A stretch of 64,000 bases of DNA from Fischerella sp. CENA71 (GTDB lineage Bacteria; Cyanobacteriota; Cyanobacteriia; Cyanobacteriales; Nostocaceae). The position numbers and the translations under genes are program-made. Shown piece after piece: positions 1 through 64,000 of this stretch. A model generated the notes under the pieces. The model made no database searches and was not told the DNA's origin. It worked only from the letters and a program-made list of their open reading frames with translations. Numbering within the stretch: position 1 is the stretch's first letter; each line of letters starts with the position of its first letter. The DNA lies in NCBI GenBank assembly GCA_024239075.1, contig JANBVI010000088.1, positions 186,001 to 250,000 of the forward strand, read 5' to 3'.

Positions 1-1
1 T

Positions 2-1084
2 AGCCATGAACCATATATTCAAGAAATTAATGATGGTTTAAAAGACAAAGGCTTACATCCATTTTATTTGCCACTTGGAATTAAATTAAATGAAACCAAT
101 CGTTTTTTAAGTACCTGTATTCGTTGTGATACTTGTGATGGGTTTCCATGTTTTGTGAATGCAAAATCTGATGCTGATGTTAACTGTGTGCGTCCAGCTA
201 TTGCTAATGAAAACGTAACTTTAATTACTCAAGCCAAAGTCCTACGTCTACACACAAGTGCATCTGGTCGAGAAGTTACCGGAGTAGTAGCAGAAATTGC
301 AGGAAAACGACATATTTTTTCTGGAGATATTGTTGTTCTCGCTTGTGGCGCTGTCAATTCAGCAGTATTATTACTTCAGTCTGCTAATGACCGACACCCA
401 AATGGATTAGCCAATAGTTCTAATTTAGTAGGACGAAATTACATGGCTCATAAATTTGGAGTGAGCATGACTTTATCGACAAAATTTAATCCTACAGTTT
501 TTCACAAAACAATAGCTGTTAATGATTTTTATTGGGGCGAAAAAAGTTTTACTTATCCTATGGGAAGCGTGCAATTACTCGGTAATCTCACGACAAATCG
601 AGTTGCTGCTTATGCACCACCTTTAACACCTAAATTTATTGCAGAAGCAGTAGCAAGCCATTCTGTTTCTTGGTTGCTGATCACGGAAGATTTACCAAAT
701 CCGAATAATCGTGTTTATGTTAAAGGTGAGCAAATTATTATTGATTATACAAAAAACAATGAACAAGCCTTTAATCGTTTGATGAAACGCTGGGTTTCAA
801 TTTTACAATCAATGAAACTACCATCTCACAAAGGACACCTTTCTGTTGTCTTTCCTCAAAATTTGACTGTGAAAGAGGTTGGACATCAATGTGGTACTTG
901 TCGTTTTGGCGAACACCCCAAAAAGTCTGTACTTGATCTTAATTGTCGTACCCACGATGTCGATAATCTTTATGTTGTTGATGGTAGTTTTTTCCCTTCC
1001 AGTGCTGCTGTAAATCCATCATTGACAATTATGGCAAATGCATTGCGAGTCGGTGAACATTTACTAAAAAGGATAAGTTCGTAG
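2..1084 (+). CDS. GMC family oxidoreductase, C-terminal part (5' end outside window)
   Basis: The reading frame is open to the first base of the window, so the FAD-binding N-terminus lies upstream and only about 360 residues are visible. The visible part fits the second half of a GMC (glucose-methanol-choline) flavoenzyme: a substrate-binding region, then the typical end with HQCGTCRFGEHP, a NLYVVDGSFFPSSAAVNPSLT block and a final helix. In this family that block closes over the flavin, and the His and Asn near it do catalysis. A Cys-rich stretch CIRCDTCDGFPC near the start of the visible part is notable. It lies beyond the end of the leftward glycolipid cluster and converges with it. An oxidase or dehydrogenase role on an alcohol is inferred; the substrate is unknown. 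Confidence 0.8.
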   Translation, partial: SHEPYIQEINDGLKDKGLHPFYLPLGIKLNETNRFLSTCIRCDTCDGFPCFVNAKSDADVNCVRPAIANENVTLITQAKVLRLHTSASGREVTGVVAEIAGKRHIFSGDIVVLACGAVNSAVLLLQSANDRHPNGLANSSNLVGRNYMAHKFGVSMTLSTKFNPTVFHKTIAVNDFYWGEKSFTYPMGSVQLLGNLTTNRVAAYAPPLTPKFIAEAVASHSVSWLLITEDLPNPNNRVYVKGEQIIIDYTKNNEQAFNRLMKRWVSILQSMKLPSHKGHLSVVFPQNLTVKEVGHQCGTCRFGEHPKKSVLDLNCRTHDVDNLYVVDGSFFPSSAAVNPSLTIMANALRVGEHLLKRISS

Positions 1085-1135
1085 TAAGCACTGAAGTGCT
1101 TGAAACTTTAGGAACTGAAAATTAAACTTTGTGTC

Positions 1136-1305
1136 TTAGAGGATGTTTGAAAAGTTCTCTTGTTGGTAGCAAAGTTTTAGATCCCCCTAAATCCCACTTA
1201 AAAAGGAGGACTTTAATTCCCGATTTCCCCTCTTTTTAAGGGGGGGCTAGGGGGGATCTAGAAGTAATTAAAGTCACAGCCAACCACTTTCCAAACAACC
1301 TCTTA
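1136..1305. repeat. MITE-like palindromic element with about 20-bp terminal inverted repeats
   Basis: The left end TTAGAGGATGTTTGAAAAGT and the reverse complement of the right end, TAAGAGGTTGTTTGGAAAGT, match at nearly all positions. The interior is itself palindromic (GATCCCCCTAAATCC ... GGGGGGATC). Related interiors lie near 46236-46320 and 47010-47085, and the left terminus recurs near 46197. No coding capacity. Most of the 1085-1465 gene-free stretch is this element plus the next one. Confidence 0.75.
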
Positions 1306-1407
1306 TACCATTTCACTAAAACCTTGGTACAAATACAGGCTGTGTAGAGACGTGCCATGGCGCGTCTCTACAAATTTATATGGATCGTGATTAACGTGAA
1401 ATGGTAT
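1305..1407. repeat. 103-bp MITE-like element with internal 28-bp palindrome
   Basis: The terminal inverted repeats ATACCATTTCAC and GTGAAATGGTAT are perfect. Inside, at 1344-1371, is a near-perfect palindrome that begins GTAGAGACGTGCCATGG. It abuts the preceding element. The same internal palindrome occurs at 53473-53500 inside another 103-bp element with different ends, and in shorter form at 8524-8543 and inside acnB. Confidence 0.75.
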
Positions 1408-1465
1408 TAGTGTCTTTGTGTTTAAAAAAATGCTGTTTTTCGCCACAAATACACCAAGCAGATAA

Positions 1466-2734
1466 TTATAAAATCGGTGTTGCTGCTAAATTTTTTGATT
1501 TCTCTACTATTTGATGTAATCTCTGTTCAAACTTTTGCATACATACAGACCAATCATATTCGAGAACAGAAAAGCGAGCGTGGAGAGACATTTCTTCTTT
1601 GAGTTCGGGATTTTCGAGAATTCTAATTACCTTATTAGCAAAATCCCAGGGACTATTTGGTTGAGCTAAAAAGCCGTTGCGATTAGGTACTACTTGTTCT
1701 GAGGTTGAAGGCGCTTTGACTGCAACTACAGGAGTTCCCGAAGCTAAAGCTTCGTTGGTGGAAGTGCAGAAGTTTTCAGTAACGGACGGATTGACAAAAA
1801 CATCGGCTCGTGCGTACCATCCCAGCAGTTCTTTACCGTGAGATTCTCCCCAGACGGTGACGCCTTTGCCAAATTTGGCTGCACGTTGACGAATTTCTTC
1901 TTGTTGGGGGCCACTACCGACAATCACTAGATGTACATCAGGGATTTTGGCAGCCACAATTGGGTATATATCTAAAAGTTGAATCACACTCTTTTCGGGA
2001 GCAATGCGTCCAACAAATAAAAGTGTGGGACGATTATCGTTAGGGATGGGGTTGTAGGAGATATTTGCAGGATTAAATTTTTGGCAATCTATACCTTGAT
2101 AGGGAAGGTATTCGCTGCGTTGAGATTTCAAGCTTTTGTATTTTTCAAGTTGTTCCCGCGAAGAAAAAAAGTTATAGTCGTAAGATTCGCTGAATTGCTT
2201 GATTAACATGGGTAACATGGGACGAATAAAGCTAAAAAATTGATTGCCCATGTAATAGCGAATATAAGCAACGATGTCGGTGTGGAATAACGATATGATT
2301 GGTGTGCCAGTTTTTTTAGCGTATTCAATACCTACAGGGCGACCGTAACCTTGTAAATAAAGTGAATAAAAGCCTCGCATTTGTGGTGCTTCTTCAACAA
2401 TCACAATGTCTGGTTTAAAGTTCTCCAGTAATTTAGTATCGCTCCAGTGACGGTAGTGTAATGGTTGAGGAAGAGATTTATAAAATATTAGGGGTTGGGT
2501 AGGAAATGCATAAGAAGAAAATTTAGGGAAAGATTGAAGTTCTTTGAGTCCCGCCATCGGACGACTACCAACTTCTTCTGGATACTGGTCGTTGATTTCT
2601 GGGTGAATAAGAAATACTTCGTGTCCCTGTTGTAGTAACCAGCGCACTCGTTGGTGTACTGCGATGGAAACCCCTGTCAAAAATGGTGCATACAATCCTG
2701 TAATTAACGCTATGCGAAGAGGTTGTTTTTTCAT
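1466..2734 (-). CDS. hglT: GT4-type glycosyltransferase, probable heterocyst glycolipid glycosyltransferase HglT
   Basis: A 422-residue GT-B glycosyltransferase of family 4. The N-terminal Rossmann half begins RIALITGLYAPFLTGVSIAV. The C-terminal half has LLFVGRIAPEKSV, LVIVGSGP and the nucleotide-sugar-binding EX7E-type block TENFCTSTNEALASGTPVV. No signal peptide or membrane segment is evident, so it is probably a cytosolic or peripheral membrane enzyme. In Anabaena PCC 7120 a glycosyltransferase at the corresponding end of the hgd/hgl locus (all5341, HglT) glucosylates the long-chain polyol aglycone. Position and family fit, but the symbol is assigned from synteny as I remember it. It is the last gene of the leftward series; the 135 bp before it carry repeat-like sequence. 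Confidence 0.75.
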   Translation of the reverse strand: MKKQPLRIALITGLYAPFLTGVSIAVHQRVRWLLQQGHEVFLIHPEINDQYPEEVGSRPMAGLKELQSFPKFSSYAFPTQPLIFYKSLPQPLHYRHWSDTKLLENFKPDIVIVEEAPQMRGFYSLYLQGYGRPVGIEYAKKTGTPIISLFHTDIVAYIRYYMGNQFFSFIRPMLPMLIKQFSESYDYNFFSSREQLEKYKSLKSQRSEYLPYQGIDCQKFNPANISYNPIPNDNRPTLLFVGRIAPEKSVIQLLDIYPIVAAKIPDVHLVIVGSGPQQEEIRQRAAKFGKGVTVWGESHGKELLGWYARADVFVNPSVTENFCTSTNEALASGTPVVAVKAPSTSEQVVPNRNGFLAQPNSPWDFANKVIRILENPELKEEMSLHARFSVLEYDWSVCMQKFEQRLHQIVEKSKNLAATPIL

Positions 2735-2869
2735 AGTTAAGGATTTGTGGAGATGAGGAGATGGGAAGATAGATGTGACTTTTTACACTTTGCCCAAAAA
2801 ATACTGGTTGAGGGTGTAAGGGTATAAGGGTGTAGGAATTTATGAAACGATAATTATTCCGTTAGATGT

Positions 2870-4129
2870 TCACAAAGATACTTTGCTATCAATGGGTTTG
2901 TCTAAGATTTGATAGGGCCGATATTCAATCAGACGAATGTGCCAAGGTCCTTTGATTTGGTATGTGACGCCGCGCCAGCTAACTTTTGACATCCAAAAAG
3001 ATAATGTCAGTGCAAACCCATAAAACCAATGTGTGAGGGGTATACCAAATAGCATTCTGACTATTGTGGCTGGTGATAATTGGGTTTTGACTTTTGTGTT
3101 GTCGCGAATTGTCGGTGTGACTCCGATTTCGAGGGCGATCGCCAACAACAGCAATGCTACTATATAGCCACCATAACTAGTGAAAGCTAGAGCCGCAGCA
3201 TCCCATTGTTGCATCCATAATGCTGCTATAGACAACACCAGCAGCAGATTCGGGAGTAGTACTGTTTGCAATGCATCAGCAATTACCGCCCACCACTGGG
3301 GATGATACAGGCGCGAAGACAACATTTGACGCTTTGTCCAGTCAAATAATCTGGGTAAATCGCACTCTTCACGATTGAGAATCAACAGAGATGGTACAAA
3401 CTTTACCTGGAATCCATAATTTGCTAGCACTCTGCGGATCATAGTATCGTCAGTATAGCTTCTTGCCCATCTCTCTAGTAGTTCGGTTTCATGAATCACT
3501 TCTGTTTTCAGTGCTAAACTACCCCCCCAAGGAATGCGGTAGAGACTCATTTGCACAACAGCAGAGGAATTCCAGAAATACCGTACCAGTGAACCCCAAT
3601 ATTTACCTGTGGGTAAGTACCAGCGATTACCAGTTGTCGCCCCTACTTTTGGATCGGCTAGAGGGCTAACTAATTCGCGTAACCAGTTGGGATGAACTAC
3701 CGCATCAGCATCTACAAATGCAACTATTTTGTAGGATTCATCCAATTCTGAGACAGCTTGCACTATAGAACTGCATTTGAGGCTACAGTTATATCGTCTG
3801 ATACTCAAAGGGCTAATTTGGACGTTAGTTGCACCGAGTGAGGCTATAGTTTCAGTAACAATTTTCCAAGCTGGATCTTCACGATGATCAATAATTATCT
3901 TTAAATCATATTGTGGATAGTTTTGTTGCAGAAGTGATTCTAAACAATTGGCTAGAAACGGGTCGCTTCCTCGCAAACAAAGAATAACTGCTGTTTTCGG
4001 AAGCTGTTCATCTAGTAAGGAATTTCTGCGATGCGTTCTTAATGTCCATAAAAAAGCTAACGTCACAAATGTTTGAATTGCCAACCAACTTAGCAACATT
4101 CTAGACAGAGATATCGCCAGTTCTTTCAT
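2870..4129 (-). CDS. Family 2 membrane glycosyltransferase
   Basis: A 419-residue processive-looking GT2 enzyme. An N-terminal membrane segment (about residues 8-30) precedes the GT-A domain with TAVILCLRGSDP, the DXD-like motif AFVDADAVVHP, and later RSYTDDTMIRR, which resembles the acceptor-site ED and (Q/R)XXRW region. Two or three hydrophobic segments follow at about 275-330 and 355-375. Ceramide glucosyltransferase and HpnI-like enzymes have this layout. It lies between the DUF2141 gene and the GT4 gene on the same strand, which suggests a role in sugar transfer to envelope lipid; the substrate is not shown by the sequence. Confident on family, not on function. Confidence 0.8.
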   Translation of the reverse strand: MKELAISLSRMLLSWLAIQTFVTLAFLWTLRTHRRNSLLDEQLPKTAVILCLRGSDPFLANCLESLLQQNYPQYDLKIIIDHREDPAWKIVTETIASLGATNVQISPLSIRRYNCSLKCSSIVQAVSELDESYKIVAFVDADAVVHPNWLRELVSPLADPKVGATTGNRWYLPTGKYWGSLVRYFWNSSAVVQMSLYRIPWGGSLALKTEVIHETELLERWARSYTDDTMIRRVLANYGFQVKFVPSLLILNREECDLPRLFDWTKRQMLSSRLYHPQWWAVIADALQTVLLPNLLLVLSIAALWMQQWDAAALAFTSYGGYIVALLLLAIALEIGVTPTIRDNTKVKTQLSPATIVRMLFGIPLTHWFYGFALTLSFWMSKVSWRGVTYQIKGPWHIRLIEYRPYQILDKPIDSKVSL

Positions 4130-4226
4130 TGGTGAGGAGTGTGTGTGAGGAGTGGGGGATGAGCAAAGAAAGGGGACAAGGGAGAGAGGAGAGACAGAGA
4201 ATAACTAACAATTAACAACAAATATT

Positions 4227-4706
4227 TTATGGATCTAATCCATATTTCATTTCAATGTTAATGATTTTATTTTTCTGCAATGGAAAACTTGCTTTATTGA
4301 ATTTTGGTGTACCAGTTATGACTGATACGGTTGGGTTATTAGAAACTCCAAAACCTTCTTGGGGAATGCCGAAAAAATCTTGATTGAGTTTATAATCTCC
4401 GTTTTGATCATCAACTACAGCAACTGCATATTTTCCTGGTTTTAAACCAACAAATTCTTTTGTTACAGAACTTCCTGTAATTTTGACACAGCCGCTTTTG
4501 ATGCCACTAGTCTCACTCATCGGAAATCCTTTTTCATTCGCATATACTTTCAGACAAATTTGACCTTTTTGGTGTTTGATACCATTCACTACTACAGTTA
4601 GTGTGGTTGTAAGTTCTGCCTGAACTGTGTTAGACAAACTAATACTTACCAAGCTCGGAATGAGAAATGTCAAAAATTTAGAAGCTTTCGTTAGCATTAT
4701 TTTCAC
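4227..4706 (-). CDS. Secreted DUF2141 protein in the glycolipid cluster
   Basis: A 159-residue protein with a signal peptide (hydrophobic stretch at about residues 9-28, ending near VQAEL), then a single DUF2141 beta-sandwich: LTVVVNGIKHQKGQICLKVY, a conserved GLKPGKYAVAVVDDQNGD block and a DFFGIPQEGFG motif. DUF2141 proteins are periplasmic or secreted and have no proven activity. The GTG start directly follows the TAG stop of hgdA (TAGGTG), so the two are probably translated together. This tight coupling suggests an envelope-side role in glycolipid deposition, which is inference only. Confidence 0.8.
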   Translation of the reverse strand: MKIMLTKASKFLTFLIPSLVSISLSNTVQAELTTTLTVVVNGIKHQKGQICLKVYANEKGFPMSETSGIKSGCVKITGSSVTKEFVGLKPGKYAVAVVDDQNGDYKLNQDFFGIPQEGFGVSNNPTVSVITGTPKFNKASFPLQKNKIINIEMKYGLDP

Positions 4707-5714
4707 CTAACCATTGACAATTTTTTTGAGGTCTGTCTTTTTCACCCATTCCTGAGTTAAACGCATTCCTTCTTCTAAGCTAACTATGGGTTCATAGCTT
4801 AAATTTTTGCGTGCTTTTTCAATTGAATATGCATAGGGACGAGTCATAAAATCTACAGCTTCTGGTAAGATATCAGCTTGTTTACGAAAGAGTTTTTGTC
4901 CCTGGTAGCGTAGCTTTAGAAATAGTTTGAGTTCGTCTTTTGGTAGTGAAAAAGGTACTGGTAAACCTGCCATTTCTGCCAAGCAAGTAAAATATTCTTT
5001 CCAAGTAGTTTCTTGTCCGTCAGTGATGTTGAAAGTTTCGCCGTAGGTTTCTTTTTCTATTGCTAAAAATATAGCTGTAACTAGGTTATCAATATATACG
5101 TGATTGATTATTCCCTGTCCGTCACCTGCATAGGCAAATAATTTTTGCCGCATCATGATTAATGGTCGGACTATCCAAGGAATACTACCTGGGCCGTAAA
5201 CATCACCTGCTCTCAGAATAATGATGCCAAAATCAGGTGAATTATTCAGTTGTAAAAGAGCTTTTTCTGCTTCTATTTTTGTCTGGCAATAGGGATTATT
5301 ATCTCCTGAAAGTGGCCCTTCTTCTGTGATGTCTTTAGGATAATTAAAGCCATAAACTAATCCACTGGAGATATAAACAAAGGTTTTAACACCAGCAATT
5401 TTAGCTGCTTTAGCTATGTTGATAGTTCCATCAACATTTACTTTGCGAAATTCTTCTAGGGAACCACCTTCTTTGGCAATTTCGTCTGTGTGTACAACTA
5501 TATCTACTCCCTGACAAGCTAATTCAGCAGTAGTAGAATCGGTGATATTGCCAATGATAACTTTTGCACCTAAATTCTGTGCTTTTTTAGCTTTATCTGC
5601 GGAACTTTGCATTCCACAGACTTTCATTCCGTTAGCGATCGCTAATTGAGCAGTACGCAAACCGATAAATTCGCCAATTCCAGTAATGAGGATAGTTTTA
5701 TTTTGCAAGTTCAT
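4707..5714 (-). CDS. hgdA: Extended SDR / UDP-galactose 4-epimerase-like protein HgdA
   Basis: A 335-residue extended short-chain dehydrogenase. The NAD-binding motif is ILITGIGEFIGLRTAQLA (a variant GXGXFXG), and the catalytic part has VYISSGLVYG and the YXXXK motif in NPYCQTKIEAEKAL. The start is taken at the internal ATG (MNLQNKTIL); a TTG-initiated extension adds 15 residues that look non-native. In Anabaena PCC 7120 the epimerase HgdA, encoded next to hgdBC, is needed for normal heterocyst glycolipid composition; the order hgdB-hgdC-hgdA here matches. A close paralogue lies at 28397-29410, so the island is bracketed by two epimerases. The sugar substrate is inferred from that literature. 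Confidence 0.82.
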   Translation of the reverse strand: MNLQNKTILITGIGEFIGLRTAQLAIANGMKVCGMQSSADKAKKAQNLGAKVIIGNITDSTTAELACQGVDIVVHTDEIAKEGGSLEEFRKVNVDGTINIAKAAKIAGVKTFVYISSGLVYGFNYPKDITEEGPLSGDNNPYCQTKIEAEKALLQLNNSPDFGIIILRAGDVYGPGSIPWIVRPLIMMRQKLFAYAGDGQGIINHVYIDNLVTAIFLAIEKETYGETFNITDGQETTWKEYFTCLAEMAGLPVPFSLPKDELKLFLKLRYQGQKLFRKQADILPEAVDFMTRPYAYSIEKARKNLSYEPIVSLEEGMRLTQEWVKKTDLKKIVNG

Positions 5715-5783
5715 ATTTGGATACAAGTTATTAGAGGAGTGTGAGGGATGAAATATCAATTACCAATGACTAATGACTAATAG

Positions 5784-6962
5784 CTAAAAAATATCTGCTG
5801 GGTCTGTGGAGCGCAGTTTATTGATAGCTAATGCCCCAGATGTCATACACATTAATATTGTTGAGGTGAAAACAATTACTGCATTTTGAGGAGTCATCAT
5901 GATGGGTAGTTTAGTTGCTCCCATAGCAAAATCATATAAGAAAATAGATATAAAAAACCCCGGAATATAACCTAATACTGACAATATTAAAGCCTGTTGA
6001 AACACGACATTTAATAAGTAATTATTTTCATAACCTATGGCTTTTAAGGTTGCATAAGCGACTAGTTGCGTGGAGATATTACTGTAAAGAATTTGATAAA
6101 CAATTACCACACCAACAACTGAAGCCATTGAAATCATGAGATTGAGTATGAAACCAATAGGTGTTCTCGTAGCCCAATATTCTTTCTCAAAATCAATAAA
6201 CTCTTTGTGAGTAAAAAGTTTCACATCGTTGGGTAAATTAGCTCGCAATTCTGCTATTACTTTTTGGGGATTAGCACCTGGTTGTAGTGAAATCACACCG
6301 ACATCAATCATTTCGGAAGGACGGCTGTTAGGAAATATCCTTAAGAAAGTTGTGTCACTAACAATCAAATTTCCATCCACACCAAACGATGGTCCTAAAC
6401 TAAATAAACCACCAACTCTAACTCTATAACCTCTGAGGGAGTCAAAGGGAAATATTTCTAGTATCTGTTCGGTATTTTCCTGAACAAATTTCTTGGCAAC
6501 TGGCCCAAATTCTGGGCGAGAATTGCGGTCAAAAAGTACGACATCAGGAACTTTAATTCTATCTATATTCTTCTCAACCTCCGGCATATTCATAATTGGT
6601 CTTCCTGGTTCAAAACCAATTACATATATTGAATATTTCTCACCGTTTTCGGGGTTCTTAAATTTAGCAAATCCCAAATATATAGGACTAACTGACTCTA
6701 CACCATCAAACCCTAAAGCTTGATACAATCTAGTCCGAAAGAAGCTTTGAATTGCGGTCAAAGATTTATATTGCGAACTGACTAAAAATAAATCGCCTCG
6801 GAGATTGCGATGCACCTGGGTAGCACTAGAATAAAGAGCATCTTGAAATCCAAGTTGCATAAACATCAAAATTACAATAAAACCAATGCCAGCTACAGCT
6901 ACTAGAGAACGAATTTTGTTTCTGACTAGTTGCAACCATGCTAGAGGAATTTTAAACACCAT
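5784..6962 (-). CDS. hgdC: DevC-type ABC exporter permease HgdC
   Basis: A 392-residue MacB/FtsX-fold permease. It has an N-terminal transmembrane segment (about residues 20-40, VAGIGFIVILMFMQLGFQ), a large periplasmic domain, and three C-terminal membrane segments (about 270-300, 315-345 and 358-378). This is the DevC architecture of cyanobacterial DevBCA exporters, which move heterocyst glycolipids out with TolC (HgdD). It lies between hgdB and hgdA on the same strand with gaps of about 70-100 bp. No DevA-like ATPase is encoded next to it, so the ATPase must come from elsewhere. The end REVSTDPADIF-like tail (LRSTDPADIF) is typical of DevC. Confidence 0.87.
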   Translation of the reverse strand: MVFKIPLAWLQLVRNKIRSLVAVAGIGFIVILMFMQLGFQDALYSSATQVHRNLRGDLFLVSSQYKSLTAIQSFFRTRLYQALGFDGVESVSPIYLGFAKFKNPENGEKYSIYVIGFEPGRPIMNMPEVEKNIDRIKVPDVVLFDRNSRPEFGPVAKKFVQENTEQILEIFPFDSLRGYRVRVGGLFSLGPSFGVDGNLIVSDTTFLRIFPNSRPSEMIDVGVISLQPGANPQKVIAELRANLPNDVKLFTHKEFIDFEKEYWATRTPIGFILNLMISMASVVGVVIVYQILYSNISTQLVAYATLKAIGYENNYLLNVVFQQALILSVLGYIPGFFISIFLYDFAMGATKLPIMMTPQNAVIVFTSTILMCMTSGALAINKLRSTDPADIF

Positions 6963-7063
6963 GATTTGGTAATTGGTAATTGGTAGTTAGTGGTTAGTAA
7001 TTAGTAGTAAAAAACCAGCGTAGCTACTTTGTTTTGTGAATGATTTAACTATGCTGGGAGTAG

Positions 7064-8263
7064 CTAAATTTTAATAGCCACATCTACCTGTAAGTTGGTT
7101 AAACCAGAGACTTGTTGACTATCTGCTGGGTTATTGAGACGAATTTTGACTTGAATGACTCTGCGATCTGTATCTGCACCAGGGTTGACACTTAAAATAT
7201 TTTGTCTGTCAACGAGTAAGCCGATTTCGTTGACGGTTCCTTCTAATTTTTTGCCAGGAAAGGCGGTGCTAGTAATGAGCGCTTTTTGACCTATATGTAC
7301 TTTTTGAATATCTGTTTGGTAAACTTCTGCGATCGCGTACATTTGAGAAGTTTTACCAATCTCTACAATACCGTTTGTGGCGACGACTTCTCCTGATTTG
7401 GCGTGAGTTTTCAAAACTTTACCACTGACTGGAGATTTTACGTAAGTTAATTCATGCTGGGCTTGTGCTTGTTTCACAGCAGACATCGCACTCTTGAGTT
7501 CGGCTTCTGCTAGGCGGACATCTGTCGGGCGCACCTCTTTGATACTTCCGAGTTTGGCTTTAGACTCTCTGAGTTGTTGTTGGAGAGTATCAACAGAACG
7601 AGTAAGTGCTGCTTTACCTTCAGCTAGTTGCTGTTGCAAGGTCTTGAGTTGCAAAGCTTTGCTGTCTGCTGTAGATGCGGAAATCGCACCCTCTCTATAT
7701 AGTTGTTGATAGCGGTTGTTTTCAGTTTCGGCATTTTGGACTTGGGCTTGGAGACTGGCGATCGCTGCTTGTTGGGTATTAACTTCTCCTTGTAATTGCC
7801 ATTCTACTTGAGCGATCGCTGCTTTTTGAGCATCAATATCACCTGTTTTCGCCCCAGCTTTAACTTGTGCTAGTTTAGCTTGAGCCACTGTCACACTGTC
7901 TAAGGCTTGTTGTACAGCTACAAGAGTACGTGTGTATCCTTCCAGCAATGCTATGACTTTACCTGCTTTGACTTGCTCTCCTTCTTTCACTAATAGCTTT
8001 TCTACTCGTACACCACTTAGTGAACTCGGAGCAGACAATTGAGTAATTTCACCATCAGGTACAATACGTCCTAAAGCAGTCACAGCAACTCTTGCAGGCG
8101 CAGCTTTCACAGGCTTTTGTGATTCGGTTTGAATTTGGGAACGAAGCAGTAACAAACTGAAGAAAGACACTAAGCCGGTAGTAAAAGCTATGGAAACTGC
8201 CAAAAAAATTCCCCACCTAGTTAAAGGTTTTGCGAAGAACAAGCTTTTCTTGTCTGCTGTCAT
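7064..8263 (-). CDS. hgdB: DevB-type membrane fusion protein HgdB
   Basis: A 399-residue HlyD/MFP protein. An N-terminal membrane anchor (about residues 15-42) is followed by a biotinyl-lipoyl half (LVKEGEQVKAGKVIALLEG), a long Ala/Gln-rich coiled-coil hairpin (about 80-255), the second lipoyl half with YVKSPVSGKVLK, and a beta-barrel region. This matches the periplasmic adaptor (DevB) of the DevBCA system. The start is placed at the ATG giving MTADKKSLFF, because the longer reading adds residues typical of repeat-rich upstream DNA. It is the first gene of the leftward cluster, so the promoter should lie in 8264-8400. hgdB in Anabaena is needed for a normal glycolipid layer; the assignment is by synteny and family. 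Confidence 0.87.
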   Translation of the reverse strand: MTADKKSLFFAKPLTRWGIFLAVSIAFTTGLVSFFSLLLLRSQIQTESQKPVKAAPARVAVTALGRIVPDGEITQLSAPSSLSGVRVEKLLVKEGEQVKAGKVIALLEGYTRTLVAVQQALDSVTVAQAKLAQVKAGAKTGDIDAQKAAIAQVEWQLQGEVNTQQAAIASLQAQVQNAETENNRYQQLYREGAISASTADSKALQLKTLQQQLAEGKAALTRSVDTLQQQLRESKAKLGSIKEVRPTDVRLAEAELKSAMSAVKQAQAQHELTYVKSPVSGKVLKTHAKSGEVVATNGIVEIGKTSQMYAIAEVYQTDIQKVHIGQKALITSTAFPGKKLEGTVNEIGLLVDRQNILSVNPGADTDRRVIQVKIRLNNPADSQQVSGLTNLQVDVAIKI

Positions 8264-9115
8264 ATTTTGATTGGTTGATATTGATAGTTGGTTGTTGATG
8301 ATTGGTGTTTGAAATACCAAAGAACAAAAGATTAACAATGACTATTCGATATTACAGTTAACAGTTATCAGTTATTACTTAATCGTTTATCAATCGGTTC
8401 TAGAAATTACACCTGTTTTTCTAACTGTTCACTGATAACAGTAACCTCCGGCGAGCTGCCAACACGTCTACACTAATTAATAGAAATCCTTACGAATGAC
8501 AAATAACGACCCTAACTAGTACCAGACGTGCCATGGCACGTCTCTACATTTGTGCCGACCTACTTAAATGTAATTGATCGCACAATCAACAGCAGCCTTA
8601 CACTAAAATTTTCTCAATTTTACTCTTGGTAGATATCTGGTAAAGTAGGCCCTGAACAATAACAATACTAATTTAGAAAATTTTTACGTCTAAAAAAAAT
8701 CTGAGTTCAAAACGAAGCGGCAATAATATGGGCATCAAAAACTCGCCTTCCAATATGGCAAAAAACTTTGATGTTGTCAAGCAGTGTCGGGGATAAGGGA
8801 TCGAGGATCGAGGATTGGGGATAAGGGAGACACGGGGACGTGGAGAGAATTTCATCTATATTCCCCGCGTCTCCACTCTCCTCACACCTCATCGGGGAAC
8901 TTTTTTAAGAGCATTGGCTTCAATAAGCCTGTAAGAGCGAGGTAGAAGCCCGCAAATTTCTCAGTGCAATCAATCCAAAATCGAATAGTGGTAGAGCATG
9001 AAAACATTATCATCAGAGTTTTCATAAAATTAATGTTTTTGATCGCACTGGTGAAATAAAATCGGGTTTATCGTCTTGCGGGTATTCTGACTGACGACTT
9101 AGAAAAACAGTAATT
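8264..9115. other. Divergent intergenic region between hgdB and the parB-like gene
   Basis: Holds the promoters of both divergent units. The left part has TAACAGTTATCAGTTATTA-like short tandem repeats (8350-8440). A palindrome AGACGTGCCATGGCACGTCT lies at 8524-8543, and a composite repeat at about 8786-8891. I found no clear GTA-N8-TAC (NtcA) site in 8339-8460 by eye. The two short overlapping minus-strand ORFs near 8673-8892 are repeat-derived and are not called. Confidence 0.6.
8786..8891. repeat. Composite repeat: AATCCTCGATCC tandem units plus GACACGGGGAC-type palindromic unit
   Basis: The left part (reverse complement TCCCCAATCCTCGATCC) is the same degenerate 7-8 bp tandem repeat that is translated inside hglE at 14880-14960. 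The right part (GGGAGACACGGGGACG ... CCCCGCGTCTCCACTCTCC) is a copy of the element found in frame inside hglE, hglC and the peptidase gene at 37026. This is the clearest non-coding copy in the window. Confidence 0.65.
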
Positions 9116-10465
9116 ATGCCTAAGATATCTATAAACAAAATTAAAATTGGTGTGAATCGTCGTCCATTAAATGGCGAGAAAGTTAAGGATTTAAAAGAAT
9201 CTATTCAAGCAAATGGTCTTTTAAATCCAATCACGGTAGATCAACATTACAACTTGATTGCTGGGTTGCACCGTTTGACGGCTTGTCAGATGCTGGGTTT
9301 AGAAGAAATTGAGTGCAATGTTGTTAATTATGAAGATGCTGAACAATCTCGTCTAGCGGAAATAGACGAAAATTTAATCCGCAATGAGCTAGAACCTCTA
9401 GAACGTAACGAACTGTGGTTGGAACGGGAACAAATTCTCCAACGGATGGGACTGAGAGCAAAAGCAGGAGATAACCAATATACCCTCAAAGGTAGTGCAA
9501 CCATTTCACCACCAGCTAAAACTACCAAGGATATCGCAAAACAAACAGGTTTCTCTGAACGTACTTTGCAGCAAGGTTTACAAATTGCTAAGACTATTCA
9601 TCCGGAGGTAAAACAGCTCATTAAAGAAACGCCATTAGCTAAAAGTACTACGGCTCAGTTAGAAATAGCCAGAACTGCTACTGCTGAACGTATCTTAGCA
9701 GAACAAGCTGAAGAAGCTGCACAATTAGCTAAAGCTAAGGGAGAAGAACAAGAAGCTGAACGACAAGCACAATTAGCAGCAGAATCACGAGCCAAGCAAA
9801 AGGAGTTACAATTATTAGCCTTTAAAAGTGCGATCGCTCAAAAACAAGCAAAGTCAGCTGTTAAAAAAGTGCCAAATCGTTTAGAACAGCCAGATCACAA
9901 ACCAAACTTTCTTCTCAAGGAACCGCAAGTAAAAGTTGGTGATGAATTAGTCCTGGGTAGGAATTTAGTTTATTGTGGTGATACCAGTAGTAAAGATTTT
10001 AGACAATTACTACCATCGAACGCAGCTTTAGCGATCGCCACTATATCACCTACTTGGAATCATGATTACTTGGTTGACGAAGCAAGAATTGTTGCAGTCG
10101 TACGTTCCCAAGATCAAATTTATGAGTTTTGCAGCCAAACTCGGATGCCTTATCAGTATGAATTAATCATTAGTAACCTGTATATTGGCATTTTTTCTCA
10201 TCAATCTATATCTAAGCCGCAAACACCAATTCATATTGAAGGTATAGAAGGAATAATTAATTACCTAATCAACCTTTATACAAGTCATCAAGATCAATTT
10301 GTAATTGCTCCATTTATGGGAAATGGTGAAATTTTGAGCGCTTGTGAAAAGATGGGGCGTATCTGTTTTATCGGAGATCATAACCTAGAATTAATCAGTC
10401 GCGAAATTATCCGTTGGGAAAAGTGGACTGGGAAAAAAGCGAACGTCGGTATGGGGATAGGGTAA
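9116..10465 (+). CDS. ParB-like nuclease-domain protein fused to a degenerate DNA methyltransferase domain
   Basis: A 449-residue two-part protein. The N-terminus (about residues 1-185) is a ParB/Spo0J-like domain with NGEKVKDLKESIQANGLLNPI, LIAGLHRLTAC and DENLIRNELEPLERNELW, followed by a TGFSERTLQQGLQIA helix-turn-helix. An Ala/Glu/Gln-rich helical linker spans about 190-260. The C-terminus (about 275-445) follows the plan of a beta-class N4/N6 methyltransferase (LGRNLVYCGDTSSKDF; PFMGNGEILSACEKMGRICF; IIRWEKWTGKKA). However, the catalytic (D/S)PPY motif reads ISPTWN and the region around it is shortened, so methylation is unlikely. It probably binds DNA without modifying it. It sits between divergent hgdB and the hgl synthase genes; a regulatory role there is speculation. 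Confidence 0.78.
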   Translation: MPKISINKIKIGVNRRPLNGEKVKDLKESIQANGLLNPITVDQHYNLIAGLHRLTACQMLGLEEIECNVVNYEDAEQSRLAEIDENLIRNELEPLERNELWLEREQILQRMGLRAKAGDNQYTLKGSATISPPAKTTKDIAKQTGFSERTLQQGLQIAKTIHPEVKQLIKETPLAKSTTAQLEIARTATAERILAEQAEEAAQLAKAKGEEQEAERQAQLAAESRAKQKELQLLAFKSAIAQKQAKSAVKKVPNRLEQPDHKPNFLLKEPQVKVGDELVLGRNLVYCGDTSSKDFRQLLPSNAALAIATISPTWNHDYLVDEARIVAVVRSQDQIYEFCSQTRMPYQYELIISNLYIGIFSHQSISKPQTPIHIEGIEGIINYLINLYTSHQDQFVIAPFMGNGEILSACEKMGRICFIGDHNLELISREIIRWEKWTGKKANVGMGIG

Positions 10466-11173
10466 CTAGGGACAAGAGAATGACTAATTACCAGCAAAAA
10501 AATGTAAATAAACATTGACTTTAATAACCTCTTAATATGTCTAGTTTATTTTTATTAAAAAATCAGCATCAGTGATAGCTGAATCATTATCTTGTCATGA
10601 AAAATATACTGAGCTTTACTGACTGCACATTTTTTTGATCACATTGTTAATTCAGTTCCAAAATCAATTTTTATTGAGGCTATTTATTAATATAATTGCA
10701 AAAGGATGCCTATTTATTACCGGATTATAGGCACTTTCTACTTTTTACTTGAGGCAATAGTAAGAAATGCTACTTTTTAATAATTGTTCAACTTTGTATT
10801 TATATTTTTTCTAAAATTGCCTCCTACGAACAATCCAATTAATGCTGGCTATGCTAATCTTGGTATTAATTGTCGTTCTTTTAGGCAACAAGGCTTATTA
10901 GTTAGTGAATAATTAATTGAGAGTACCTAACTACACACTAAAAAAGTCTCTATGCCATCATTAATGATTGAGTAAGTTAACAGAATTAAACGTAAAATGC
11001 TCATTCTTGAAAATCAATCAGCAAGCGGCTTTGTCTTTCTACCTTCTAGTTAGTTCAATTATTTTTGTAATTGCTTATGAATTTAAATCAAAGGAGGTTT
11101 CTTTTGTAACGAATTTGTCAAATATTGTTTGACAGAATTCATAGAATATATTATCTTGGAAGTCGAAACTGCT
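10466..11173. other. AT-rich intergenic region
   Basis: About 700 bp without a convincing gene. It is very AT-rich and shows no recognisable RNA gene. A good Shine-Dalgarno-like AAAGGAGG lies at 11091-11098 but is followed by no ORF in register before the TTG at 11129. The promoter of the 11174 gene, and perhaps a distal promoter of the synthase operon, should be here. Confidence 0.4.
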
Positions 11174-11452
11174 ATGGCATTTATCAAGATTCAGAACGTT
11201 ATTCTTAACACCAGCTACATTGCCGCAGTTAAGCTAGATAATCAAACTGGCTCAGAAATAAAAAGCGTTTCTGTTCTCTTAGTTACTCCTAAGTTTTCAA
11301 TATTCCAGTGTGAAAGCATCTCCCCCAATCTCCATAATTACGAATGGATAGAGTTTACGGGTCAGGCAGCTAACGCACTGCAAGATTACTTTACTAGTTA
11401 CAACAACGTCATCGACTTATTACCGCAATCTCAGGAGTCGAGCGTTGTGTAA
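11174..11452 (+). CDS. Small hypothetical protein upstream of hglE
   Basis: A 92-residue protein of unknown function beginning MAFIKIQNVILNTSYIAAVK, with alternating hydrophobic residues that suggest a small beta-rich fold (a short antiparallel sheet followed by the helix AANALQDYFTSY). No signal peptide, metal motif or membrane segment is visible. The ATG at 11174 is preferred over a TTG 45 bases upstream, because GGAAG lies a suitable distance before it and the extra residues are weak. It reads towards hglE with a gap of 262 bp, so it may or may not share the transcript. Confidence 0.55.
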   Translation: MAFIKIQNVILNTSYIAAVKLDNQTGSEIKSVSVLLVTPKFSIFQCESISPNLHNYEWIEFTGQAANALQDYFTSYNNVIDLLPQSQESSVV

Positions 11453-11640
11453 TATTTTTCATCTAATTGCAACAGACACAAGCAAAATTATTTTCACTTA
11501 ACGAACCGATTTGAGATTTGCGATTTTAGAATTAATGTTCCGAAAACTATTAATCCAAAATCCAAAATCCAAAATAGTCAGGGTGACATTTGCTATTGGG
11601 TGCTGATGTCAATACAAGTATTTAGCCCTTATGCATAGGA

Positions 11641-11680
11641 TAACTGCTGCATTAATTCGCTACAGAAACTGTAGCAGTTA
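11641..11680. promoter_or_regulatory. Nested inverted repeats just upstream of hglE
   Basis: Two perfect inverted repeats overlap: TAACTGCT / AGCAGTTA (outer, 11641-11648 with 11673-11680) and GCTACAG-AAA-CTGTAGC (inner, 11659-11675). They share bases 11673-11675, so as RNA the two stems exclude each other. The site ends 35 bp before the hglE ATG. It could be an operator or a 5' UTR switch. It does not match the NtcA consensus. Confidence 0.45.
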
Positions 11681-11714
11681 TATCATCCACATTACCAAAA
11701 ATTAATCATCTTCT

Positions 11715-14700
11715 ATGTCTGCTCATTCAATTGAGATTGCCTTAGCGCAATTGGAAGAACAGATAAACAATTGTGAAAAGGCAGTGGTGAGGTTTCTTGA
11801 GGTCAAAAAAAGGATGTCGGATAAGTCTATGGGAATCGAAAAAATAAACAGAAAATTGCAGCATAATCCTATCGCTATTATTGGTATGGCTTCTTTATTT
11901 CCCCAAGCGAAAAACTTGCGGGAATATTGGCAAAATATTGTTAATAAACTCGACTGTATAACCGACATTCCACCCACCCACTGGAGTGTGGAAGATTACT
12001 ACGATCCAAATCCCAGAACACCAGAAGACAAAACTTATTGTAAAAGAGGCGGATTTCTCCCTCATGTTGATTTTAACCCAATGGATTTTGGGATTCCGCC
12101 AAATATTTTAGAAGTAACAGATGTCTCCCAACTGTTGGGTTTGCTAATTGCTAAACAGGCAATGGAAGATGCTGGTTATAGCGAAAACCGGGAATTTAAT
12201 CGCGAGACTGTCGGTGTCATCTTAGGATCAGCAGCCCTAAAATTAGGGATTCCCTTAGCTGCCCGTTTGCAATATCCTATTTGGGAAAAAGCCCTCAAAA
12301 GTAGCGGCTTATCTGATGAAGATACCCAAAAAGTGATTGAAAAAATCAAAAGCGCTTACGTCAAGTGGGATGAAAACGCTTTCCCCGGTATGTTAGCGAA
12401 CGTTATCTCTGGACGGATTGCCAACCGTTTAAATTTAGGTGGGATAAATTGTACAGTTGACGCTGCTTGTGCTAGTTCCTTCGCTGCCTTGAAAATGGCA
12501 ATTAGCGAGTTAGTCGAACATCGTTGTGACATGATGCTGACTGGCGGCGTTGACACTGACAACTCAATCACAGCTTATATTAGTTTTAGCAAAACTCCGG
12601 CGGTGACTCCTAGTGGCGTCGTTAGACCCTTCGACACCCAGTCTGATGGCATGATGTTGGGTGAAGGTATCGGTATGGTTGTTCTCAAACGCTTAGAAGA
12701 CGCGGTACGAGACAACGATAAAATCTATGCTGTTATCAAGGGTATCGGTACATCCAGCGATGGACGTTATAAAAGTATTTACGCTCCCCGTCAAGCTGGA
12801 CAGGTACAAGCATTACGCCGCGCCTACGAAGATGCAGGCTTTACACCCGAAACTGTTTCTCTGATTGAAGCCCACGGTACAGGAACTATGGCTGGCGATC
12901 CGACCGAATTCGGATCTTTACGAGAATTTTTTGGAGAAAATAGCTCCAAAAGACATCACATCGCCCTTGGTACAGTCAAATCTCAGATCGGACATACAAA
13001 AGCTGCTGCTGGTGCGGCGAGTTTGATCAAAACTGCTTTGGCACTCCACCATAAGATCCTACCAGCCACAATTAACGTTACTGAACCCAACCCCAAACTT
13101 CAGATCAAGAATTCACCTTTTTATTTAAATACAGAAACAAGACCTTGGATTCGTTCAGAAGGGGAAGCACCAAGACGGGCGGGTGTCAGTTCCTTTGGTT
13201 TTGGTGGTACAAACTATCATGTCGTTCTGGAAGAATACGAAGGCGAACACAACCAAGCTTACCGCTTGCACACTGCGCCTAGTGAAGTAGTCCTGTTTGC
13301 TCAAACTCCGGCGGAGTTATTAAGCAGTTGTCAGGAAACCTTAGCTCAATTGCAGTCTGAAACGGGTAATAAGAATTATGTAGAGTTGGTCGAAGCTTGC
13401 AAAACTAAAGAAATTCCCCAGGGTGCTGCTAGGGTTGGTTTTGTGGCTGAGAATAGTGCTGAAGCTTGCAAGTTATTACAGATTAGTATCGACTTGCTGA
13501 AAAACAAACCAACTGCGACATCCTGGGAACATCCCCAAGGTGTTTACTACCGCGCGTCTGGTATGGAATTAGCTGGAAAAGTAGTAGCTTTATTTTCCGG
13601 TCAGGGTTCGCAATACTTGAATATGGGTCGGGAATTAGTGATGAATTTCCCGGAGATGCGGAATCTATATGGCTACATGGATAGCTTGTTATGCAAAGAT
13701 AACTTGCAGCCACTATCTGAGATAGTTTTTCCCCATCCTGTATTTGAAGAGACAGAAAAGAATGCCCAAGTTGCAGCATTACAACGGACACAATATGCTC
13801 AACCTGCAATTGGGGTGTTAAGCGCAGGGATGTATAAAATCTTGCAACAATCTGGATTTAAGGCAGATTTCGTTGCTGGACACAGTTTTGGTGAACTCAC
13901 AGCATTGTGGGCAGCGGGAGTGTTGAGTGATGCAGATTACTGCTTACTCGTGAAAGCACGGGGACAGGCAATGGCAGCGCCCCAAGATCCCAATTATGAT
14001 ACAGGAGCGATGCTAGCGGTCAAAGAAGACCTGAGTAAGGTAGAAGCTGTACTGAGGAATTATCCCCAGGTGGCGATCGCTAACTTCAATTCACCCCGCC
14101 AAGTCGTATTAGCAGGCCCCACCAACGCTATTACCCAAGTAAAGGATGCATTACACAAACAAGGATATGCAGCTGTTTCTTTACCAGTATCCGCAGCTTT
14201 CCATACACCGTTAATTGCTTTTGCTCAAAAATCCTTTGCGATCGCCATTAAAAACGTCAACTTCCAAATTCCCCAAATTCCTGTTTACACCAACGTCACA
14301 GGTAAGGAATATCCTAAAGAACCAGCAGTCATTCAAAAAACCCTGGAAACCCACCTCTCCAACTCCGTACTGTTCAAACAGGAAATCGAAAATATCTACG
14401 CGGCTGGGGGTTACTGCTTCGTAGAATTTGGGCCGAGAAATATTCTCACCAACTTAATCAAAGATATCTTAGGCGATCGCCCCCATATGGCGATCGCACT
14501 CAACCCCAGCGCCCAAAAGAACAGCGATCGTTCTGTGCGCGAAGCCGCCGTACAACTGCGGGTTGCAGGGATGTCTCTGAAAAACCTCGACCCCTACCAA
14601 CTGCCACCAGTTATCACTGAAGCGCCGAAAAACAAAGGTTTGAACGTGAAATTATGCGGTAGTAACTACGTATCAGACAAAACGAAAATGGCATTTGAGC

Positions 14701-17171
14701 AAGCATTGCAGAACGGTCAAACAGTGAAATTGCAACATGATTCTGTTTCCAATAGTGCGATCGCATTGCCACAAACTAACGGCACTAACAATACTAACGG
14801 ACACAGCAAACAACCCCAGTTGGTAGAAAACACAGTTCAAATGCTTAAAGGGGAAGTGGTAAAAAGCAACGGTAACGGTAATCCCCAATCCCTAATTCTC
14901 AATCCTCAATCCCCAATCCCTGATCCCCAATCCTCGATCCCCGTTCCCCGATCCCCAATGCAACCAGAAATCCCAGATAAACTTGTAAATTACCAAAGAA
15001 TTTTAGAAAGCTTAGAATACGTCCTGACACAGTTTCAACAAAATCAAGGCGAGAATTTACAAGTTCATTCCCACTACCTAAACCATCAGATGGAATATGC
15101 TAAAACCTTTTTCCAACTGATGCAGCAGCAGAATTCCCTGCTTGCTAACGGTAAAAATTCACCAGATGTAGCCCAGCTGAAACCAAGCATCATCGAAAGC
15201 TTAGACCGTAGCATGATGCAGTTTCACGCCCAACAAGGTGAAACCCTACGCATTCATCAACAATATCTTAAAGATCAGGTAGAATACACCAAAAACTTCT
15301 TCCAACTAGTTCAGCAAGAATATTCCCAACTCATCACCGAGGGTGGAACTACTCAACCAGTAATTTCTGCTCAGGTAAGTGTACCTGCTAAAGCTGAGAT
15401 TTCTGTTCCCCCGGTTGCCAAAATCCAAGAAAGTCAAATTCCTGCTGTTAAAGAAGACAGCCCACTTCCAGCCAGTGTCAAGATATCAGAAAGCAAGCTT
15501 GAACTTGTAACTGATACTGTTATTCAAAACGGTACAACAAACGTAAAACCAGAAACTACCCCACTTTCTTTCTCTCCCACTCCCAGCACACCGACCATCA
15601 GCGCACCACCGCAATCAGTAATTACTCAACAACCACTACCACCAGCAACATTAGCACCAACGATTGATCTATCTGAGTTAGATCAAACCCTGCTAGCCAT
15701 CACCAGTGAAAAAACTGGTTATCCTATCGAGATGTTAGAACTCGACATGGACATGGAAGCAGACTTGGGAATCGACTCGATCAAACGAGTAGAAATCATG
15801 GGTGCATTGCAAGAAAAATACCCCGACTTACCCAAGCCAAGTAATGTAGAAGAACTGGCGGAACTACGTACCATCGGTCAAATCGTCCAGTATCTACAAT
15901 CGTTAGTTTTTACCCCCGCGTTGGTAGAGGAGAAGGACAAGGGAGACACAGTGACACGGGAACACGGTGACACGGGGAATATTTTTGATAATTTCTCTCC
16001 GTCTTTGCATCTCCCCGTCTCCGCGTCCTCAGAAGCTGTACCTGAATTCAGCAACGATTCTACCGTTGTTCACGCAAGTGTTGCAGTCGCCGCCGAACCA
16101 ATCATCAGCGTTACCGAAACGGTGACTCCCACAGCAGAAGTTGACTTAAGTAACTTAGCTGAAACCTTGTTAGCTATTACTAGCGAAAAAACAGGTTATC
16201 CAGTCGAGATGCTAGAACTCGACATGGATATGGAAGCAGACTTGGGGATTGACTCGATTAAACGGGTAGAAATTATGGGGGCTTTACAAGAACAATACCC
16301 CGACTTACCGAAACCGAGTAATGTGGAAGAACTAGCAGAACTACGCACCATCGGTCAAATAGTTGAGTACCTCCAGAAACTAGCTGGGGCTGAAAAAAAA
16401 AAGCAGCAACATGAATCTGTTAACCAGCCAGATGAGTTAGTACCCAACGTCCAACGTCGTCCAGCCAAGCTGCAAATTCTCCCACCTCCTGACTTTTGGG
16501 AATTCCCCATACCAGAGGGACACATCGCCCTAATCACCGACGATGGTTCCCTCACTACTACCAAAGTTGCTGAGTTATTGAGTCAACGGGGATGGAAAGT
16601 AGTAGTCTTAAACTTACCTCCGTCCCTAGTTCCCGAAAAATCGCCCTTACCAGCAGGTGTGAATCGCGTTACCTTACAAGATTCTACTGAGGAACATCTA
16701 CAACAACAACTAGCAGCGATCGCCACTCATTACGGTAACATTGGCACATTTATTCACATTCACCCCGTCTTCCAGGCTAGTCACAATAGTAAGATTGCTT
16801 ATTTCCCAGCCGAAAAAGCGATTATTAAGCAAGTCTTCTTCATGGCGAAACACCTGAAAAAATCCCTCAATGCAGCAGCCGATCACGGACGCAGTTGTTT
16901 TTGTACCGTAGCACGTCTAGACGGGGCTTTTGGAGTTGAACACAAAGTTAACTTTGGGGCGATTGGTGCAGGTTTATTTGGATTAACCAAAACCATGATT
17001 TGGGAATGGCCAAAAGTATATTGTCGGGCAATAGACCTTAGTCCTGATCTTAGCGCCGAAACATCAGCACAACACATTTTTGCTGAACTTCACGACCCCA
17101 ATCGTTATCTTACCGAAGTAGCCTATGGTTCCCAGGGAAGAGTAACTTTGGTTAGCGTACTCGATAGTTGA
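11715..17171 (+). CDS. hglE: Heterocyst glycolipid polyketide synthase HglE (KS-AT-ACP-ACP-partial KR)
   Basis: An 1818-residue PfaA-like synthase. After a helical N-terminus, the ketosynthase spans about 50-510 with Cys252 (VDAACASS), His387 (EAHGTGT) and His427 (KSQIGH). The acyltransferase spans about 620-960 with GQGSQ and Ser724 in GHSFGE. Two nearly identical acyl carrier domains have phosphopantetheine serines at 1355 and 1514 (LGIDSIKR). Between AT and ACP1 are Asn/Pro-rich low-complexity sequence and two copies of a helical VHXXYL motif (about 1090-1210). The C-terminus (about 1580-1818) looks like the structural half of a ketoreductase; the catalytic half opens HglD. Two repeats are translated in frame (about 1056-1083 and 1405-1441). 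It starts the aglycone-building operon; synteny with hgd genes favours the heterocyst rather than a second glycolipid system. Confidence 0.9.
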   Translation: MSAHSIEIALAQLEEQINNCEKAVVRFLEVKKRMSDKSMGIEKINRKLQHNPIAIIGMASLFPQAKNLREYWQNIVNKLDCITDIPPTHWSVEDYYDPNPRTPEDKTYCKRGGFLPHVDFNPMDFGIPPNILEVTDVSQLLGLLIAKQAMEDAGYSENREFNRETVGVILGSAALKLGIPLAARLQYPIWEKALKSSGLSDEDTQKVIEKIKSAYVKWDENAFPGMLANVISGRIANRLNLGGINCTVDAACASSFAALKMAISELVEHRCDMMLTGGVDTDNSITAYISFSKTPAVTPSGVVRPFDTQSDGMMLGEGIGMVVLKRLEDAVRDNDKIYAVIKGIGTSSDGRYKSIYAPRQAGQVQALRRAYEDAGFTPETVSLIEAHGTGTMAGDPTEFGSLREFFGENSSKRHHIALGTVKSQIGHTKAAAGAASLIKTALALHHKILPATINVTEPNPKLQIKNSPFYLNTETRPWIRSEGEAPRRAGVSSFGFGGTNYHVVLEEYEGEHNQAYRLHTAPSEVVLFAQTPAELLSSCQETLAQLQSETGNKNYVELVEACKTKEIPQGAARVGFVAENSAEACKLLQISIDLLKNKPTATSWEHPQGVYYRASGMELAGKVVALFSGQGSQYLNMGRELVMNFPEMRNLYGYMDSLLCKDNLQPLSEIVFPHPVFEETEKNAQVAALQRTQYAQPAIGVLSAGMYKILQQSGFKADFVAGHSFGELTALWAAGVLSDADYCLLVKARGQAMAAPQDPNYDTGAMLAVKEDLSKVEAVLRNYPQVAIANFNSPRQVVLAGPTNAITQVKDALHKQGYAAVSLPVSAAFHTPLIAFAQKSFAIAIKNVNFQIPQIPVYTNVTGKEYPKEPAVIQKTLETHLSNSVLFKQEIENIYAAGGYCFVEFGPRNILTNLIKDILGDRPHMAIALNPSAQKNSDRSVREAAVQLRVAGMSLKNLDPYQLPPVITEAPKNKGLNVKLCGSNYVSDKTKMAFEQALQNGQTVKLQHDSVSNSAIALPQTNGTNNTNGHSKQPQLVENTVQMLKGEVVKSNGNGNPQSLILNPQSPIPDPQSSIPVPRSPMQPEIPDKLVNYQRILESLEYVLTQFQQNQGENLQVHSHYLNHQMEYAKTFFQLMQQQNSLLANGKNSPDVAQLKPSIIESLDRSMMQFHAQQGETLRIHQQYLKDQVEYTKNFFQLVQQEYSQLITEGGTTQPVISAQVSVPAKAEISVPPVAKIQESQIPAVKEDSPLPASVKISESKLELVTDTVIQNGTTNVKPETTPLSFSPTPSTPTISAPPQSVITQQPLPPATLAPTIDLSELDQTLLAITSEKTGYPIEMLELDMDMEADLGIDSIKRVEIMGALQEKYPDLPKPSNVEELAELRTIGQIVQYLQSLVFTPALVEEKDKGDTVTREHGDTGNIFDNFSPSLHLPVSASSEAVPEFSNDSTVVHASVAVAAEPIISVTETVTPTAEVDLSNLAETLLAITSEKTGYPVEMLELDMDMEADLGIDSIKRVEIMGALQEQYPDLPKPSNVEELAELRTIGQIVEYLQKLAGAEKKKQQHESVNQPDELVPNVQRRPAKLQILPPPDFWEFPIPEGHIALITDDGSLTTTKVAELLSQRGWKVVVLNLPPSLVPEKSPLPAGVNRVTLQDSTEEHLQQQLAAIATHYGNIGTFIHIHPVFQASHNSKIAYFPAEKAIIKQVFFMAKHLKKSLNAAADHGRSCFCTVARLDGAFGVEHKVNFGAIGAGLFGLTKTMIWEWPKVYCRAIDLSPDLSAETSAQHIFAELHDPNRYLTEVAYGSQGRVTLVSVLDS
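15930..16034. repeat. Palindromic repeat translated in frame within hglE
   Basis: Located in the linker between the two ACP domains. It reads GACACGGGG-rich, then GGAATATTTTTGAT, then CTCC- and GCGTC-rich sequence, encoding GDTGNIFDNFSPS and SASSEA. Copies in the same frame occur in hglC (about 21130) and in the peptidase gene (about 37830-37925). Confidence 0.8.
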
Positions 17172-17299
17172 CAAGAGGACACGGGGACGCAAAGACACAA
17201 GGACAGGGAGAGAGTTTCAGATTATTTCTCCGCGTCACTGCGTCTCCTCCTCTCCGCGTCTTTAAAAGCTACTTCCACTTCTCGTATGCGTCTGAAGAA

Positions 17300-17863
17300 A
17301 TGTCCAAGCATCAAACAATTACTTTTCTTGGTCGCGTTATTGACCAAAAAAAACAAGCCCCGATTAGTAGGGCGAAAGTTTTATTAACATATGCAGGTAA
17401 TTCAGTCATTACCTACACAGATTTGGAAGGGATATATCGATTAACAATTAACTTTAATAACAGCGATTCTTGGCAGGCACAATTATCTATTCAAGCCAAT
17501 GGCTACAAAAGTTATAACTCTTCGATAAAACTATCACCAAAACAAAAAGACCTGGGTGATGTTCGACTGGTTGAGGTTAATTCTAATTTGAATTCATCTT
17601 CTAATATTAAATCTAGTTCTACTTCTAGTTCTAGTAACAAATTAAGCTCAGTATCTACTTCATCTGCTAATAATAAATTAAGTACAAGTTCTAGTTCCAA
17701 ATCTCAAGAGAACAGTTTTGTTCCTTTACCAATAATCATAGCGGTCATGATGGTGATGTTTTTAATGATGGCGATCGCGTTGAAACCTTCTCCACAAAAA
17801 AATCCCGTTAATAGGCGCAATACACTTAGTATCTTAGTGCCTTGGTGTTTCAATATTTTTTAA
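17300..17863 (+). CDS. Small tail-anchored protein with carboxypeptidase-regulatory-like domain
   Basis: A 187-residue protein between hglE and hglD. Residues 1-90 resemble a CarboxypepD_reg-like beta-sandwich (ITFLGRVIDQKKQAPISRAK; YTDLEGIYRLTI; ANGYKSYNSSIKLSP). A Ser/Asn-rich linker follows (about 95-140), then one membrane segment near the C-terminus (PLPIIIAVMMVMFLMMAIAL). The longer reading from a TTG at 17168 overlaps the hglE stop, but its first 44 codons are a translated copy of the GACACGGGGAC repeat, so the ATG at 17300 is preferred. The last residues lie in a CTTGGTG/CACCAAG palindromic repeat (about 17832-17888), so the C-terminus may have been altered by insertion. Function unknown; it may tether the synthase to a membrane (inference). 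Confidence 0.6.
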   Translation: MSKHQTITFLGRVIDQKKQAPISRAKVLLTYAGNSVITYTDLEGIYRLTINFNNSDSWQAQLSIQANGYKSYNSSIKLSPKQKDLGDVRLVEVNSNLNSSSNIKSSSTSSSSNKLSSVSTSSANNKLSTSSSSKSQENSFVPLPIIIAVMMVMFLMMAIALKPSPQKNPVNRRNTLSILVPWCFNIF

Positions 17864-17934
17864 CCACCAAGACGCCAAGACACCAAGTATTTTCAACTTT
17901 ATTGATTGAATTTATCTCTGCAAAAGGATAAGTT

Positions 17935-19674
17935 ATGATTACAGCAACTCAGATTCGCCCTACATCTGTTTTTTTGGTCAGTGGTGGTGCTAAGGGAATT
18001 ACAGCTAAGTGTACAATTAGATTAGCGCAGCAACATCCTTGTAAGTTTATTTTATTAGGACGTTCAGAACTTTTAGAAACAGAGCCTGCTTTTGCTCAAA
18101 ATTGTTTTGATGAAGCAACATTAAAAAAACGCATCATGGAATATCTTCTTTCCACTGGAGATAAGCCCACACCTATGAGTGTGCAAAAGTTATATAATCA
18201 ACTAGCATCAAGTCGAGAAATTAAAGAAACATTAGCAGCAATTCAGCAAGCAGGTGGACAAGCCGAATATATTAGTGTAGATGTCACTAATACTTCAGCT
18301 TTAAATCAAAAACTGACTGCTACTGTTGAATGCATGGGTGAAATTACAGGTATTATTCACGGTGCTGGTAATTTAGCCGATAAATTAATTGAAAAGAAAA
18401 CAGAACAGGATTTTGAAAAAGTTTATACAGCAAAAGTTCAAGGGCTAGAAAATATTTTAGCTTGTGTCAAACCTAGTCATATTGAGCATTTAGTTTTGTT
18501 TTCTTCGGTAACTGGTTTTTACGGTAATATCGGACAATCTGATTACGCGATCGCTAACGAAATTCTCAACAAATCAGCCCATTTATTCAAACAAAAATAT
18601 CCTCAATCTCACGTTGTGGCGATCAACTGGGGAGGTTGGGATAGTGGGATGGTGACAGCAGAATTGAAAAAAGAATTTGCGCGTCGGGGTATTGATATTA
18701 TCCCAGTAGAAGCAGGGACACAAATGTTAGTCAGAGAACTGCGTAATACTAATCACAATACCACACAAGTTGTGATTGGTAGCCCCATGCCTACACCAGC
18801 TGCACCTCTAGATTCAAAACTTCGTACCTATCGCATCCGTCGCAAACTTACACTTGCAGCCAATCCCTTTTTACAGGATCATGTCATCGCTGGAAATCCT
18901 GTTTTACCAGCTACCTGTGCAGTTTCATGGATGTCCGATGTCTGTGAAAAATTATATCCAGGCTATAAAGCATTTAGTAGCACAGATTTCCGAATTTTTA
19001 AAGGAATTACCTTTAACGAAACCCTCGCAGATGAATACATTCTCGACTTACAAGAAACATCAAAAAATCTTGAAAATCACGAAGTAAATTTCCTGTGCAA
19101 AATCTGGAGTAAAAATCCCGAAGGTAAAACCATATATCACTTCAGCACACAAGTGAAACTCCTACGTGATATTCCGCCAGCGCCTATCTATGAAAAACTG
19201 AACCTGACAGAAGATAATATTATTACCACCACAGGTAAAGACTTTTATCAAACAGGAGAATCAGCATTATTTCATGGACCAGCATTTCAACAACTCAGAA
19301 GAGTCATAAATATTAACTCCGAAAAAATCACCGTCGAATGTTGTTGGCAAGAAATCGACAAAACCAAACAAGGACAATTTCCAGCATATTGGATCAATGG
19401 ATTCACAACTGATTTGAGTACCCATCCCTTGTGGATTTGGCTAAATCATTACCATCAAGAAATTTGTTTACCAGGACAACAAGAAAAATACGAGCAATTT
19501 GCCAAAACACCCTATAACCAAACCTTCTACGTCTCCTGTGAAGTCAAAAGTAAAACCCAAACAGGCGTAATTGCCGATTTCTTTGTACACGATAAACAAG
19601 GAAAAATCTACTCACAACTCCTCGGAGGTAAAGGCATTATTTTCCCAGCCAAATTAATGCTACCGAAATCCTAA
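17935..19674 (+). CDS. hglD: Heterocyst glycolipid synthase subunit HglD (ketoreductase-dehydratase)
   Basis: A 579-residue protein. Residues 10-290 are the catalytic SDR domain of a polyketide ketoreductase, with FLVSGGAKGITAKC for NADPH binding, ILLGRSE, and a catalytic Ser/Tyr region FSSVTGFYGNIGQSDYAIAN. Residues about 300-575 form a PKS-type hot-dog dehydratase; the HXXXGXXXXP motif is seen in DHVIAGNPVLPA. In PfaA-type synthases these domains follow the ACPs on one chain, whereas here they are a separate polypeptide whose N-terminus continues where HglE stops. It would reduce and dehydrate beta-keto intermediates on HglE ACPs. AAAGGAT precedes the ATG. Symbol assigned from order upstream of hglC and hglB. 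Confidence 0.82.
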   Translation: MITATQIRPTSVFLVSGGAKGITAKCTIRLAQQHPCKFILLGRSELLETEPAFAQNCFDEATLKKRIMEYLLSTGDKPTPMSVQKLYNQLASSREIKETLAAIQQAGGQAEYISVDVTNTSALNQKLTATVECMGEITGIIHGAGNLADKLIEKKTEQDFEKVYTAKVQGLENILACVKPSHIEHLVLFSSVTGFYGNIGQSDYAIANEILNKSAHLFKQKYPQSHVVAINWGGWDSGMVTAELKKEFARRGIDIIPVEAGTQMLVRELRNTNHNTTQVVIGSPMPTPAAPLDSKLRTYRIRRKLTLAANPFLQDHVIAGNPVLPATCAVSWMSDVCEKLYPGYKAFSSTDFRIFKGITFNETLADEYILDLQETSKNLENHEVNFLCKIWSKNPEGKTIYHFSTQVKLLRDIPPAPIYEKLNLTEDNIITTTGKDFYQTGESALFHGPAFQQLRRVININSEKITVECCWQEIDKTKQGQFPAYWINGFTTDLSTHPLWIWLNHYHQEICLPGQQEKYEQFAKTPYNQTFYVSCEVKSKTQTGVIADFFVHDKQGKIYSQLLGGKGIIFPAKLMLPKS

Positions 19675-19772
19675 AAACCAATTAAATATTTACTCATAAA
19701 AACTCTGCTTACCCTCTGCGCTAACCTCTGCGTACCTCTGCGTTGAAAGCATAAAGACTTAGGAGTTCCCCC

Positions 19773-22700
19773 GTGGAAAAAATCGCCATAATCGGATTCT
19801 CATGCTTATTTCCTAACGCCAAAAATCCCGAAGAATTTTGGCAAAACCTCATTCAAAAAAAAGATTCCACATCATCTTTAACCTCTCAAGAAATCGGAGT
19901 AAATCCCCAAACCTTTTACGAACCAAGTAAAGGAAGATCAGATAAAATCTACTCCCTCAAAGGTGGATTCATCCGCAATTTTAAATTTGATCCTACGGGT
20001 TATAAACTACCAGCAGAATTACTAGAAAAACTAGATAATACCTTTAAATGGTCACTGTATGTTGCTAAACAAGCTTTGCAACATAGTGGTTATTTAAATC
20101 AAGAATCTATTCTCTCTCAATGCGGAGTCATATTAGGTACACTCTCTCTCCCTACCAAAGCATCTAATCAATTATTCGCACCAGTTTATCAACAAATCCT
20201 GACACCAGCTATCAGAGAATTATTACAACAGCAAGACTTCGATTTAGCTGGTTTGAATTCATCTGAGCAAGCCTCATTTTACAATGCGATGATCTCAGGC
20301 TTACCAGCAGCAATCATCGCCCAAGCTTTCTCATTATCAAATATACATTTTTGTATCGATGCTGCCTGTTCATCACCACAATATTCTATCAAGTTGGCAT
20401 CTCATTATTTGTGGACACATAAAGCTGATTTGATGTTAGCAGGTGGTATCAGCTGTGCAGATCCGCTATTTATTAGAATGTTATTTTCTGGAATTCAAGG
20501 ATATCCTGAAAACAATGATATTAGTCGTCCTTTAGATAAATTATCGCGGGGAATGCTGACTGCGGAAGGCGTCGGGATGGTGGTACTGAAGAGATATAGT
20601 GATGCCATCAGAGATGGCGATCGCATTTATGCTACCATCACAGGCAACGGTCTTTCTAATGATGGTCGGGGTAAACACCTACTCAGTCCCAATTCCAAAG
20701 GACAAACTCTCGCTTTTGAACGCGCCTACGAAGAAGCACAGATTAATCCTAGTAATATAGATTACATGGAATGCCATGCGACTGGGACGTTGTTAGGCGA
20801 TACCACTGAATTTCAATCTATCGAAACCTTCTTCGGTAAATACCAAGCCACACCTTTACTCGGTTCTGTAAAATCTAACGTCGGTCACTTGCTGACAGCT
20901 GCTGGCAGCGTTAGCTTAATTAAAGTGCTGATGAGCATGTCTAATGGCGTGATTCCAGCCACAATCAATATTACAGAACCGATGGGGGCAGACAACAATG
21001 TTGTCTCACCGCAACGCATTGTTACCAACACCACCAATTGGCCGGGAAATAAACCTATCAAACGCGCTGCTATCAGTGCATTTGGTTTGGGCGGAACAAA
21101 TGCCCATATGATTTTAGAACAAGGAAATATAGAGGACACGGGGACACGGGGACACGGGGAGACGGAGAATATTGTTGATACATTCTCCGCATCACCGCGT
21201 CTCTCACTCTCCGCGTCTTCTTCAGAACCTCTCCACCCAGCTAAACTTGCTATTGTCGGGATGGATGCCTTTTTTGGTGGATGCGATGGTTTAGATGCTT
21301 TTGAACGCAGTATTTACGAAGGTAAACAACATTTTATTCCTCTACCCCCCCAGAGATGGTACGGAATAGAAAAGGAACCAGAGTTACTGAAAAAATACGG
21401 CTTGGCCGATGGAAAACCACCATTAGGCGCATACATTACAGATTTTGAAATTGATACAGTTTCTAGTAAAATTCCACCGAACGAACTCGAAAAACTCAAT
21501 CAACAACAATTATTATTACTGAAAGTTGCTGAACGTGCCTTAAAAGATGCAGGTATTAAAGAAGGTGCAAATGTAGCAGTAATAATTGCCGCAGAAACGG
21601 AATTTTCGGCACATCATTTACAGCAAAGATGGAATTTAGATTGGCAGATTAAGGAAGGTTTAATTGCTGGAGAAATTTCTCTGCCAACTGATAAAGTTGA
21701 TCAATTAGAAACTATCGTTAAAGATGGTATTCACCATCCCGTTGAAAGCAGCGAATACGTAAGTTATATCGCCAATATTATGGCGAGTCGTATTTCTTCA
21801 CTGTGGGATTTTACAGCTCCTGCGTTTACAATAACTGCGGGTGAAAATTCGACTTTCAAAGTATTAGAAGTCGCCCAACATTTACTTACAACTGGGGAAG
21901 CAGATGCTGTACTTGTGGGTGCAGTTGATTTAGCTGGCGGGATGGAAAATGTATTGTTGCGAAATCAAAGGACAACAATTAATTTTGGTGCAAATACCCT
22001 CAGCTATGATCAAAAAGTCAATGGCTGGATGGTTGGAGAAGGTGCAGGTGCAGTAGTTTTAAAATTGCATGAAACTGCGAAAAAAGAACGCGATCGCATT
22101 TACGCAGCTGTTGATGCGATCAGTTTTGTCCAAGATCGTCTGGGTGAGAGTAATCCTCAAGCTGTTCATCAAGTTTGTCAACAAGCTTTGTTAATGGCGG
22201 GTATCAAACCATCTGACGTCAATTATTTAGAAGTTTACGGTAGTGGTAACAATCAAGAAGATGTAGCCGAAATCACAGGTTTACTTCAGGCTTATCCAGG
22301 AAGTACAAATGATTTAAACTGTGCCATTGGCAGTGTGAAAGCTAATATCGGTCATACGTACACTGCATCGGGAATTGCTAGTTTAATTAAAACTTCCTTG
22401 TGTCTCTACTATAGATATATTCCCGGTACACCAAATTGGACTGGAGTTAAAGATCAGGGACAAGGAGGAGTAAATTCTCCTCACATTCCTTTCTACGTTG
22501 CGACAGAATCAAGACCTTGGTTTCTCGATAAAGAAGCTACAAAAAGAATTGCTGCTATCAATAGCATAGGAATAGATGGCAGTTATGCCCATGCTATTTT
22601 ATCAGAAGAACCAGAACAGCAAGAACGTAGCAGCAGATTTTTGCAGCAAACACCCTTTTATTTATTCCCGATAACTGGACGCGATCGCACTGATTTACTC

Positions 22701-24452
22701 ACTCAACTTGATGTCCTGGAAAACACCGTAACCAACGGTACTTCTCTCGCTAACGCTGCGAATCTCGCTTTTGCCAACTATAAACTAGATCCGAGTGCAA
22801 ATTACATTTTAGTAATTCTGGCACACAACCAAAACGAACTCACCAGAGAAATTACAGCCGCGAGAAAAGGTATAGATAACGCTTTTGCTAAACAAGAAGA
22901 TTGGCAAACACCACTAGGTAGTTACTTCACAGCCAAACCACTGGGTAAACGTGGGGGAGTTGCTTACGTCTATCCCGCAGCAGTCAACTCTTATCTAGGT
23001 ATTGCGCGTAACCTCTTCCGTCTATTCCCCAACATCCTCGACGACATCGCCATCAAAGAACTACAAAACCTCGTCGCCGATATCTCCCGCGTCGTCTTCC
23101 CCCGAAGTTTAAACAAACTTTCATCTCGCCAACTCGAAACCAAAGAACAACAATTTCTCGATGATCCTCTGGCAATCTTCGACGTAGACATGCTGTTTAC
23201 CAGATTCATCACCCAAATCATCCGTGATCAATTCCAAGTCAAACCCGAATTTGTCTTTGGTTACAGCTTGGGTGAAACCAGTATGATGTCTGCTATCGGT
23301 GTCTGGGATAACTTCACCCAAGGAATCCGCGCCCTCCACGCTTCCCCCCTATTCGCCGACAGATTATCCGGTGCAAAAACAGCCGTCCGTCAGTATTGGC
23401 AACTACCACCAACCCAAGATAATAACTTCTGGGCTAACTATGTTCTCATGACAACCCCATCCCAAGTCAGAGAATATCTCAAACATGAGAAGCGCGTCTT
23501 TTTAACTCAAATCAACACCCCAGAAGAAGTCGTCATCGCCGGTCAACCAGCAGCTTGTGAGAGAATCATTCAAATATTAGGCTGTAACGCCTTCCGCGCC
23601 CCCTTCGATCACGTGATCCATTGTGAGGCGATGAATTCCGAGTATAGCGAAATCGCCAGAGTCAACACCCTACCCATCCAGAAAAACCTCCCAGATGTCA
23701 CCCTCTACTCTGCTGCTGAGTATGGACCAGTGAGAATCGAGAGTGGGGCGATCGCCAACAGTATCGCCACAGGTTTATCCCAACAACTAGATTTTCCCCG
23801 CCTAGTCAACCGAGTCTACGACGATGGCGCGAGAATCTTTATCGAAACAGGTGCAGGTAACATTTGTTCACGCTGGATAGATAAAATTCTTGGCAGCAAA
23901 CAACACATTACCATATCCCTCAATCGCAGAGGTTTAGACGACCATTCTGGTATCATCAAAGCCTTAGCAAAACTCGTCAGTCACCAAGTTTCCGTTGATT
24001 TGTCGCCACTCTACACCCAAGTAACAGAAATTAGTAAAAAATCCAAACTCACCCTCAAAAAAGTCACCCTGGGTGGACAAAGCATTACCGACAAAATTTT
24101 GACGGAAGAAAACAAACAACTCTTCCGCAACATCTCCACAACTATCAAAAAATCTCAACCCATCAACCCCCCTGCGACTCAACCAGAAAAAATGCCGCTA
24201 CAAAATATCATGGATAACAGCTTAGAGCCAAAAGCAGAAGTACAATTTGTTGAGTCAACAGCAAATCCTGAGATAATTACCCAACCTATTACTCTCCTCA
24301 ATCCATCTCATTATCAACAATTGAACGCTAATAATTTCCAAGTTCATCAAACCCATGACGCTTTCTTACAATCTCGTCAAGAATTTAGCCAGCAAATCAG
24401 CGAATTGATTCAACTACAAATCGCTTGTGTGGAAAATTTGTTGAATGAGTAA
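19773..24452 (+). CDS. hglC: Heterocyst glycolipid synthase subunit HglC (KS-CLF-AT)
   Basis: A 1559-residue protein with a PfaC/PfaB-like layout. KS1 (about 1-450) has Cys199 in CIDAACSSPQ, ECHATGT and KSNVGH. A second KS-fold domain (about 490-925) lacks the nucleophile: the Cys position reads Glu691 in TAGENST, and the first His is lost in EVYGSGN. It is therefore a chain-length-factor-like domain. An acyltransferase-like domain (about 1010-1400) has Ser1165 in GYSLGE. The C-terminal 45 residues (NFQVHQTHDAFLQSRQEF) echo the helical motif seen twice in HglE. An in-frame palindromic repeat fills the KS1-CLF linker (about 454-486). The GTG start is supported by AGGAG at 19761. Confidence 0.87.
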   Translation: MEKIAIIGFSCLFPNAKNPEEFWQNLIQKKDSTSSLTSQEIGVNPQTFYEPSKGRSDKIYSLKGGFIRNFKFDPTGYKLPAELLEKLDNTFKWSLYVAKQALQHSGYLNQESILSQCGVILGTLSLPTKASNQLFAPVYQQILTPAIRELLQQQDFDLAGLNSSEQASFYNAMISGLPAAIIAQAFSLSNIHFCIDAACSSPQYSIKLASHYLWTHKADLMLAGGISCADPLFIRMLFSGIQGYPENNDISRPLDKLSRGMLTAEGVGMVVLKRYSDAIRDGDRIYATITGNGLSNDGRGKHLLSPNSKGQTLAFERAYEEAQINPSNIDYMECHATGTLLGDTTEFQSIETFFGKYQATPLLGSVKSNVGHLLTAAGSVSLIKVLMSMSNGVIPATINITEPMGADNNVVSPQRIVTNTTNWPGNKPIKRAAISAFGLGGTNAHMILEQGNIEDTGTRGHGETENIVDTFSASPRLSLSASSSEPLHPAKLAIVGMDAFFGGCDGLDAFERSIYEGKQHFIPLPPQRWYGIEKEPELLKKYGLADGKPPLGAYITDFEIDTVSSKIPPNELEKLNQQQLLLLKVAERALKDAGIKEGANVAVIIAAETEFSAHHLQQRWNLDWQIKEGLIAGEISLPTDKVDQLETIVKDGIHHPVESSEYVSYIANIMASRISSLWDFTAPAFTITAGENSTFKVLEVAQHLLTTGEADAVLVGAVDLAGGMENVLLRNQRTTINFGANTLSYDQKVNGWMVGEGAGAVVLKLHETAKKERDRIYAAVDAISFVQDRLGESNPQAVHQVCQQALLMAGIKPSDVNYLEVYGSGNNQEDVAEITGLLQAYPGSTNDLNCAIGSVKANIGHTYTASGIASLIKTSLCLYYRYIPGTPNWTGVKDQGQGGVNSPHIPFYVATESRPWFLDKEATKRIAAINSIGIDGSYAHAILSEEPEQQERSSRFLQQTPFYLFPITGRDRTDLLTQLDVLENTVTNGTSLANAANLAFANYKLDPSANYILVILAHNQNELTREITAARKGIDNAFAKQEDWQTPLGSYFTAKPLGKRGGVAYVYPAAVNSYLGIARNLFRLFPNILDDIAIKELQNLVADISRVVFPRSLNKLSSRQLETKEQQFLDDPLAIFDVDMLFTRFITQIIRDQFQVKPEFVFGYSLGETSMMSAIGVWDNFTQGIRALHASPLFADRLSGAKTAVRQYWQLPPTQDNNFWANYVLMTTPSQVREYLKHEKRVFLTQINTPEEVVIAGQPAACERIIQILGCNAFRAPFDHVIHCEAMNSEYSEIARVNTLPIQKNLPDVTLYSAAEYGPVRIESGAIANSIATGLSQQLDFPRLVNRVYDDGARIFIETGAGNICSRWIDKILGSKQHITISLNRRGLDDHSGIIKALAKLVSHQVSVDLSPLYTQVTEISKKSKLTLKKVTLGGQSITDKILTEENKQLFRNISTTIKKSQPINPPATQPEKMPLQNIMDNSLEPKAEVQFVESTANPEIITQPITLLNPSHYQQLNANNFQVHQTHDAFLQSRQEFSQQISELIQLQIACVENLLNE
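21130..21232. repeat. Palindromic repeat translated in frame within hglC
   Basis: It encodes DTGTRGHGETENI, then a FSASPRL-like stretch and SASSSE in the linker between the first and second ketosynthase-like domains. The DNA has GACACGGGG units, a central GGAGAATATT, then ATTCTCCGCATCACCGCG, so the two halves can pair. Confidence 0.82.
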
Positions 24453-24683
24453 AGGTTGCTGGGAGATATTTTTTAACTACCCAGATAGTATTTATATAAC
24501 GAACTGCGTAGACGCAAAGAAGGCGAAGAAAGAATTTTATAAAAATGATCATTATGACAATTTAATCCTCTCTTCATTTCTTTTATTCGCGTCCTACTTC
24601 ACAAGAAGCTGCTTCGCGTCTAACGCGGTTCATTCTTACTCCCCTCTTTTCATTAAGATATTTTACTGCGAGGAATCACTACG
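24453..24683. other. Intergenic spacer with repeats before the PfaD-type gene
   Basis: A 231-bp gap, large for this operon. It contains repeat-like GCGTAGACGCAAAGAAGGCG (about 24506) and GCTTCGCGTCTAACGCGGTT (about 24611), which are partly complementary. A possible 80-residue ORF spanning the gap overlaps both neighbours and is repeat-derived. GAGGAA lies before the GTG at 24684. Confidence 0.5.
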
Positions 24684-26345
24684 GTGAAAACAGTAGATGT
24701 GGTACTAGATAATGGTCTGGAATTTTATGGTTCTCCTTGCAACTTTAATCAAGTATGGAAAGGTTCTTTAGATTGCGTAGCTTTTGAAAGCAGTAGAATT
24801 AAAGAAAAACTCCTGACGTTAGATCAACCTTGTTACATTGTTAAAGTTGATGGCAAAATTGGTGTCACCAATGACGGTTATTTGTCTCCTCTTGATAATG
24901 GAAAAATGGGACAAATTGAATTGTTGATGGTGATTCCACCCATAAAATTACAACAATTGGGAGATCCTAATTTTCTCGCTTTTCATGGTGTGAAATATGC
25001 CTATACCACTGGTGCAATGGCTGGTGGAATCGCTTCAGAAGAAATGATCATTGCTTTAGGAAAAGAGGGAATTTTGGGTTCCTTTGGTGCGGGTGGTTTA
25101 CCGCCAAATCGCTTAGAAATAGCTATTAACCGCATCCAATACGCCTTACCAAATGGGCCTTATGCTTTTAATTTAATTCATAGTCCTAATGAACCTGCAC
25201 TAGAACGTGGTGCAGTAGATTTATACCTCAAATATGGCGTAAAAACCATAGAAGCTTCAGCTTTTTTAGATATTACTCCCAACATAGTTTATTATCGTGC
25301 CGCAGGATTGGGTGTTAATTCAGCGAATGAAATTGAAATAAAAAACAAAATCATTGCTAAAATTTCCCGTCGTGAAGTTGCAACTAAATTTATGCAACCA
25401 GCGCCGCAAAAAATGCTGCAAGAATTGGTTACACAAGGATTAATCAGTGAATTGCAAGCGAATTTAGCAGCTAGAATTCCTCTTGCTGATGATATTACAG
25501 CAGAAGCAGATTCGGGTGGTCATACTGATAATCGCCCACTTGTTTGTTTGCTACCTTCAATTGTGGCTTTGCGGGATGAAATTCAAGCACAATATAATTA
25601 TCAAAAACCGATCCGAGTTGGAATTGCAGGTGGAATTGCGACACCACAATCAGCACTTGCTGCTTTTATGATGGGTGCTGCATATGTGGTGACAGGTTCA
25701 ATTAATCAATCATGTATTGAAGCTGGAAGTTGTCAGCATACCAAGCAATTGTTAGCACAAGCAGATATGGCTGATGTGATGATGGCTCCAGCCGCAGATA
25801 TGTTTGAAATGGGGGTAAAACTGCAAGTCCTCAAACGCGGTACAATGTTTCCTCTCCGCGCTCAAAAGTTATATGAAATATACAGGAATTATAACTCAAT
25901 TGATGAGATTCCGACTCCAGAAAGAGAGAAACTAGAAAAACAAGTTTTTCGCAAGCCACTTGCTCAAGTTTGGGAAGAAACAGCTTCTTATTTATCCCAA
26001 AAAAATCCAGAGAAATTGGGTAAAGCTGTGAATAATCCTAAGTTGAAAATGGCGTTAATTTTCCGTTGGTATTTAGGGTTATCTTCTCGGTGGTCTCATG
26101 CTGGAGAAAAAGGTCGAGAAGTTGATTACCAAATTTGGTGTGGTCCAGCGATAGGTAGCTTTAATGACTGGGTGCGGGGTTCCTATCTTGCAGATCCAAA
26201 TCATCGTCGCGTCGTGGATGTTGCTAACCATATCATGATCGGTTCTGCCTACTTATACCGAATTCAAAGTTTGAAAACTCAAGGGCTGCAAATTCCAAAT
26301 TACTACAGTCAATATACACCTGTGAATTCTACATTGGAAGCCTAA
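24684..26345 (+). CDS. hglA: PfaD-type enoyl reductase of the glycolipid synthase
   Basis: A 553-residue FMN-dependent TIM-barrel protein of the PfaD / 2-nitropropane-dioxygenase family. Motifs include [33 protein letters not shown], the phosphate/FMN region [14 protein letters not shown], and [22 protein letters not shown], then the PfaD-typical [13 protein letters not shown] and [24 protein letters not shown]. It would act in trans to reduce enoyl intermediates, giving a saturated chain. GTG start. The next gene begins 2 bp after its stop, so the two are translationally linked. I recall the Anabaena gene between hglC and hetM as hglA, but I am unsure of this symbol. Confidence 0.82.
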
Positions 26346-26347
26346 AT

Positions 26348-27856
26348 ATGATGACAGTAAAAAAATCTTTAACAGCAGCAGAAATTCAAGCTTGGTTGTT
26401 ATCTAATCTCGCCGAGACTCTCCAAGTAGCACCAGATCAAGTTGATATCGAACAGCCATTAGATACTTATGGTTTGGATTCTACTCAGGCGATGTTAATT
26501 GTCACCAAAGCCGAAAAAATGCTCGGATTTAAAATAGCTCCGACATTATTATGGCATTACCCAACTATTGCATCGTTATCACAGCGTTTAGCCGAAGAAT
26601 CACAAGAATTAGCATCAGATTTAGAAGACACTGTCGCAGTTAAAAATGTCGCTCCAATTTTAGATTTAAGTGCGGAAGCTGTTCTTGATCCTAATATACG
26701 TCCTGCATCTGGTTCTTTTGTGTTCACAAGTGAACCAAAGAATGTTTTTATCACAGGTGGAACAGGATTTTTAGGAGCTTTTTTAATCTACGAACTGTTA
26801 CAGCAAACTAATGCTGATATTTATTGTTTAGTACGTGCGGCTCATCCAGAAGAAGGTAAGCAAAAACTCAAGAAAAACTTGCAAAGTTATGGACTTTGGA
26901 ATGAAATATACCGTCCGAGAATTATGCCAGTAATTGGTGATTTATCTCAGCCGCTATTAGGAATTGGCAAAGAAGCCTTTGAAATGTTAGCTGCTAATCT
27001 TGATAGTATTTATCACAGTGCTGCAACACTCAATTATGTTTATCCCTATTCTGCACTCAAAACACCGAATGTTTTAGGGACACAAGAAGTATTGCGTTTG
27101 GCGTGTCTGTTTAAAGTCAAACCAGTACATTATGTTTCCAGTGTCGCTGTATTTGAATCACCATTTTATGCTGGTAAAATAGTCAAAGAAGATGATAGTT
27201 TTGAACATTGGCAAGGAATTTTTCTGGGTTACTCGCAAACAAAATGGGTAGCAGAAAAACTAGTCACAATTGCTCGTGACAGAGGTCTTCCTGTAACTAT
27301 CCATAGACCACCTTTAATTGCAGGAGATAGCCAAACAGGTGCTTGCAATACAGATGATTTTATCAACTTAGTAATTAAAGGTTGTATCCAGATGGGATAC
27401 TTCCCAGATGTAGATTATCGATTGGATGCATCACCTGTTGATTATGTCAGCAAATCTATTGTTTATCTCTCCAAACAAGAAGAATCTTTAGGGAAAGCAT
27501 TTCACTTACAGCATCCTGCACCTATTCCCTTTTCTGATTTACTTGCATGGATGGATTCTCTTGGTTTTGCTATTCAAACAATTTCTTATCAAGAATGGCA
27601 AACAAAATTAATTAATGATATTTCTTCCGCAGAGAATCCTTTGTATACCCTCAGACCTTTCTTATTAGAACGTTGGTCAGAAGAACAAATCACTATTCCT
27701 GATTTGTACTTGCAAAGTAGAAGACCAATGATTAATTGTGAGGCAACCCTCAATGCACTTGCTGGTAGTGGTATCGTTTGTCCACCACTGGATACACAAC
27801 TGTTTATGATCTACTCTACCTACTTGCTGCAAAATGGTTTTCTAAATGTAGCTTAG
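26348..27856 (+). CDS. hglB: ACP-thioester reductase HglB (HetM)
   Basis: A 502-residue two-domain protein. An acyl carrier domain (about residues 10-85) carries the phosphopantetheine serine at 45 (YGLDSTQAM). A thioester reductase domain (about 130-500) has the NADP-binding motif [14 protein letters not shown] and the SDR catalytic motif [12 protein letters not shown]. It probably releases the finished chain from the synthase as an alcohol, which fits the terminal hydroxyl carried by the sugar in heterocyst glycolipids. Length is close to Anabaena HetM. It is the last gene of the synthase operon; a hairpin terminator follows at 27968. In Anabaena hetN and hetI follow; here they do not. Confidence 0.88.
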
Positions 27857-27967
27857 AACTAAATCTACAAATGCATACTGATAATCTATCGGTGTGCATC
27901 TGTGATCAATTTCTCGACAATTATTTTGTCATAATTTTAATTAACATCAAGTATTATTTGATTTTTC

Positions 27968-27991
27968 AACCCGCTTAAACGGGTTTTTTTT
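27968..27991 (+). terminator. Rho-independent terminator of the hgl operon
   Basis: AACCCG ... CGGGTT is a perfect 6-bp stem with a 6-base loop, running directly into eight Ts. It lies about 110 bp after the hglB stop. Confidence 0.8.
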
Positions 27992-28006
27992 AAGTCTAAT
28001 CATGTA

Positions 28007-28129
28007 ATACCAATTTAATATGAAGACGCATACGAAAGACCCCATCGGCGCTCACGCGCACCCTCCCCGATGCCTTGGGAAGGGTTGTGAAGAAGTAAAA
28101 TTCTATGCAGCTTCACGAAGAATTGGTAT
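28007..28129. repeat. 123-bp MITE-like element
   Basis: The termini ATACCAATT and AATTGGTAT are perfect inverted repeats. The interior holds GACCCCATCGGCGC and CCCTCCCCGATG but no gene. The rest of 27857-28396 is AT-rich with no recognisable gene; it should contain the promoter of the next gene. Confidence 0.65.
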
Positions 28130-28396
28130 AAATATGTTTTTTAATAGTTGTTTAAATTATTAAAATGCTCTTGAATATATATTTTACACTACTGATTTAA
28201 TATAAATCCTAGATGATAAACTTCACTTTTATTAAGTTTTTTTACTATAAGCATTAGAGCATAAAATTTTTACTTCAGTTATAAATTTGCTTATCTCATT
28301 CACTCCAACCAAAATAATTATAAATAATCTCTTGAAATATTGATTCATGAGATTAGGAACAAAAACTATCTTGCTTCACAAAGGATATCTAAATTT

Positions 28397-29410
28397 ATGA
28401 ACCTTAAAGATCGAACTATCCTGATCACAGGAATAGGTGGATTTATTGGCTTACGCACTAGCGAATTAGCGATCGCACAAGGAATGCATGTTCGAGGAAT
28501 AGAAAATGATCCCAATAACGCCAAAATAGCCGAGAGTCTGGGCGCAAAAGTACTTGTTGGTAGCATCTGCGATCCAGCAGTAGCACAAAAAGCTTGTCAA
28601 GGAGTAGACATTGTGTTGCACACAGCCGCCCTTGTCAAAGAAGGAGGATCACTAGAGGAGTTTCGTAATGTTAATGTTGGTGGTACTCTTAACATCGCCA
28701 AAGCAGCTATGAATGCTGGAGTTAAGACTTTTGTTCATCTTTCCAGCGTCATAGTATATGGCTTTATCTATCCCAATCAAGTTACAGAAGAAGGGCCACT
28801 CCGTAGCGAAAATAATCCTTACTCTTTGACAAAAATAGAAAGTGAACAAGAAATCTTAAAGCTAAACGCACCACCAAATTTTGGTGTCATTATTATTAGA
28901 CCAACGGCTGTTTATGGCCCAAGGAGTAACCCTTGGGTTGTTCGTCCCCTTTCGCTGATGCATCAAAAAAGATTTGTCATACCTGATGCGGGAAGGGGAG
29001 TTATGAACCATCTATATATAGATAATTTAATTGATGGAATTTTCCTTGCTATTGAAAAAGAAGCGTATGGAGAAGCTTTCAATATCTCTGATGGACAAGA
29101 AACCTCTTGGAAAGAATACTACGCGCGTTTAGCTAAAGCTGGAAACGTACCCGAACCTTTGTCTCTACCAGCACCAATTGTCAAGTTTTTGATTCGATTG
29201 GAGTGGTTAAGAATGAAAATTTTAGGTTTAAAGCCTGTGATTTTCCCCGCAGCTGTAGATTTTTCCACTAGCCCTCATGCTTATTCGATTAAAAAAGCAC
29301 AAACCCAGCTAGGATATAAGCCAAAAATCACTCTAGAAGAAGGTATGGAATACATAAGGAAATGGCTGGAAAATACAGACGTTCAAACATCCAATCAGCA
29401 AAATAAATAA
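28397..29410 (+). CDS. Second HgdA-like NAD-dependent epimerase
   Basis: A 337-residue extended SDR clearly homologous to the 4707-5714 product over its whole length: same ILITGIGGFIGLRTSELA opening, VHTAALVKEGGSLEEFRNVN-type block, catalytic NPYSLTKIESEQEI (YXXXK) and VIIIRPTAVYGPRS. The ATG giving MNLKDRTIL is chosen because it aligns with HgdA and has AAGGAT upstream; an earlier in-frame start adds 19 poorly conserved residues. It is transcribed separately, downstream of the hglB terminator. It may provide a different sugar or be a redundant copy. In other genomes hetN and hetI would be expected near this place. Confidence 0.78.
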   Translation: MNLKDRTILITGIGGFIGLRTSELAIAQGMHVRGIENDPNNAKIAESLGAKVLVGSICDPAVAQKACQGVDIVLHTAALVKEGGSLEEFRNVNVGGTLNIAKAAMNAGVKTFVHLSSVIVYGFIYPNQVTEEGPLRSENNPYSLTKIESEQEILKLNAPPNFGVIIIRPTAVYGPRSNPWVVRPLSLMHQKRFVIPDAGRGVMNHLYIDNLIDGIFLAIEKEAYGEAFNISDGQETSWKEYYARLAKAGNVPEPLSLPAPIVKFLIRLEWLRMKILGLKPVIFPAAVDFSTSPHAYSIKKAQTQLGYKPKITLEEGMEYIRKWLENTDVQTSNQQNK

Positions 29411-29674
29411 CTAGAAATTCGGGTCAAGGAGTTGAAATCCCTCCTCCTTGTCCCCTACATCCCCATAACCTTATACCTTTTTTCCAAAAACATATCGCTT
29501 GATGTCATTCTCTAGACATATTTGATTTTAAATAAAAATCAACTTTTTTTATACTATATCATCCAATAGATATTCAGTAAAATCGTCTTTTTAGTAGATG
29601 TTTGCACTGAATCATAGCCATATATTGAAAGCATTAATTATTACTTAGATTCTAGAGTGATCAAGGAGTTTTAT

Positions 29675-29746
29675 ATGCTTAGTGCTGTCATTTTTTTGGC
29701 TAGTTACGCTGTAATATCGACACTTTTTATCTCTAGTGTCGAATGA
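29675..29746 (+). CDS. Putative 23-residue membrane peptide
   Basis: An ORF with AAGGAG six bases before the ATG encodes a hydrophobic peptide beginning MLSAVIFLASYAVISTLF and ending in an acidic residue, the size and character of a single-span small membrane protein. Its TGA overlaps the ATG of a second hydrophobic ORF (29743-29862, 39 residues, beginning MKSNTLVLISLLLIC) in an ATGA arrangement. A terminator-like hairpin lies inside that second ORF, so only the first is called. I do not recognise it. The surrounding 29411-30025 stretch has no other gene. Confidence 0.4.
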   Translation: MLSAVIFLASYAVISTLFISSVE

Positions 29747-29821
29747 AAAGCAATACTCTAGTTTTAATTTCCTTACTTCTTATATGTATATCTCTAGTTG
29801 TTATTCGTACTTTTCTCTCAC

Positions 29822-29848
29822 CTCGGTTGGTTTCCCCGAGTTTTTTTC
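29822..29848 (+). terminator. Possible rho-independent terminator after the small ORF
   Basis: CTCGG and CCGAG form a short GC-rich stem with a 9-base loop, followed at once by seven Ts. It would end a transcript carrying the 29675 ORF. Confidence 0.5.
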
Positions 29849-30025
29849 TAGAGTATATGTGAAGCGTAAAGATTTTTAATTTTATATTTTACATTTTTCA
29901 TTTTTCATTTTTAATTAAGCGAAGCATTTACACCCTTTGTTCCAAGTACTCAAAACTTTCACTGAACTGTAGGGGTGTATCTGCATTATTGTATAGTCAT
30001 TAATTAATGTAGCTTTGGCGATTCA

Positions 30026-30352
30026 ATGAGTAACTTTCAAATCGATATTGACTTTAGTAATGTTGATTTTTCTTCCCTGGAGACAGAAGATGATTTTCAA
30101 GCAGAGGCAAAAAAATTGCTGCCGAATGCACTTATAAAGCTAGGTGAAGCTGTCGGTGAAAAGACATGGGAGGAATTACAAAAAGGGCTAAAACAACCAG
30201 GAAATAAACTCAAATCTTCTGAACGCGAGAAGCGTAAGTTTATGCAAGAAACAGGAAGAACTTATCAAAGAACTGCAAGTAGCACTCTCAAGCAAGAACT
30301 GGCAGACTACATAGTAGAGCAATTATCTCAACACAAAAGACAATCCCGCTAA
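30026..30352 (+). CDS. Hypothetical 108-residue protein
   Basis: An acidic N-terminus (FQIDIDFSNVDFSSLETEDDF) is followed by charged, mostly helical sequence with many Lys, Glu and Gln (EREKRKFMQETGRTYQRTA). There is no signal peptide, membrane span or known motif. Codon use looks normal, and the start is plausible though without a strong ribosome site. It converges with the Nif11-type gene across a hairpin at 30400-30429. Not recognised; it may be a small cytosolic or DNA-associated protein. Confidence 0.5.
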   Translation: MSNFQIDIDFSNVDFSSLETEDDFQAEAKKLLPNALIKLGEAVGEKTWEELQKGLKQPGNKLKSSEREKRKFMQETGRTYQRTASSTLKQELADYIVEQLSQHKRQSR

Positions 30353-30399
30353 AGGCGCTGGAAAGCTCAGTCAATAATCTGAGGGATTGGCTTTTGAAG

Positions 30400-30429
30400 C
30401 CCACACTTACAAATGAGTGCAAGTGTGGG
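30400..30429. terminator. Stem-loop between convergent genes
   Basis: CCCACACTT and AAGTGTGGG pair perfectly (9 bp, 12-base loop) in the 103-bp gap between the stops of two convergent genes. There is no long T-run on either side, so it may be a weak bidirectional terminator or a stabilising hairpin. Confidence 0.45.
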
Positions 30430-30455
30430 AGCATGTTACTCTTCCATATCAGGAA

Positions 30456-30689
30456 TTATCTAGGATAAATATGGAGTCTAGGCCTCACCCCTGGATTGAC
30501 GATCGCTGCTAACTCTTCAGAAGACAATTTGCTCAGTTCAGTCTCTAGTTCTTCAATTGTGAAGTTATAACCACGTTCCTGAGCAACCTGGATGAAGGTT
30601 TCTGGGTTTTCTGCTGCTTTGAGTCTTTCCTTTAATGCTTGATCTTGTTTAACTGCTTTGAAAAGTTGGGCTGCATGATTTTGCGTCAT
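30456..30689 (-). CDS. Nif11-type leader peptide (RiPP precursor-like)
   Basis: A 77-residue Nif11-family peptide: an N-terminal helix with AAQLFKAVKQDQALKERLKA, then AENPETFIQVAQERGYNFTI and EELETELSKLSSEELAAI, ending in a short tail VNPGVRPRLHIYPR. Nif11 leaders precede core peptides that modifying enzymes convert to natural products; others are orphans in cyanobacteria. The tail has no Cys, Ser or Thr, so lanthionine formation is unlikely, and no modifying enzyme is nearby. AGGAG lies 11 bases before the ATG. Leader family is fairly sure; a RiPP product is not. Confidence 0.72.
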   Translation of the reverse strand: MTQNHAAQLFKAVKQDQALKERLKAAENPETFIQVAQERGYNFTIEELETELSKLSSEELAAIVNPGVRPRLHIYPR

Positions 30690-31187
30690 ATAAAGTCTAT
30701 CTCCTACTTTAAATATCAGGTTTAAATGGAGTTATTTAACTCCTGCGATTTCACCAAATCCACCCAAGGTCGCCGCTAAATAAAGTCGTATACTTCAATC
30801 TTGAACTAGGCGGGAGAATGTCTGATTAACTTTGACAAAAAAATATAAGTTCACACTTGATTGGTGAAGCGATCGCTCTTGAGCTATTGGATAAAGCCAA
30901 GTGCTACAGCAGTAGTACCATTAGCTAGAGGAAACAAAACACTGTTGAAATTCCGAGAGATCGCCTGATCCCCGTCTATCAAAGACTAAGCCTATCTACG
31001 AAAAGCTTTTGAGAATAGCAGTGAAGCAGGAAAATAATTTGTTTCTGGAAAGACAAGCACTCATGTTGTAGATATTTGTGTAGACCAATCCAATTGCTGT
31101 GAGGAGTGAACAAAAAAACATTTGTAAATTTTATTTGGTCTGGAAACAGAAGAATTACGGCTATCTGATTCGTAGAAGTATTAGTCC
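30690..31187. other. Intergenic region, nothing identified
   Basis: About 500 bp between divergent small genes. It has one GCGATCGC site near 30870 and no convincing ORF, RNA gene or repeat. It should contain promoters for both neighbours. Confidence 0.4.
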
Positions 31188-31406
31188 ATGCATACATTAT
31201 TGAACAAACTTTTAGCTTATGTGCTGATCGCTACCCTAGTAGGCTGTGCAACTCAACAAAGTGAGCAAACACAGCAAACACAGCAAACACAGCAAACACA
31301 AATTGAGCAGTCAAGTTCTAGTGGAGGACAGCAGCAGTGTTCGCGTATTGAGGTACGCCAAAACAATGGTAAAACCGAGGTCAAGCGCTCAAACGACTGT
31401 TATTAG
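31188..31406 (+). CDS. Small Gln/Thr-rich lipoprotein
   Basis: A 72-residue protein with a lipoprotein signal: hydrophobic stretch LAYVLIATLVGC with a lipobox LVGC (Cys at about residue 20). The mature part begins ATQQSEQ and contains a tandem TQQ repeat (ACACAGCAA units at DNA level), then a Ser/Gly/Gln linker and a short basic tail with two Cys. It should be anchored in a membrane after processing. No family recognised. The DNA repeat could vary in copy number between strains. Confidence 0.6.
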   Translation: MHTLLNKLLAYVLIATLVGCATQQSEQTQQTQQTQQTQIEQSSSSGGQQQCSRIEVRQNNGKTEVKRSNDCY

Positions 31407-31486
31407 AGCGATCCATTATCGACTCACCCCCGCATCTACTTATGTAAAAAGTATGTTATTCCAATGCCAACACAAGTATGTTTTGA

Positions 31487-32143
31487 TTACCAAACAAATG
31501 GAATTAGGCGATTGCTAGATTTCTGATACTCAGCATAGTTTTGATACTTAGCAGACATTGACTGTTCTTTTTGGAACAACCTCTGTATATACATAAGTAA
31601 TATCACTGCTGGAACTAAATAAGCCCAAACAGAACCAGCTACAACAGCAAAACTCAGATACCGCAACAAATCACCAAAGTAATTGATGTTACGGGAAAAG
31701 CGCCAGATATTATCACTGACTAATTCTGCACCATATTGCTTGGCTGTCAATTTTTGGACATCAGCGGTGGTGTTGATGAGGCTGCCAAAGATGTATAAAG
31801 GTAATGCTACAGCAGTGGCGATCGCTGATATGGGAACAGGATTGATAAATGCTAGGTATCCTGGTAAAGAATAAAAAATACCAACAAATAATAACCCCAA
31901 AATTAACCCACCAAATCCCACAGGTTCATTAAATATCTGTCGTCGTTGGGGAAAAAGCCACTGTTCTAGCAACCACCAAAGACAGTAGCTGCCATGCAAA
32001 CACAGATATATTACTTGTCGTAAATCTTGGATACCAAAAACAAAGCTAAAAATAAATAACAAGACAATAGTCAAAGCTTTTGCTATATTAATCGCTGTCA
32101 GTGCCGTCAAGCCTGTTTTTTCGTCGTTGGTGGTGTTTTGCAT
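31487..32143 (-). CDS. DUF1295-like multi-span membrane protein
   Basis: A 218-residue integral membrane protein with five or six hydrophobic segments. The C-terminal half resembles the DUF1295 / isoprenylcysteine methyltransferase-like fold (TADVQKLTAKQYGAELVSDNIWRFSRNINYFGDLLRYLSF), which in relatives binds a nucleotide cofactor or S-adenosylmethionine. The end LFQKEQSMSAKYQNYAEYQK is also family-like. Its start lies 37 bp after the stop of the SDR gene on the same strand, so they probably form an operon. A reductase or methyltransferase role is possible but unproven. Confidence 0.65.
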   Translation of the reverse strand: MQNTTNDEKTGLTALTAINIAKALTIVLLFIFSFVFGIQDLRQVIYLCLHGSYCLWWLLEQWLFPQRRQIFNEPVGFGGLILGLLFVGIFYSLPGYLAFINPVPISAIATAVALPLYIFGSLINTTADVQKLTAKQYGAELVSDNIWRFSRNINYFGDLLRYLSFAVVAGSVWAYLVPAVILLMYIQRLFQKEQSMSAKYQNYAEYQKSSNRLIPFVW

Positions 32144-32180
32144 GATGATAACGACTGAATACTCTTAACAATTATTTATT

Positions 32181-32963
32181 TTAACTACGTCGATTTACGA
32201 GTGTGGTACTAGCTTGATCAACAGGCATCAAAATGACTTGATTAATATTGACATGGGCTGGTCGGGTGGCGCAAAAAAAGACCACATCAGCAACATCCTC
32301 ACCAGTCAGGGGGGTGAGACCTTGGTAAACTTTCTCAGCCCGTTGTGTGTCACCGTGAAACCGCACTTCGCTAAATTCTGTTTCTACCATACCGGGGTCA
32401 ACAGAAGTGACTTTTACCGAAGTTCCTAATAAATCTTGTTTTAAGCCTTCAGAAATTGCTCTGACTGCTGCTTTTGTACCACAATAAACATTACCACCGG
32501 GGTAAGTTTGATAGCCAGCTATCGAACCGATATTGATCACATGACCGCGATCGCGACTCACCATTCCAGGGACAACATAGCGACTGAGGTAGAGTAAACC
32601 TTTGATATTGGTATCAATCATTTCTTCCCAATCCTCAAATTTACCCTCATGGAGTTTGTCTAAACCGCGACTTAAACCAGCATTATTGATCAGAATATCA
32701 ATTTCTGACCAAGCACTAGGGAGACTAGATAGAGCAGATTCAACAGCAGAGCGATCGCGTACATCTAACTGTAATAAATGTATCTGACCAGACTTGCCAT
32801 GATCAGTCTCTACAAGACTATCTGCTAATTCCTGCAAACGTTCTTGACGTCGCGCCGCTAAAATCAATTTTGCGCCAGCACTAGCAAACACTTTGGCACA
32901 AGCAGCGCCAATACCGCTACTCGCACCAGTAATTAGAACAATTTGATTTTGTAGAGAAAGCAT
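32181..32963 (-). CDS. Classical short-chain dehydrogenase/reductase (YdfG-like)
   Basis: A 260-residue classical SDR. Visible motifs are the cofactor site ITGASSGIGAACAKVFA, NNAGLSRG, the catalytic Ser in NIGSIAG, YXXXK in VYCGTKAAV, and VDPGMVETEFSEVRF, which is characteristic of YdfG-like 3-hydroxy acid dehydrogenases. It is upstream of the DUF1295-like gene in a two-gene unit. I compared it with HetN, the SDR expected near hglB: it lacks the RGSGR pentapeptide that HetN carries, and is separated from the hgl genes by several others, so it is not called hetN. Confidence 0.82.
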   Translation of the reverse strand: MLSLQNQIVLITGASSGIGAACAKVFASAGAKLILAARRQERLQELADSLVETDHGKSGQIHLLQLDVRDRSAVESALSSLPSAWSEIDILINNAGLSRGLDKLHEGKFEDWEEMIDTNIKGLLYLSRYVVPGMVSRDRGHVINIGSIAGYQTYPGGNVYCGTKAAVRAISEGLKQDLLGTSVKVTSVDPGMVETEFSEVRFHGDTQRAEKVYQGLTPLTGEDVADVVFFCATRPAHVNINQVILMPVDQASTTLVNRRS

Positions 32964-32965
32964 TT

Positions 32966-33070
32966 TTGGTCAAGAGTCAATGGTCAAGAGTCAATGGTCA
33001 AGGGTCAATAGTCAGGGGTCAATAGTCAAGGGTCAATATAAAATTACCTGGAAAATTGACCCTTGACTCT
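32966..33070. repeat. GTCAATRGTCAARRG tandem repeat with inverted copy
   Basis: About five degenerate 14-bp units of TCAATGGTCAAGAG type run from 32966 to about 33040. A reverse-complement unit (TTGACCCTTGACTC) follows at about 33056, so the whole can fold back. It separates the SDR gene from the next minus-strand gene. This is typical short tandem repeat DNA of Nostocales. Confidence 0.7.
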
Positions 33071-33085
33071 GGACAAATGACTAAA

Positions 33086-33898
33086 TTATTTTGTCACCAC
33101 TTGCATTCGTTGAGTGATCATTGTCATACCATCTCCGCGCATGATCACTGCCGAAACCCATTGACTACCAGGAGTCAAGGGTGCTTTACCAACTTTGAAA
33201 ATACCACCAGATGAAAGTAACTCCAAATCTACAGGTGTAGGACTGAGATATTTGTTTGCTTTGATTGGTTCTTCCAAAGCTGTTCCTAAAATATAATCTT
33301 CGCCTAGAGGTTCTTGGACAATCGCATCAAAGCTGTATTGCTGACCAACTTTAACCTGTTGTGGCAATTTAAAATCAATTTGTGGTGGTTGACTACCAGC
33401 AGTCACTTGAGTACGTTCTGACAAAATATCTTGACGAACGACTTTTCCCCCAGAAATTTGTTGACGTGATGTAATTGTGGCTGATAAAGCCATATTGTTA
33501 TTGTTCGGGGAAGGTAAGCCAGTTATTTTCGTGACCGTATCAGCGACGATGACATTACCTTGAGGTTTCCAAGATTGCAGCTGCGTACTGTATTTGAGTT
33601 GGGGATATTGTTTCCACAATGTATTTAAAGCTTGTTCCATGCTTTGATAGTTTAATCCATCCCCATGCGTAAAGTTGGGACTGTAGAACTGCATGACTCC
33701 TTTGACATTACGCTGGTTTGCCGCTGTATCAATTTGCGTCAATAGGTTATTGAGTTCAGGGGGTGCGTTCGGTGATGTGCTAGCTTGAGCGCATTTCCAA
33801 CCAGCAGTAAAACCAAGAGTAAGTAGTAACAAAAGTATCCAACGGTTGGATGAGAAGTGTGATTGGCGTTTAAATAGTAGGATAATCAGTCTACGCAT
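33086..33898 (-). CDS. Secreted or membrane-anchored protein with NTF2-like domain
   Basis: A 270-residue protein. A hydrophobic segment near the N-terminus (about 20-38, WILLLLLTLGFTAGW) serves as signal or anchor. Residues about 48-165 resemble an NTF2/SnoaL-like fold (NLLTQIDTAANQRNVKGVMQFYSPNF, then YQSMEQALNTLWKQYPQL). The C-terminal part (about 175-270) is a beta-rich region with GQQYSFDAIVQEP. No catalytic residues can be named. It is a conserved cyanobacterial type of protein by appearance; function unknown. It diverges from murG. Confidence 0.6.
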   Translation of the reverse strand: MRRLIILLFKRQSHFSSNRWILLLLLTLGFTAGWKCAQASTSPNAPPELNNLLTQIDTAANQRNVKGVMQFYSPNFTHGDGLNYQSMEQALNTLWKQYPQLKYSTQLQSWKPQGNVIVADTVTKITGLPSPNNNNMALSATITSRQQISGGKVVRQDILSERTQVTAGSQPPQIDFKLPQQVKVGQQYSFDAIVQEPLGEDYILGTALEEPIKANKYLSPTPVDLELLSSGGIFKVGKAPLTPGSQWVSAVIMRGDGMTMITQRMQVVTK

Positions 33899-34056
33899 TG
33901 GTATTAAATTGGTAGTTTGACTACAAAAGAGATTCCCGCTTTCAAATCAAATCCATAGAGTAAAGCTGTTGTAGATTAAGTTCCGAAACAGTTTACAACA
34001 AGGTAGGGAAATTGTTTTATCTTAGTGAAACTAAGCGTTGACATGGTAGTGGGTAA

Positions 34057-35130
34057 ATGGCAGACGCACCAATAAAATTATTGATAGCAGCAAGTGGAAC
34101 TGGCGGACACTTATTTCCAGCGATCGCATTAGCGCAAGAATTGCCAGATTATCAAATCGAATGGTTGGGTGTACCCAATCGGTTAGAAACTCAACTTGTC
34201 CCCCAACAGTATAAATTGAATACTATTTCTGTTGAAGGATTTCAAAAAGGTTTTGGCATCTCATCGCTACTGACTGTAAGTAAACTGATCAGTTCCATTC
34301 TTAAAGTTAGGAAAATTTTACAAAATGGTCAATTTCAGGGAGTATTTACCACAGGAGGATATATTGCTGGGCCAGCAGTAATTGCAGCGCGATCGCTAGG
34401 TATACCCGTAATACTCCACGAATCAAATGCTTTCCCAGGAAAAGTCACGCGATTTTTTGGGCCTTGGTGTAATGCAGTCGCATTAGGATTTGAAGTTGCC
34501 GCCAAATATTTAGCCCGTGCCAAGACGATTTACACTAGTACTCCGGTACGTGCAGAATTTTTCAAACCGGGGATCGCCGCATCATTAGATTTAGGTATTC
34601 CGGAAAATGTACCTGTGATTGTCGTCTTTGGTGGTAGTCAAGGCGCAGTCGCTATTAACAAGTTGGTGCGTGAGTGTGCAACAGCTTGGTTTGATGTTGG
34701 CGCTTGGGTTGTACATTTGACAGGCGATAAAGATCCGGAAGCGGAAAGTTTAAAACATCCACAGTATATATCTCTGCCTTTTTATAACAACATGGCAGCA
34801 TTACTGCAACGCGCAAATTTAGCCATTAGTCGTTCTGGTGCAGGTAGTCTAACAGAATTAGCGGTGTGTGGCACGCCTGCAATTTTAATTCCTTATCCGT
34901 TTGCAGCAGAAGATCATCAAACCTATAACGCCAAAGTATTTACCTCAGTTGGTGCAGCATTGATGTTTCAGCAAACAGAATTGACACTTGAGAAATTGCA
35001 AACAGAAATTTTGCACCTGTTACAGTCACCACAACAGTTAAAAGCGATGGGGGAAAAAGCTAGAACTATTGCACCTGCTGATAGTGCCGAGAAATTAGCA
35101 CAGTTAGTTCGGGAAATGGTAGAAAAATAG
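34057..35130 (+). CDS. murG: UDP-N-acetylglucosamine transferase MurG
   Basis: A 357-residue GT28 glycosyltransferase that adds GlcNAc to undecaprenyl-PP-MurNAc-pentapeptide (lipid I to lipid II) at the inner face of the cytoplasmic membrane. Motifs are the N-terminal glycine loop ASGTGGHLFPAIALA, TTGGYIAGPAV, HESNAFPGKVTR, the second glycine loop FGGSQGAVAIN, and the donor site SRSGAGSLTELAVCGTPA with LIPYPFAAEDHQTYNA. Length is normal for the family. It diverges from the NTF2-like gene, is not in a dcw cluster (usual for cyanobacteria), and is followed by a small exported protein. Confidence 0.95.
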   Translation: MADAPIKLLIAASGTGGHLFPAIALAQELPDYQIEWLGVPNRLETQLVPQQYKLNTISVEGFQKGFGISSLLTVSKLISSILKVRKILQNGQFQGVFTTGGYIAGPAVIAARSLGIPVILHESNAFPGKVTRFFGPWCNAVALGFEVAAKYLARAKTIYTSTPVRAEFFKPGIAASLDLGIPENVPVIVVFGGSQGAVAINKLVRECATAWFDVGAWVVHLTGDKDPEAESLKHPQYISLPFYNNMAALLQRANLAISRSGAGSLTELAVCGTPAILIPYPFAAEDHQTYNAKVFTSVGAALMFQQTELTLEKLQTEILHLLQSPQQLKAMGEKARTIAPADSAEKLAQLVREMVEK

Positions 35131-35184
35131 AGGAAAATAGTTATGTTACGAATTAAAACCAAATTTTAACAAGAGCAAACAATT

Positions 35185-35649
35185 GTGCTTATGGGTAGCT
35201 TCATCAAGCGATCGCTATGTTATCCTGCCACAGCTTCCTTACTCATCGGGTTAACGTGTCACTCAACTATTGCTCAAAGTCACAGTAAATATTTTCAGAC
35301 TAAACATGTTCAGATTGAGCAAAAATCTTCTCAAAATATCAAGATTACTCAGGCTACCCAAGCACTTGGTGAAAAAACAGCCCTCAACTTAGTTTGGAAA
35401 CTACCACAAGTACAACGTAAAGCCAGAGAAATCGAAAAACTTTCAAAGGGAAAAATACGTGTTGCAGCAAAGGTTGATAGTTCTCCAACTCCAGAAACAC
35501 CTTACTACACAGTGCAAATCTATGAAAATCATATAGATTACATCGACACAATTTATTGGTTTCGTGTCTTGAATCCAAGTGGTGCTATCCAAGTTCTAGA
35601 TATCATTCAGAACGAATATGTATCTTTAGAAGCATGGAAACAAAATTAA
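35185..35649 (+). CDS. Hypothetical exported protein
   Basis: A 154-residue protein with a signal peptide (basic start FIKRSLCYP, hydrophobic core ASLLIGLTC, cleavage near TIAQS). The mature part (about 35-150) is mixed alpha/beta with a helix NLVWKLPQVQRKAREIEKLS and strands YYTVQIYENHIDYIDTIYWF. No enzyme motif is seen. A GTG start with AAGAG upstream and an ATG two codons later are both possible. It follows murG by 54 bp and may share its transcript. Confidence 0.6.
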   Translation: MLMGSFIKRSLCYPATASLLIGLTCHSTIAQSHSKYFQTKHVQIEQKSSQNIKITQATQALGEKTALNLVWKLPQVQRKAREIEKLSKGKIRVAAKVDSSPTPETPYYTVQIYENHIDYIDTIYWFRVLNPSGAIQVLDIIQNEYVSLEAWKQN

Positions 35650-35690
35650 TTCAGGGAACAGGGAAGCATAATAACTGATAACTGAAGTAA

Positions 35691-35951
35691 ATGTCTCAAA
35701 CAAAACCTATTAGTCCTTGGAAATTCAAGCCTTGGTGGTGTCAGCCCTGGTCTATACTGCTCACAGGCATAACCTTGATTAGTGGTAGTTGGATAATATT
35801 TAAAATTGTTTGGCTAACAGTTTTGATTGCGATTCCTGTACTTACATGGATGGGCTTTTTCTTATTAATCTGGCCCCCATTAATGATTCGCAGTGGTATT
35901 TTAGAATCTTATCAATTATCAATAGATGAGAATGCAGATAAAAATAGTTAA
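35691..35951 (+). CDS. Small two-span membrane protein (DUF6737-like)
   Basis: An 86-residue protein beginning MSQTKPISPWKFKPWWCQPW, followed by two closely spaced hydrophobic segments (about 22-42 and 45-66) and a short polar tail. The aromatic N-terminal block resembles a small conserved cyanobacterial family I recall as DUF6737. It lies 41 bp after the preceding gene on the same strand. Function unknown; probably inner or thylakoid membrane. Confidence 0.6.
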   Translation: MSQTKPISPWKFKPWWCQPWSILLTGITLISGSWIIFKIVWLTVLIAIPVLTWMGFFLLIWPPLMIRSGILESYQLSIDENADKNS

Positions 35952-36026
35952 TAGTTAATAGTTAATTGTTGATGGTTGTAAGCTGGTAGTTTTTCCAAAC
36001 AAGCAACAATCAACAACCAACAACAA

Positions 36027-36938
36027 TTAATTCTGTATTCGAGTCATTTCAAACAATTGTTGAGCATTTCTTCCTAAGAAACCATCAAACAACACTGACT
36101 TTCCTGGTTCTTCTTCCACTATATAGCGCTGGGCAATTTCGTAGTAAGCATAAGTCCAGGGAATCTGAATTTCTGTATCAGTCAACTCATCTAATACTGT
36201 TACTATCTCTGTTACTGCTTGTGTTGCTGTTTGTCGTAAGCCACAGCTAACATCCCCTTCAATTTCTGCTTTCATCGGTACGCCTAGCTTTGCTAAACCA
36301 CGGGCTGTAGCATCAATATCTGGATACTCTGGGGTATTCTGGCGGTTAACATAGCCTGTAAAATGGTTGACTGCATAACCATGTAATAATACCCAAGCAC
36401 CGTATTGACTAACTTTATTCACTTCTTCCACTACAGAACGTCGGGGAGGTTGCCAAGGGCAGGTAAAAATTTTCAGAAGTTCCTTCGCAAGACGTTCGGT
36501 ATCATATTTAAAGCTATTAATAATAGCAGAATAACTTAGTAAATTGACACCACTTACCGTTTGTTGAATGAGTTGAATAGTTTTCGGTGGTAACTCATCC
36601 ACAATCAACTCACTAATAAACAGCTTGGGTAAATTGAATTCTACTTGTTGAGGATGACGATAATGACGGGCATAGAGATGAGTTTCACTAAATGTATACT
36701 CTCCAGCTGCTTCATAACCTAAAGCTTCGGCGAATTTCCCCAAATACTCAATCCCCAAGTTGACTTTACCTTGTGGACTATCCACAGCCATACGTAAAGA
36801 TCGAAAAGCAATGTGATCATTAGCAACAGTACCACCCGCTTTAGTAATCATTTGTGCATAGGTGTGGGCATACCTTACCCTGCTGCTATAATCTCGCCAA
36901 AGAAGTTCCCATAGTTGACAGGCAATTTTGGGGTTCAT
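36027..36938 (-). CDS. DUF1338 protein, 2-oxoadipate dioxygenase/decarboxylase-like
   Basis: A 303-residue protein of the DUF1338 family, a VOC-fold non-haem iron enzyme. Family members (the HglS type, unrelated to heterocyst hgl) convert 2-oxoadipate to 2-hydroxyglutarate with O2 in lysine breakdown. Seen here: NDHIAFRSL (His of the metal site), IEYLGKFAEALGYEAAGEYTF, HLYARHYRH, HGYAVNHFTGYVNR (second His region) and a C-terminal Glu-rich segment YAYYEIAQRYIVEEEPGK. Length fits the family. It stands alone on the minus strand with no other lysine-degradation genes near, so its natural substrate is uncertain. Confidence 0.78.
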   Translation of the reverse strand: MNPKIACQLWELLWRDYSSRVRYAHTYAQMITKAGGTVANDHIAFRSLRMAVDSPQGKVNLGIEYLGKFAEALGYEAAGEYTFSETHLYARHYRHPQQVEFNLPKLFISELIVDELPPKTIQLIQQTVSGVNLLSYSAIINSFKYDTERLAKELLKIFTCPWQPPRRSVVEEVNKVSQYGAWVLLHGYAVNHFTGYVNRQNTPEYPDIDATARGLAKLGVPMKAEIEGDVSCGLRQTATQAVTEIVTVLDELTDTEIQIPWTYAYYEIAQRYIVEEEPGKSVLFDGFLGRNAQQLFEMTRIQN

Positions 36939-37025
36939 ATGAATTTGAGTGAACGGCTTATGTTGATATTAACCACAAACACACTCACACAGAGAAAACA
37001 AACAAATAACAACTTGATAAAGTTC

Positions 37026-37991
37026 TCAATATTTTCTTGTGTTTGTGAAACTTCTTGAACTTGCTGTATGTAAAGCCCATCCTAAACTTGTAGGCTGTTC
37101 ATAAACTCGCTTCAGTGTGTTCACATCTCTTGCAGAAATGGGCGGCGGGTTGCGAACTTGCGAAAAGTATAATGCGTCACTTGCCACTTGGCTATGTCCC
37201 CATATACCCAAGGCATGTCCTAGTTCATGGCGAGCGGCAGCCAAAAGATATATACCTGTTTGACTCGGACTGAGCAGGATACTAAATTTATGGTATAAAA
37301 TATCTTGTTTTTTATATACTTCGTAAATAGTTTGAGCGGAACGCGCACGGGAGATTTTGCTATTGGGTAATTTTTGGAGTGGTGGGTTTTTCCTGATAAT
37401 CGTAATATCGGCTAATTTCTGGTTTTCGACTACTTGTAAAGGTAAATAAGCATTCCACTCTTGTACAGCCTGCAAGACATTATTCACCCATGCTTGGGCT
37501 TTTTGAGCATCTATTGCTTGGGGTGCTTCTATGTAAACTTTAACGGGAAACTGTGACCAAACTAAATAACCGACTTGCGTCGGTACAACTTGAGAAAAGT
37601 AGTCACCGCTATTTGTCTGATCTTGCCACTGCGCCAGTGTGGGCGGTAGGGGATGTGGTTGTGGGGGAGGTAGGGGGGTGTCAGAAGTGGAGGGGGAAAT
37701 GGCAAAAGACTGCACGTTAGTTAAGATCACGAGCAGTCCAGTAATAATAGCCAATCCTGTAAATACCAGCAAACGCCGCCAAATAAAACTTTTTGAGATA
37801 TTGGTGGTTGGGGAGCGAGCATTGGGAGAAGATGCGGTGACGCGGAGAGTAGGTGACGCGGAGAATCTACCAAAAATATTCTCTGTGTCCCCATGTCCCC
37901 GTGTCCCCGTGTCCCCCATGTCCTCCTCATCCTCCCTGTCTTCTCCCCACTTCTCACCCTCTCCATGTTTACTTAGGGAGCCAACCAGCAC
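37026..37991 (-). CDS. Metzincin-like zinc metallopeptidase with repeat-derived N-terminus
   Basis: A 321-residue protein with one membrane segment (about 72-95, LLVFTGLAIITGLLVILTNV), a Pro-rich spacer (PLPPPQPHPLPPT) and a C-terminal peptidase domain. It carries the zinc motif HELGHALGIWGHS (HEXXHXXGXXGH) followed by SDALYF, as in matrixin-like enzymes. The peptidase domain should lie on the periplasmic side. The first about 58 residues are largely a translated copy of the palindromic repeat (MGDTGTRGHGDTENIF), and the ORF start overlaps the 3' end of secG by 23 bp. The original start may have been near the membrane segment. Confidence 0.72.
   Translation of the reverse strand: MLVGSLSKHGEGEKWGEDREDEEDMGDTGTRGHGDTENIFGRFSASPTLRVTASSPNARSPTTNISKSFIWRRLLVFTGLAIITGLLVILTNVQSFAISPSTSDTPLPPPQPHPLPPTLAQWQDQTNSGDYFSQVVPTQVGYLVWSQFPVKVYIEAPQAIDAQKAQAWVNNVLQAVQEWNAYLPLQVVENQKLADITIIRKNPPLQKLPNSKISRARSAQTIYEVYKKQDILYHKFSILLSPSQTGIYLLAAARHELGHALGIWGHSQVASDALYFSQVRNPPPISARDVNTLKRVYEQPTSLGWALHTASSRSFTNTRKY
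37830..37925. repeat. Palindromic repeat translated in frame within the peptidase gene
   Basis: Read on the minus strand it gives GACACGGGG units, then GAGAATATTTTTGG, then ATTCTCCGCGTCACC. It encodes DTGTRGHGDTENIFGRFSAS, in the same reading frame as the copies in hglE and hglC. Confidence 0.82.
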
Positions 37992-38202
37992 TCAAAACCA
38001 CGGATAATCCAAGGAAAATGACTGTCAATGCCCATGTAACTTGGTTTAATGTTTTTTCTGCACTTTTAGTGCTGCTAAATAATTGGGCTTGTCCACCAAT
38101 GGCTCCGATCCCATCACCTTTGGGGCTATGTAACAATACTAAGACGGTCAAAGCAACAGCAGAAAAAACCCAGATACCTTGTACAACGTTAGAAACGGTC
38201 AT
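37969..38202 (-). CDS. secG: Preprotein translocase subunit SecG
   Basis: A 77-residue protein with two membrane spans (about 6-24 and 51-71) joined by a glycine-rich loop (SPKGDGIGAIGGQAQLF), the standard SecG layout. It stabilises the SecYEG channel in the cytoplasmic/thylakoid membrane. It lies on the same strand downstream of gpmI, a neighbourhood I recall from other cyanobacteria. Its last codons overlap the start of the repeat-extended peptidase ORF. Confidence 0.9.
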   Translation of the reverse strand: MTVSNVVQGIWVFSAVALTVLVLLHSPKGDGIGAIGGQAQLFSSTKSAEKTLNQVTWALTVIFLGLSVVLSAGWLPK

Positions 38203-38405
38203 AGTAACAATGTGTTTGTGAATTTTGAATTATGAATGATGAACTTATGTTAAGTGAGTCGGCGGAAATAAGCAGAATTATATTACGAAACATAAACATC
38301 ATTGAAACCCTTACCAATGACAAAGAACAAATGACTATCTTCGCCACTAGTTTCAGTGTGCCGACCTACTTACATTCTCATTCATAATTCATTATTATTA
38401 ACTTT

Positions 38406-40004
38406 TTACTGCCCCACTGGCACAGGTTTACGAGAAAGTTCTAGATCGTATTCTGTGGGTTGGACAAGCGATCGCCCAGTCATTTCTGCTGGCTGAGGCA
38501 ACTTTAAGATTTGCAAAATCGTGGGAGCGATGTCTGCTAGTTTACCATCTTTACGCAAGCTCACATTGCCACCATGACCAGGAATTTTCGCTTGTTCTCC
38601 TTCCACTACAATCAGAGGAACTGGATTGGTAGTATGAGCTGTCCAGGGGTTGCCATTTTCATCTATCATGTATTCAGCGTTGCCGTGGTCAGCAGTAATG
38701 ATTGCTGTACCTCCAGCTTTGCTTATGCTTGTCAATAGGCGAGCCAAACAGTGATCTACAGCTTCGATGGCTTCTACTGTAGCTGGAACTTGACCAGTGT
38801 GTCCCACCATGTCTGGGTTAGCATAATTAATTACAATTAACGAGTAAATACCCTTTTCAATAGCTGCGACTGCCACATCTGTAACCGCTTCGGCTGACAT
38901 CTTTGGTGCTTTGTCGTAGGTGGCAACCATTGGGCTATTAACCAGTTCTCTGTCTTCTCCTGGGAAGGGTTCTTCTAATCCACCATTGAAGAAGTAGGTA
39001 ACGTGAGCATATTTTTCAGTTTCGGCGGTGCGAAACTGCTTAAGATGGTGCTGAGAAATAACTTCTCCGAGGATATTACTCAAATTTTGCGGTTCAAAGG
39101 CAACCTTTACTGACAATTCTGGGTCGTACTGTGTAAAGGTAACAAAAGACAATGGCGTGATTAGCTTTCTTTCAAAACCGTTAAATTCTGGACTAACGAA
39201 AGCTTGGGTGAGTTGTCTGGCACGATCTGGACGGAAATTGAAAAATATCACCCCATCTCCTGGTTCTATGGCTCCAGGGGCTATTCTCACTGGGGCTATA
39301 AACTCGTCTGTTACACCCTCTGTATAGGACGCTTGCAAAACTTCCACCGCAGAATGTCCATTACCAGAACTATCTTGTGTCATCACATCGTAGGCACGTT
39401 GAACCCGATCCCAACGGCGATCGCGATCCATGGCATAGTAGCGACCACTGAGGGTGACTATGCGTCCTACTCCTATTCGGTCGATGTAGTCTTGAATCAG
39501 TGCGATCGAGTTGACACCGTCTGTGGGGGTGGTATCGCGGCCATCTGTAATCGCATGTATGCAAATATCTGATATTTCCTGACTTTTCGCTAAGTCAAGT
39601 AGTCCAAACAGATGACTAACGTGTGAGTGAACGCCACCTTCAGAACAAAGTCCAATCATGTGCAATTTACCATTGCGACTGCGGACTTCTTGACAAATGC
39701 TGACAAGTGCTGAGTTTTTGAGGATGGAACCGTCTTCTACCGCATCAGAAATGCGTACTAACTCTTGGGGTACAACCCTACCAGCGCCAATGTTCAAATG
39801 ACCAACTTCAGAATTGCCCATTTGACCTTCTGGCAAGCCTACCGCTTTTCCTGATGTGCGGATAAGGGTATGCGGATATGCTGCCCATAAGCTGTCCATT
39901 ACCGGAGTTTGAGCAGCGGCAATAGCATTTCCTTTTGTCTGTTCGCAGTAGCCCCATCCGTCTAAAATGACTAGCACCACGGGAGCAACAGGTGCTTTGG
40001 TCAT
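38406..40004 (-). CDS. gpmI: 2,3-bisphosphoglycerate-independent phosphoglycerate mutase
   Basis: A 532-residue alkaline-phosphatase-superfamily enzyme that interconverts 3- and 2-phosphoglycerate in glycolysis using two Mn ions. Motifs include VLVILDGWGYCEQTKGNAI (metal Asp), MGNSEVGHLNIGAGR with the catalytic Ser, HAITDGRDTTP, FFNFRPDRARQL, and the metal-binding VINYANPDMVGHTG and TADHGNAEYM. The length is usual for cyanobacterial GpmI. The ATG is followed by a normal family start (APVAPVVLVILDGW). secG lies downstream on the same strand. Confidence 0.95.
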   Translation of the reverse strand: MTKAPVAPVVLVILDGWGYCEQTKGNAIAAAQTPVMDSLWAAYPHTLIRTSGKAVGLPEGQMGNSEVGHLNIGAGRVVPQELVRISDAVEDGSILKNSALVSICQEVRSRNGKLHMIGLCSEGGVHSHVSHLFGLLDLAKSQEISDICIHAITDGRDTTPTDGVNSIALIQDYIDRIGVGRIVTLSGRYYAMDRDRRWDRVQRAYDVMTQDSSGNGHSAVEVLQASYTEGVTDEFIAPVRIAPGAIEPGDGVIFFNFRPDRARQLTQAFVSPEFNGFERKLITPLSFVTFTQYDPELSVKVAFEPQNLSNILGEVISQHHLKQFRTAETEKYAHVTYFFNGGLEEPFPGEDRELVNSPMVATYDKAPKMSAEAVTDVAVAAIEKGIYSLIVINYANPDMVGHTGQVPATVEAIEAVDHCLARLLTSISKAGGTAIITADHGNAEYMIDENGNPWTAHTTNPVPLIVVEGEQAKIPGHGGNVSLRKDGKLADIAPTILQILKLPQPAEMTGRSLVQPTEYDLELSRKPVPVGQ

Positions 40005-40269
40005 AATAAAATCGCCCTTTACTTTTTGTAATACCCGAATGATACCACTGCTAACTACAGTCGCAAGTAGATTTGTGCTTATTAACTTCTTTTATAAGAG
40101 ATACCCCATTTTTTATATATGTTCTTAAATTCTAGTAAATTTTTTCTGATTTTTGTGGTATTTACCAACTCTTGAGCATTAAAAACGAAGTTGCTATTCA
40201 ATCCAGATCGAATATGTGATGGATGTGTGACAGATCAAACGCCTGATACGGTTGGTTGCATGTCCGTAG

Positions 40270-40362
40270 TTATGCGGCGATCATTATTTCCAGTTGCTGG
40301 CGTACTTGACCGCTGCGATCGCGGAAGACACTGATCCAAACAGAAGTATCAATCAGCAACAT
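40270..40362 (-). pseudogene. Truncated VapC toxin (PIN domain start only)
   Basis: Only 30 residues remain: LLIDTSVWISVFRDRSGQ is the start of a PIN-domain ribonuclease including the first catalytic Asp, then QQLEIMIAA and a stop. VapC is normally about 130 residues with three or four acidic active-site residues. No continuation in another frame was seen in the next 70 bp, so this is a deletion rather than a simple frameshift. It overlaps the antitoxin stop by 14 bases, as intact vapBC pairs do. Confidence 0.75.
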
Positions 40363-40561
40363 CACGAGTTTCGCGCAGAGCTTTATAGTCAAAGTCTGGG
40401 ACAAACTGAATTTGCCCTGCGAGGTCGAGAAGATTTTTCTTGCGGCGCGATCGCACAAGTTCTTGCAGAGCAAGATTTACTAGTTCTTCTTGGTTGGCGA
40501 GTTTGGTAAGCTGGGAAGCTTCGTTGAGAAGAGCTTCGTCAAGGTTAAGCGTAATTTGCAT
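40349..40561 (-). CDS. VapB-type antitoxin, now without a functional toxin
   Basis: A 70-residue protein of the type II antitoxin VapB family: MQITLNLDEALLNEASQLT begins a ribbon-helix-helix DNA-binding part, followed by QEELVNLALQELVRSRRKK and a toxin-neutralising tail with DFDYKALRETRDVAD. The start at MQITL is preferred over an upstream ATG adding eight residues. The partner toxin gene is truncated, so this is an orphan antitoxin, possibly still autoregulating or acting on a toxin elsewhere. Confidence 0.75.
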   Translation of the reverse strand: MQITLNLDEALLNEASQLTKLANQEELVNLALQELVRSRRKKNLLDLAGQIQFVPDFDYKALRETRDVAD

Positions 40562-40696
40562 AGGACGAATGCGAAGTAGGCGCAATTATTCCGCTTACAT
40601 TTTAACCTGATAGACATTTGTAACACTACCAGCAGCTTTAGGTAGTCCGCTCCAACCGAATTGTTCGACTGCGAATACAACTAACCTGAATTGTGT

Positions 40697-41239
40697 TTAC
40701 GGCAGTAATGTTACCTGTGCATTTCGTGGATACGATGTACCACACGCTTTAAAGTTCTCAACTTTGATTATACATCCTTGAATATATTTCTCATAGTGTT
40801 TTCCACTAGAATCGATGATTTCAAAACAGATTATTGATTTAATTTCTCGACGGCTTGAGTCCTGATTCAAAATGAATGAAAAAAGCTTCTCCGAACATGT
40901 AAATTTATAACTTTCTAGCCGAATATCTGAAGGCTCCAGAATTAGAGGATCATTCCCGACTCTTTGTTCTGGAATTGTTACACGATTTTTCTTGCTGCCT
41001 TCAAATGCTAGTCCAACCTTTGACAAAACAGCGGATTGATTACCTAAATTTGCAAAAGCTAGATTCAGCACTAATATCGACTCAGTATTTAAGGTATTCT
41101 CAGAAAACCAATCAAGCAAAGTGAGTTTTATTATCTGTGTCTTTTGCAGAAACTGAAAATATAAAGTAACCAAAGAGACGACGAAGGAGAAGATAGAGAC
41201 AACTAAAGCCAGAGTTGCTAATGTATCACTCGTGGTCAT
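40697..41239 (-). CDS. Hypothetical single-span membrane protein
   Basis: A 180-residue protein with one N-terminal membrane segment (about residues 6-30, LATLALVVSIFSFVVSLVTLYF) followed by a soluble domain of about 145 residues rich in beta strands (LVLNLAFANLGNQSAVLSKV, a pattern common in envelope-stress or immunoglobulin-like domains). The internal ATG giving MTTSDTLATL is preferred; an upstream ATG adds eight residues. It sits among decayed mobile genes and its function is unknown. Confidence 0.5.
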   Translation of the reverse strand: MTTSDTLATLALVVSIFSFVVSLVTLYFQFLQKTQIIKLTLLDWFSENTLNTESILVLNLAFANLGNQSAVLSKVGLAFEGSKKNRVTIPEQRVGNDPLILEPSDIRLESYKFTCSEKLFSFILNQDSSRREIKSIICFEIIDSSGKHYEKYIQGCIIKVENFKACGTSYPRNAQVTLLP

Positions 41240-41400
41240 AGTTCTTTGCAGTGTCAACAGCACAATTTTATTTTAGTTAGATGCTGAGTGTCTCTGAAGG
41301 ACTGCTCTGTCAGCAATTTGGCCTTACCTAGCTTCTAAATTTCAAAAGAGCATCATCTACTACGCCTCAATGAATTAAACGAAGCAGTGGAACTATTTAT

Positions 41401-41421
41401 TATACGGAAACTTTCCGTATA
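41401..41421. promoter_or_regulatory. 21-bp perfect palindrome, possible operator
   Basis: TATACGGAAA-C-TTTCCGTATA is perfect over 10+1+10 bases. A half site (TATACGGAAAA) recurs about 75 bp on, and an imperfect inverted half (CCGAATTTTTCCATATA) after that. This looks like an operator for a small repressor, such as an XRE-type antitoxin, whose gene is no longer present. Confidence 0.45.
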
Positions 41422-41534
41422 ATCTTTATCTCAATCCTAATATATCAAGCATTATAAGGAACTTTTGTCTGAAATATACGGAAAACTTATTTTTTTCATC
41501 CTTATTCGGGTATTATACCGAATTTTTCCATATA

Positions 41535-41600
41535 ACTACGATGATTTATACTCACGTACTCAATCGTGATGGTAAAGCTGTTCGTAGTCCGCTTGACTAA
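41535..41600 (+). pseudogene. C-terminal remnant of an integron/phage-type tyrosine integrase
   Basis: Only about 21 codons before a stop: TTMIYTHVLNRDGKAVRSPL. This matches the conserved end of integron-type tyrosine recombinases, including the HXX(L/M)IYTHV region with its catalytic Tyr. Nothing upstream continues the frame as an integrase. It marks a past insertion. Confidence 0.65.
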
Positions 41601-41731
41601 TAACCTATATGAGTGGACTATCGCTTCACTCCTGAACACTAACCATAGTTCTTTCTGGTATCAGTAAGAGTTTGTGCGATCGCTCCTCAAACTACACAAG
41701 TTGGTTTATAAACAAGACACTGATTTCCTTT

Positions 41732-43426
41732 CTACTTCTTCTTCCCACCAGCTTTAGCTGCTTTGGCTGCTTTTTTGGCTGCTTTTTCGGCTGCGATCGC
41801 AGCTAATCTAGCTTGTTCTTTTTCTTCAGCAATTTTTTCTAAATAGTAATGATAGTCTCCTAAATAAACTCGGAATTCGCCATCGCGAATTTCTACAATT
41901 TTATTGGCTACCTGAGAAATAAAATATCGGTCATGGGAAACAATAATCGCTGTGCCATCGTAATTTTGTAATGCTTCTTCCAGCATTTCTTTAGCTGGAA
42001 TATCTAAGTGGTTGGTTGGCTCATCTAAGATTAGTAAATTGGCTGGACACAATAGCATTTTTGCTAATGCTAAACGTGCTTTTTCTCCACCACTTAAAGC
42101 CGCAACGTTTTTGAAGACTGTATCACCACTAAATAAAAAGCGTCCTAGCAATGTACGAACGTCTTCGTTTTTCCAGTCGGGGACTTCATCATGAATAGTT
42201 TCCATGACGGTTTTTTCTAAGTCTAAAGCTTCCGCCTGGTTTTGTTCAAAATATCCTGGGATGACATTATGTTCACCTAATTTAACAACGCCTTCTGTGG
42301 CTTTTTCCATACCCATGATTAGGCGTAGCAAAGTTGATTTACCTGCACCATTGGGAGCAACAAAGGCAATGCGATCGCCTCTTTCAATCAGGAGATTTGC
42401 TCCTAAAAACAAAATTTTGTCATCGTAGATATGAGTTAAATTTTTGATTTCTACTACTTCTCTGCCACTGCGGGGTGCAGGAGGAAAATGAAATTGTAGT
42501 GTTTTAACTCCAACTGTTGGGGCTTCTATACGTTCAATTTTTTCGAGTTGTTTTTCCCGGCTTTTGGCTTGGGTGCTACGGGTAGCGCTAGCACGGAATT
42601 TATCAACAAAAGCTTGTTGTTTTTCTAATTCTTTTTGCTGACGTTCGTAAGCATTAATTTGTGCTGTTTGGTTTTCAGCTTTTTGTTGTAAAAACGCTGA
42701 GTAATTACCGAGATAAGTAGTGGAAACACCACGTTCTGTTTCTACAATTTGCGTACAGAGACGATCTAGAAATTCCCGGTCATGGGAAACTATGACCATG
42801 GGCGTATTTAAGCCTTTGAGGTAATTTTCTAGCCATTCAATTGTTTCTAAATCAAGGTGGTTTGTTGGCTCGTCGAGTAATAATAAATCAGGCTCTTGCA
42901 GAAGGATTTTACCCAAACTGATCCGCATTTGCCAACCGCCACTAAAGGCGCTGACGAGGCGATCGCCATCTTCTGGTTCAAAGCCCATTTCTGGTAATAT
43001 CTTGCCGATGCGTGCTTCTAAGCCATAACCATCTAGGGCTTCAAATTTTCGTTGTAGCTTATCTAATTTATTAATTAGTTTATCCAGTTCTTCTGGAGAG
43101 GCGCTCTCCATCTGATGCTGCACTTCCAGCAAAGATAACTGTACCTGATTTGCTTCCTTGAAGACTGTCCACAATTCTTCTCTGATGGTACGGCTGGGGT
43201 CTACATCGAATTCTTGATTGAGGTAGGCTATGTGTAAACTAGCAGGACGAATGATTTCGCCAGAGGTTGGCTCAATCTTACCAGTGATAATTTTGAGTTG
43301 GGTAGATTTACCTGCGCCGTTCACACCGACTAAACCAACGCGATCGCCTATCTTAACTTCCCAATTGATATCCTTGAGAACTTCGCCAGTCGGATAAATT
43401 TTACTAATATGTTCTAGTCGCAGCAT
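41732..43426 (-). CDS. ABC-F family ATPase (duplicated ATPase, translation-factor type)
   Basis: A 564-residue protein with two ATP-binding cassettes and no membrane segments. Cassette 1 has GLVGVNGAGKST and FSGGWQMRISLGKILL with LLLLDEPTNHLDLETIEWLE. A charged linker (about 240-310) is the ABC-F signature P-site arm. Cassette 2 has FVAPNGAGKSTLLRL and LSGGEKARLALAKMLL. The Lys/Ala-rich tail (AAKKAAKAAKAGGKKK) may contact RNA. ABC-F proteins act on the ribosome (EttA/Uup-like). It belongs to the group closest to Uup/YheS; which one cannot be told by eye. It is monocistronic. Confidence 0.88.
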   Translation of the reverse strand: MLRLEHISKIYPTGEVLKDINWEVKIGDRVGLVGVNGAGKSTQLKIITGKIEPTSGEIIRPASLHIAYLNQEFDVDPSRTIREELWTVFKEANQVQLSLLEVQHQMESASPEELDKLINKLDKLQRKFEALDGYGLEARIGKILPEMGFEPEDGDRLVSAFSGGWQMRISLGKILLQEPDLLLLDEPTNHLDLETIEWLENYLKGLNTPMVIVSHDREFLDRLCTQIVETERGVSTTYLGNYSAFLQQKAENQTAQINAYERQQKELEKQQAFVDKFRASATRSTQAKSREKQLEKIERIEAPTVGVKTLQFHFPPAPRSGREVVEIKNLTHIYDDKILFLGANLLIERGDRIAFVAPNGAGKSTLLRLIMGMEKATEGVVKLGEHNVIPGYFEQNQAEALDLEKTVMETIHDEVPDWKNEDVRTLLGRFLFSGDTVFKNVAALSGGEKARLALAKMLLCPANLLILDEPTNHLDIPAKEMLEEALQNYDGTAIIVSHDRYFISQVANKIVEIRDGEFRVYLGDYHYYLEKIAEEKEQARLAAIAAEKAAKKAAKAAKAGGKKK

Positions 43427-43708
43427 TGAGTGTCTCCAAGGTAGGCAACAAGCCGGGAAGGCTAACTCACATCGAGTCCAATCTTAACAAAATTTAACTA
43501 CAAATTTCGATGTGATAAATTCCGTGAAGACAAAAAATATTTTGCTCAGTGAAAACTATTGAACCCACATTCCGCAGGTAAGCGAGGAAATCAATGGTAT
43601 TTTTGATGAATGACACCATCAGTATCACAAATAAGAGTACAGGATATTAGACCTCTTGCAAAAGTCCCATAAGCGTGGGACAACTAGCTTAGAGCTTTCT
43701 TGACATCT

Positions 43709-44085
43709 ATGAGCTACGAAAATGCAAAAAACCTGAAACCAGAAGAATTCAAACTATGAGTGTGGTGTGCATCCTCTGACTTTTAGCCAGATGACGGAGG
43801 TAGTGCGCTTACATTTGAACTCTTGGGCGATAAAGGATATCAAAGAATTCATAAACTTCATGCCAAGAGCCAAATACCAAAAAATAAACCGATTAGGCGG
43901 TCAACTCAACCGTGAAGAGAAAAAAGTAATCAAGAGTTAGCCAAAGTCCGAGTTGTAGGTGAGCATATCAATCGCAAACTGAAAATATTTAAAATTTTGT
44001 CTGACCGTTATCGCAATCGTCGAAAAAGATTTGCTTTAAGATTTAATCTCATAGCTGGTTTGTACAACTATGAGCATTCACAATT
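43709..44085 (+). pseudogene. Decayed IS5-family transposase
   Basis: The piece begins with MSYENAKNLKPEEFK followed by a stop or frameshift, continues with a MTEVVR-like stretch in another frame, then jumps to the C-terminal half (ELLGDKGYQRIHKLHAKSQ ... LAKVRVVGEHINRKLKIFKI and RNRRKRFALRFNLIAGLYNY). These match the start and end of an IS5-type DDE transposase with the middle deleted. The end runs into the stop codon of the small minus-strand gene at 44084. Confidence 0.75.
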
Positions 44086-44260
44086 AAGCATCAGTAGTGA
44101 CGACAGCTTCAACAGTTGCTTTTTGTTGGGGAACATCCACAGAAGTAATTGCCCAACGTAAAGGTTCACCTTGTTTTTCCAATTCTGCTTCAATCGTTTT
44201 TTGTAATTCTGTAGGGGTTTCTTGGAGGTTAATTTCTGCGGTAATAAAATGAGTTGTCAT
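44084..44260 (-). CDS. Small conserved-looking protein next to the ferredoxin gene
   Basis: A 58-residue protein beginning MTTHFITAEINLQETPTELQ and ending in VVTTDA. It has a strand-helix-strand pattern with EAELEKQGEPLRWAIT. The even amino-acid composition and a clean start suggest a real gene. It lies about 145 bp downstream of the ferredoxin gene on the same strand, with tandem TTAGTGG-type repeats between. Its 3' end abuts the transposase remnant. Function unknown. Confidence 0.6.
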   Translation of the reverse strand: MTTHFITAEINLQETPTELQKTIEAELEKQGEPLRWAITSVDVPQQKATVEAVVTTDA

Positions 44261-44404
44261 TGTATTTGTTGGTTGTTAGTGGTGAATAGTTAGTGGTTAG
44301 TGGTTAGTATAAAACAATTAACTACTGTACGGCCGAAGCATTTGTATGGGTATCTTGAATTAAAAACGAAATATTTTCGTACAAATGCTTCGCCCCTACT
44401 AACA

Positions 44405-44719
44405 TTATTTACCGAATTGTAATTGATAAACTGTATCTTCTTTTTCTGTGGCAATTTTTAAATCAGAACGAGGATAGGCAACACAAAGTAAGACGTAACC
44501 CTGTTTTTGCAGTTCTGGACTAACGCCCATGCCATCAGTTTGGTCTACTTTACCGGAAAGAGTTTGACCAGCACAAGTTGTGCAAACGCCTGCATGACAG
44601 GAACTAGGTAATTCTAACCCTTCTGCATCTGCAACTGATAAGATTGTTTGATTTTCGGGAACTTGTAAGGTATGAGTTTTGCCTTGATGTTGAATTTCAA
44701 CGGTGTAAGTCTTAGACAT
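44405..44719 (-). CDS. Plant-type [2Fe-2S] ferredoxin
   Basis: A 104-residue ferredoxin with the cluster motif CHAGVCTTC and a fourth Cys in YVLLCVAYPRSDL; the family pattern is C-X4-C-X2-C-Xn-C. It carries electrons between photosystem I or reductases and soluble enzymes. The start is placed at MSKTYTVEI; an upstream ATG would add 24 residues absent from this family. It differs from the major PetF type in its TDGMGVSPELQKQGY region, which resembles the slightly longer secondary ferredoxins. Its specific partner is unknown. Confidence 0.88.
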   Translation of the reverse strand: MSKTYTVEIQHQGKTHTLQVPENQTILSVADAEGLELPSSCHAGVCTTCAGQTLSGKVDQTDGMGVSPELQKQGYVLLCVAYPRSDLKIATEKEDTVYQLQFGK

Positions 44720-44883
44720 ATACTTATAAAGATGCGATACAACAGACAAATTTATTATTTTATCTGAATTAGTTAAAAATATTGCAGACATTAAATAAAC
44801 TTTGGATTTTGCTTGGGTTGGGGGATTTTACCAGAGTTTTATAATAATCACAGAGAATTAGTTAAATTTGCTTAGTTATATTT

Positions 44884-44976
44884 ATGCGCGATCGCATTGT
44901 ATTAAAAACTGTATCCGCAAGTCTGCCTTTTGGTACTCTAAAAGCTTTGGCGACTATTGTGGGTGTGGGAGAGTAA
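44884..44976 (+). CDS. Possible 30-residue leader ORF before the TIR-GUN4 gene
   Basis: ATG to TAA, encoding MRDRIVLKTVSASLPFGTL and ending ATIVGVGE. The stop is 3 bases before the ATG of the TIR-GUN4 gene, and the GGGAGAG ribosome-site sequence of that gene lies within its last codons. Such an arrangement would couple translation. It could equally be the 3' scrap of an older longer gene. Confidence 0.35.
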   Translation: MRDRIVLKTVSASLPFGTLKALATIVGVGE

Positions 44977-44979
44977 GCA

Positions 44980-45975
44980 ATGACATTTGATGTGTTTCTG
45001 GCTCACAATAGTCAGGATAAGCCAAAAATCAGGATTATTTATAAAAACCTTCAAAAATTAGGCTTGAATCCCTGGCTTGATGAAAAACAAATTAGACCAG
45101 GACAACTTTACCAAGATGTGATTCAGCAAGCAATCCAGCAAATCCAATGTGTTGCTGTTTTCATTGGTACAACAGGTTTAGGAAGGTGGCAAGCCCTTGA
45201 ACTTCATGGTTTTATCAGTCAATGCGTAGAAAGACACATTCCGGTAATTCCTGTGTTACTACCTGGTGTTCAGTGTATTCCAGATAATCTAATTTTTCTC
45301 AGGCAGTTTCATCAAGTTTGCTTTGAGTGTGACATTGAAGAAGACTTTGAAGCTTTTAAAACTTTGTATTGGGGTATTACTGGAGAAGAACTGGAGATAG
45401 ATAACACAATTTTCTCTCAACCGCATAAGAACACTTTAGACTCTCTTAACTCATATCCTGCTACTCAGCCACCTACTAAAACTGATGACCTCTCCTCAGA
45501 AAAAGGCATAGACTACACCAGACTGCGTGATTTATTGAAAGCAGGAAAATGGAAAGAGGCTGACGCAGAAACTGATCGGGTGATGATTCAGGCTGTAGGT
45601 AAGAAAGATGGCAACTGGTTCACCAAAGACGAACTCTTAAATTTTCCTTGCACTGACTTAGGCACAATTGACCAACTGTGGGTCAAATACAGCAATGGAC
45701 ACTTTGGCTTTAGCGTCCAGAAGGAAATTTACTTGAGCAAGAGCGTTGACGGTAAAGCTGACGGCAAATATGACAAAGAAGCTTGGGATAAGTTTGGCGA
45801 CCGCGTAGGATGGAGGGTGAATAGTAGTTGGATACGATATAAAGACGTAACTTTTAACTCCTCAGCCCCACGGGGACACCTCCCCAGCCTATTGTGGTGG
45901 TTGGGTGGTGGGGTATGGGGTGGTGGTGGTGTGGTCTCTTCTCTTGCATCGAGACTTGTAAAGTGTAGCATTTAA
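44980..45975 (+). CDS. TIR domain fused to GUN4 domain
   Basis: A 331-residue soluble protein. Residues 1-135 form a TIR domain: FDVFLAHNSQDKPKIR, GLNPWLDEKQIRPGQ and VAVFIGTTGLGRWQALEL, with Glu74 at the position of the NADase catalytic Glu. After a polar linker (about 145-180), residues 182-290 are a GUN4 domain (LRDLLKAGKWKEADAETD; FPCTDLGTIDQLWVKYSNGHFGFSVQK; WDKFGDRVGWR). GUN4 binds porphyrins in Mg-chelatase regulation and is fused to kinases or proteases in some cyanobacterial proteins. The Gly/Trp-rich tail ending LASRLVKCSI is usual for GUN4 proteins, so the gene looks intact. Function is inferred to be signalling or NAD-consuming defence. Confidence 0.82.
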   Translation: MTFDVFLAHNSQDKPKIRIIYKNLQKLGLNPWLDEKQIRPGQLYQDVIQQAIQQIQCVAVFIGTTGLGRWQALELHGFISQCVERHIPVIPVLLPGVQCIPDNLIFLRQFHQVCFECDIEEDFEAFKTLYWGITGEELEIDNTIFSQPHKNTLDSLNSYPATQPPTKTDDLSSEKGIDYTRLRDLLKAGKWKEADAETDRVMIQAVGKKDGNWFTKDELLNFPCTDLGTIDQLWVKYSNGHFGFSVQKEIYLSKSVDGKADGKYDKEAWDKFGDRVGWRVNSSWIRYKDVTFNSSAPRGHLPSLLWWLGGGVWGGGGVVSSLASRLVKCSI

Positions 45976-46234
45976 GGATCTCATGAGTACCATAATTGCT
46001 AAAGTCGTAGAAATAACCCTGCTGTATTCCTGCTGCTTTCGGGTTAGGGTGGATATATCGCAGAATATTTAATGCACGGCGTTTATCTGTATTAGCAAAA
46101 CCTGTACTGTGATAACGCTTTTCCCAAAAATGCCCAGTATGGTTGAGCATCCGGTTAAAACACTTAGCAGTATACCAATTCAACCAGTGCATAATCTTTA
46201 GAGAATGTTTGAACAGTCTTTTTGTTAGTAACAA
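45960..46234 (-). pseudogene. Fragment of a REP-associated tyrosine (IS200-like) transposase
   Basis: About 85 codons resemble the C-terminal half of a Y1/RAYT transposase: MHWLNWYTAKCFNRMLNHTG, HFWEKRYHSTGF, and LNILRYIHPNPKAAGI. The N-terminal half with the HUH histidines is missing upstream. The 3' side now reads into the complement of the TIR-GUN4 tail, giving a His/Pro-rich artefact. A palindromic element of the 1136-1305 type starts right at its upstream edge (about 46197). Confidence 0.65.
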
Positions 46235-46367
46235 AACGTTTTCGATCCCCCTAAATCCCCCTTACAAAGGGGGACTTTAAGAAATTTCCCCCTTTAAAAA
46301 GGGAGGTTAGAGGGGATCAAAACGTTATTAGACAACTTGATAGAACTTGTTGTTTACACCATAGCCT
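46197..46367. repeat. Palindromic MITE-like element, second copy
   Basis: It starts TTTAGAGAATGTTTGAACAGT, like the left end of the 1136 element, and contains GATCCCCCTAAATCCCCC ... GGGGATCAAAACG. Its right edge (ACTTGTTGTTTACACCATAG) is like the right edge of the 46825-47108 element. It is probably a chimera of two related elements. Confidence 0.6.
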
Positions 46368-46369
46368 TT

Positions 46370-46756
46370 TTAAGGAGGATTAGAGAGGATAAAACCCTGT
46401 ATCTGCTCACACACACTATCAAACTGATTTAAAACTTGACTATTTGTAAACCTAATAATCTTTAAACCATATCCTTCTAGAATTCTTGTTCTCTCTATGT
46501 CATATTCTTGACCTTCATCTGTAAAATGACTATCCCCATCAATTTCAATCACTACTTGTAAAGTGGGACAATAGAAATCAACTATAAAATGATCAATTGG
46601 TCGTTGCCTTAAAACCCGAAATTGAAAATCTCTCAGATACTCACACCACAGTTTTTTTTCTGCTGGGGTCATGTTTTTGCGAAGTTCTTTTGCTCTTTCT
46701 ACAAGCTTTGGATTGTAAGGTAAATGGAAATCGCTACTGTTAAGGTTGTTTGTCAT
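46370..46756 (-). CDS. DUF559 (Vsr-like) endonuclease-domain protein
   Basis: A 128-residue DUF559 protein of the PD-(D/E)XK superfamily: LRKNMTPAEKKLWCEYLRDF, FRVLRQRPIDHFIVDFYCP and VVIEIDGDSHFTDEGQEYD show the D-X(n)-EXD core (Asp in IVDFY, Glu/Asp in IEIDGDSH), then GYGLKIIRFTNSQVL. These small cyanobacterial proteins are abundant and sit among repeats. Nuclease activity is predicted by family but not shown. It is flanked on both sides by palindromic elements. Confidence 0.8.
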   Translation of the reverse strand: MTNNLNSSDFHLPYNPKLVERAKELRKNMTPAEKKLWCEYLRDFQFRVLRQRPIDHFIVDFYCPTLQVVIEIDGDSHFTDEGQEYDIERTRILEGYGLKIIRFTNSQVLNQFDSVCEQIQGFILSNPP

Positions 46757-46824
46757 AGTTTCTGCGTTTATGTCTTTAAACTCCTTGAAAACGTATGAAA
46801 TAACATTAAAGTCCCCCTTTTAAA

Positions 46825-47108
46825 GCTAAGGTATACACACAAGTCTTAATCTAGAGCAGCAAAGCTAGCTAGAGCAAAAATATAAACCTAGTAAATCCGT
46901 TATTATTGGAAATTTTGGTTTACCTATTTACGCCTGTTTCAATAATAAAAAACCTACCCTAGTTTATTTTGCCGTTCTAGGTCTTAATAAAGTTGTCTAA
47001 CAACGTTTTGATCCTCCCTAACTCTTATTGAAAAGGGGGAAATTTCTGAAAGTCCCCCTTTTTAAGGGGGATTTAGGGGGATCAAATGACTTGTGTGTAA
47101 ACCATAGC
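46825..47108. repeat. 284-bp element with about 21-bp terminal inverted repeats
   Basis: GCTAAGGTATACACACAAGTC at 46825-46845 is matched by GACTTGTGTGTAAACCATAGC at 47088-47108 (reverse complement differs at two positions). Inside are AAGTTGTCTAACAACGTTTTG and a GATCC...GGATC palindrome. The 46757-47301 region has no gene. AGTCAGACTTCTC-type sequence near 47200 is unexplained. Confidence 0.6.
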
Positions 47109-47301
47109 CTTGCAGGGAAGAGGTATTCTACAGGTAGGCTTCCCTCCGTAAGGAAAACAAGCTAGGTCAAGGGGTTTTCCAGATCCCGTGAAAAGTCAGA
47201 CTTCTCAAAAAAGTCGGGGATCTATGTTCTTAAGAAAGATGCATAACTGCTATATAATAAAGGTTTGCATTAACCTAGAATTTCCGTAATCTTAAAATTG
47301 A

Positions 47302-48198
47302 ATGACCCGTTTTATACATGATCAATTCGCCAAAGACTACCTCGAAGAATTATTAAAAGATTACGGAGAAGTCAAAGCATCAGAAAAAGTCTCAGGAGAG
47401 ATTAAAGAAATAGATGTTTTCTTCACTCCTGCCAAACAGCAAAACTCTAACTTACAAATACTGGGTTTGCTAGGAAGATTTGCAGAAAATCCTGCCATCA
47501 TAGAACCATTCCGCAATCCAGCCGCTAGCGATGAAATCTGCGATTGTATTCTAAAATTATTAGAAGTCAAAGCTTTATTGCGACGAGAAGCTAAAGCCAA
47601 TAAAACTAAACTTCAGGACTCAGAAATTCCCAAGTTGTGGGTTCTGACTCCAACGATATCCGAAACTAGATTGTCTAGCTTTGGAACTATAAAAAAAGCA
47701 GGTTGGTTATCGGGAGTACATTTTCTTCCAGAAGCCTTGCGGACAGCAATTGTGGCGATACACCAACTACCGCTCACACCAGAGACATTATGGTTGAGGC
47801 TTTTGGGTAGAGGAAGTGTGCAGTCACAAGCGATTATCGAGTTGCAAGCGTTACCATTAAATCATCCATACCAAAAAGCAACCCTCGAATTAGTTTACAA
47901 CTTGCGCGAAAACTTGAGAGTAAATCAAGAATTAGAAGCAGATGATCGGGAGTTAATTATGCGTTTAGAACCACTTTATCAAAGAGATAGGGAACAAGCC
48001 AAAGAAGAAGGAAGACAAGAAGGAGAACAAGACTTAATACTGCGTCTACTAAATCGCCGTATTGGTGAGATTGATGAATCATTAATCGAGCGAATTAAAG
48101 AATTATCAATTGAACAATTAGAAAATCTGGGAGAGGCATTGTTAGATTTTTCTAGTGTTGCTGATTTAGAAAGTTGGTTAAACCAACACTTAGGATAA
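47302..48198 (+). CDS. DUF4351 / Rpn-like family protein
   Basis: A 298-residue protein of a large cyanobacterial family. The N-terminal part (FIHDQFAKDYLEELLKDYGE; SGEIKEIDVFFTP) resembles a PD-(D/E)XK-like Rpn transposase/nuclease core, but the usual motifs are weak. A charged helix (about 225-245, REQAKEEGRQEGEQD) leads to a C-terminal DUF4351 domain (LLNRRIGEIDESLIERIKEL and LENLGEALLDF). Members are multicopy and associated with genome plasticity. No partner gene is seen. Confidence 0.75.
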   Translation: MTRFIHDQFAKDYLEELLKDYGEVKASEKVSGEIKEIDVFFTPAKQQNSNLQILGLLGRFAENPAIIEPFRNPAASDEICDCILKLLEVKALLRREAKANKTKLQDSEIPKLWVLTPTISETRLSSFGTIKKAGWLSGVHFLPEALRTAIVAIHQLPLTPETLWLRLLGRGSVQSQAIIELQALPLNHPYQKATLELVYNLRENLRVNQELEADDRELIMRLEPLYQRDREQAKEEGRQEGEQDLILRLLNRRIGEIDESLIERIKELSIEQLENLGEALLDFSSVADLESWLNQHLG

Positions 48199-48457
48199 GT
48201 AATGAGTAGATAAATTTATAACCAATTTTCTATATCATGTAAACAACAATTAATCCCTTAATAATAGAGATTGTGCCAATTAAATACTTTCAGTTTGAAT
48301 TGATACTTAAAACTAAACTTTAAGTATCAGATAAAATTGTTAATAACCAATTATCAGTAAGACTTTCAGCTATAAAACAAGGTAAGCTTTTATAGCCAAG
48401 TCTTGCCTAAAAATATTTCATAATTAAGGGGAGAACATCCCAACGGAGAATACAAAA

Positions 48458-51148
48458 ATGCTAGAACAATACCGTCAACATGTTGCAGAAAGGGCAGCAT
48501 TAGGAATTCCCCCTTTACCGTTGGATGCGAAGCAAACCTCAGAATTATGTGAATTACTGAAGAATCCGCCCAAGGGTGAAGAAGAAACATTATTACATTT
48601 ATTGCGCGATCGCGTACCTCCCGGAGTCGATCCAGCAGCTTACGTCAAAGCCGGATTTTTGACTGGAATCGCTAAAGGCGAAATCACCAGCCCCCTAATT
48701 TCACCAATTGCAGCAGTGCAAATGCTGGGGACAATGGTAGGAGGCTACAACGTCCAATCTTTAATCGAACTGCTACAAACTCCGACTGTATCCTTCTCAG
48801 ATTCTTCTGAAACACCCCTAGTGATGGGGGGAGAAGGTAAAGAACCAATCGCAGCCTACGCAGCCGCTGCCCTCAGCAAAACTTTGCTGGTGTACGATGC
48901 CTTCCACGATATCTTAGAATTATCCAAAGTCAACCCCTTTGCTAAACGAGTAATTGATTCTTGGAAAGACGCAGAGTGGTTTACTGTTCGTCCCGAAGTA
49001 CCCGAAGCGATTACCGTCACCGTCTTTAAAGTTCCTGGCGAAACTAACACCGACGATTTATCTCCCGCCACCGAAGCGATGACTCGCCCGGATATTCCTT
49101 TACACGCTTTAGCAATGCTACAATCACGGATGCCTGGGGCGTTGGATACCATTGCCGAATTGAAGAAAAAAGGATACCCCATCGCCTACGTCGGAGATGT
49201 CGTCGGTACTGGTTCCTCTCGCAAATCAGCCATTAACTCAGTACTTTGGCACATTGGTAATGATATTCCTTATGTTCCTAATAAGCGGGCAGGCGGATAT
49301 ATTTTAGGTGGTGCGATCGCCCCCATTTTCTTCAACACTGCTGAAGATGCTGGTGCTTTCCCTATCCAGTGCGATGTCACCAAAATGGAAACCGGGATGG
49401 TAATTACCATTTACCCCTACAAAGGTGAAATCACCACACATGTAGAGACGCGCCATGGCACGTCTGAGGAAGTAATTTCTACATTTAGCCTCAAACCCGA
49501 TACCATTTTGGATGAAGTCCGCGCCGGGGGACGTATTCCCTTATTAATAGGGCGTACTCTCACCGATAAAACCAGACTTGCATTAGGTTTAGAACCCAGT
49601 CCGATTTTTACCCGTCCCCAACAACCGACTGACACAGGTAAAGGCTATACCCTTGCTCAAAAAATGGTGGGTAAAGCCTGCGGTTTACCAGGTGTGCGCC
49701 CCGGTACTTACTGCGAACCAATTATGACTACCGTTGGTTCCCAAGATACCACGGGGCCAATGACACGGGATGAATTGAAAGAACTCGCTTGTCTTGGTTT
49801 CAGTGCAGATTTGGTAATGCAAAGCTTTTGTCACACTGCTGCTTACCCCAAACCAGTAGATATCAAAACTCACCACGAACTACCAGACTTTTTCGCTTCT
49901 CGTGGTGGTGTGGCTTTGCGCCCTGGTGATGGTATTATCCACTCTTGGCTAAACCGGATGCTGTTACCAGATACTGTGGGAACAGGTGGCGACTCTCATA
50001 CTCGTTTCCCCTTGGGTATTTCCTTTCCTGCTGGTTCCGGGTTAGTAGCATTTGCCGGGGCGTTGGGTGTGATGCCTCTGGATATGCCAGAATCAGTTTT
50101 GGTACGTTTCAAAGGCGAATTGCAACCGGGTGTAACTTTGCGAGATATTGTTAACGCTATTCCCTATGTTGCGATTCAAAAAGGTTTACTGACAGTAGAA
50201 AAGCAGAACAAGAAAAATGTTTTTGCTGGGCGGATAATGGAAATTGAAGGCTTACCAGATTTGAAAGTTGAGCAAGCTTTTGAACTTACTGATGCTACAG
50301 CCGAACGTTCTTGTGCTGGTTCCACAATCAAACTCAGTATAGAAACTGTATCTGAATATCTGCGTTCTAATGTTGCTTTGTTGAAAAACATGGTAGCGCG
50401 GGGTTATGGTGATGCTAAAACGATCATGCGTCGCGTCGCCAAAATGGAAGAATGGTTGGCAAACCCGGTATTAATGGAAGCAGATCCCGATGCGGAGTAT
50501 GCGGAAATTATCGAAATTGATTTGAACGAAATCAAAGAACCAATTGTAGCAGCACCGAATGATCCTGATAATGTAAAGCTATTATCGGAAGTAGCAGGCG
50601 ACAAAGTTGATGAAGTATTCGTTGGTTCTTGTATGACGAATATTGGTCATTATCGTGCTACTGCCAAAGTATTGGAAGGTGCAGGCGCAGTCAAAACCCG
50701 CTTGTGGATTTGTCCACCCACCCGCATGGATGAACACCAATTAAAAGAAGAAGGTGTGTACGGTATTTTTGGGGCTGCGGGTGCGAGAACAGAAATTCCA
50801 GGGTGTAGTTTATGTATGGGAAATCAAGCGCGAGTTGAAGATGGTGCGACGGTGTTTTCTACTTCTACCCGCAACTTTAATAATCGCATGGGTAAGGATG
50901 CGCGAGTGTATCTTGGTTCCGCCGAATTATCAGCAGTTTGTGCATTATTAGGGCGCGTTCCCACAGTACAGGAATATATGGATATTGTGGGTAAAAAGAT
51001 TCAGCCTTTTGCTGGGGATTTGTATAAGTATTTGAACTTTGATCAAATTGCTGGTTTTGAGGATGAAGGTAGGGTGATTGCGTTGGAAGATATGCCTAAG
51101 ATTGAGGATATTTTGGGAATTCCGGCTGGTACTTTGCGTACTCCATAG
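48458..51148 (+). CDS. acnB: Aconitate hydratase B (AcnB)
   Basis: An 896-residue aconitase B that isomerises citrate and isocitrate via a [4Fe-4S] cluster, and may also act on 2-methylisocitrate. The N-terminal HEAT-like domain (about 1-160) is specific to AcnB, followed by the swivel domain ([37 protein letters not shown]) and the cluster domains with [13 protein letters not shown] and [11 protein letters not shown] (cluster cysteines). Residues about 328-338 ([10 protein letters not shown]) are an in-frame copy of a palindromic repeat in a surface strand region. It is the main aconitase in cyanobacteria. The 260 bp upstream are AT-rich with no other gene. Confidence 0.95.
49442..49465. repeat. 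Palindromic repeat in frame within acnB
   Basis: GTAGAGACGCGCCATGGCACG and three further bases match the palindromes at 1344-1371, 8524-8543 and 53473-53500. Here it encodes VETRHGTS. Confidence 0.75.
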
Positions 51149-51222
51149 TTAAATTTGGGTGGGCGATGCTCACCCCACTTAACTATGTCTAATTTACAAC
51201 AGATTCAAGTTACAGTTGCTTG

Positions 51223-51241
51223 ATAACCTAAAATAGGTTAT
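51223..51241. promoter_or_regulatory. C-box operator upstream of the methyltransferase gene
   Basis: ATAACCTA-AAA-TAGGTTAT is a perfect 8+3+8 palindrome 41 bp before the methyltransferase start. A nearly identical site precedes the controller gene, so the controller probably binds both. Confidence 0.65.
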
Positions 51242-51282
51242 TTTTAGAGGTTGAACGAGACTTTTTAAAAGGCAGAACAGGT

Positions 51283-52380
51283 GTGGCAGTGATACTTCAC
51301 AAACATTTTCTCCCAATGAATGAAATTTTTTTGGGGGATTGCATGGAACTGCTGAAAAGCTTGCCGGATGAGTGCGTTGATTTAGTAGTCTCCTCTCCTC
51401 CCTACAATCTGGGCAAGGAGTACGAGGGAAAAAAGGCTCTTGAAATTTATTTGGAAGAACAGACATCTGTACTACGTGAGTGTAACCGAATTCTCAAAAG
51501 TACAGGTTCGTTGTTCTGGCAGGTTGGTGCTTTCTCTGATAGAGGGATGCTAATTCCCCTCGATATTCGTTTTTTTCCAATTCTAGAATCTTTTGGATTA
51601 ATTCCTCGTAACAGAATTATATGGGCTAGACAACATGGTCTTCATGCCCAGAAGAAGTTTTCTTGCAGACATGAAACAATTCTCTGGTTCACTAAATCTG
51701 ATGAATATACATTTAATTTAAATGCTATTAGAGTTCCGCAAAAATACCAAAATAAGAAGCATTATCGAGGAAGCCGTAAAGGTGAACTGTCTTGTAATCC
51801 AGATGGAAAAAATCCTGGAGATATTTGGCTATTTCGTAATGTCAAACACAATCATGAGGAGCAAACCATACATCCTTGCCAATTTCCCGAAGATTTGATA
51901 GCCAGAATTATCTTAGCTACAACTAATAAAGGTGAAATAGTTTTTGATCCTTTTATAGGTTCTGGCACAGTGGCAATTGTTGCTAGAGACTATGAACGAA
52001 ATTTTATAGGGTCAGAAATTGATCCAAAATATTATCAAGTTGCTCTACGTCGTTTAAGTGGCGAACCCGATCAAAATGGTTGTTTTCCAAATTTAAAAAC
52101 TCTGCGAGATTATGTAGAAAAAACAGGTCAATCTATCGAAAAATATCGGTTTGATGTGCAGATAGGTAGCAGAGCTTCGGAACGCAGCAAAGCAAAGATA
52201 TTCCCAGAAGAATATCATTTGCAGGAGATGGAGGAAAGATTACTTTACGAAGAAGCTGCTTTTGCTGCTAATCTGCGTGAAGAAGAACCTCCTGTAGATC
52301 CAAAAGTAAATGGCAATGGAAAAAAGACAATATTACCAAACCAAATAGGGGAACAAATCAAACTGAATTTATGGAGCTAA
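51283..52380 (+). CDS. Type II DNA methyltransferase, probably N4-cytosine (BglII-type system)
   Basis: A 365-residue beta-class methyltransferase. The catalytic motif SSPPYN is near the N-terminus and the S-adenosylmethionine motif DPFIGSGTVAIVA near residue 225, the order of beta-class N4-cytosine or N6-adenine enzymes. The SPPY form favours N4-cytosine. The start may be the GTG at 51283 (AAAAGG 10 bases upstream) or the ATG at 51316 (MNEIFLGDC). It converges with a BglII-like endonuclease gene 8 bp beyond its stop, so it protects that enzyme's site (AGATCT if specificity is kept). The C-terminal 100 residues look like a target-recognition or helical region. Confidence 0.85.
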   Translation: MAVILHKHFLPMNEIFLGDCMELLKSLPDECVDLVVSSPPYNLGKEYEGKKALEIYLEEQTSVLRECNRILKSTGSLFWQVGAFSDRGMLIPLDIRFFPILESFGLIPRNRIIWARQHGLHAQKKFSCRHETILWFTKSDEYTFNLNAIRVPQKYQNKKHYRGSRKGELSCNPDGKNPGDIWLFRNVKHNHEEQTIHPCQFPEDLIARIILATTNKGEIVFDPFIGSGTVAIVARDYERNFIGSEIDPKYYQVALRRLSGEPDQNGCFPNLKTLRDYVEKTGQSIEKYRFDVQIGSRASERSKAKIFPEEYHLQEMEERLLYEEAAFAANLREEEPPVDPKVNGNGKKTILPNQIGEQIKLNLWS

Positions 52381-52388
52381 ATTATTTA

Positions 52389-53057
52389 TTAGAATAGGCG
52401 AAGTAAACAACGACTACTGGCTAAACGACCAGATATTATTTGGCATTGTCGAGTAATTCTCGTTTGAATTGTTCTGGAGTATCTTGCTGATGAATACACA
52501 GTCCAGATAGCAGGTACAGTAGCATTTTGCTGTTCAAATAATCCGACAAGTCGAATTGGCACGTCAAATACATGATGATCAGTTAGGGCTGTTAACTGCC
52601 TAACAGCTTGCTCGTAGTAAAGAGTGCTATTTGAAGCTGGAAACATCAGAGCTTTTGTAATCAAAATTACAAGCTGAGTTGGGTATCCAGCAAATATAGT
52701 GCCAGCCTTGAAAAATAATTCTGAGCGCAAAGTGTTGTTGAGTAAAAACGGATAGTTAGAAAATTGACTTTCAACGATTACACCAGCTTTGCCAAAATCA
52801 ATATCTGTACCCAAAAATTTGTATGCCTCCGGAATAGGGATATTTGCTTTCCATTCCAGTTTTACTAAAGCAGCTTTTATATACTCATTTGTTCCTACAG
52901 GATCAAAGATGGGATTACCCTGAATTCCTGCTTGATCAGAAGCTTTAATGTGTAAAGGCATTTCACTGAGGGCAGTGCTAATCTCATCCCATTCATTGCT
53001 GTAATAAGTATCGATGACCTTATCCGCCGTATTGAAATCAGTAGACTGAATTAAAAT
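52389..53057 (-). CDS. BglII-like type II restriction endonuclease with apparent ATT start
   Basis: About 222 residues, the size of R.BglII. Matching parts as remembered include MPLHIKASDQAG, FDPVGTNEYIK, FPASNSTLYYEQA and FDVPIRLVGL. The active site DFGKAGVIVESQ has Asp, Glu nine residues on and Gln two after that, as in BglII. The first ATG is at 52961, but homology continues 32 codons upstream (STDFNTADKVID) to the stop of the controller gene without another ATG, GTG or TTG. GAGAGGAG at 53063-53070 sits five bases before an ATT at 53057, aligned with the Met of BglII. It should cut DNA lacking the methyltransferase's mark. Confidence 0.82.
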   Translation of the reverse strand: MLIQSTDFNTADKVIDTYYSNEWDEISTALSEMPLHIKASDQAGIQGNPIFDPVGTNEYIKAALVKLEWKANIPIPEAYKFLGTDIDFGKAGVIVESQFSNYPFLLNNTLRSELFFKAGTIFAGYPTQLVILITKALMFPASNSTLYYEQAVRQLTALTDHHVFDVPIRLVGLFEQQNATVPAIWTVYSSARYSRTIQTRITRQCQIISGRLASSRCLLRLF

Positions 53058-53059
53058 AT

Positions 53060-53308
53060 TTACTCCTCTCGTTTGTAGTTAAGTAGTTTTTCTATAAAAT
53101 CTGTCGGGTTAATTTGGAGTGCTTCAGCCACTTCCAAGAATTCGATCAAGTCCAGACGACGCTCACCGCGTTCATACTTTGATACATAAGATTGAGGGCG
53201 GCGTAGCTGCACTGATAACTCTGTTTGAGTAAGTCCAGCTATATTGCGAGCTTCAATAAGTAGTTGGCGAAATAGATTATATTTTTCGCTGAAAACAGAT
53301 TTAGGCAC
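53060..53308 (-). CDS. Controller (C) protein of the restriction-modification system
   Basis: An 82-residue XRE-type helix-turn-helix protein: ARNIAGLTQTELSVQLRRP, SYVSKYERGERRLDLIEFLE, and a C-terminal dimer helix. C proteins of type II systems are this size, lie just before the endonuclease gene, and delay its expression. The GTG start has AAGGAGG nine bases upstream. Its last codons contain the ribosome site of the endonuclease, so the two are coupled. Two operator-like boxes lie about 50-80 bp before the start. Confidence 0.82.
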   Translation of the reverse strand: MPKSVFSEKYNLFRQLLIEARNIAGLTQTELSVQLRRPQSYVSKYERGERRLDLIEFLEVAEALQINPTDFIEKLLNYKREE

Positions 53309-53359
53309 TTGAATTTGCCTCCTTGGGATGAGGCGAAGCTGAATTCAATTAGATACTAA

Positions 53360-53390
53360 AACCTAATATGGGATAAACCCAAAATGGGTT
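53360..53390. promoter_or_regulatory. Tandem C-box operators upstream of the controller gene
   Basis: AACCCA-AAA-TGGGTT (53376-53390) is a perfect palindrome. AACCTA-ATA-TGGGAT (53360-53374) is an imperfect one 16 bp away. Two adjacent boxes of unequal quality before a C gene are typical of C-protein autoregulation (activation then repression). Confidence 0.62.
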
Positions 53391-53428
53391 ATTTACTGAT
53401 CTGTAATTACCTGCGGAACTTTTAATCT

Positions 53429-53531
53429 CAATACGGTTCGGATGAGACAAATCGATTAGACATCTAAACCCTGTAGAGACGTGCTATGGCACGTCTCTAC
53501 AAAGGATCATGGTCTTAACTGAACCGTATTG
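53429..53531. repeat. 103-bp MITE-like element with CAATACGGTTC ends
   Basis: CAATACGGTTC and GAACCGTATTG are perfect terminal inverted repeats. The internal palindrome at 53473-53500 (GTAGAGACGTGCTATGG and its complement) is the same as in the 1305-1407 element. The rest of 53309-53727 carries several GCGATCGC-type sites (about 53605, 53710) and no gene. Confidence 0.75.
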
Positions 53532-53727
53532 TATTATGTCTCTATCTCGTCGTTAATTCCGCTCTGATTTCAGTAAAAAGCGATCACACCCTCAACTCCA
53601 CAAGTGCGATCGCTCTTCAACTTTCGATACTTTAAAATAAGCTTTTTGGTCAAAAGCCAATCATAAATCGTACAAAAATAGTTAATCGCACCTCGATTTT
53701 GAGAAGTGCGATCGCCTTTCCATAACT

Positions 53728-53964
53728 TTAATTCAAACTTTCATCTGCTTGACAATCAAACAGAACCACAAAGTTACCTTCAGGTGAAATCTGGCGCAAA
53801 CGTTGCATGTGTCCGTCGGCGTCAGAACGACTACGGAAGCGAGCAATAATCTGACGCTGTGTATCAGGTAGCAAACGGGCAATTACCCAGGAATTTAGTC
53901 GATTTTTGTAGGCAACAGTCTGGGTACTGGTCTTTGGCTCGTTGTATTGTGTATTTTGTGTCAT
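53728..53964 (-). CDS. Small conserved-looking cyanobacterial protein
   Basis: A 78-residue protein beginning MTQNTQYNEPKTSTQTVAYK, with NRLNSWVIARLLPDTQRQII, FRSRSDADGHMQRLRQI and FVVLFD. The pattern of alternating strands and a helix suggests a small single-domain fold, and the Arg-rich character suggests binding to nucleic acid or a partner protein. I do not recognise a named family. It lies alone between the restriction system and the polysaccharide cluster. Confidence 0.6.
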   Translation of the reverse strand: MTQNTQYNEPKTSTQTVAYKNRLNSWVIARLLPDTQRQIIARFRSRSDADGHMQRLRQISPEGNFVVLFDCQADESLN

Positions 53965-54872
53965 GATTAGGTTATCGATAAAGTGTTTAGCAAAGGGCGT
54001 TAGTCACTCTCTTGGCGGGGATGTACTAACGCCTTATCTTCTTTGAAGAATTTAACCCCATATCACAATTATTGTCAATTGTCAATTAACACCATCAACT
54101 TAGGTAGAGCGTACAGTCAGAGAAAACGCGCAGGAGTTAGTAAATATTAAAGTAGCAGTTAGACTAAGTACACCTGGTATTAAAAATAGGGCTTAGGTGA
54201 TCAAGGCTTACAGACTAAGCATGAGAGATTTCATACAGTCTTTTTGTGATGTATCACATTTAGTTGTTCATCTTTAATACATAACCAAGAATACCAGGAA
54301 TATTGAAAAAGAAGGAATAAAATTCCACCTCTATTCTGTGAGCCTAATTTATGGGCGTCCATTTTTATATTCCTAGTTGGAAAAAAGATTCAGGAACACC
54401 CAAGCAGAAAATTTGGTTCGTATTTCCGCTTACGTGATTTGTATCAAAGCACAGAATTTGCACTAGTGCAAGTAGTTCATGAGTCATTATGAACTATAAG
54501 TATGCCACTTTGTAAACTGCCCTTTTTTGTCTAAGTATATGGGTATCTCTAAAAAACTATCATTTAAACCTGCTACGAAAATGGCAGTAAAATTAAGGGA
54601 ATGAAAGGTTTTCATACTTTTTTGAAAGTATAAGCACATAGACTTTCTAATCAAACAAGATTTAGAAGCTCCTCAAGCAATTATTACAAATATTTCTACA
54701 ATCCAAATCATAACCTTCATATCCACAGTTTTGGCAAAATGGCAACTAGAGTAATTTGATGCTACTTATGATGTAATTAAGCTTTCCAGTGAAATGGCAG
54801 CGCAGGCTCAAACAAACTTCCACAAGCATGATTTTTCATGCTGTGGAATTTTTCAGAATTTCAAGCAAAAAT
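53965..54872. other. Long intergenic region with three palindromes
   Basis: About 900 bp with no convincing gene. Palindromes are TGTGATGTATCACA (54245-54258), TTGCACTAGTGCAA (54458-54471) and TTCAT...ATGAA (about 54477-54494). A stretch at about 54300-54510 is open for about 60 codons and ends in plausible protein-like sequence (KFGSYFRLRDLYQSTEFALV), possibly a gene remnant. The promoter of the polysaccharide cluster should be here. Confidence 0.45.
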
Positions 54873-56162
54873 ATGGGAGAAGAAATAGCAATTTCCCTAA
54901 AAAATATCTCTAAATGCTTTAAATGCTATATTCATCCTGTAGATAGGCTCAAAGAAATTTTTTTACCTGGAAAAACCAGAGCTAGTGAATTTTGGGCATT
55001 ACGAGATATTAATTTAGAGATTCCAAAGGGTGAAACTGTAGGAATTGTTGGTAAAAATGGTTCTGGTAAGAGTACCTTACTACAAATTATTGCTGGCACT
55101 TTGACACCAACTACAGGTGAAGTGATAGTAAATGGCCGTGTTTCGGCATTGTTAGAATTAGGCAGTGGATTTAACCCGGAATTTACTGGTAGACAAAATG
55201 TATTTTTTAATGCCAGATTATTAGGATTAAATCAGAAAGAAATTGAAGATAAATTTGACTCAATAGCCAGTTTTGCTGATATTGGAGATTTTATTGATCA
55301 ACCAGTTAAAACTTATTCTAGTGGAATGTTTGTCCGTTTGGCTTTTGCGGTAGCAGTAAATGTCGAACCAGAAATTTTAATTGTTGATGAAGCGCTAGCA
55401 GTGGGGGATATAGTTTTTCAACATCGCTGTATGCGTCGGATGCGAAGTTTAATGGATTCTGGAGTTACCACATTATTTGTATCTCATGATTCTGGAGCAG
55501 TTAAAACATTATGTAACTCAGCAATCATGATTCATGAAGGTAAAAATTACTTTTCGGGAACGCCTAATGCTGCGATTATCAAGTACATGAAGCTGGTTAC
55601 AGAAACAGAATTAGGAATAATTACTAAGGAAGAAGAAAATCCATCTCATCATCAACACAATTCTCAGCAATCTTTAGTAAAGTCTCAGCCTACTCGCAGA
55701 GGAAATCGGAAAGCATTAATCAAAAATATTCAATTATTTAACAAAATTGGAGAAGAATTAGGAGATACACCTACCATAGGATTTAATGAACAAGTTCAAT
55801 TAATTATTGAACTCGATATTTATGAAGCTTTACAAACATGTATAGTTGGTTTTTTTATTTGTGACAAAAATGGCAATGAGCTAATTGGTAGTAATACATT
55901 TGAAGAAAATTACCCAATTGATAAATTAGAGCCAGGAGAACAGTTAAAAATAGAATTTACATTTCATTTACCATTACGTCCAGGCTCTTATAGTTTAACT
56001 GTAGCGGGTGCAGAAAACTATACAGCAATGACATTTGACTGGATTGACAATGCAATAGTATTCCAAGTGCTTCCCCCTGATACAGGTAAGCGTATCCATG
56101 CTTGGGTAGATTTACCAATCAGTGTTCGGGTGTCACCTCAAAAATTACCAGCAATCAGATAA
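54873..56162 (+). CDS. Wzt-like ABC transporter ATP-binding protein for polysaccharide export
   Basis: A 429-residue protein. The ATPase domain (about 1-250) has Walker A GIVGKNGSGKSTLLQI, signature YSSGMFVRLAFAVAV and Walker B ILIVDEALAVGDIVF, all typical of the Wzt/TagH/KpsT branch. The C-terminal domain (about 285-425) is a beta-sandwich like the carbohydrate-binding part of Wzt (PTIGFNEQVQLIIEL; PLRPGSYSLTVAGAE). The start at MGEEIAIS is chosen; a GTG further upstream adds 28 unlikely residues. Its permease (Wzm) is not in the window. It heads a four-gene cluster. Confidence 0.85.
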   Translation: MGEEIAISLKNISKCFKCYIHPVDRLKEIFLPGKTRASEFWALRDINLEIPKGETVGIVGKNGSGKSTLLQIIAGTLTPTTGEVIVNGRVSALLELGSGFNPEFTGRQNVFFNARLLGLNQKEIEDKFDSIASFADIGDFIDQPVKTYSSGMFVRLAFAVAVNVEPEILIVDEALAVGDIVFQHRCMRRMRSLMDSGVTTLFVSHDSGAVKTLCNSAIMIHEGKNYFSGTPNAAIIKYMKLVTETELGIITKEEENPSHHQHNSQQSLVKSQPTRRGNRKALIKNIQLFNKIGEELGDTPTIGFNEQVQLIIELDIYEALQTCIVGFFICDKNGNELIGSNTFEENYPIDKLEPGEQLKIEFTFHLPLRPGSYSLTVAGAENYTAMTFDWIDNAIVFQVLPPDTGKRIHAWVDLPISVRVSPQKLPAIR

Positions 56163-56177
56163 TAAGAGCGTATTTGT

Positions 56178-57269
56178 ATGATTATTAAATCAGAAAAAGA
56201 TTATCCTTTATTACCAAACATAACTATCGAAGAACTAGATGAAAATAGTAGTTTAAAAAAAATGCTTTATTGGGTAGGAGAAAATAAACGTGTCATTGAT
56301 TTTGGCTGCGCTACAGGTTATTTTGCTAGGCTACTAAGTAGCAAAGGCTGTCAAGTTACTGGAATTGAAATTAATGTCAATGCTGCAAAGATCGCTGAAG
56401 AATATTGCGAAGAAGTGATTGTTGCTGATTTAGATTTTGTGAATTTAAGAGATATTTTATCAGGGCAAACTTTTGATGTAGCTGTATTTGGAGATATTCT
56501 AGAACATCTGCGAAACCCTTGGAGAATATTAGAAGAAACTAGACAAATATTGCAGCCAGGAGGATGTGTAGTTGCTTCTATTCCTAATATTGCTCATGGA
56601 GCAATTCGACTAGCTTTATTACAAGGAAAATTTGAATATACAGAACTCGGCATTTTAGACAATACACATTTAAGATTTTTTACTCGTGAAACAGTTAGAG
56701 AATTATTTGAGCGTTCTGGATATTTTGTTGATACTTATGAACAAATAAAATTACCTATTTTTTCTGGCTCAGACTGGATACCCTATATAGATAAAAATAA
56801 AATTGATATTAATGTCATTCATACTATTGAACAAGATGAAGATGCTGATACATTGCAGTTTGTCCTGAGAGCATTCCCATTAAGTTTAGAAGGTAAATAT
56901 TCCTCTTTATATCAACAATATTCTCAACTGTCTGAGGAATATAATTATTGCCAAAATCAGCTAAAAGAAATATATGCTGAGTTAAAGCGATCGCAGTTTG
57001 ATTTAGAAGATAAACAAATTCAGTTAGAACAAACTCAAACCCAATTAGAACAAGCAAAAAATCAACTGCAACAATCTCAATCTCAGTTACAAGAAATTCA
57101 ACAGCAATGGCAAAATACACAAACCCAGTTACACCAAGCTCATACAGCTTGGGAACATTGTCAAAACATTATCAGAGCAATGGAAAGTAGTAAATTTTGG
57201 AAACTTCGTCAAGCTTGGTTTCAACTTAAAAAGCTTTTATTTTGCAAAAGGGAACTCAGCAATGATTAA
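56178..57269 (+). CDS. SAM-dependent methyltransferase with C-terminal coiled coil
   Basis: A 363-residue protein. Residues about 20-200 are a class I methyltransferase (VIDFGCATGYFARLLSSKG; FGDILEHLRNPWRILEE; LRFFTRETVRELFERSGY). Residues about 245-335 form a Gln/Leu-rich coiled coil with tandem LEQTQTQLEQAKNQ-type heptads. The last 28 residues carry AMESSKFWKLRQAWF, which also ends the next protein. In polysaccharide loci such enzymes cap or modify glycan chains. It starts 15 bp after the Wzt-like gene and its stop overlaps the next start by 8 bp (translational coupling). Confidence 0.82.
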   Translation: MIIKSEKDYPLLPNITIEELDENSSLKKMLYWVGENKRVIDFGCATGYFARLLSSKGCQVTGIEINVNAAKIAEEYCEEVIVADLDFVNLRDILSGQTFDVAVFGDILEHLRNPWRILEETRQILQPGGCVVASIPNIAHGAIRLALLQGKFEYTELGILDNTHLRFFTRETVRELFERSGYFVDTYEQIKLPIFSGSDWIPYIDKNKIDINVIHTIEQDEDADTLQFVLRAFPLSLEGKYSSLYQQYSQLSEEYNYCQNQLKEIYAELKRSQFDLEDKQIQLEQTQTQLEQAKNQLQQSQSQLQEIQQQWQNTQTQLHQAHTAWEHCQNIIRAMESSKFWKLRQAWFQLKKLLFCKRELSND

Positions 57270-58536
57270 AGTAAAAGAACAGTCTGAATTAACATTGAAT
57301 CAAACAAAATTGAACTCTCGCCATTTAGAATTATTAGCAAATCAAACAGAATTAAATACTAAATATATACAACCGCAGCTAATTTCAAATTATCATCAAG
57401 CTAAATATGAAAAAAAATTTTATAAATCCACACAACTAGAACCAAAACCTGTTAAAATTCAAGACTCAAATTTAACTATAGATGAAAAAAGACTATTATA
57501 TATATCTCGCCTAAAAGCGGCAAAATTATGTGAAAATATGGGTAATTACCCGTGGAATTTGAAATCAAATTCTGCATATGATAGGTGTGAAAAACCTTCT
57601 ATATCTGTGATCATTACACTTTATAACTATTCAGAGTACATTTATGAATGTTTAGAAAGTATTGCTAAAACAGACTTAGCTAACATCCCAGGAGGTATTG
57701 AAGTCTTAGTTATCGACGACTGTTCAACAGATAATTCCGCTAATTTAGTTGCAGAATATTTGCAACAATCTCAATTACCAATTTGTTTAGTTAGTAAGTG
57801 GTTTAATACAGGTTTAGCAGATGCTAGAAACGTAGGATTGAGACTCTCTCGTTCTCCCTATATTTTTATCTTAGATGCTGATAATTGGATTTACCCCAAT
57901 TGTTTATCTATTCTTTATGAAACAATTAAATCTTCCCGACATGCAGCGGTTTATGGGGAAATACAAAGATTTGATCACCAAACTAGACAAGAAATGAATC
58001 GTATCTCCTGCTATGACTGGGATGTACATAAATTAGTCAAACAGCCATATATAGATGCTATGGCTCTGTTTGATAAAAATATATTACTTAAACTAGGTGG
58101 ATATTCTACAGAATTAATTGAATATGGTTGGTTTGGATGGGATGACTACGATCTCTGGTTAAAAATCGCTCAGTCAGATTACTCTTGTAAACTTGTCCCG
58201 ACAGTACTTAGTTACTATAGAGTACATTCAGAATCTATGATTCATACAACTAACAAATATGCGCTTAATCTAGCTAAATATTTTTGCCATAAATTTAGAA
58301 ATTTAGCTAATAAATATTCTAGCTCAGATATGTGGTTTGGATTTCCTAAAAGTGAAATTTATCTCGAATTAAACCTATCTCCTCAACAAAATCAAACTAA
58401 TTTCATTTTACAGGAACTGCAATATGCTTATGCTCAAATTGCAGCCATGGAATCAAGTAAGTTTTGGAAATTGAGAAATCAATGGTTTAAAGTTAAGAGA
58501 ATGTTAAGTTTGGCAAAAGATATTGAGATTCATTAG
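57262..58536 (+). CDS. Family 2 glycosyltransferase
   Basis: A 424-residue GT-A enzyme. An N-terminal polar extension (about 1-110) precedes the catalytic domain: SVIITLYNYSEYIYECLESI, VLVIDDCSTDNSANLV, GLADARNVGLRLSRSPYIF and the DXD motif FILDADNWIYPNC, then WFGWDDYDLWLKIAQSDY, the usual catalytic acidic region. The C-terminus ends with AMESSKFWKLRNQWFKVKRM, shared with the preceding methyltransferase. There is no membrane segment. Sugar and acceptor are unknown; probably extracellular polysaccharide or lipopolysaccharide assembly. Confidence 0.85.
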   Translation: MIKVKEQSELTLNQTKLNSRHLELLANQTELNTKYIQPQLISNYHQAKYEKKFYKSTQLEPKPVKIQDSNLTIDEKRLLYISRLKAAKLCENMGNYPWNLKSNSAYDRCEKPSISVIITLYNYSEYIYECLESIAKTDLANIPGGIEVLVIDDCSTDNSANLVAEYLQQSQLPICLVSKWFNTGLADARNVGLRLSRSPYIFILDADNWIYPNCLSILYETIKSSRHAAVYGEIQRFDHQTRQEMNRISCYDWDVHKLVKQPYIDAMALFDKNILLKLGGYSTELIEYGWFGWDDYDLWLKIAQSDYSCKLVPTVLSYYRVHSESMIHTTNKYALNLAKYFCHKFRNLANKYSSSDMWFGFPKSEIYLELNLSPQQNQTNFILQELQYAYAQIAAMESSKFWKLRNQWFKVKRMLSLAKDIEIH

Positions 58537-58572
58537 TTGTTCGTAGTGAGTGCTTTAGCAGTCTAAATTTAA

Positions 58573-59502
58573 ATGAAAAACTATAGAGTAGCAGCTTACA
58601 TAACAGCTTATCAGGAAATAGATGCACTTCAGAAAACTATCACAGCTATCACAAAACAGTCATACCCAATTGAAGAAATATTTATAGTTGATAATTCCAA
58701 AAATCAAATCATCACTAATAACAGCCAGGAAAATATAATTGTAGATTTCCATCCTGAAAACATTGGAGTTGCTGGAGGGTTAAAAATTGCCGTTAGCTGG
58801 GCTATCCAAAAAGGCTATGATTTTCTTTGGTTGTTTGATCAAGATAGTGAACCGGATGCTGATGTTCTAGAAGAATTATTAACTAATTATCAAGATTTAT
58901 CGAAAAACCAAAATATAGGAATCATTGCTCCTGCAATATTTGATATCAATACAAAGCAAGAATTCCCTGGTTCTATGTTTGCAAATTACAAGCTTGCGCC
59001 GATATCTGGAATTGATGAAATTCAAAATATTTATTATTGTGATGCTGTTATTACATCGGGTTCTCTAATCAACATCAATGCAGCTAAATATGTTGAACTA
59101 CCAAGAGTAGATTTATTTTTAGATGCTGTAGACTATGCTTACTGCATGAATTTCCGAAATAAAGAATATAAAATTGTTGTTGTTAAAAATGCGGTAATGA
59201 AACATCGGCTCGGAAATTATTCCCAAGTGAAAGATAGATTGAAAAAATATACAAACACATTTAGTACTTTTATTTGTTCTCCTTCTCGCTATTACTATGC
59301 TTGTAGAAATCATACTTTTTTTGAAACCCGGCTGGTACAAAAACAGTTCTTATATCGTTCAATAGCTTACAGAATAAAAGTTTTATTGACGATGATGGAG
59401 AGAATTATCCGTTACGAGCCAGATTTCATATTAATCAAATTATGGGCTTGTATTGTAGGGACTTTTGATGGTTTTCGTGGTAGGCTGGGTAAGACTTGGT
59501 AA
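58573..59502 (+). CDS. Family 2 glycosyltransferase, rhamnosyltransferase-like
   Basis: A 309-residue GT2 enzyme: VAAYITAYQEIDALQKTI, IFIVDNSKNQ, GVAGGLKIAVSWAIQKGYDF and the DXD-type motif WLFDQDSEPDADVLE. The middle has DLFLDAVDYAYCMNF, as in rhamnosyl- and galactofuranosyl-transferases of this family. A hydrophobic or amphipathic C-terminal part (about 255-305) may contact the membrane. It lacks the FWKLR tail of its neighbours. It closes the cluster; the next gene converges from the other strand. Confidence 0.82.
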   Translation: MKNYRVAAYITAYQEIDALQKTITAITKQSYPIEEIFIVDNSKNQIITNNSQENIIVDFHPENIGVAGGLKIAVSWAIQKGYDFLWLFDQDSEPDADVLEELLTNYQDLSKNQNIGIIAPAIFDINTKQEFPGSMFANYKLAPISGIDEIQNIYYCDAVITSGSLININAAKYVELPRVDLFLDAVDYAYCMNFRNKEYKIVVVKNAVMKHRLGNYSQVKDRLKKYTNTFSTFICSPSRYYYACRNHTFFETRLVQKQFLYRSIAYRIKVLLTMMERIIRYEPDFILIKLWACIVGTFDGFRGRLGKTW

Positions 59503-59541
59503 ATAATATTTATAGCAAATAGTTTAGACTACAAACTAAAT

Positions 59542-60144
59542 TTACAAGAAAGTCTGTAAAATAAATACAGCGATCGCACTTAATCCATCACCAAACTCTG
59601 GAATCAAAAATAGCATCATTAAAGCAAACAATCCAAAGTGTGTATATTGTAAACCTTTTAAACTGGGGAATATTTCGCTAAATATATAGAAACCATCCAA
59701 AGGTGGAATAGGTAGGAGATTAAACAAGAACAACATCAAATTGATATGTGCTGCCATATAAAAGAATTTAAAACTCAAAAACTCTGCATATGTAGAATCA
59801 GCAAGTAATTTTAATATTGCAATACATAAAAAAGCCAAACCTAAATTACATAATGGCCCTGCTACTGATACTAAAATATTACTCAAGGTTTTTAAGCGAA
59901 ACTTAGATGCATTAATTGGCATTTTTCCCCAAGCAATACCAGCTACACACAGAAATAATATTGATTCCCAACCCATATGTACTAGAGGATTAAGAGTTAT
60001 GTGTCCTTCTTTGCGGGGAGTATCATCTCCTTGACTCAAAGCAACTAAACCATGAGCAAGTTCATGTAAACTAATTGAGATGATGACAATAATCATCACT
60101 CTGAAAAAGACTATTGGACTAATAATTAGTGTTTCGATAAACAT
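59542..60144 (-). CDS. Site-2-type (M50) membrane metalloprotease
   Basis: A 200-residue integral membrane protein with about five spans. The zinc motif HELAHGLVALSQGDDTPRKEG lies in or near the first span, the second metal site LLPIPPLDGFYIF (with the Asp) lies in a later one, and GRITLNP-like HITLNPLVHMG follows the first. This is a compact M50B (SpoIVFB/YwhC-like) protease that would cut transmembrane substrates. It follows the prohibitin-like gene by 12 bp on the same strand, so the two are likely cotranscribed and may act in membrane protein quality control (inference). Confidence 0.85.
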   Translation of the reverse strand: MFIETLIISPIVFFRVMIIVIISISLHELAHGLVALSQGDDTPRKEGHITLNPLVHMGWESILFLCVAGIAWGKMPINASKFRLKTLSNILVSVAGPLCNLGLAFLCIAILKLLADSTYAEFLSFKFFYMAAHINLMLFLFNLLPIPPLDGFYIFSEIFPSLKGLQYTHFGLFALMMLFLIPEFGDGLSAIAVFILQTFL

Positions 60145-60156
60145 AGTGATAAGCAG

Positions 60157-61002
60157 CTACTTATTAGCTTGTTTTTGAGAGTCCAAATTAGCAAGGTTAA
60201 TATTAATTAATGGCAAGCTGCCATTACCACCCATTACTGTGGGAAAATGTCCATCCCATTTTTCTATTGCTTGCTTTTGCAATAACTCTGGAGTTAAAGT
60301 TAGCCGTAATAATTTTTGTGCTTCTGCTTGGCCTTTAGCACGGTTAATGTCTGCTTGTGCTTCTTGTGTTGCTCGTTTCGCAATAAATTCTGCTTGTTTA
60401 GCTTCTTGTTCAGCTATTTGTTTAGCTTCAATCGCTCGACTAAATTCAGGAGAAAAAGCAAAATCTACTAAAGAAACATCATCAACAATTACACCATAAG
60501 CAGCAAGACGAGTTTTCAAATAATTATCAATTTCTTGTTTTAATTCGGTTCTTTTAGTGATGATTTCTTCTGCTGTTTTTTTAGCAGTAGCTGCTTTCAA
60601 AACTTCAGAGACTGCGGGAGTCATAATTCCCACAACAATTTGTTCATTATCTCCAACTTGTTGAAAAACTTTATTTGTCCGTGCTGGATCTATATGCCAA
60701 TTGACAGCTAGTTCGGTTGTAACTTTTTGCAAATCACGAGAAGCAGCATCCGCTTTAAAACTATTTTGAGCAACTCTAACATTCAATTTTCTCACAGATG
60801 TAATTAGTGGCACAATTGGATGGATACCTTCATCTAATACCCTGTCTTGAACTTTACCAAATTGCATGACAACACCCCTTTCTCCGGCGTTTACAATAGT
60901 AAAGGGGCGGAAAAGAAATGCCAATATTAATACCATCACTCCTCCACCAAAATAAAAAGCAAGAGGAGAATTTTTTTCTATGTTTCTTCTGTTGTTATGC
61001 AT
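60157..61002 (-). CDS. Prohibitin/SPFH-family membrane protein
   Basis: A 281-residue SPFH protein: one N-terminal span (about 15-35, GVMVLILAFLFRPFTIV), then GERGVVMQFGKVQDRVLDEG and the band-7 domain (VTTELAVNWHIDP; DVSLVDFAFSPEFSRAIEAK). An Ala/Glu-rich coiled coil follows (about 195-245, EQEAKQAEFIAKRATQEAQA). It forms membrane-associated assemblies, like cyanobacterial prohibitins linked to photosystem and FtsH quality control. It is the first gene of a two-gene unit with the M50 protease. Partner proteins are not visible. Confidence 0.88.
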   Translation of the reverse strand: MHNNRRNIEKNSPLAFYFGGGVMVLILAFLFRPFTIVNAGERGVVMQFGKVQDRVLDEGIHPIVPLITSVRKLNVRVAQNSFKADAASRDLQKVTTELAVNWHIDPARTNKVFQQVGDNEQIVVGIMTPAVSEVLKAATAKKTAEEIITKRTELKQEIDNYLKTRLAAYGVIVDDVSLVDFAFSPEFSRAIEAKQIAEQEAKQAEFIAKRATQEAQADINRAKGQAEAQKLLRLTLTPELLQKQAIEKWDGHFPTVMGGNGSLPLININLANLDSQKQANK

Positions 61003-61279
61003 ACTTGTGTTCTCCGCAGTAAAGTATATTTTCCTAATCTAAAATACTTAGTCAGTGAGTGCTGAAGTACTCACTAAAAACATCGCAACTTTAATATGTG
61101 GCTAACTACTACTCTGCTAAAACTAAAATTTGATATTCAGACTTTCACAAAAAGTTACAATTTTGTTTTAAATGTTTTAAATTAATGACATTATTTTAGA
61201 TACACCATTTCCTGTAATTATTTCGCAACAATTCTTTTCTATCGAATGGTAGTCATTGACTACTCATAAAATTTTAGAT

Positions 61280-61945
61280 ATGAAGATTAATCAACGTCAT
61301 GCTTGGACTCTGACAATAGAAGAAGCGATCGCTATCCAAGAAGAAATGCAAACCGAGGTGATCACCTCAGATCAACTCCAAGAACCTGTACAGTATGTTG
61401 CTGGCGTCGATATGGGTTTTGAAGCTGATGGTACTATTAGCAGAGCAGCAGTAGCAGTACTGAGTTTCCCAGATTTGAAATTACAAGAGACGAGTATAGC
61501 CCGCCGTCCGACATCTTTTCCCTATATCCCTGGTTTCCTTTCATTTCGGGAAATACCTGCTGTCTTAGATGCCTTGGAAAAGATAAAAATTACACCAGAT
61601 TTGATTTTATGCGATGGTCAAGGAATAGCCCATCCTCGGAGATTTGGCATAGCTTGTCACCTGGGAGTCATCATAGATATACCTACTATTGGTGTAGCAA
61701 AATCCTTACTCATAGGTAAACATGAAGAATTATCAGAAACACGAGGTAGTTGGCAACCCTTAATCCATAAAGATGAAATAATTGGGGCAGTATTGCGAAC
61801 ACGTGTCGGAGTCAAGCCAGTGTATGTTTCTAGCGGACATCGCATCAGTTTATCCACGGCAATTGACTACGTATTACGTTGTACGCCAAAATATCGTTTA
61901 CCAGAAACTACACGGATTGCTGATAAATTAGCAAGCGATCGCTAA
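61280..61945 (+). CDS. nfi: Endonuclease V (deoxyinosine 3'-endonuclease)
   Basis: A 221-residue endonuclease V that nicks DNA next to deaminated purines. Motifs are the metal Asp in AGVDMGFEADG, RRPTSFPYIPGFLSFRE (wedge region PYIPG), the second Asp in LCDGQGIAHPRRFGIACHLG, and GVAKSLL. The family length is about 220. The ATG giving MKINQRHAW is taken over a TTG eight codons upstream. It stands alone; the upstream 277 bp are AT-rich with nothing else recognised. Confidence 0.92.
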   Translation: MKINQRHAWTLTIEEAIAIQEEMQTEVITSDQLQEPVQYVAGVDMGFEADGTISRAAVAVLSFPDLKLQETSIARRPTSFPYIPGFLSFREIPAVLDALEKIKITPDLILCDGQGIAHPRRFGIACHLGVIIDIPTIGVAKSLLIGKHEELSETRGSWQPLIHKDEIIGAVLRTRVGVKPVYVSSGHRISLSTAIDYVLRCTPKYRLPETTRIADKLASDR

Positions 61946-62117
61946 GTAAAAATTTGCACAAAATTGTCACAAGTTAAATTTGGAAATGCTATCAATATAA
62001 GTTACTTTTTAAAGTTTCATCTAAATATGTTTTAATTAGTTGCTTATACCTGCCTCATCGTGTTAGGAATCGCACAGGGAGGAATTGTATTTAAAATATA
62101 GGTTTTGGGGGAGAAGA

Positions 62118-62834
62118 ATGAACGCACTAACTTTACAATGGCACGACGCAGGTCAAACTAAAACTCAGAAAATTCACGAAACACAGCCAAGTAAAAATCC
62201 TGGCACTATCCGTATTGGTCGCGACCCAGTCCGGTGTGATATTATTTTGAGCCATCCTACAGTATCAGGCTTACACATAGAAATCTTTTTTAACGCCCAA
62301 CAGCAGCGTTTTTTGATTAAAAATTTACGTGAACAAAATCCTCCTCTTGTAGATGGGCAGAAATTAGTACAAGGTGAAATGCCTTTGAGTGAAGGTAGCA
62401 TTATTTATTTAGGACAACAACAACTCAAAGTCACAGAAGTTTCTGTTCCAGGAGGTAGCACCGTACCGCCAACAATTTTGACGCCCCCACAGCCACAAGT
62501 CATCAATCCTCCGCCAATTCTTGTACCACAACCACAGGTACATCCCAATTATTACCAGCCCACACCACAACCACATCAACAACCACAACCACAGGTACAT
62601 CCCAATTATCATCAGCCCGCACCACAACCACAACCACAACCACAAGTAGCAGCACATCACCATCATCCAGTCACACCCGCCGTACAGCAGCAACCACAAC
62701 CACAAGGTGTTTATGGATTGCAATGTCCCAGATGTAAAAAACTTTCCTCATATAAACACTTGTTACTAGGCTGTCAGCACTGTGGTCATTCTTTACAAGA
62801 TGCCCTCAGTGTATTAGTACCACCAAATCGTTAG
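62118..62834 (+). CDS. FHA-domain protein with C-terminal zinc ribbon
   Basis: A 238-residue protein. Residues about 25-110 are a forkhead-associated (phosphothreonine-binding) domain: GTIRIGRDPVRCDIILSHPT, VSGLHIEIFF and VDGQKLVQGEMPLSEGSIIY. The middle (about 120-200) is a Pro/Gln/His-rich linker made of tandem PQPQVHPNYYQP-type units. The end holds two CXXC pairs (CPRCKKLSSY; CQHCGHSL), a zinc ribbon. GGGGGAGAAG precedes the ATG; an in-frame TTG upstream is less likely. The next gene also begins with an FHA domain, so they form a pair reading phosphorylation signals from Ser/Thr kinases. Confidence 0.82.
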   Translation: MNALTLQWHDAGQTKTQKIHETQPSKNPGTIRIGRDPVRCDIILSHPTVSGLHIEIFFNAQQQRFLIKNLREQNPPLVDGQKLVQGEMPLSEGSIIYLGQQQLKVTEVSVPGGSTVPPTILTPPQPQVINPPPILVPQPQVHPNYYQPTPQPHQQPQPQVHPNYHQPAPQPQPQPQVAAHHHHPVTPAVQQQPQPQGVYGLQCPRCKKLSSYKHLLLGCQHCGHSLQDALSVLVPPNR

Positions 62835-62950
62835 AAACTTGTAAATAAATAAAGAGAGACAAGGGAGAATAACTAATAACAATTGACCCCTGACAAATGA
62901 CCAATGACTAACTACTTTAAATATTTATTTGCTTATAAACAAAAATACTT

Positions 62951-64000
62951 ATGAATACTGGTTCTTTAGAAATTCAATTACTTTGGCAAGATCCTGTCAC
63001 AGGAGAAAGACGAGAACCAAAATTGAAGGTACCTGTTGCTTTCGGTAGAGAATTTGCCCGGATGCCTGCTGAACTCAGGGGACAACAAGTCGCCCGGATG
63101 GTATTAAATAATGACCAAGTTTCTCGCTTTCATGCCTTGATTGAATGGGAACAAAATCAACTGGTAGTGACAGACCAAGGAAGTGTTAATGGTATCTATG
63201 TCAATGGTCAACGCCAGACACAGGCTATGATCAATAGTGGCGATGTTGTGCAAATAGGCCCTTACGTAATTTCTGTAACTTTTGCTGCCTCAATTCCAGC
63301 CAGTCCACAAATACCACCAATACCACATATTCCACCTAGTCCTCCCCCAGCAGTCCCCAGTGGAAATTCGGTCATTGTCTTTAATCCCAACACTAACCTC
63401 CCAGATCCTACCTTAGCTCCGCAAGTAGTAACACCACTGGGCAGCAATTTTCCGCCGCCAATATTTCAGCAAGAAGTTGTCCCTGTCCAGGCGCTTCATG
63501 CAACCGGTATGCCAGTAGATGAAACTTATTATTTAGCTGTTGGGGCAGGTTTAGGTAGTTTTTTTTGGGTAGATTTACTGAGATTGTCTGGTGTTTCGAG
63601 CGACAAAATAGTGGCGCTGGGTATAGATAAAGAACCCTATGCCCGTTACAAACTTTTGTGTATGAATTCGCAAATTCCTTTACATGAAAGATTGCGTTCT
63701 AATTCTGACTCTTGTCCTGATAATATTTGGGGTTGGCCTAGCTATGCTTTACGAGAAGCTTGGCATGACTTTGGCAAAGGTAGAATCAATGAGTCTATGA
63801 AACACCTGTGGAAGGTTTTTGCTGAACCTACTTTTGCTGAAACTTATACTCCCCGTGCAGGTAATGTTTTTAATTCTATTGATCGGGAGGCAAAACGCAT
63901 CGGTTGGGACAAAATTTATCAGTTTGGACGAGTGTTGGCAATTCGTAAAACCAATGATGGCAGATACTGCGTAGCCTATTCTCGCGGACGTGGGAACCAT
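62951..64000 (+). CDS. FHA-domain protein with Rossmann-like C-terminal region (3' end outside window)
   Basis: The frame is open from the ATG to the last base (350 codons). Residues about 15-110 form an FHA domain (VARMVLNNDQVSRFHALIEW; DQGSVNGIYVNGQRQ). A Pro-rich linker follows (PQIPPIPHIPPSPPP). From about residue 195, YYLAVGAGLGSFFWVDLLRL looks like a nucleotide-binding Rossmann start (GXGXG-type), with LGIDKEPYARYKLLC after. This suggests an FAD- or NAD-dependent enzyme or a protein reusing that fold, regulated through its FHA domain. It is downstream of the other FHA gene with a 116-bp gap of repeat-like sequence. Function unknown. Confidence 0.75.
   Translation, partial: MNTGSLEIQLLWQDPVTGERREPKLKVPVAFGREFARMPAELRGQQVARMVLNNDQVSRFHALIEWEQNQLVVTDQGSVNGIYVNGQRQTQAMINSGDVVQIGPYVISVTFAASIPASPQIPPIPHIPPSPPPAVPSGNSVIVFNPNTNLPDPTLAPQVVTPLGSNFPPPIFQQEVVPVQALHATGMPVDETYYLAVGAGLGSFFWVDLLRLSGVSSDKIVALGIDKEPYARYKLLCMNSQIPLHERLRSNSDSCPDNIWGWPSYALREAWHDFGKGRINESMKHLWKVFAEPTFAETYTPRAGNVFNSIDREAKRIGWDKIYQFGRVLAIRKTNDGRYCVAYSRGRGNH

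Follow-up and report, generated by a model that had tools for sequence, protein, structure and literature searches.

A dispersed palindromic repeat of Fischerella sp. CENA71 found in frame within genes, mostly in one codon register

The stretch of DNA analysed here, hereafter the window, spans 64 kb of contig C88 (C88:186001-250000) of the Fischerella sp. CENA71 genome (G000; 7.47 Mb in 95 contigs) and carries an hglE-type polyketide synthase (PKS) ORF, an hglC-type ORF, an ORF with a Peptidase_M10 domain and five copies of a palindromic element (Table 1). All the copies named in an earlier sequence-only reading of this DNA were recovered, including the degenerate one, by a model (R1) built from 29 copies, four of which come from the window; the two related copies it had placed outside genes, at about 8825-8891 and 17168-17290, correspond to 8808-8893 and 17175-17265, and both are intergenic. 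Admitting up to three mismatches, the 19-mer TTCTCCGCGTCACCGCGTC matches five times in the window: the metzincin copy has two of these matches, the copies in hglE, in hglC and at 17175 have one each and the 8808 copy has none. No match was obtained in 100 dinucleotide shuffles at the same threshold.

Table 1. Copies of the palindromic element in the window and the ORFs that host, or may host, them
Feature	Position (nt)	Strand	R1 score (bits)	Remarks
Element in hglE-type PKS ORF	15942..16032	+	82.8	between two PP-binding (ACP) domains
Element in hglC-type ORF	21132..21222	+	110.3	after first ketoacyl-synthase C-terminal region
Element between secG and metzincin (Peptidase_M10) domain	37826..37916	-	95.6	open with the metzincin
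Element, intergenic, after hglE	17175..17265	+	88.6	opens a probably spurious TTG ORF
Element, intergenic, degenerate	8808..8893	ambiguous	40.9 (-); 36.0 (+)	
Host ORF, hglE-type PKS	11715..17171	+		KS, AT, two ACP; ORF and Pfam domains; name from the sequence-only reading
Host ORF, hglC-type	19773..24452	+		two ketoacyl-synthase regions; ORF and Pfam domains; name from the sequence-only reading
Peptidase_M10 ORF, possibly hosting a copy at its N-terminus	37026..37991	-		ORF and Pfam

The hglE and hglC copies stand within long ORFs having Pfam domains on both sides, and one register is used in both, reading GDTVTREHGDTGNIFDNFSPSLHLPVSASS in hglE and EDTGTRGHGETENIVDTFSASPRLSLSASSS in hglC; judged from the sequence, these two can be taken as secure in-protein copies. 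The metzincin ORF reads GDTGTRGHGDTENIFGRFSASPTLRVTASSP in the same register, but the translation of this copy appears doubtful and it was rejected as a secure host: this copy is situated between secG and the protease and did not pass the in-gene test described below; Fischerella PCC 9431 has a copy at this place whose core is read in another register, and in the remaining relatives shown stops or different repeats are found instead of the element. The original proposal of one frame shared by three unrelated proteins holds, therefore, for the hglE and hglC copies, and these two hosts are not wholly unrelated, since ketoacyl-synthase domains are common to both, although the insert sites differ. 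As for the ORF said to open at 17168, a TTG start does lead through the intergenic copy, but the ORF is probably spurious and the downstream ATG at 17300 is the likelier start. A second, unrelated repeat, an array of AATCCCC heptamers, lies in frame within hglE at 14880-14959 of the window (NPQSLILNPQSPIPDPQSSIP).

Orientation and alignment of 29 copies revealed a dispersed repeat family in the CENA71 genome, consisting of an imperfect palindrome of about 90 bp with octamer arms. The 5' arm is made of octamers (GGACACGG)n, the core, of about 20 bp, occurs as the variants AATATTTTTGATAGATT, AATACAGATGAAATACT and TTATTAACAATTT, and the 3' arm is CTCCGCGTCACCGCGTC followed, after about 8 nt, by TCCGCGTCTTCT. 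Two copies (C64:208491 and C6:62000) have the core variant TTATTAACAATTT, one base shorter, and still keep the FSASP register, because the octamer arm is readable in any frame. A covariance model run on the whole genome, with 150 scored out of 3117 first-look candidates, gave at least 150 matching rows at E <= 0.1 (150/150 of those scored, with some places counted on both strands). Profile search of 2,654,256 fetched bases, made up of three whole contigs (1,448,225 bases) and of further, biased stretches chosen around known matches, returned 358 raw matches, reduced to 190 non-overlapping ones; leaving out 16 without core coverage, 174 copies remained, of which 170 were testable (one of the other four had no landmark and three lay too close to where a fetched stretch stops). 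The three whole contigs hold 54 core-covering copies, 21 of them in genes, which by extrapolation would correspond roughly to 280 copies in the genome, about 110 in genes.

As the sequence-only reading had proposed, the DNA halves can pair: the arms are complementary except at regular A.C positions (G.U on the other strand), and the hairpin potential of the 29 copies folded is strong (mean of -39.2 kcal/mol for one strand and of -40.6 kcal/mol for the other). A better folding of one RNA strand was considered and dropped, the difference being small (18/29 copies). The RNAalifold consensus is weak (11 pairs, -2.87 kcal/mol), with two pairs showing change on both sides and a covariation energy of zero, and no compensatory pairing between the arms was found over 170 copies (paired fraction 0.680 observed vs 0.683 shuffled); the non-gene copies alone show a small excess, 0.797 vs 0.786 (sd 0.004), if the G.U of the antisense strand is counted. 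The absent covariation speaks against selection on the hairpin of each copy, and structure was rejected as the selected feature. No Rfam family matched at the gathering threshold within the 64-kb window.

A copy was assigned to a gene when the coding score, from a three-periodic Markov model trained on 1016 long ORFs of the same genome, exceeded 3 in windows of 60-240 nt on each side and one frame was open throughout. Positions for the frame calls were profile-based, a fuzzy landmark being unsuitable as octamers align out of step. By this rule 78 of the 170 testable copies lie in genes, distributed in 54 host clusters (2.65 Mb fetched of the 7.47-Mb genome), the largest of which counts 19 members and includes several sensor kinases; earlier counts of 68/170 and 83/170 are superseded, five copies having been removed, to give 78, when a single frame had to stay open across 240 nt to either side.

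Frames within genes are far from random. Seventy-two of the 78 in-gene copies are in one codon register against 46% expected from the frames open in the 92 non-gene copies (P about 6e-18), and the same register is found in 18/21 in-gene copies of the three whole contigs. This is register 2, the TTC TCC GCG TCA frame of the sequence-only reading, and comprises 56 copies in sense (+,2) and 16 in its mirror image (-,2), while (-,1), (+,1) and (-,0) account for 3, 2 and 1 copies, respectively. A filter by stop codons alone, with copies surviving in whichever frame is open, would agree with sense register 0 being mostly closed (open in 14/92 non-gene copies). Sense register 1, however, is open outside genes nearly as often as sense register 2 (57/92 and 62/92) and is used in 2/78 genes only, so that the bias is not accounted for by stop codons alone; counting one copy per host cluster, 48/54 are still in the shared register (P about 6e-11), and we regard this explanation as very improbable. 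We infer, instead, that selection acting on the peptide would cause the register bias.

Translation of the non-gene consensus suggests why register 2 is used: it reads DTGTRGHGDTENIFDRFSASPRLPVTASS in sense and EDAVTGRRGDAENLSKIFSVSPCPRVPVS in antisense, while stops occur in three of the other four registers and the remaining one, sense register 1, has a hydrophobic run, IFLI. Within the shared register sense is preferred over antisense (56 vs 16, P about 5e-5). Orientation is weaker evidence than register, because non-gene copies also lean to the strand of the upstream neighbour (17 same and 5 opposite when only the left gene is present, 11 to 5 between codirectional genes, 7 same and 12 opposite when only the right gene is present), and peptide selection may account for only a part of the preference in orientation. 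Figures by codon position (in genes, third 280/1155, second 226/1141, first 267/1148; elsewhere, third 342/1730, second 377/1698, first 387/1719) show a slight bias, to which little weight is given.

Pfam scans assigned a family to 55 of 60 candidate host proteins (one of the 60, a ribosomal S2 ORF, was later dropped). Going by these families, the hosts are presumably PurL, LysA, gamma-glutamyltransferase (GGT), two RecJ-like proteins, RecO, PriA, DnaX, a DALR-domain protein, an ACT-domain aspartokinase, MutS2 (with two copies), MiaA, RsmB, two P-type ATPases, CobN/BchH types, CoxB, a penicillin-binding protein, POR, a penicillin amidase and several histidine kinases, among others. The location in inter-domain linkers, previously proposed, applies to hglE, with its copy between two ACP domains, but not in general, since many inserts lie inside Pfam domains, namely in GGT, LysA, PHO4, AMP-binding, HATPase_c (two kinases) and the HAD domain of both P-type ATPases. 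Compared with solved relatives, the insert replaces 2-7 residues in four enzymes, standing where the chain of the relative runs from 153 to 160 (LysA), 437 to 440 (PurL), 359 to 362 (GGT) and 86 to 94 (MiaA); for the LD-carboxypeptidase the site of the insert is less clear, as the stretches matched to the relative overlap. These sites would be surface loops, and the host proteins are predicted to be made with the insert. Other translated repeats were also present among the 1262 open frames of at least 250 aa in the 2.65 Mb, namely the GGQ type (5), the NPQSP type (3) and the KIQNPKS type (1); some of the five GGQ-type repeats are arms of the palindromic element.

Congeners were compared at 18 of the 78 host sites, which gave 65 site-species pairs (25 + 40); the frame is kept in 63 of these pairs, as judged from the offset between upstream and downstream matches. 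Both exceptions concern one glycosyltransferase (in G002 and G003); in G003 (L242) the frame break coincides with the peptide VSYTHLDVYKRQ, which we take to be a translated sequencing-adapter artefact. Alignment of the hosts with orthologues lacking the insert, as the sequence-only reading had proposed, showed by inspection at least one congener without the element at 14/18 sites; in the remaining four cases (hglE, the hosts in C55 and at C27:260655 and the C74 kinase, the last with one relative only) the congeners seen hold the element or remnants of it, hglE having versions of it in all four. Presence and absence vary between species at one and the same place. The hglC site holds the element in G000, a native linker of short length in G001 and G002, and another repeat in G003 and G004. 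The CoxB site is empty in G004, filled in G003 and partly so in G002. GGT has the element where three congeners share a conserved native segment. In G003 hglC is found as two separate matches (L175/L176; query residues 1-898 and 895-1559), either by a split gene, a frameshift or an assembly error.

Plain vertical inheritance of old low-complexity linkers could account for hglE being filled in four congeners, and for the hglC, PurL, BchH-type, POR and two kinase sites being filled also in other genera (see below). As a sole explanation it is, however, extremely unlikely, given the DNA-level kinship of copies between unrelated genes and the congeners without the element in spite of an upstream flank identity above 80%, mostly above 90%; linkers kept by distant orthologues without such kinship, the pattern that would have spoken against the original proposal, are not what was found. 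Inserts are also less constrained than their flanks: at eight chosen sites shared by G000 and G004, omega is 0.51 in the insert vs 0.11 in the flanks, so that the inserts appear loosely constrained. A peptide, or an RNA or DNA hairpin, kept for its benefit to the hosts would be in line with the strong hairpin potential and with FSASP..SAS, a part of the peptide recurrent in most of the in-gene copies listed; on the contrary, the loose constraint, the empty congener sites, the many functions of the 54 host clusters and the absence of compensatory changes between the arms make it very improbable, and the element would be selfish rather than useful.

Within the family, at least 30 of the 100 genomes scanned, the CENA71 genome itself and three congeners among them, match at E <= 1e-8, in at least 20 of 56 genera and very unevenly; at most 43 candidates were scored per genome, under stricter filters. 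The twenty best-scoring copies listed outside the genus, from eight genomes of seven genera, picked by their score to the model of CENA71 copies, were analysed: ten are in genes, all ten in the shared register (nine in (+,2) and one in (-,2)). Seven of these ten agree with a CENA71 copy both in host and in position within it, namely in hglC (one genome), PurL, a BchH-type chelatase, POR and, for three of them, two histidine kinases, and copies are not all independent events, because some sites are common to several genera. Hot loops, old shared copies or transfer could each underlie these shared sites.

With considerable confidence, we interpret the element as a dispersed Nostocales palindrome that spreads by a putative copying step, and whose in-gene copies survive where the frame and one register are kept with little harm. 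The element would arrive at many places of the genome, and the copies surviving in genes would be those that keep the frame, are read in one register and stand at sites of little harm. The product of the favoured register would be a mostly stop-free, hydrophilic peptide rich in Gly, Asp, Ser and Arg (..GDTENIFDRFSASPRLPVTASS..), which would be similar in both orientations, because the DNA is palindromic, and small changes in length would be absorbed, because the octamer arm is readable in all three frames. The outcome would be a large set of proteins with lineage-specific inserts that drift, shrink, grow or give way to other repeats.

A serious rival to transposition is that the loops already held short G-rich seeds, from which palindromes grow by slippage and gene conversion, frame and site being inherited. 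This would explain why the same loops in congeners hold other repeats (GGQGGQ.., SPIPDPQSP.., IQNPKS-like) as well as short or minimal versions. It would also agree with the GGT insert, which shows 0 differences between two species (L183 and G000 C53:47825-47915) while the flanks differ at 17/83 synonymous sites, an identity that suggests recent exchange, or possibly repeated insertion. No obvious seed is seen, however, at GGT in G001-G003, at hglC in G001 and G002 or at CoxB in G004, and the core sequence common to unrelated hosts still calls for a copying step between loci; we consider seed growth possible, though less likely than not. Regarding spread by copying, no clean insertion boundary or target duplication was found at the seven sites compared at the DNA level, several of which look like replacement of the native linker. 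REP repeats are linked to RAYT transposases; a search of the CENA71 genome for Y1_Tnp (PF01797) gave two matches only, in frames of 138 and 145 aa, neither of RAYT size, which sets the element apart from REP/RAYT systems and gives no support to a Y1 transposase as the mover. Two copies (C27:201302 and C27:429421, the latter inside a CobB/CobQ-type gene) lie within 2 kb of Y1_Tnp genes.

Among known repeats, STRR heptamer repeats and small dispersed repeats (SDR) occur in cyanobacteria. The element shares with these, and with GGGNATC repeats, G-rich tandem units in heterocystous cyanobacteria, and the AATCCCC heptamer array lies in the very hglE gene that carries it; it differs from all three by its composite build, a palindrome around a core, and by its in-frame location within genes. 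GGGNATC G4 repeats are described, in the part of the source available, as over-represented in non-coding regions (PMC4692102). As in MITEs, inverted repeats are present, but a clean duplication was not seen at the seven sites, where some copies replace native sequence. REPs are short palindromes, some of them inside ORFs in several species according to the section available (PMC3733652, section 15); they measure 20-40 bp and bear GTAG/CGTC tags, unlike the present element of about 90 bp. Perfect inverted repeats are embedded in protein genes of Nematomorpha mitochondria, and the available part of that paper makes no mention of a dispersed family with a set register (PMC6649704).

The closest likeness, already pointed out by the sequence-only reading and borne out by the coding and intergenic tallies, the frame and strand counts and the orthologues without insert, is with Rickettsia palindromic elements, described in the parts of the sources available as palindromes, some 100-150 bp long, that are read in frame within unrelated proteins presumed to be functional (PMC10969869, PMC3733652). 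Common to both are a palindrome able to form a stem-loop, an in-frame location in many unrelated ORFs as well as in spacers (here 78/170 in genes, in 54 clusters) and the existence of orthologues without the insert. The cyanobacterial element is set apart by the different phylum, the octamer-periodic arms, the alternation of different repeats at one loop between species and its 78 in-gene copies in 2.65 Mb, partly chosen around copies. The comparison supports an element working like a coding palindrome of the Rickettsia type, as a likeness in behaviour and with no claim of descent. No report of this family was found among the literature matches listed, and it may have been published earlier.

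As far as the available parts of the sources go, descriptions of frequent in-frame insertion of palindromes mainly concern Rickettsia, and the intragenic REPs of other organisms are scattered cases (PMC10969869, PMC3733652). The present element extends in-frame palindromes to a phylum that is distant and free-living, where scores of genes, core enzymes among them, carry it. More tentatively, and as a view we would not yet hold as probable, palindromic repeats may be a continuing source of new disordered loops in true-branching cyanobacteria and some relatives, affecting perhaps a hundred or more proteins per genome, core enzymes included; unrelated families would compete and replace each other in frame in hot loops, the leading family having a sequence tuned to give a readable register tolerated in either orientation. 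As close relatives show the empty, filled and replaced states of one site, how a non-coding repeat so often becomes protein harmlessly is made testable. Finally, such low-complexity stretches should not be read as conserved functional linkers.
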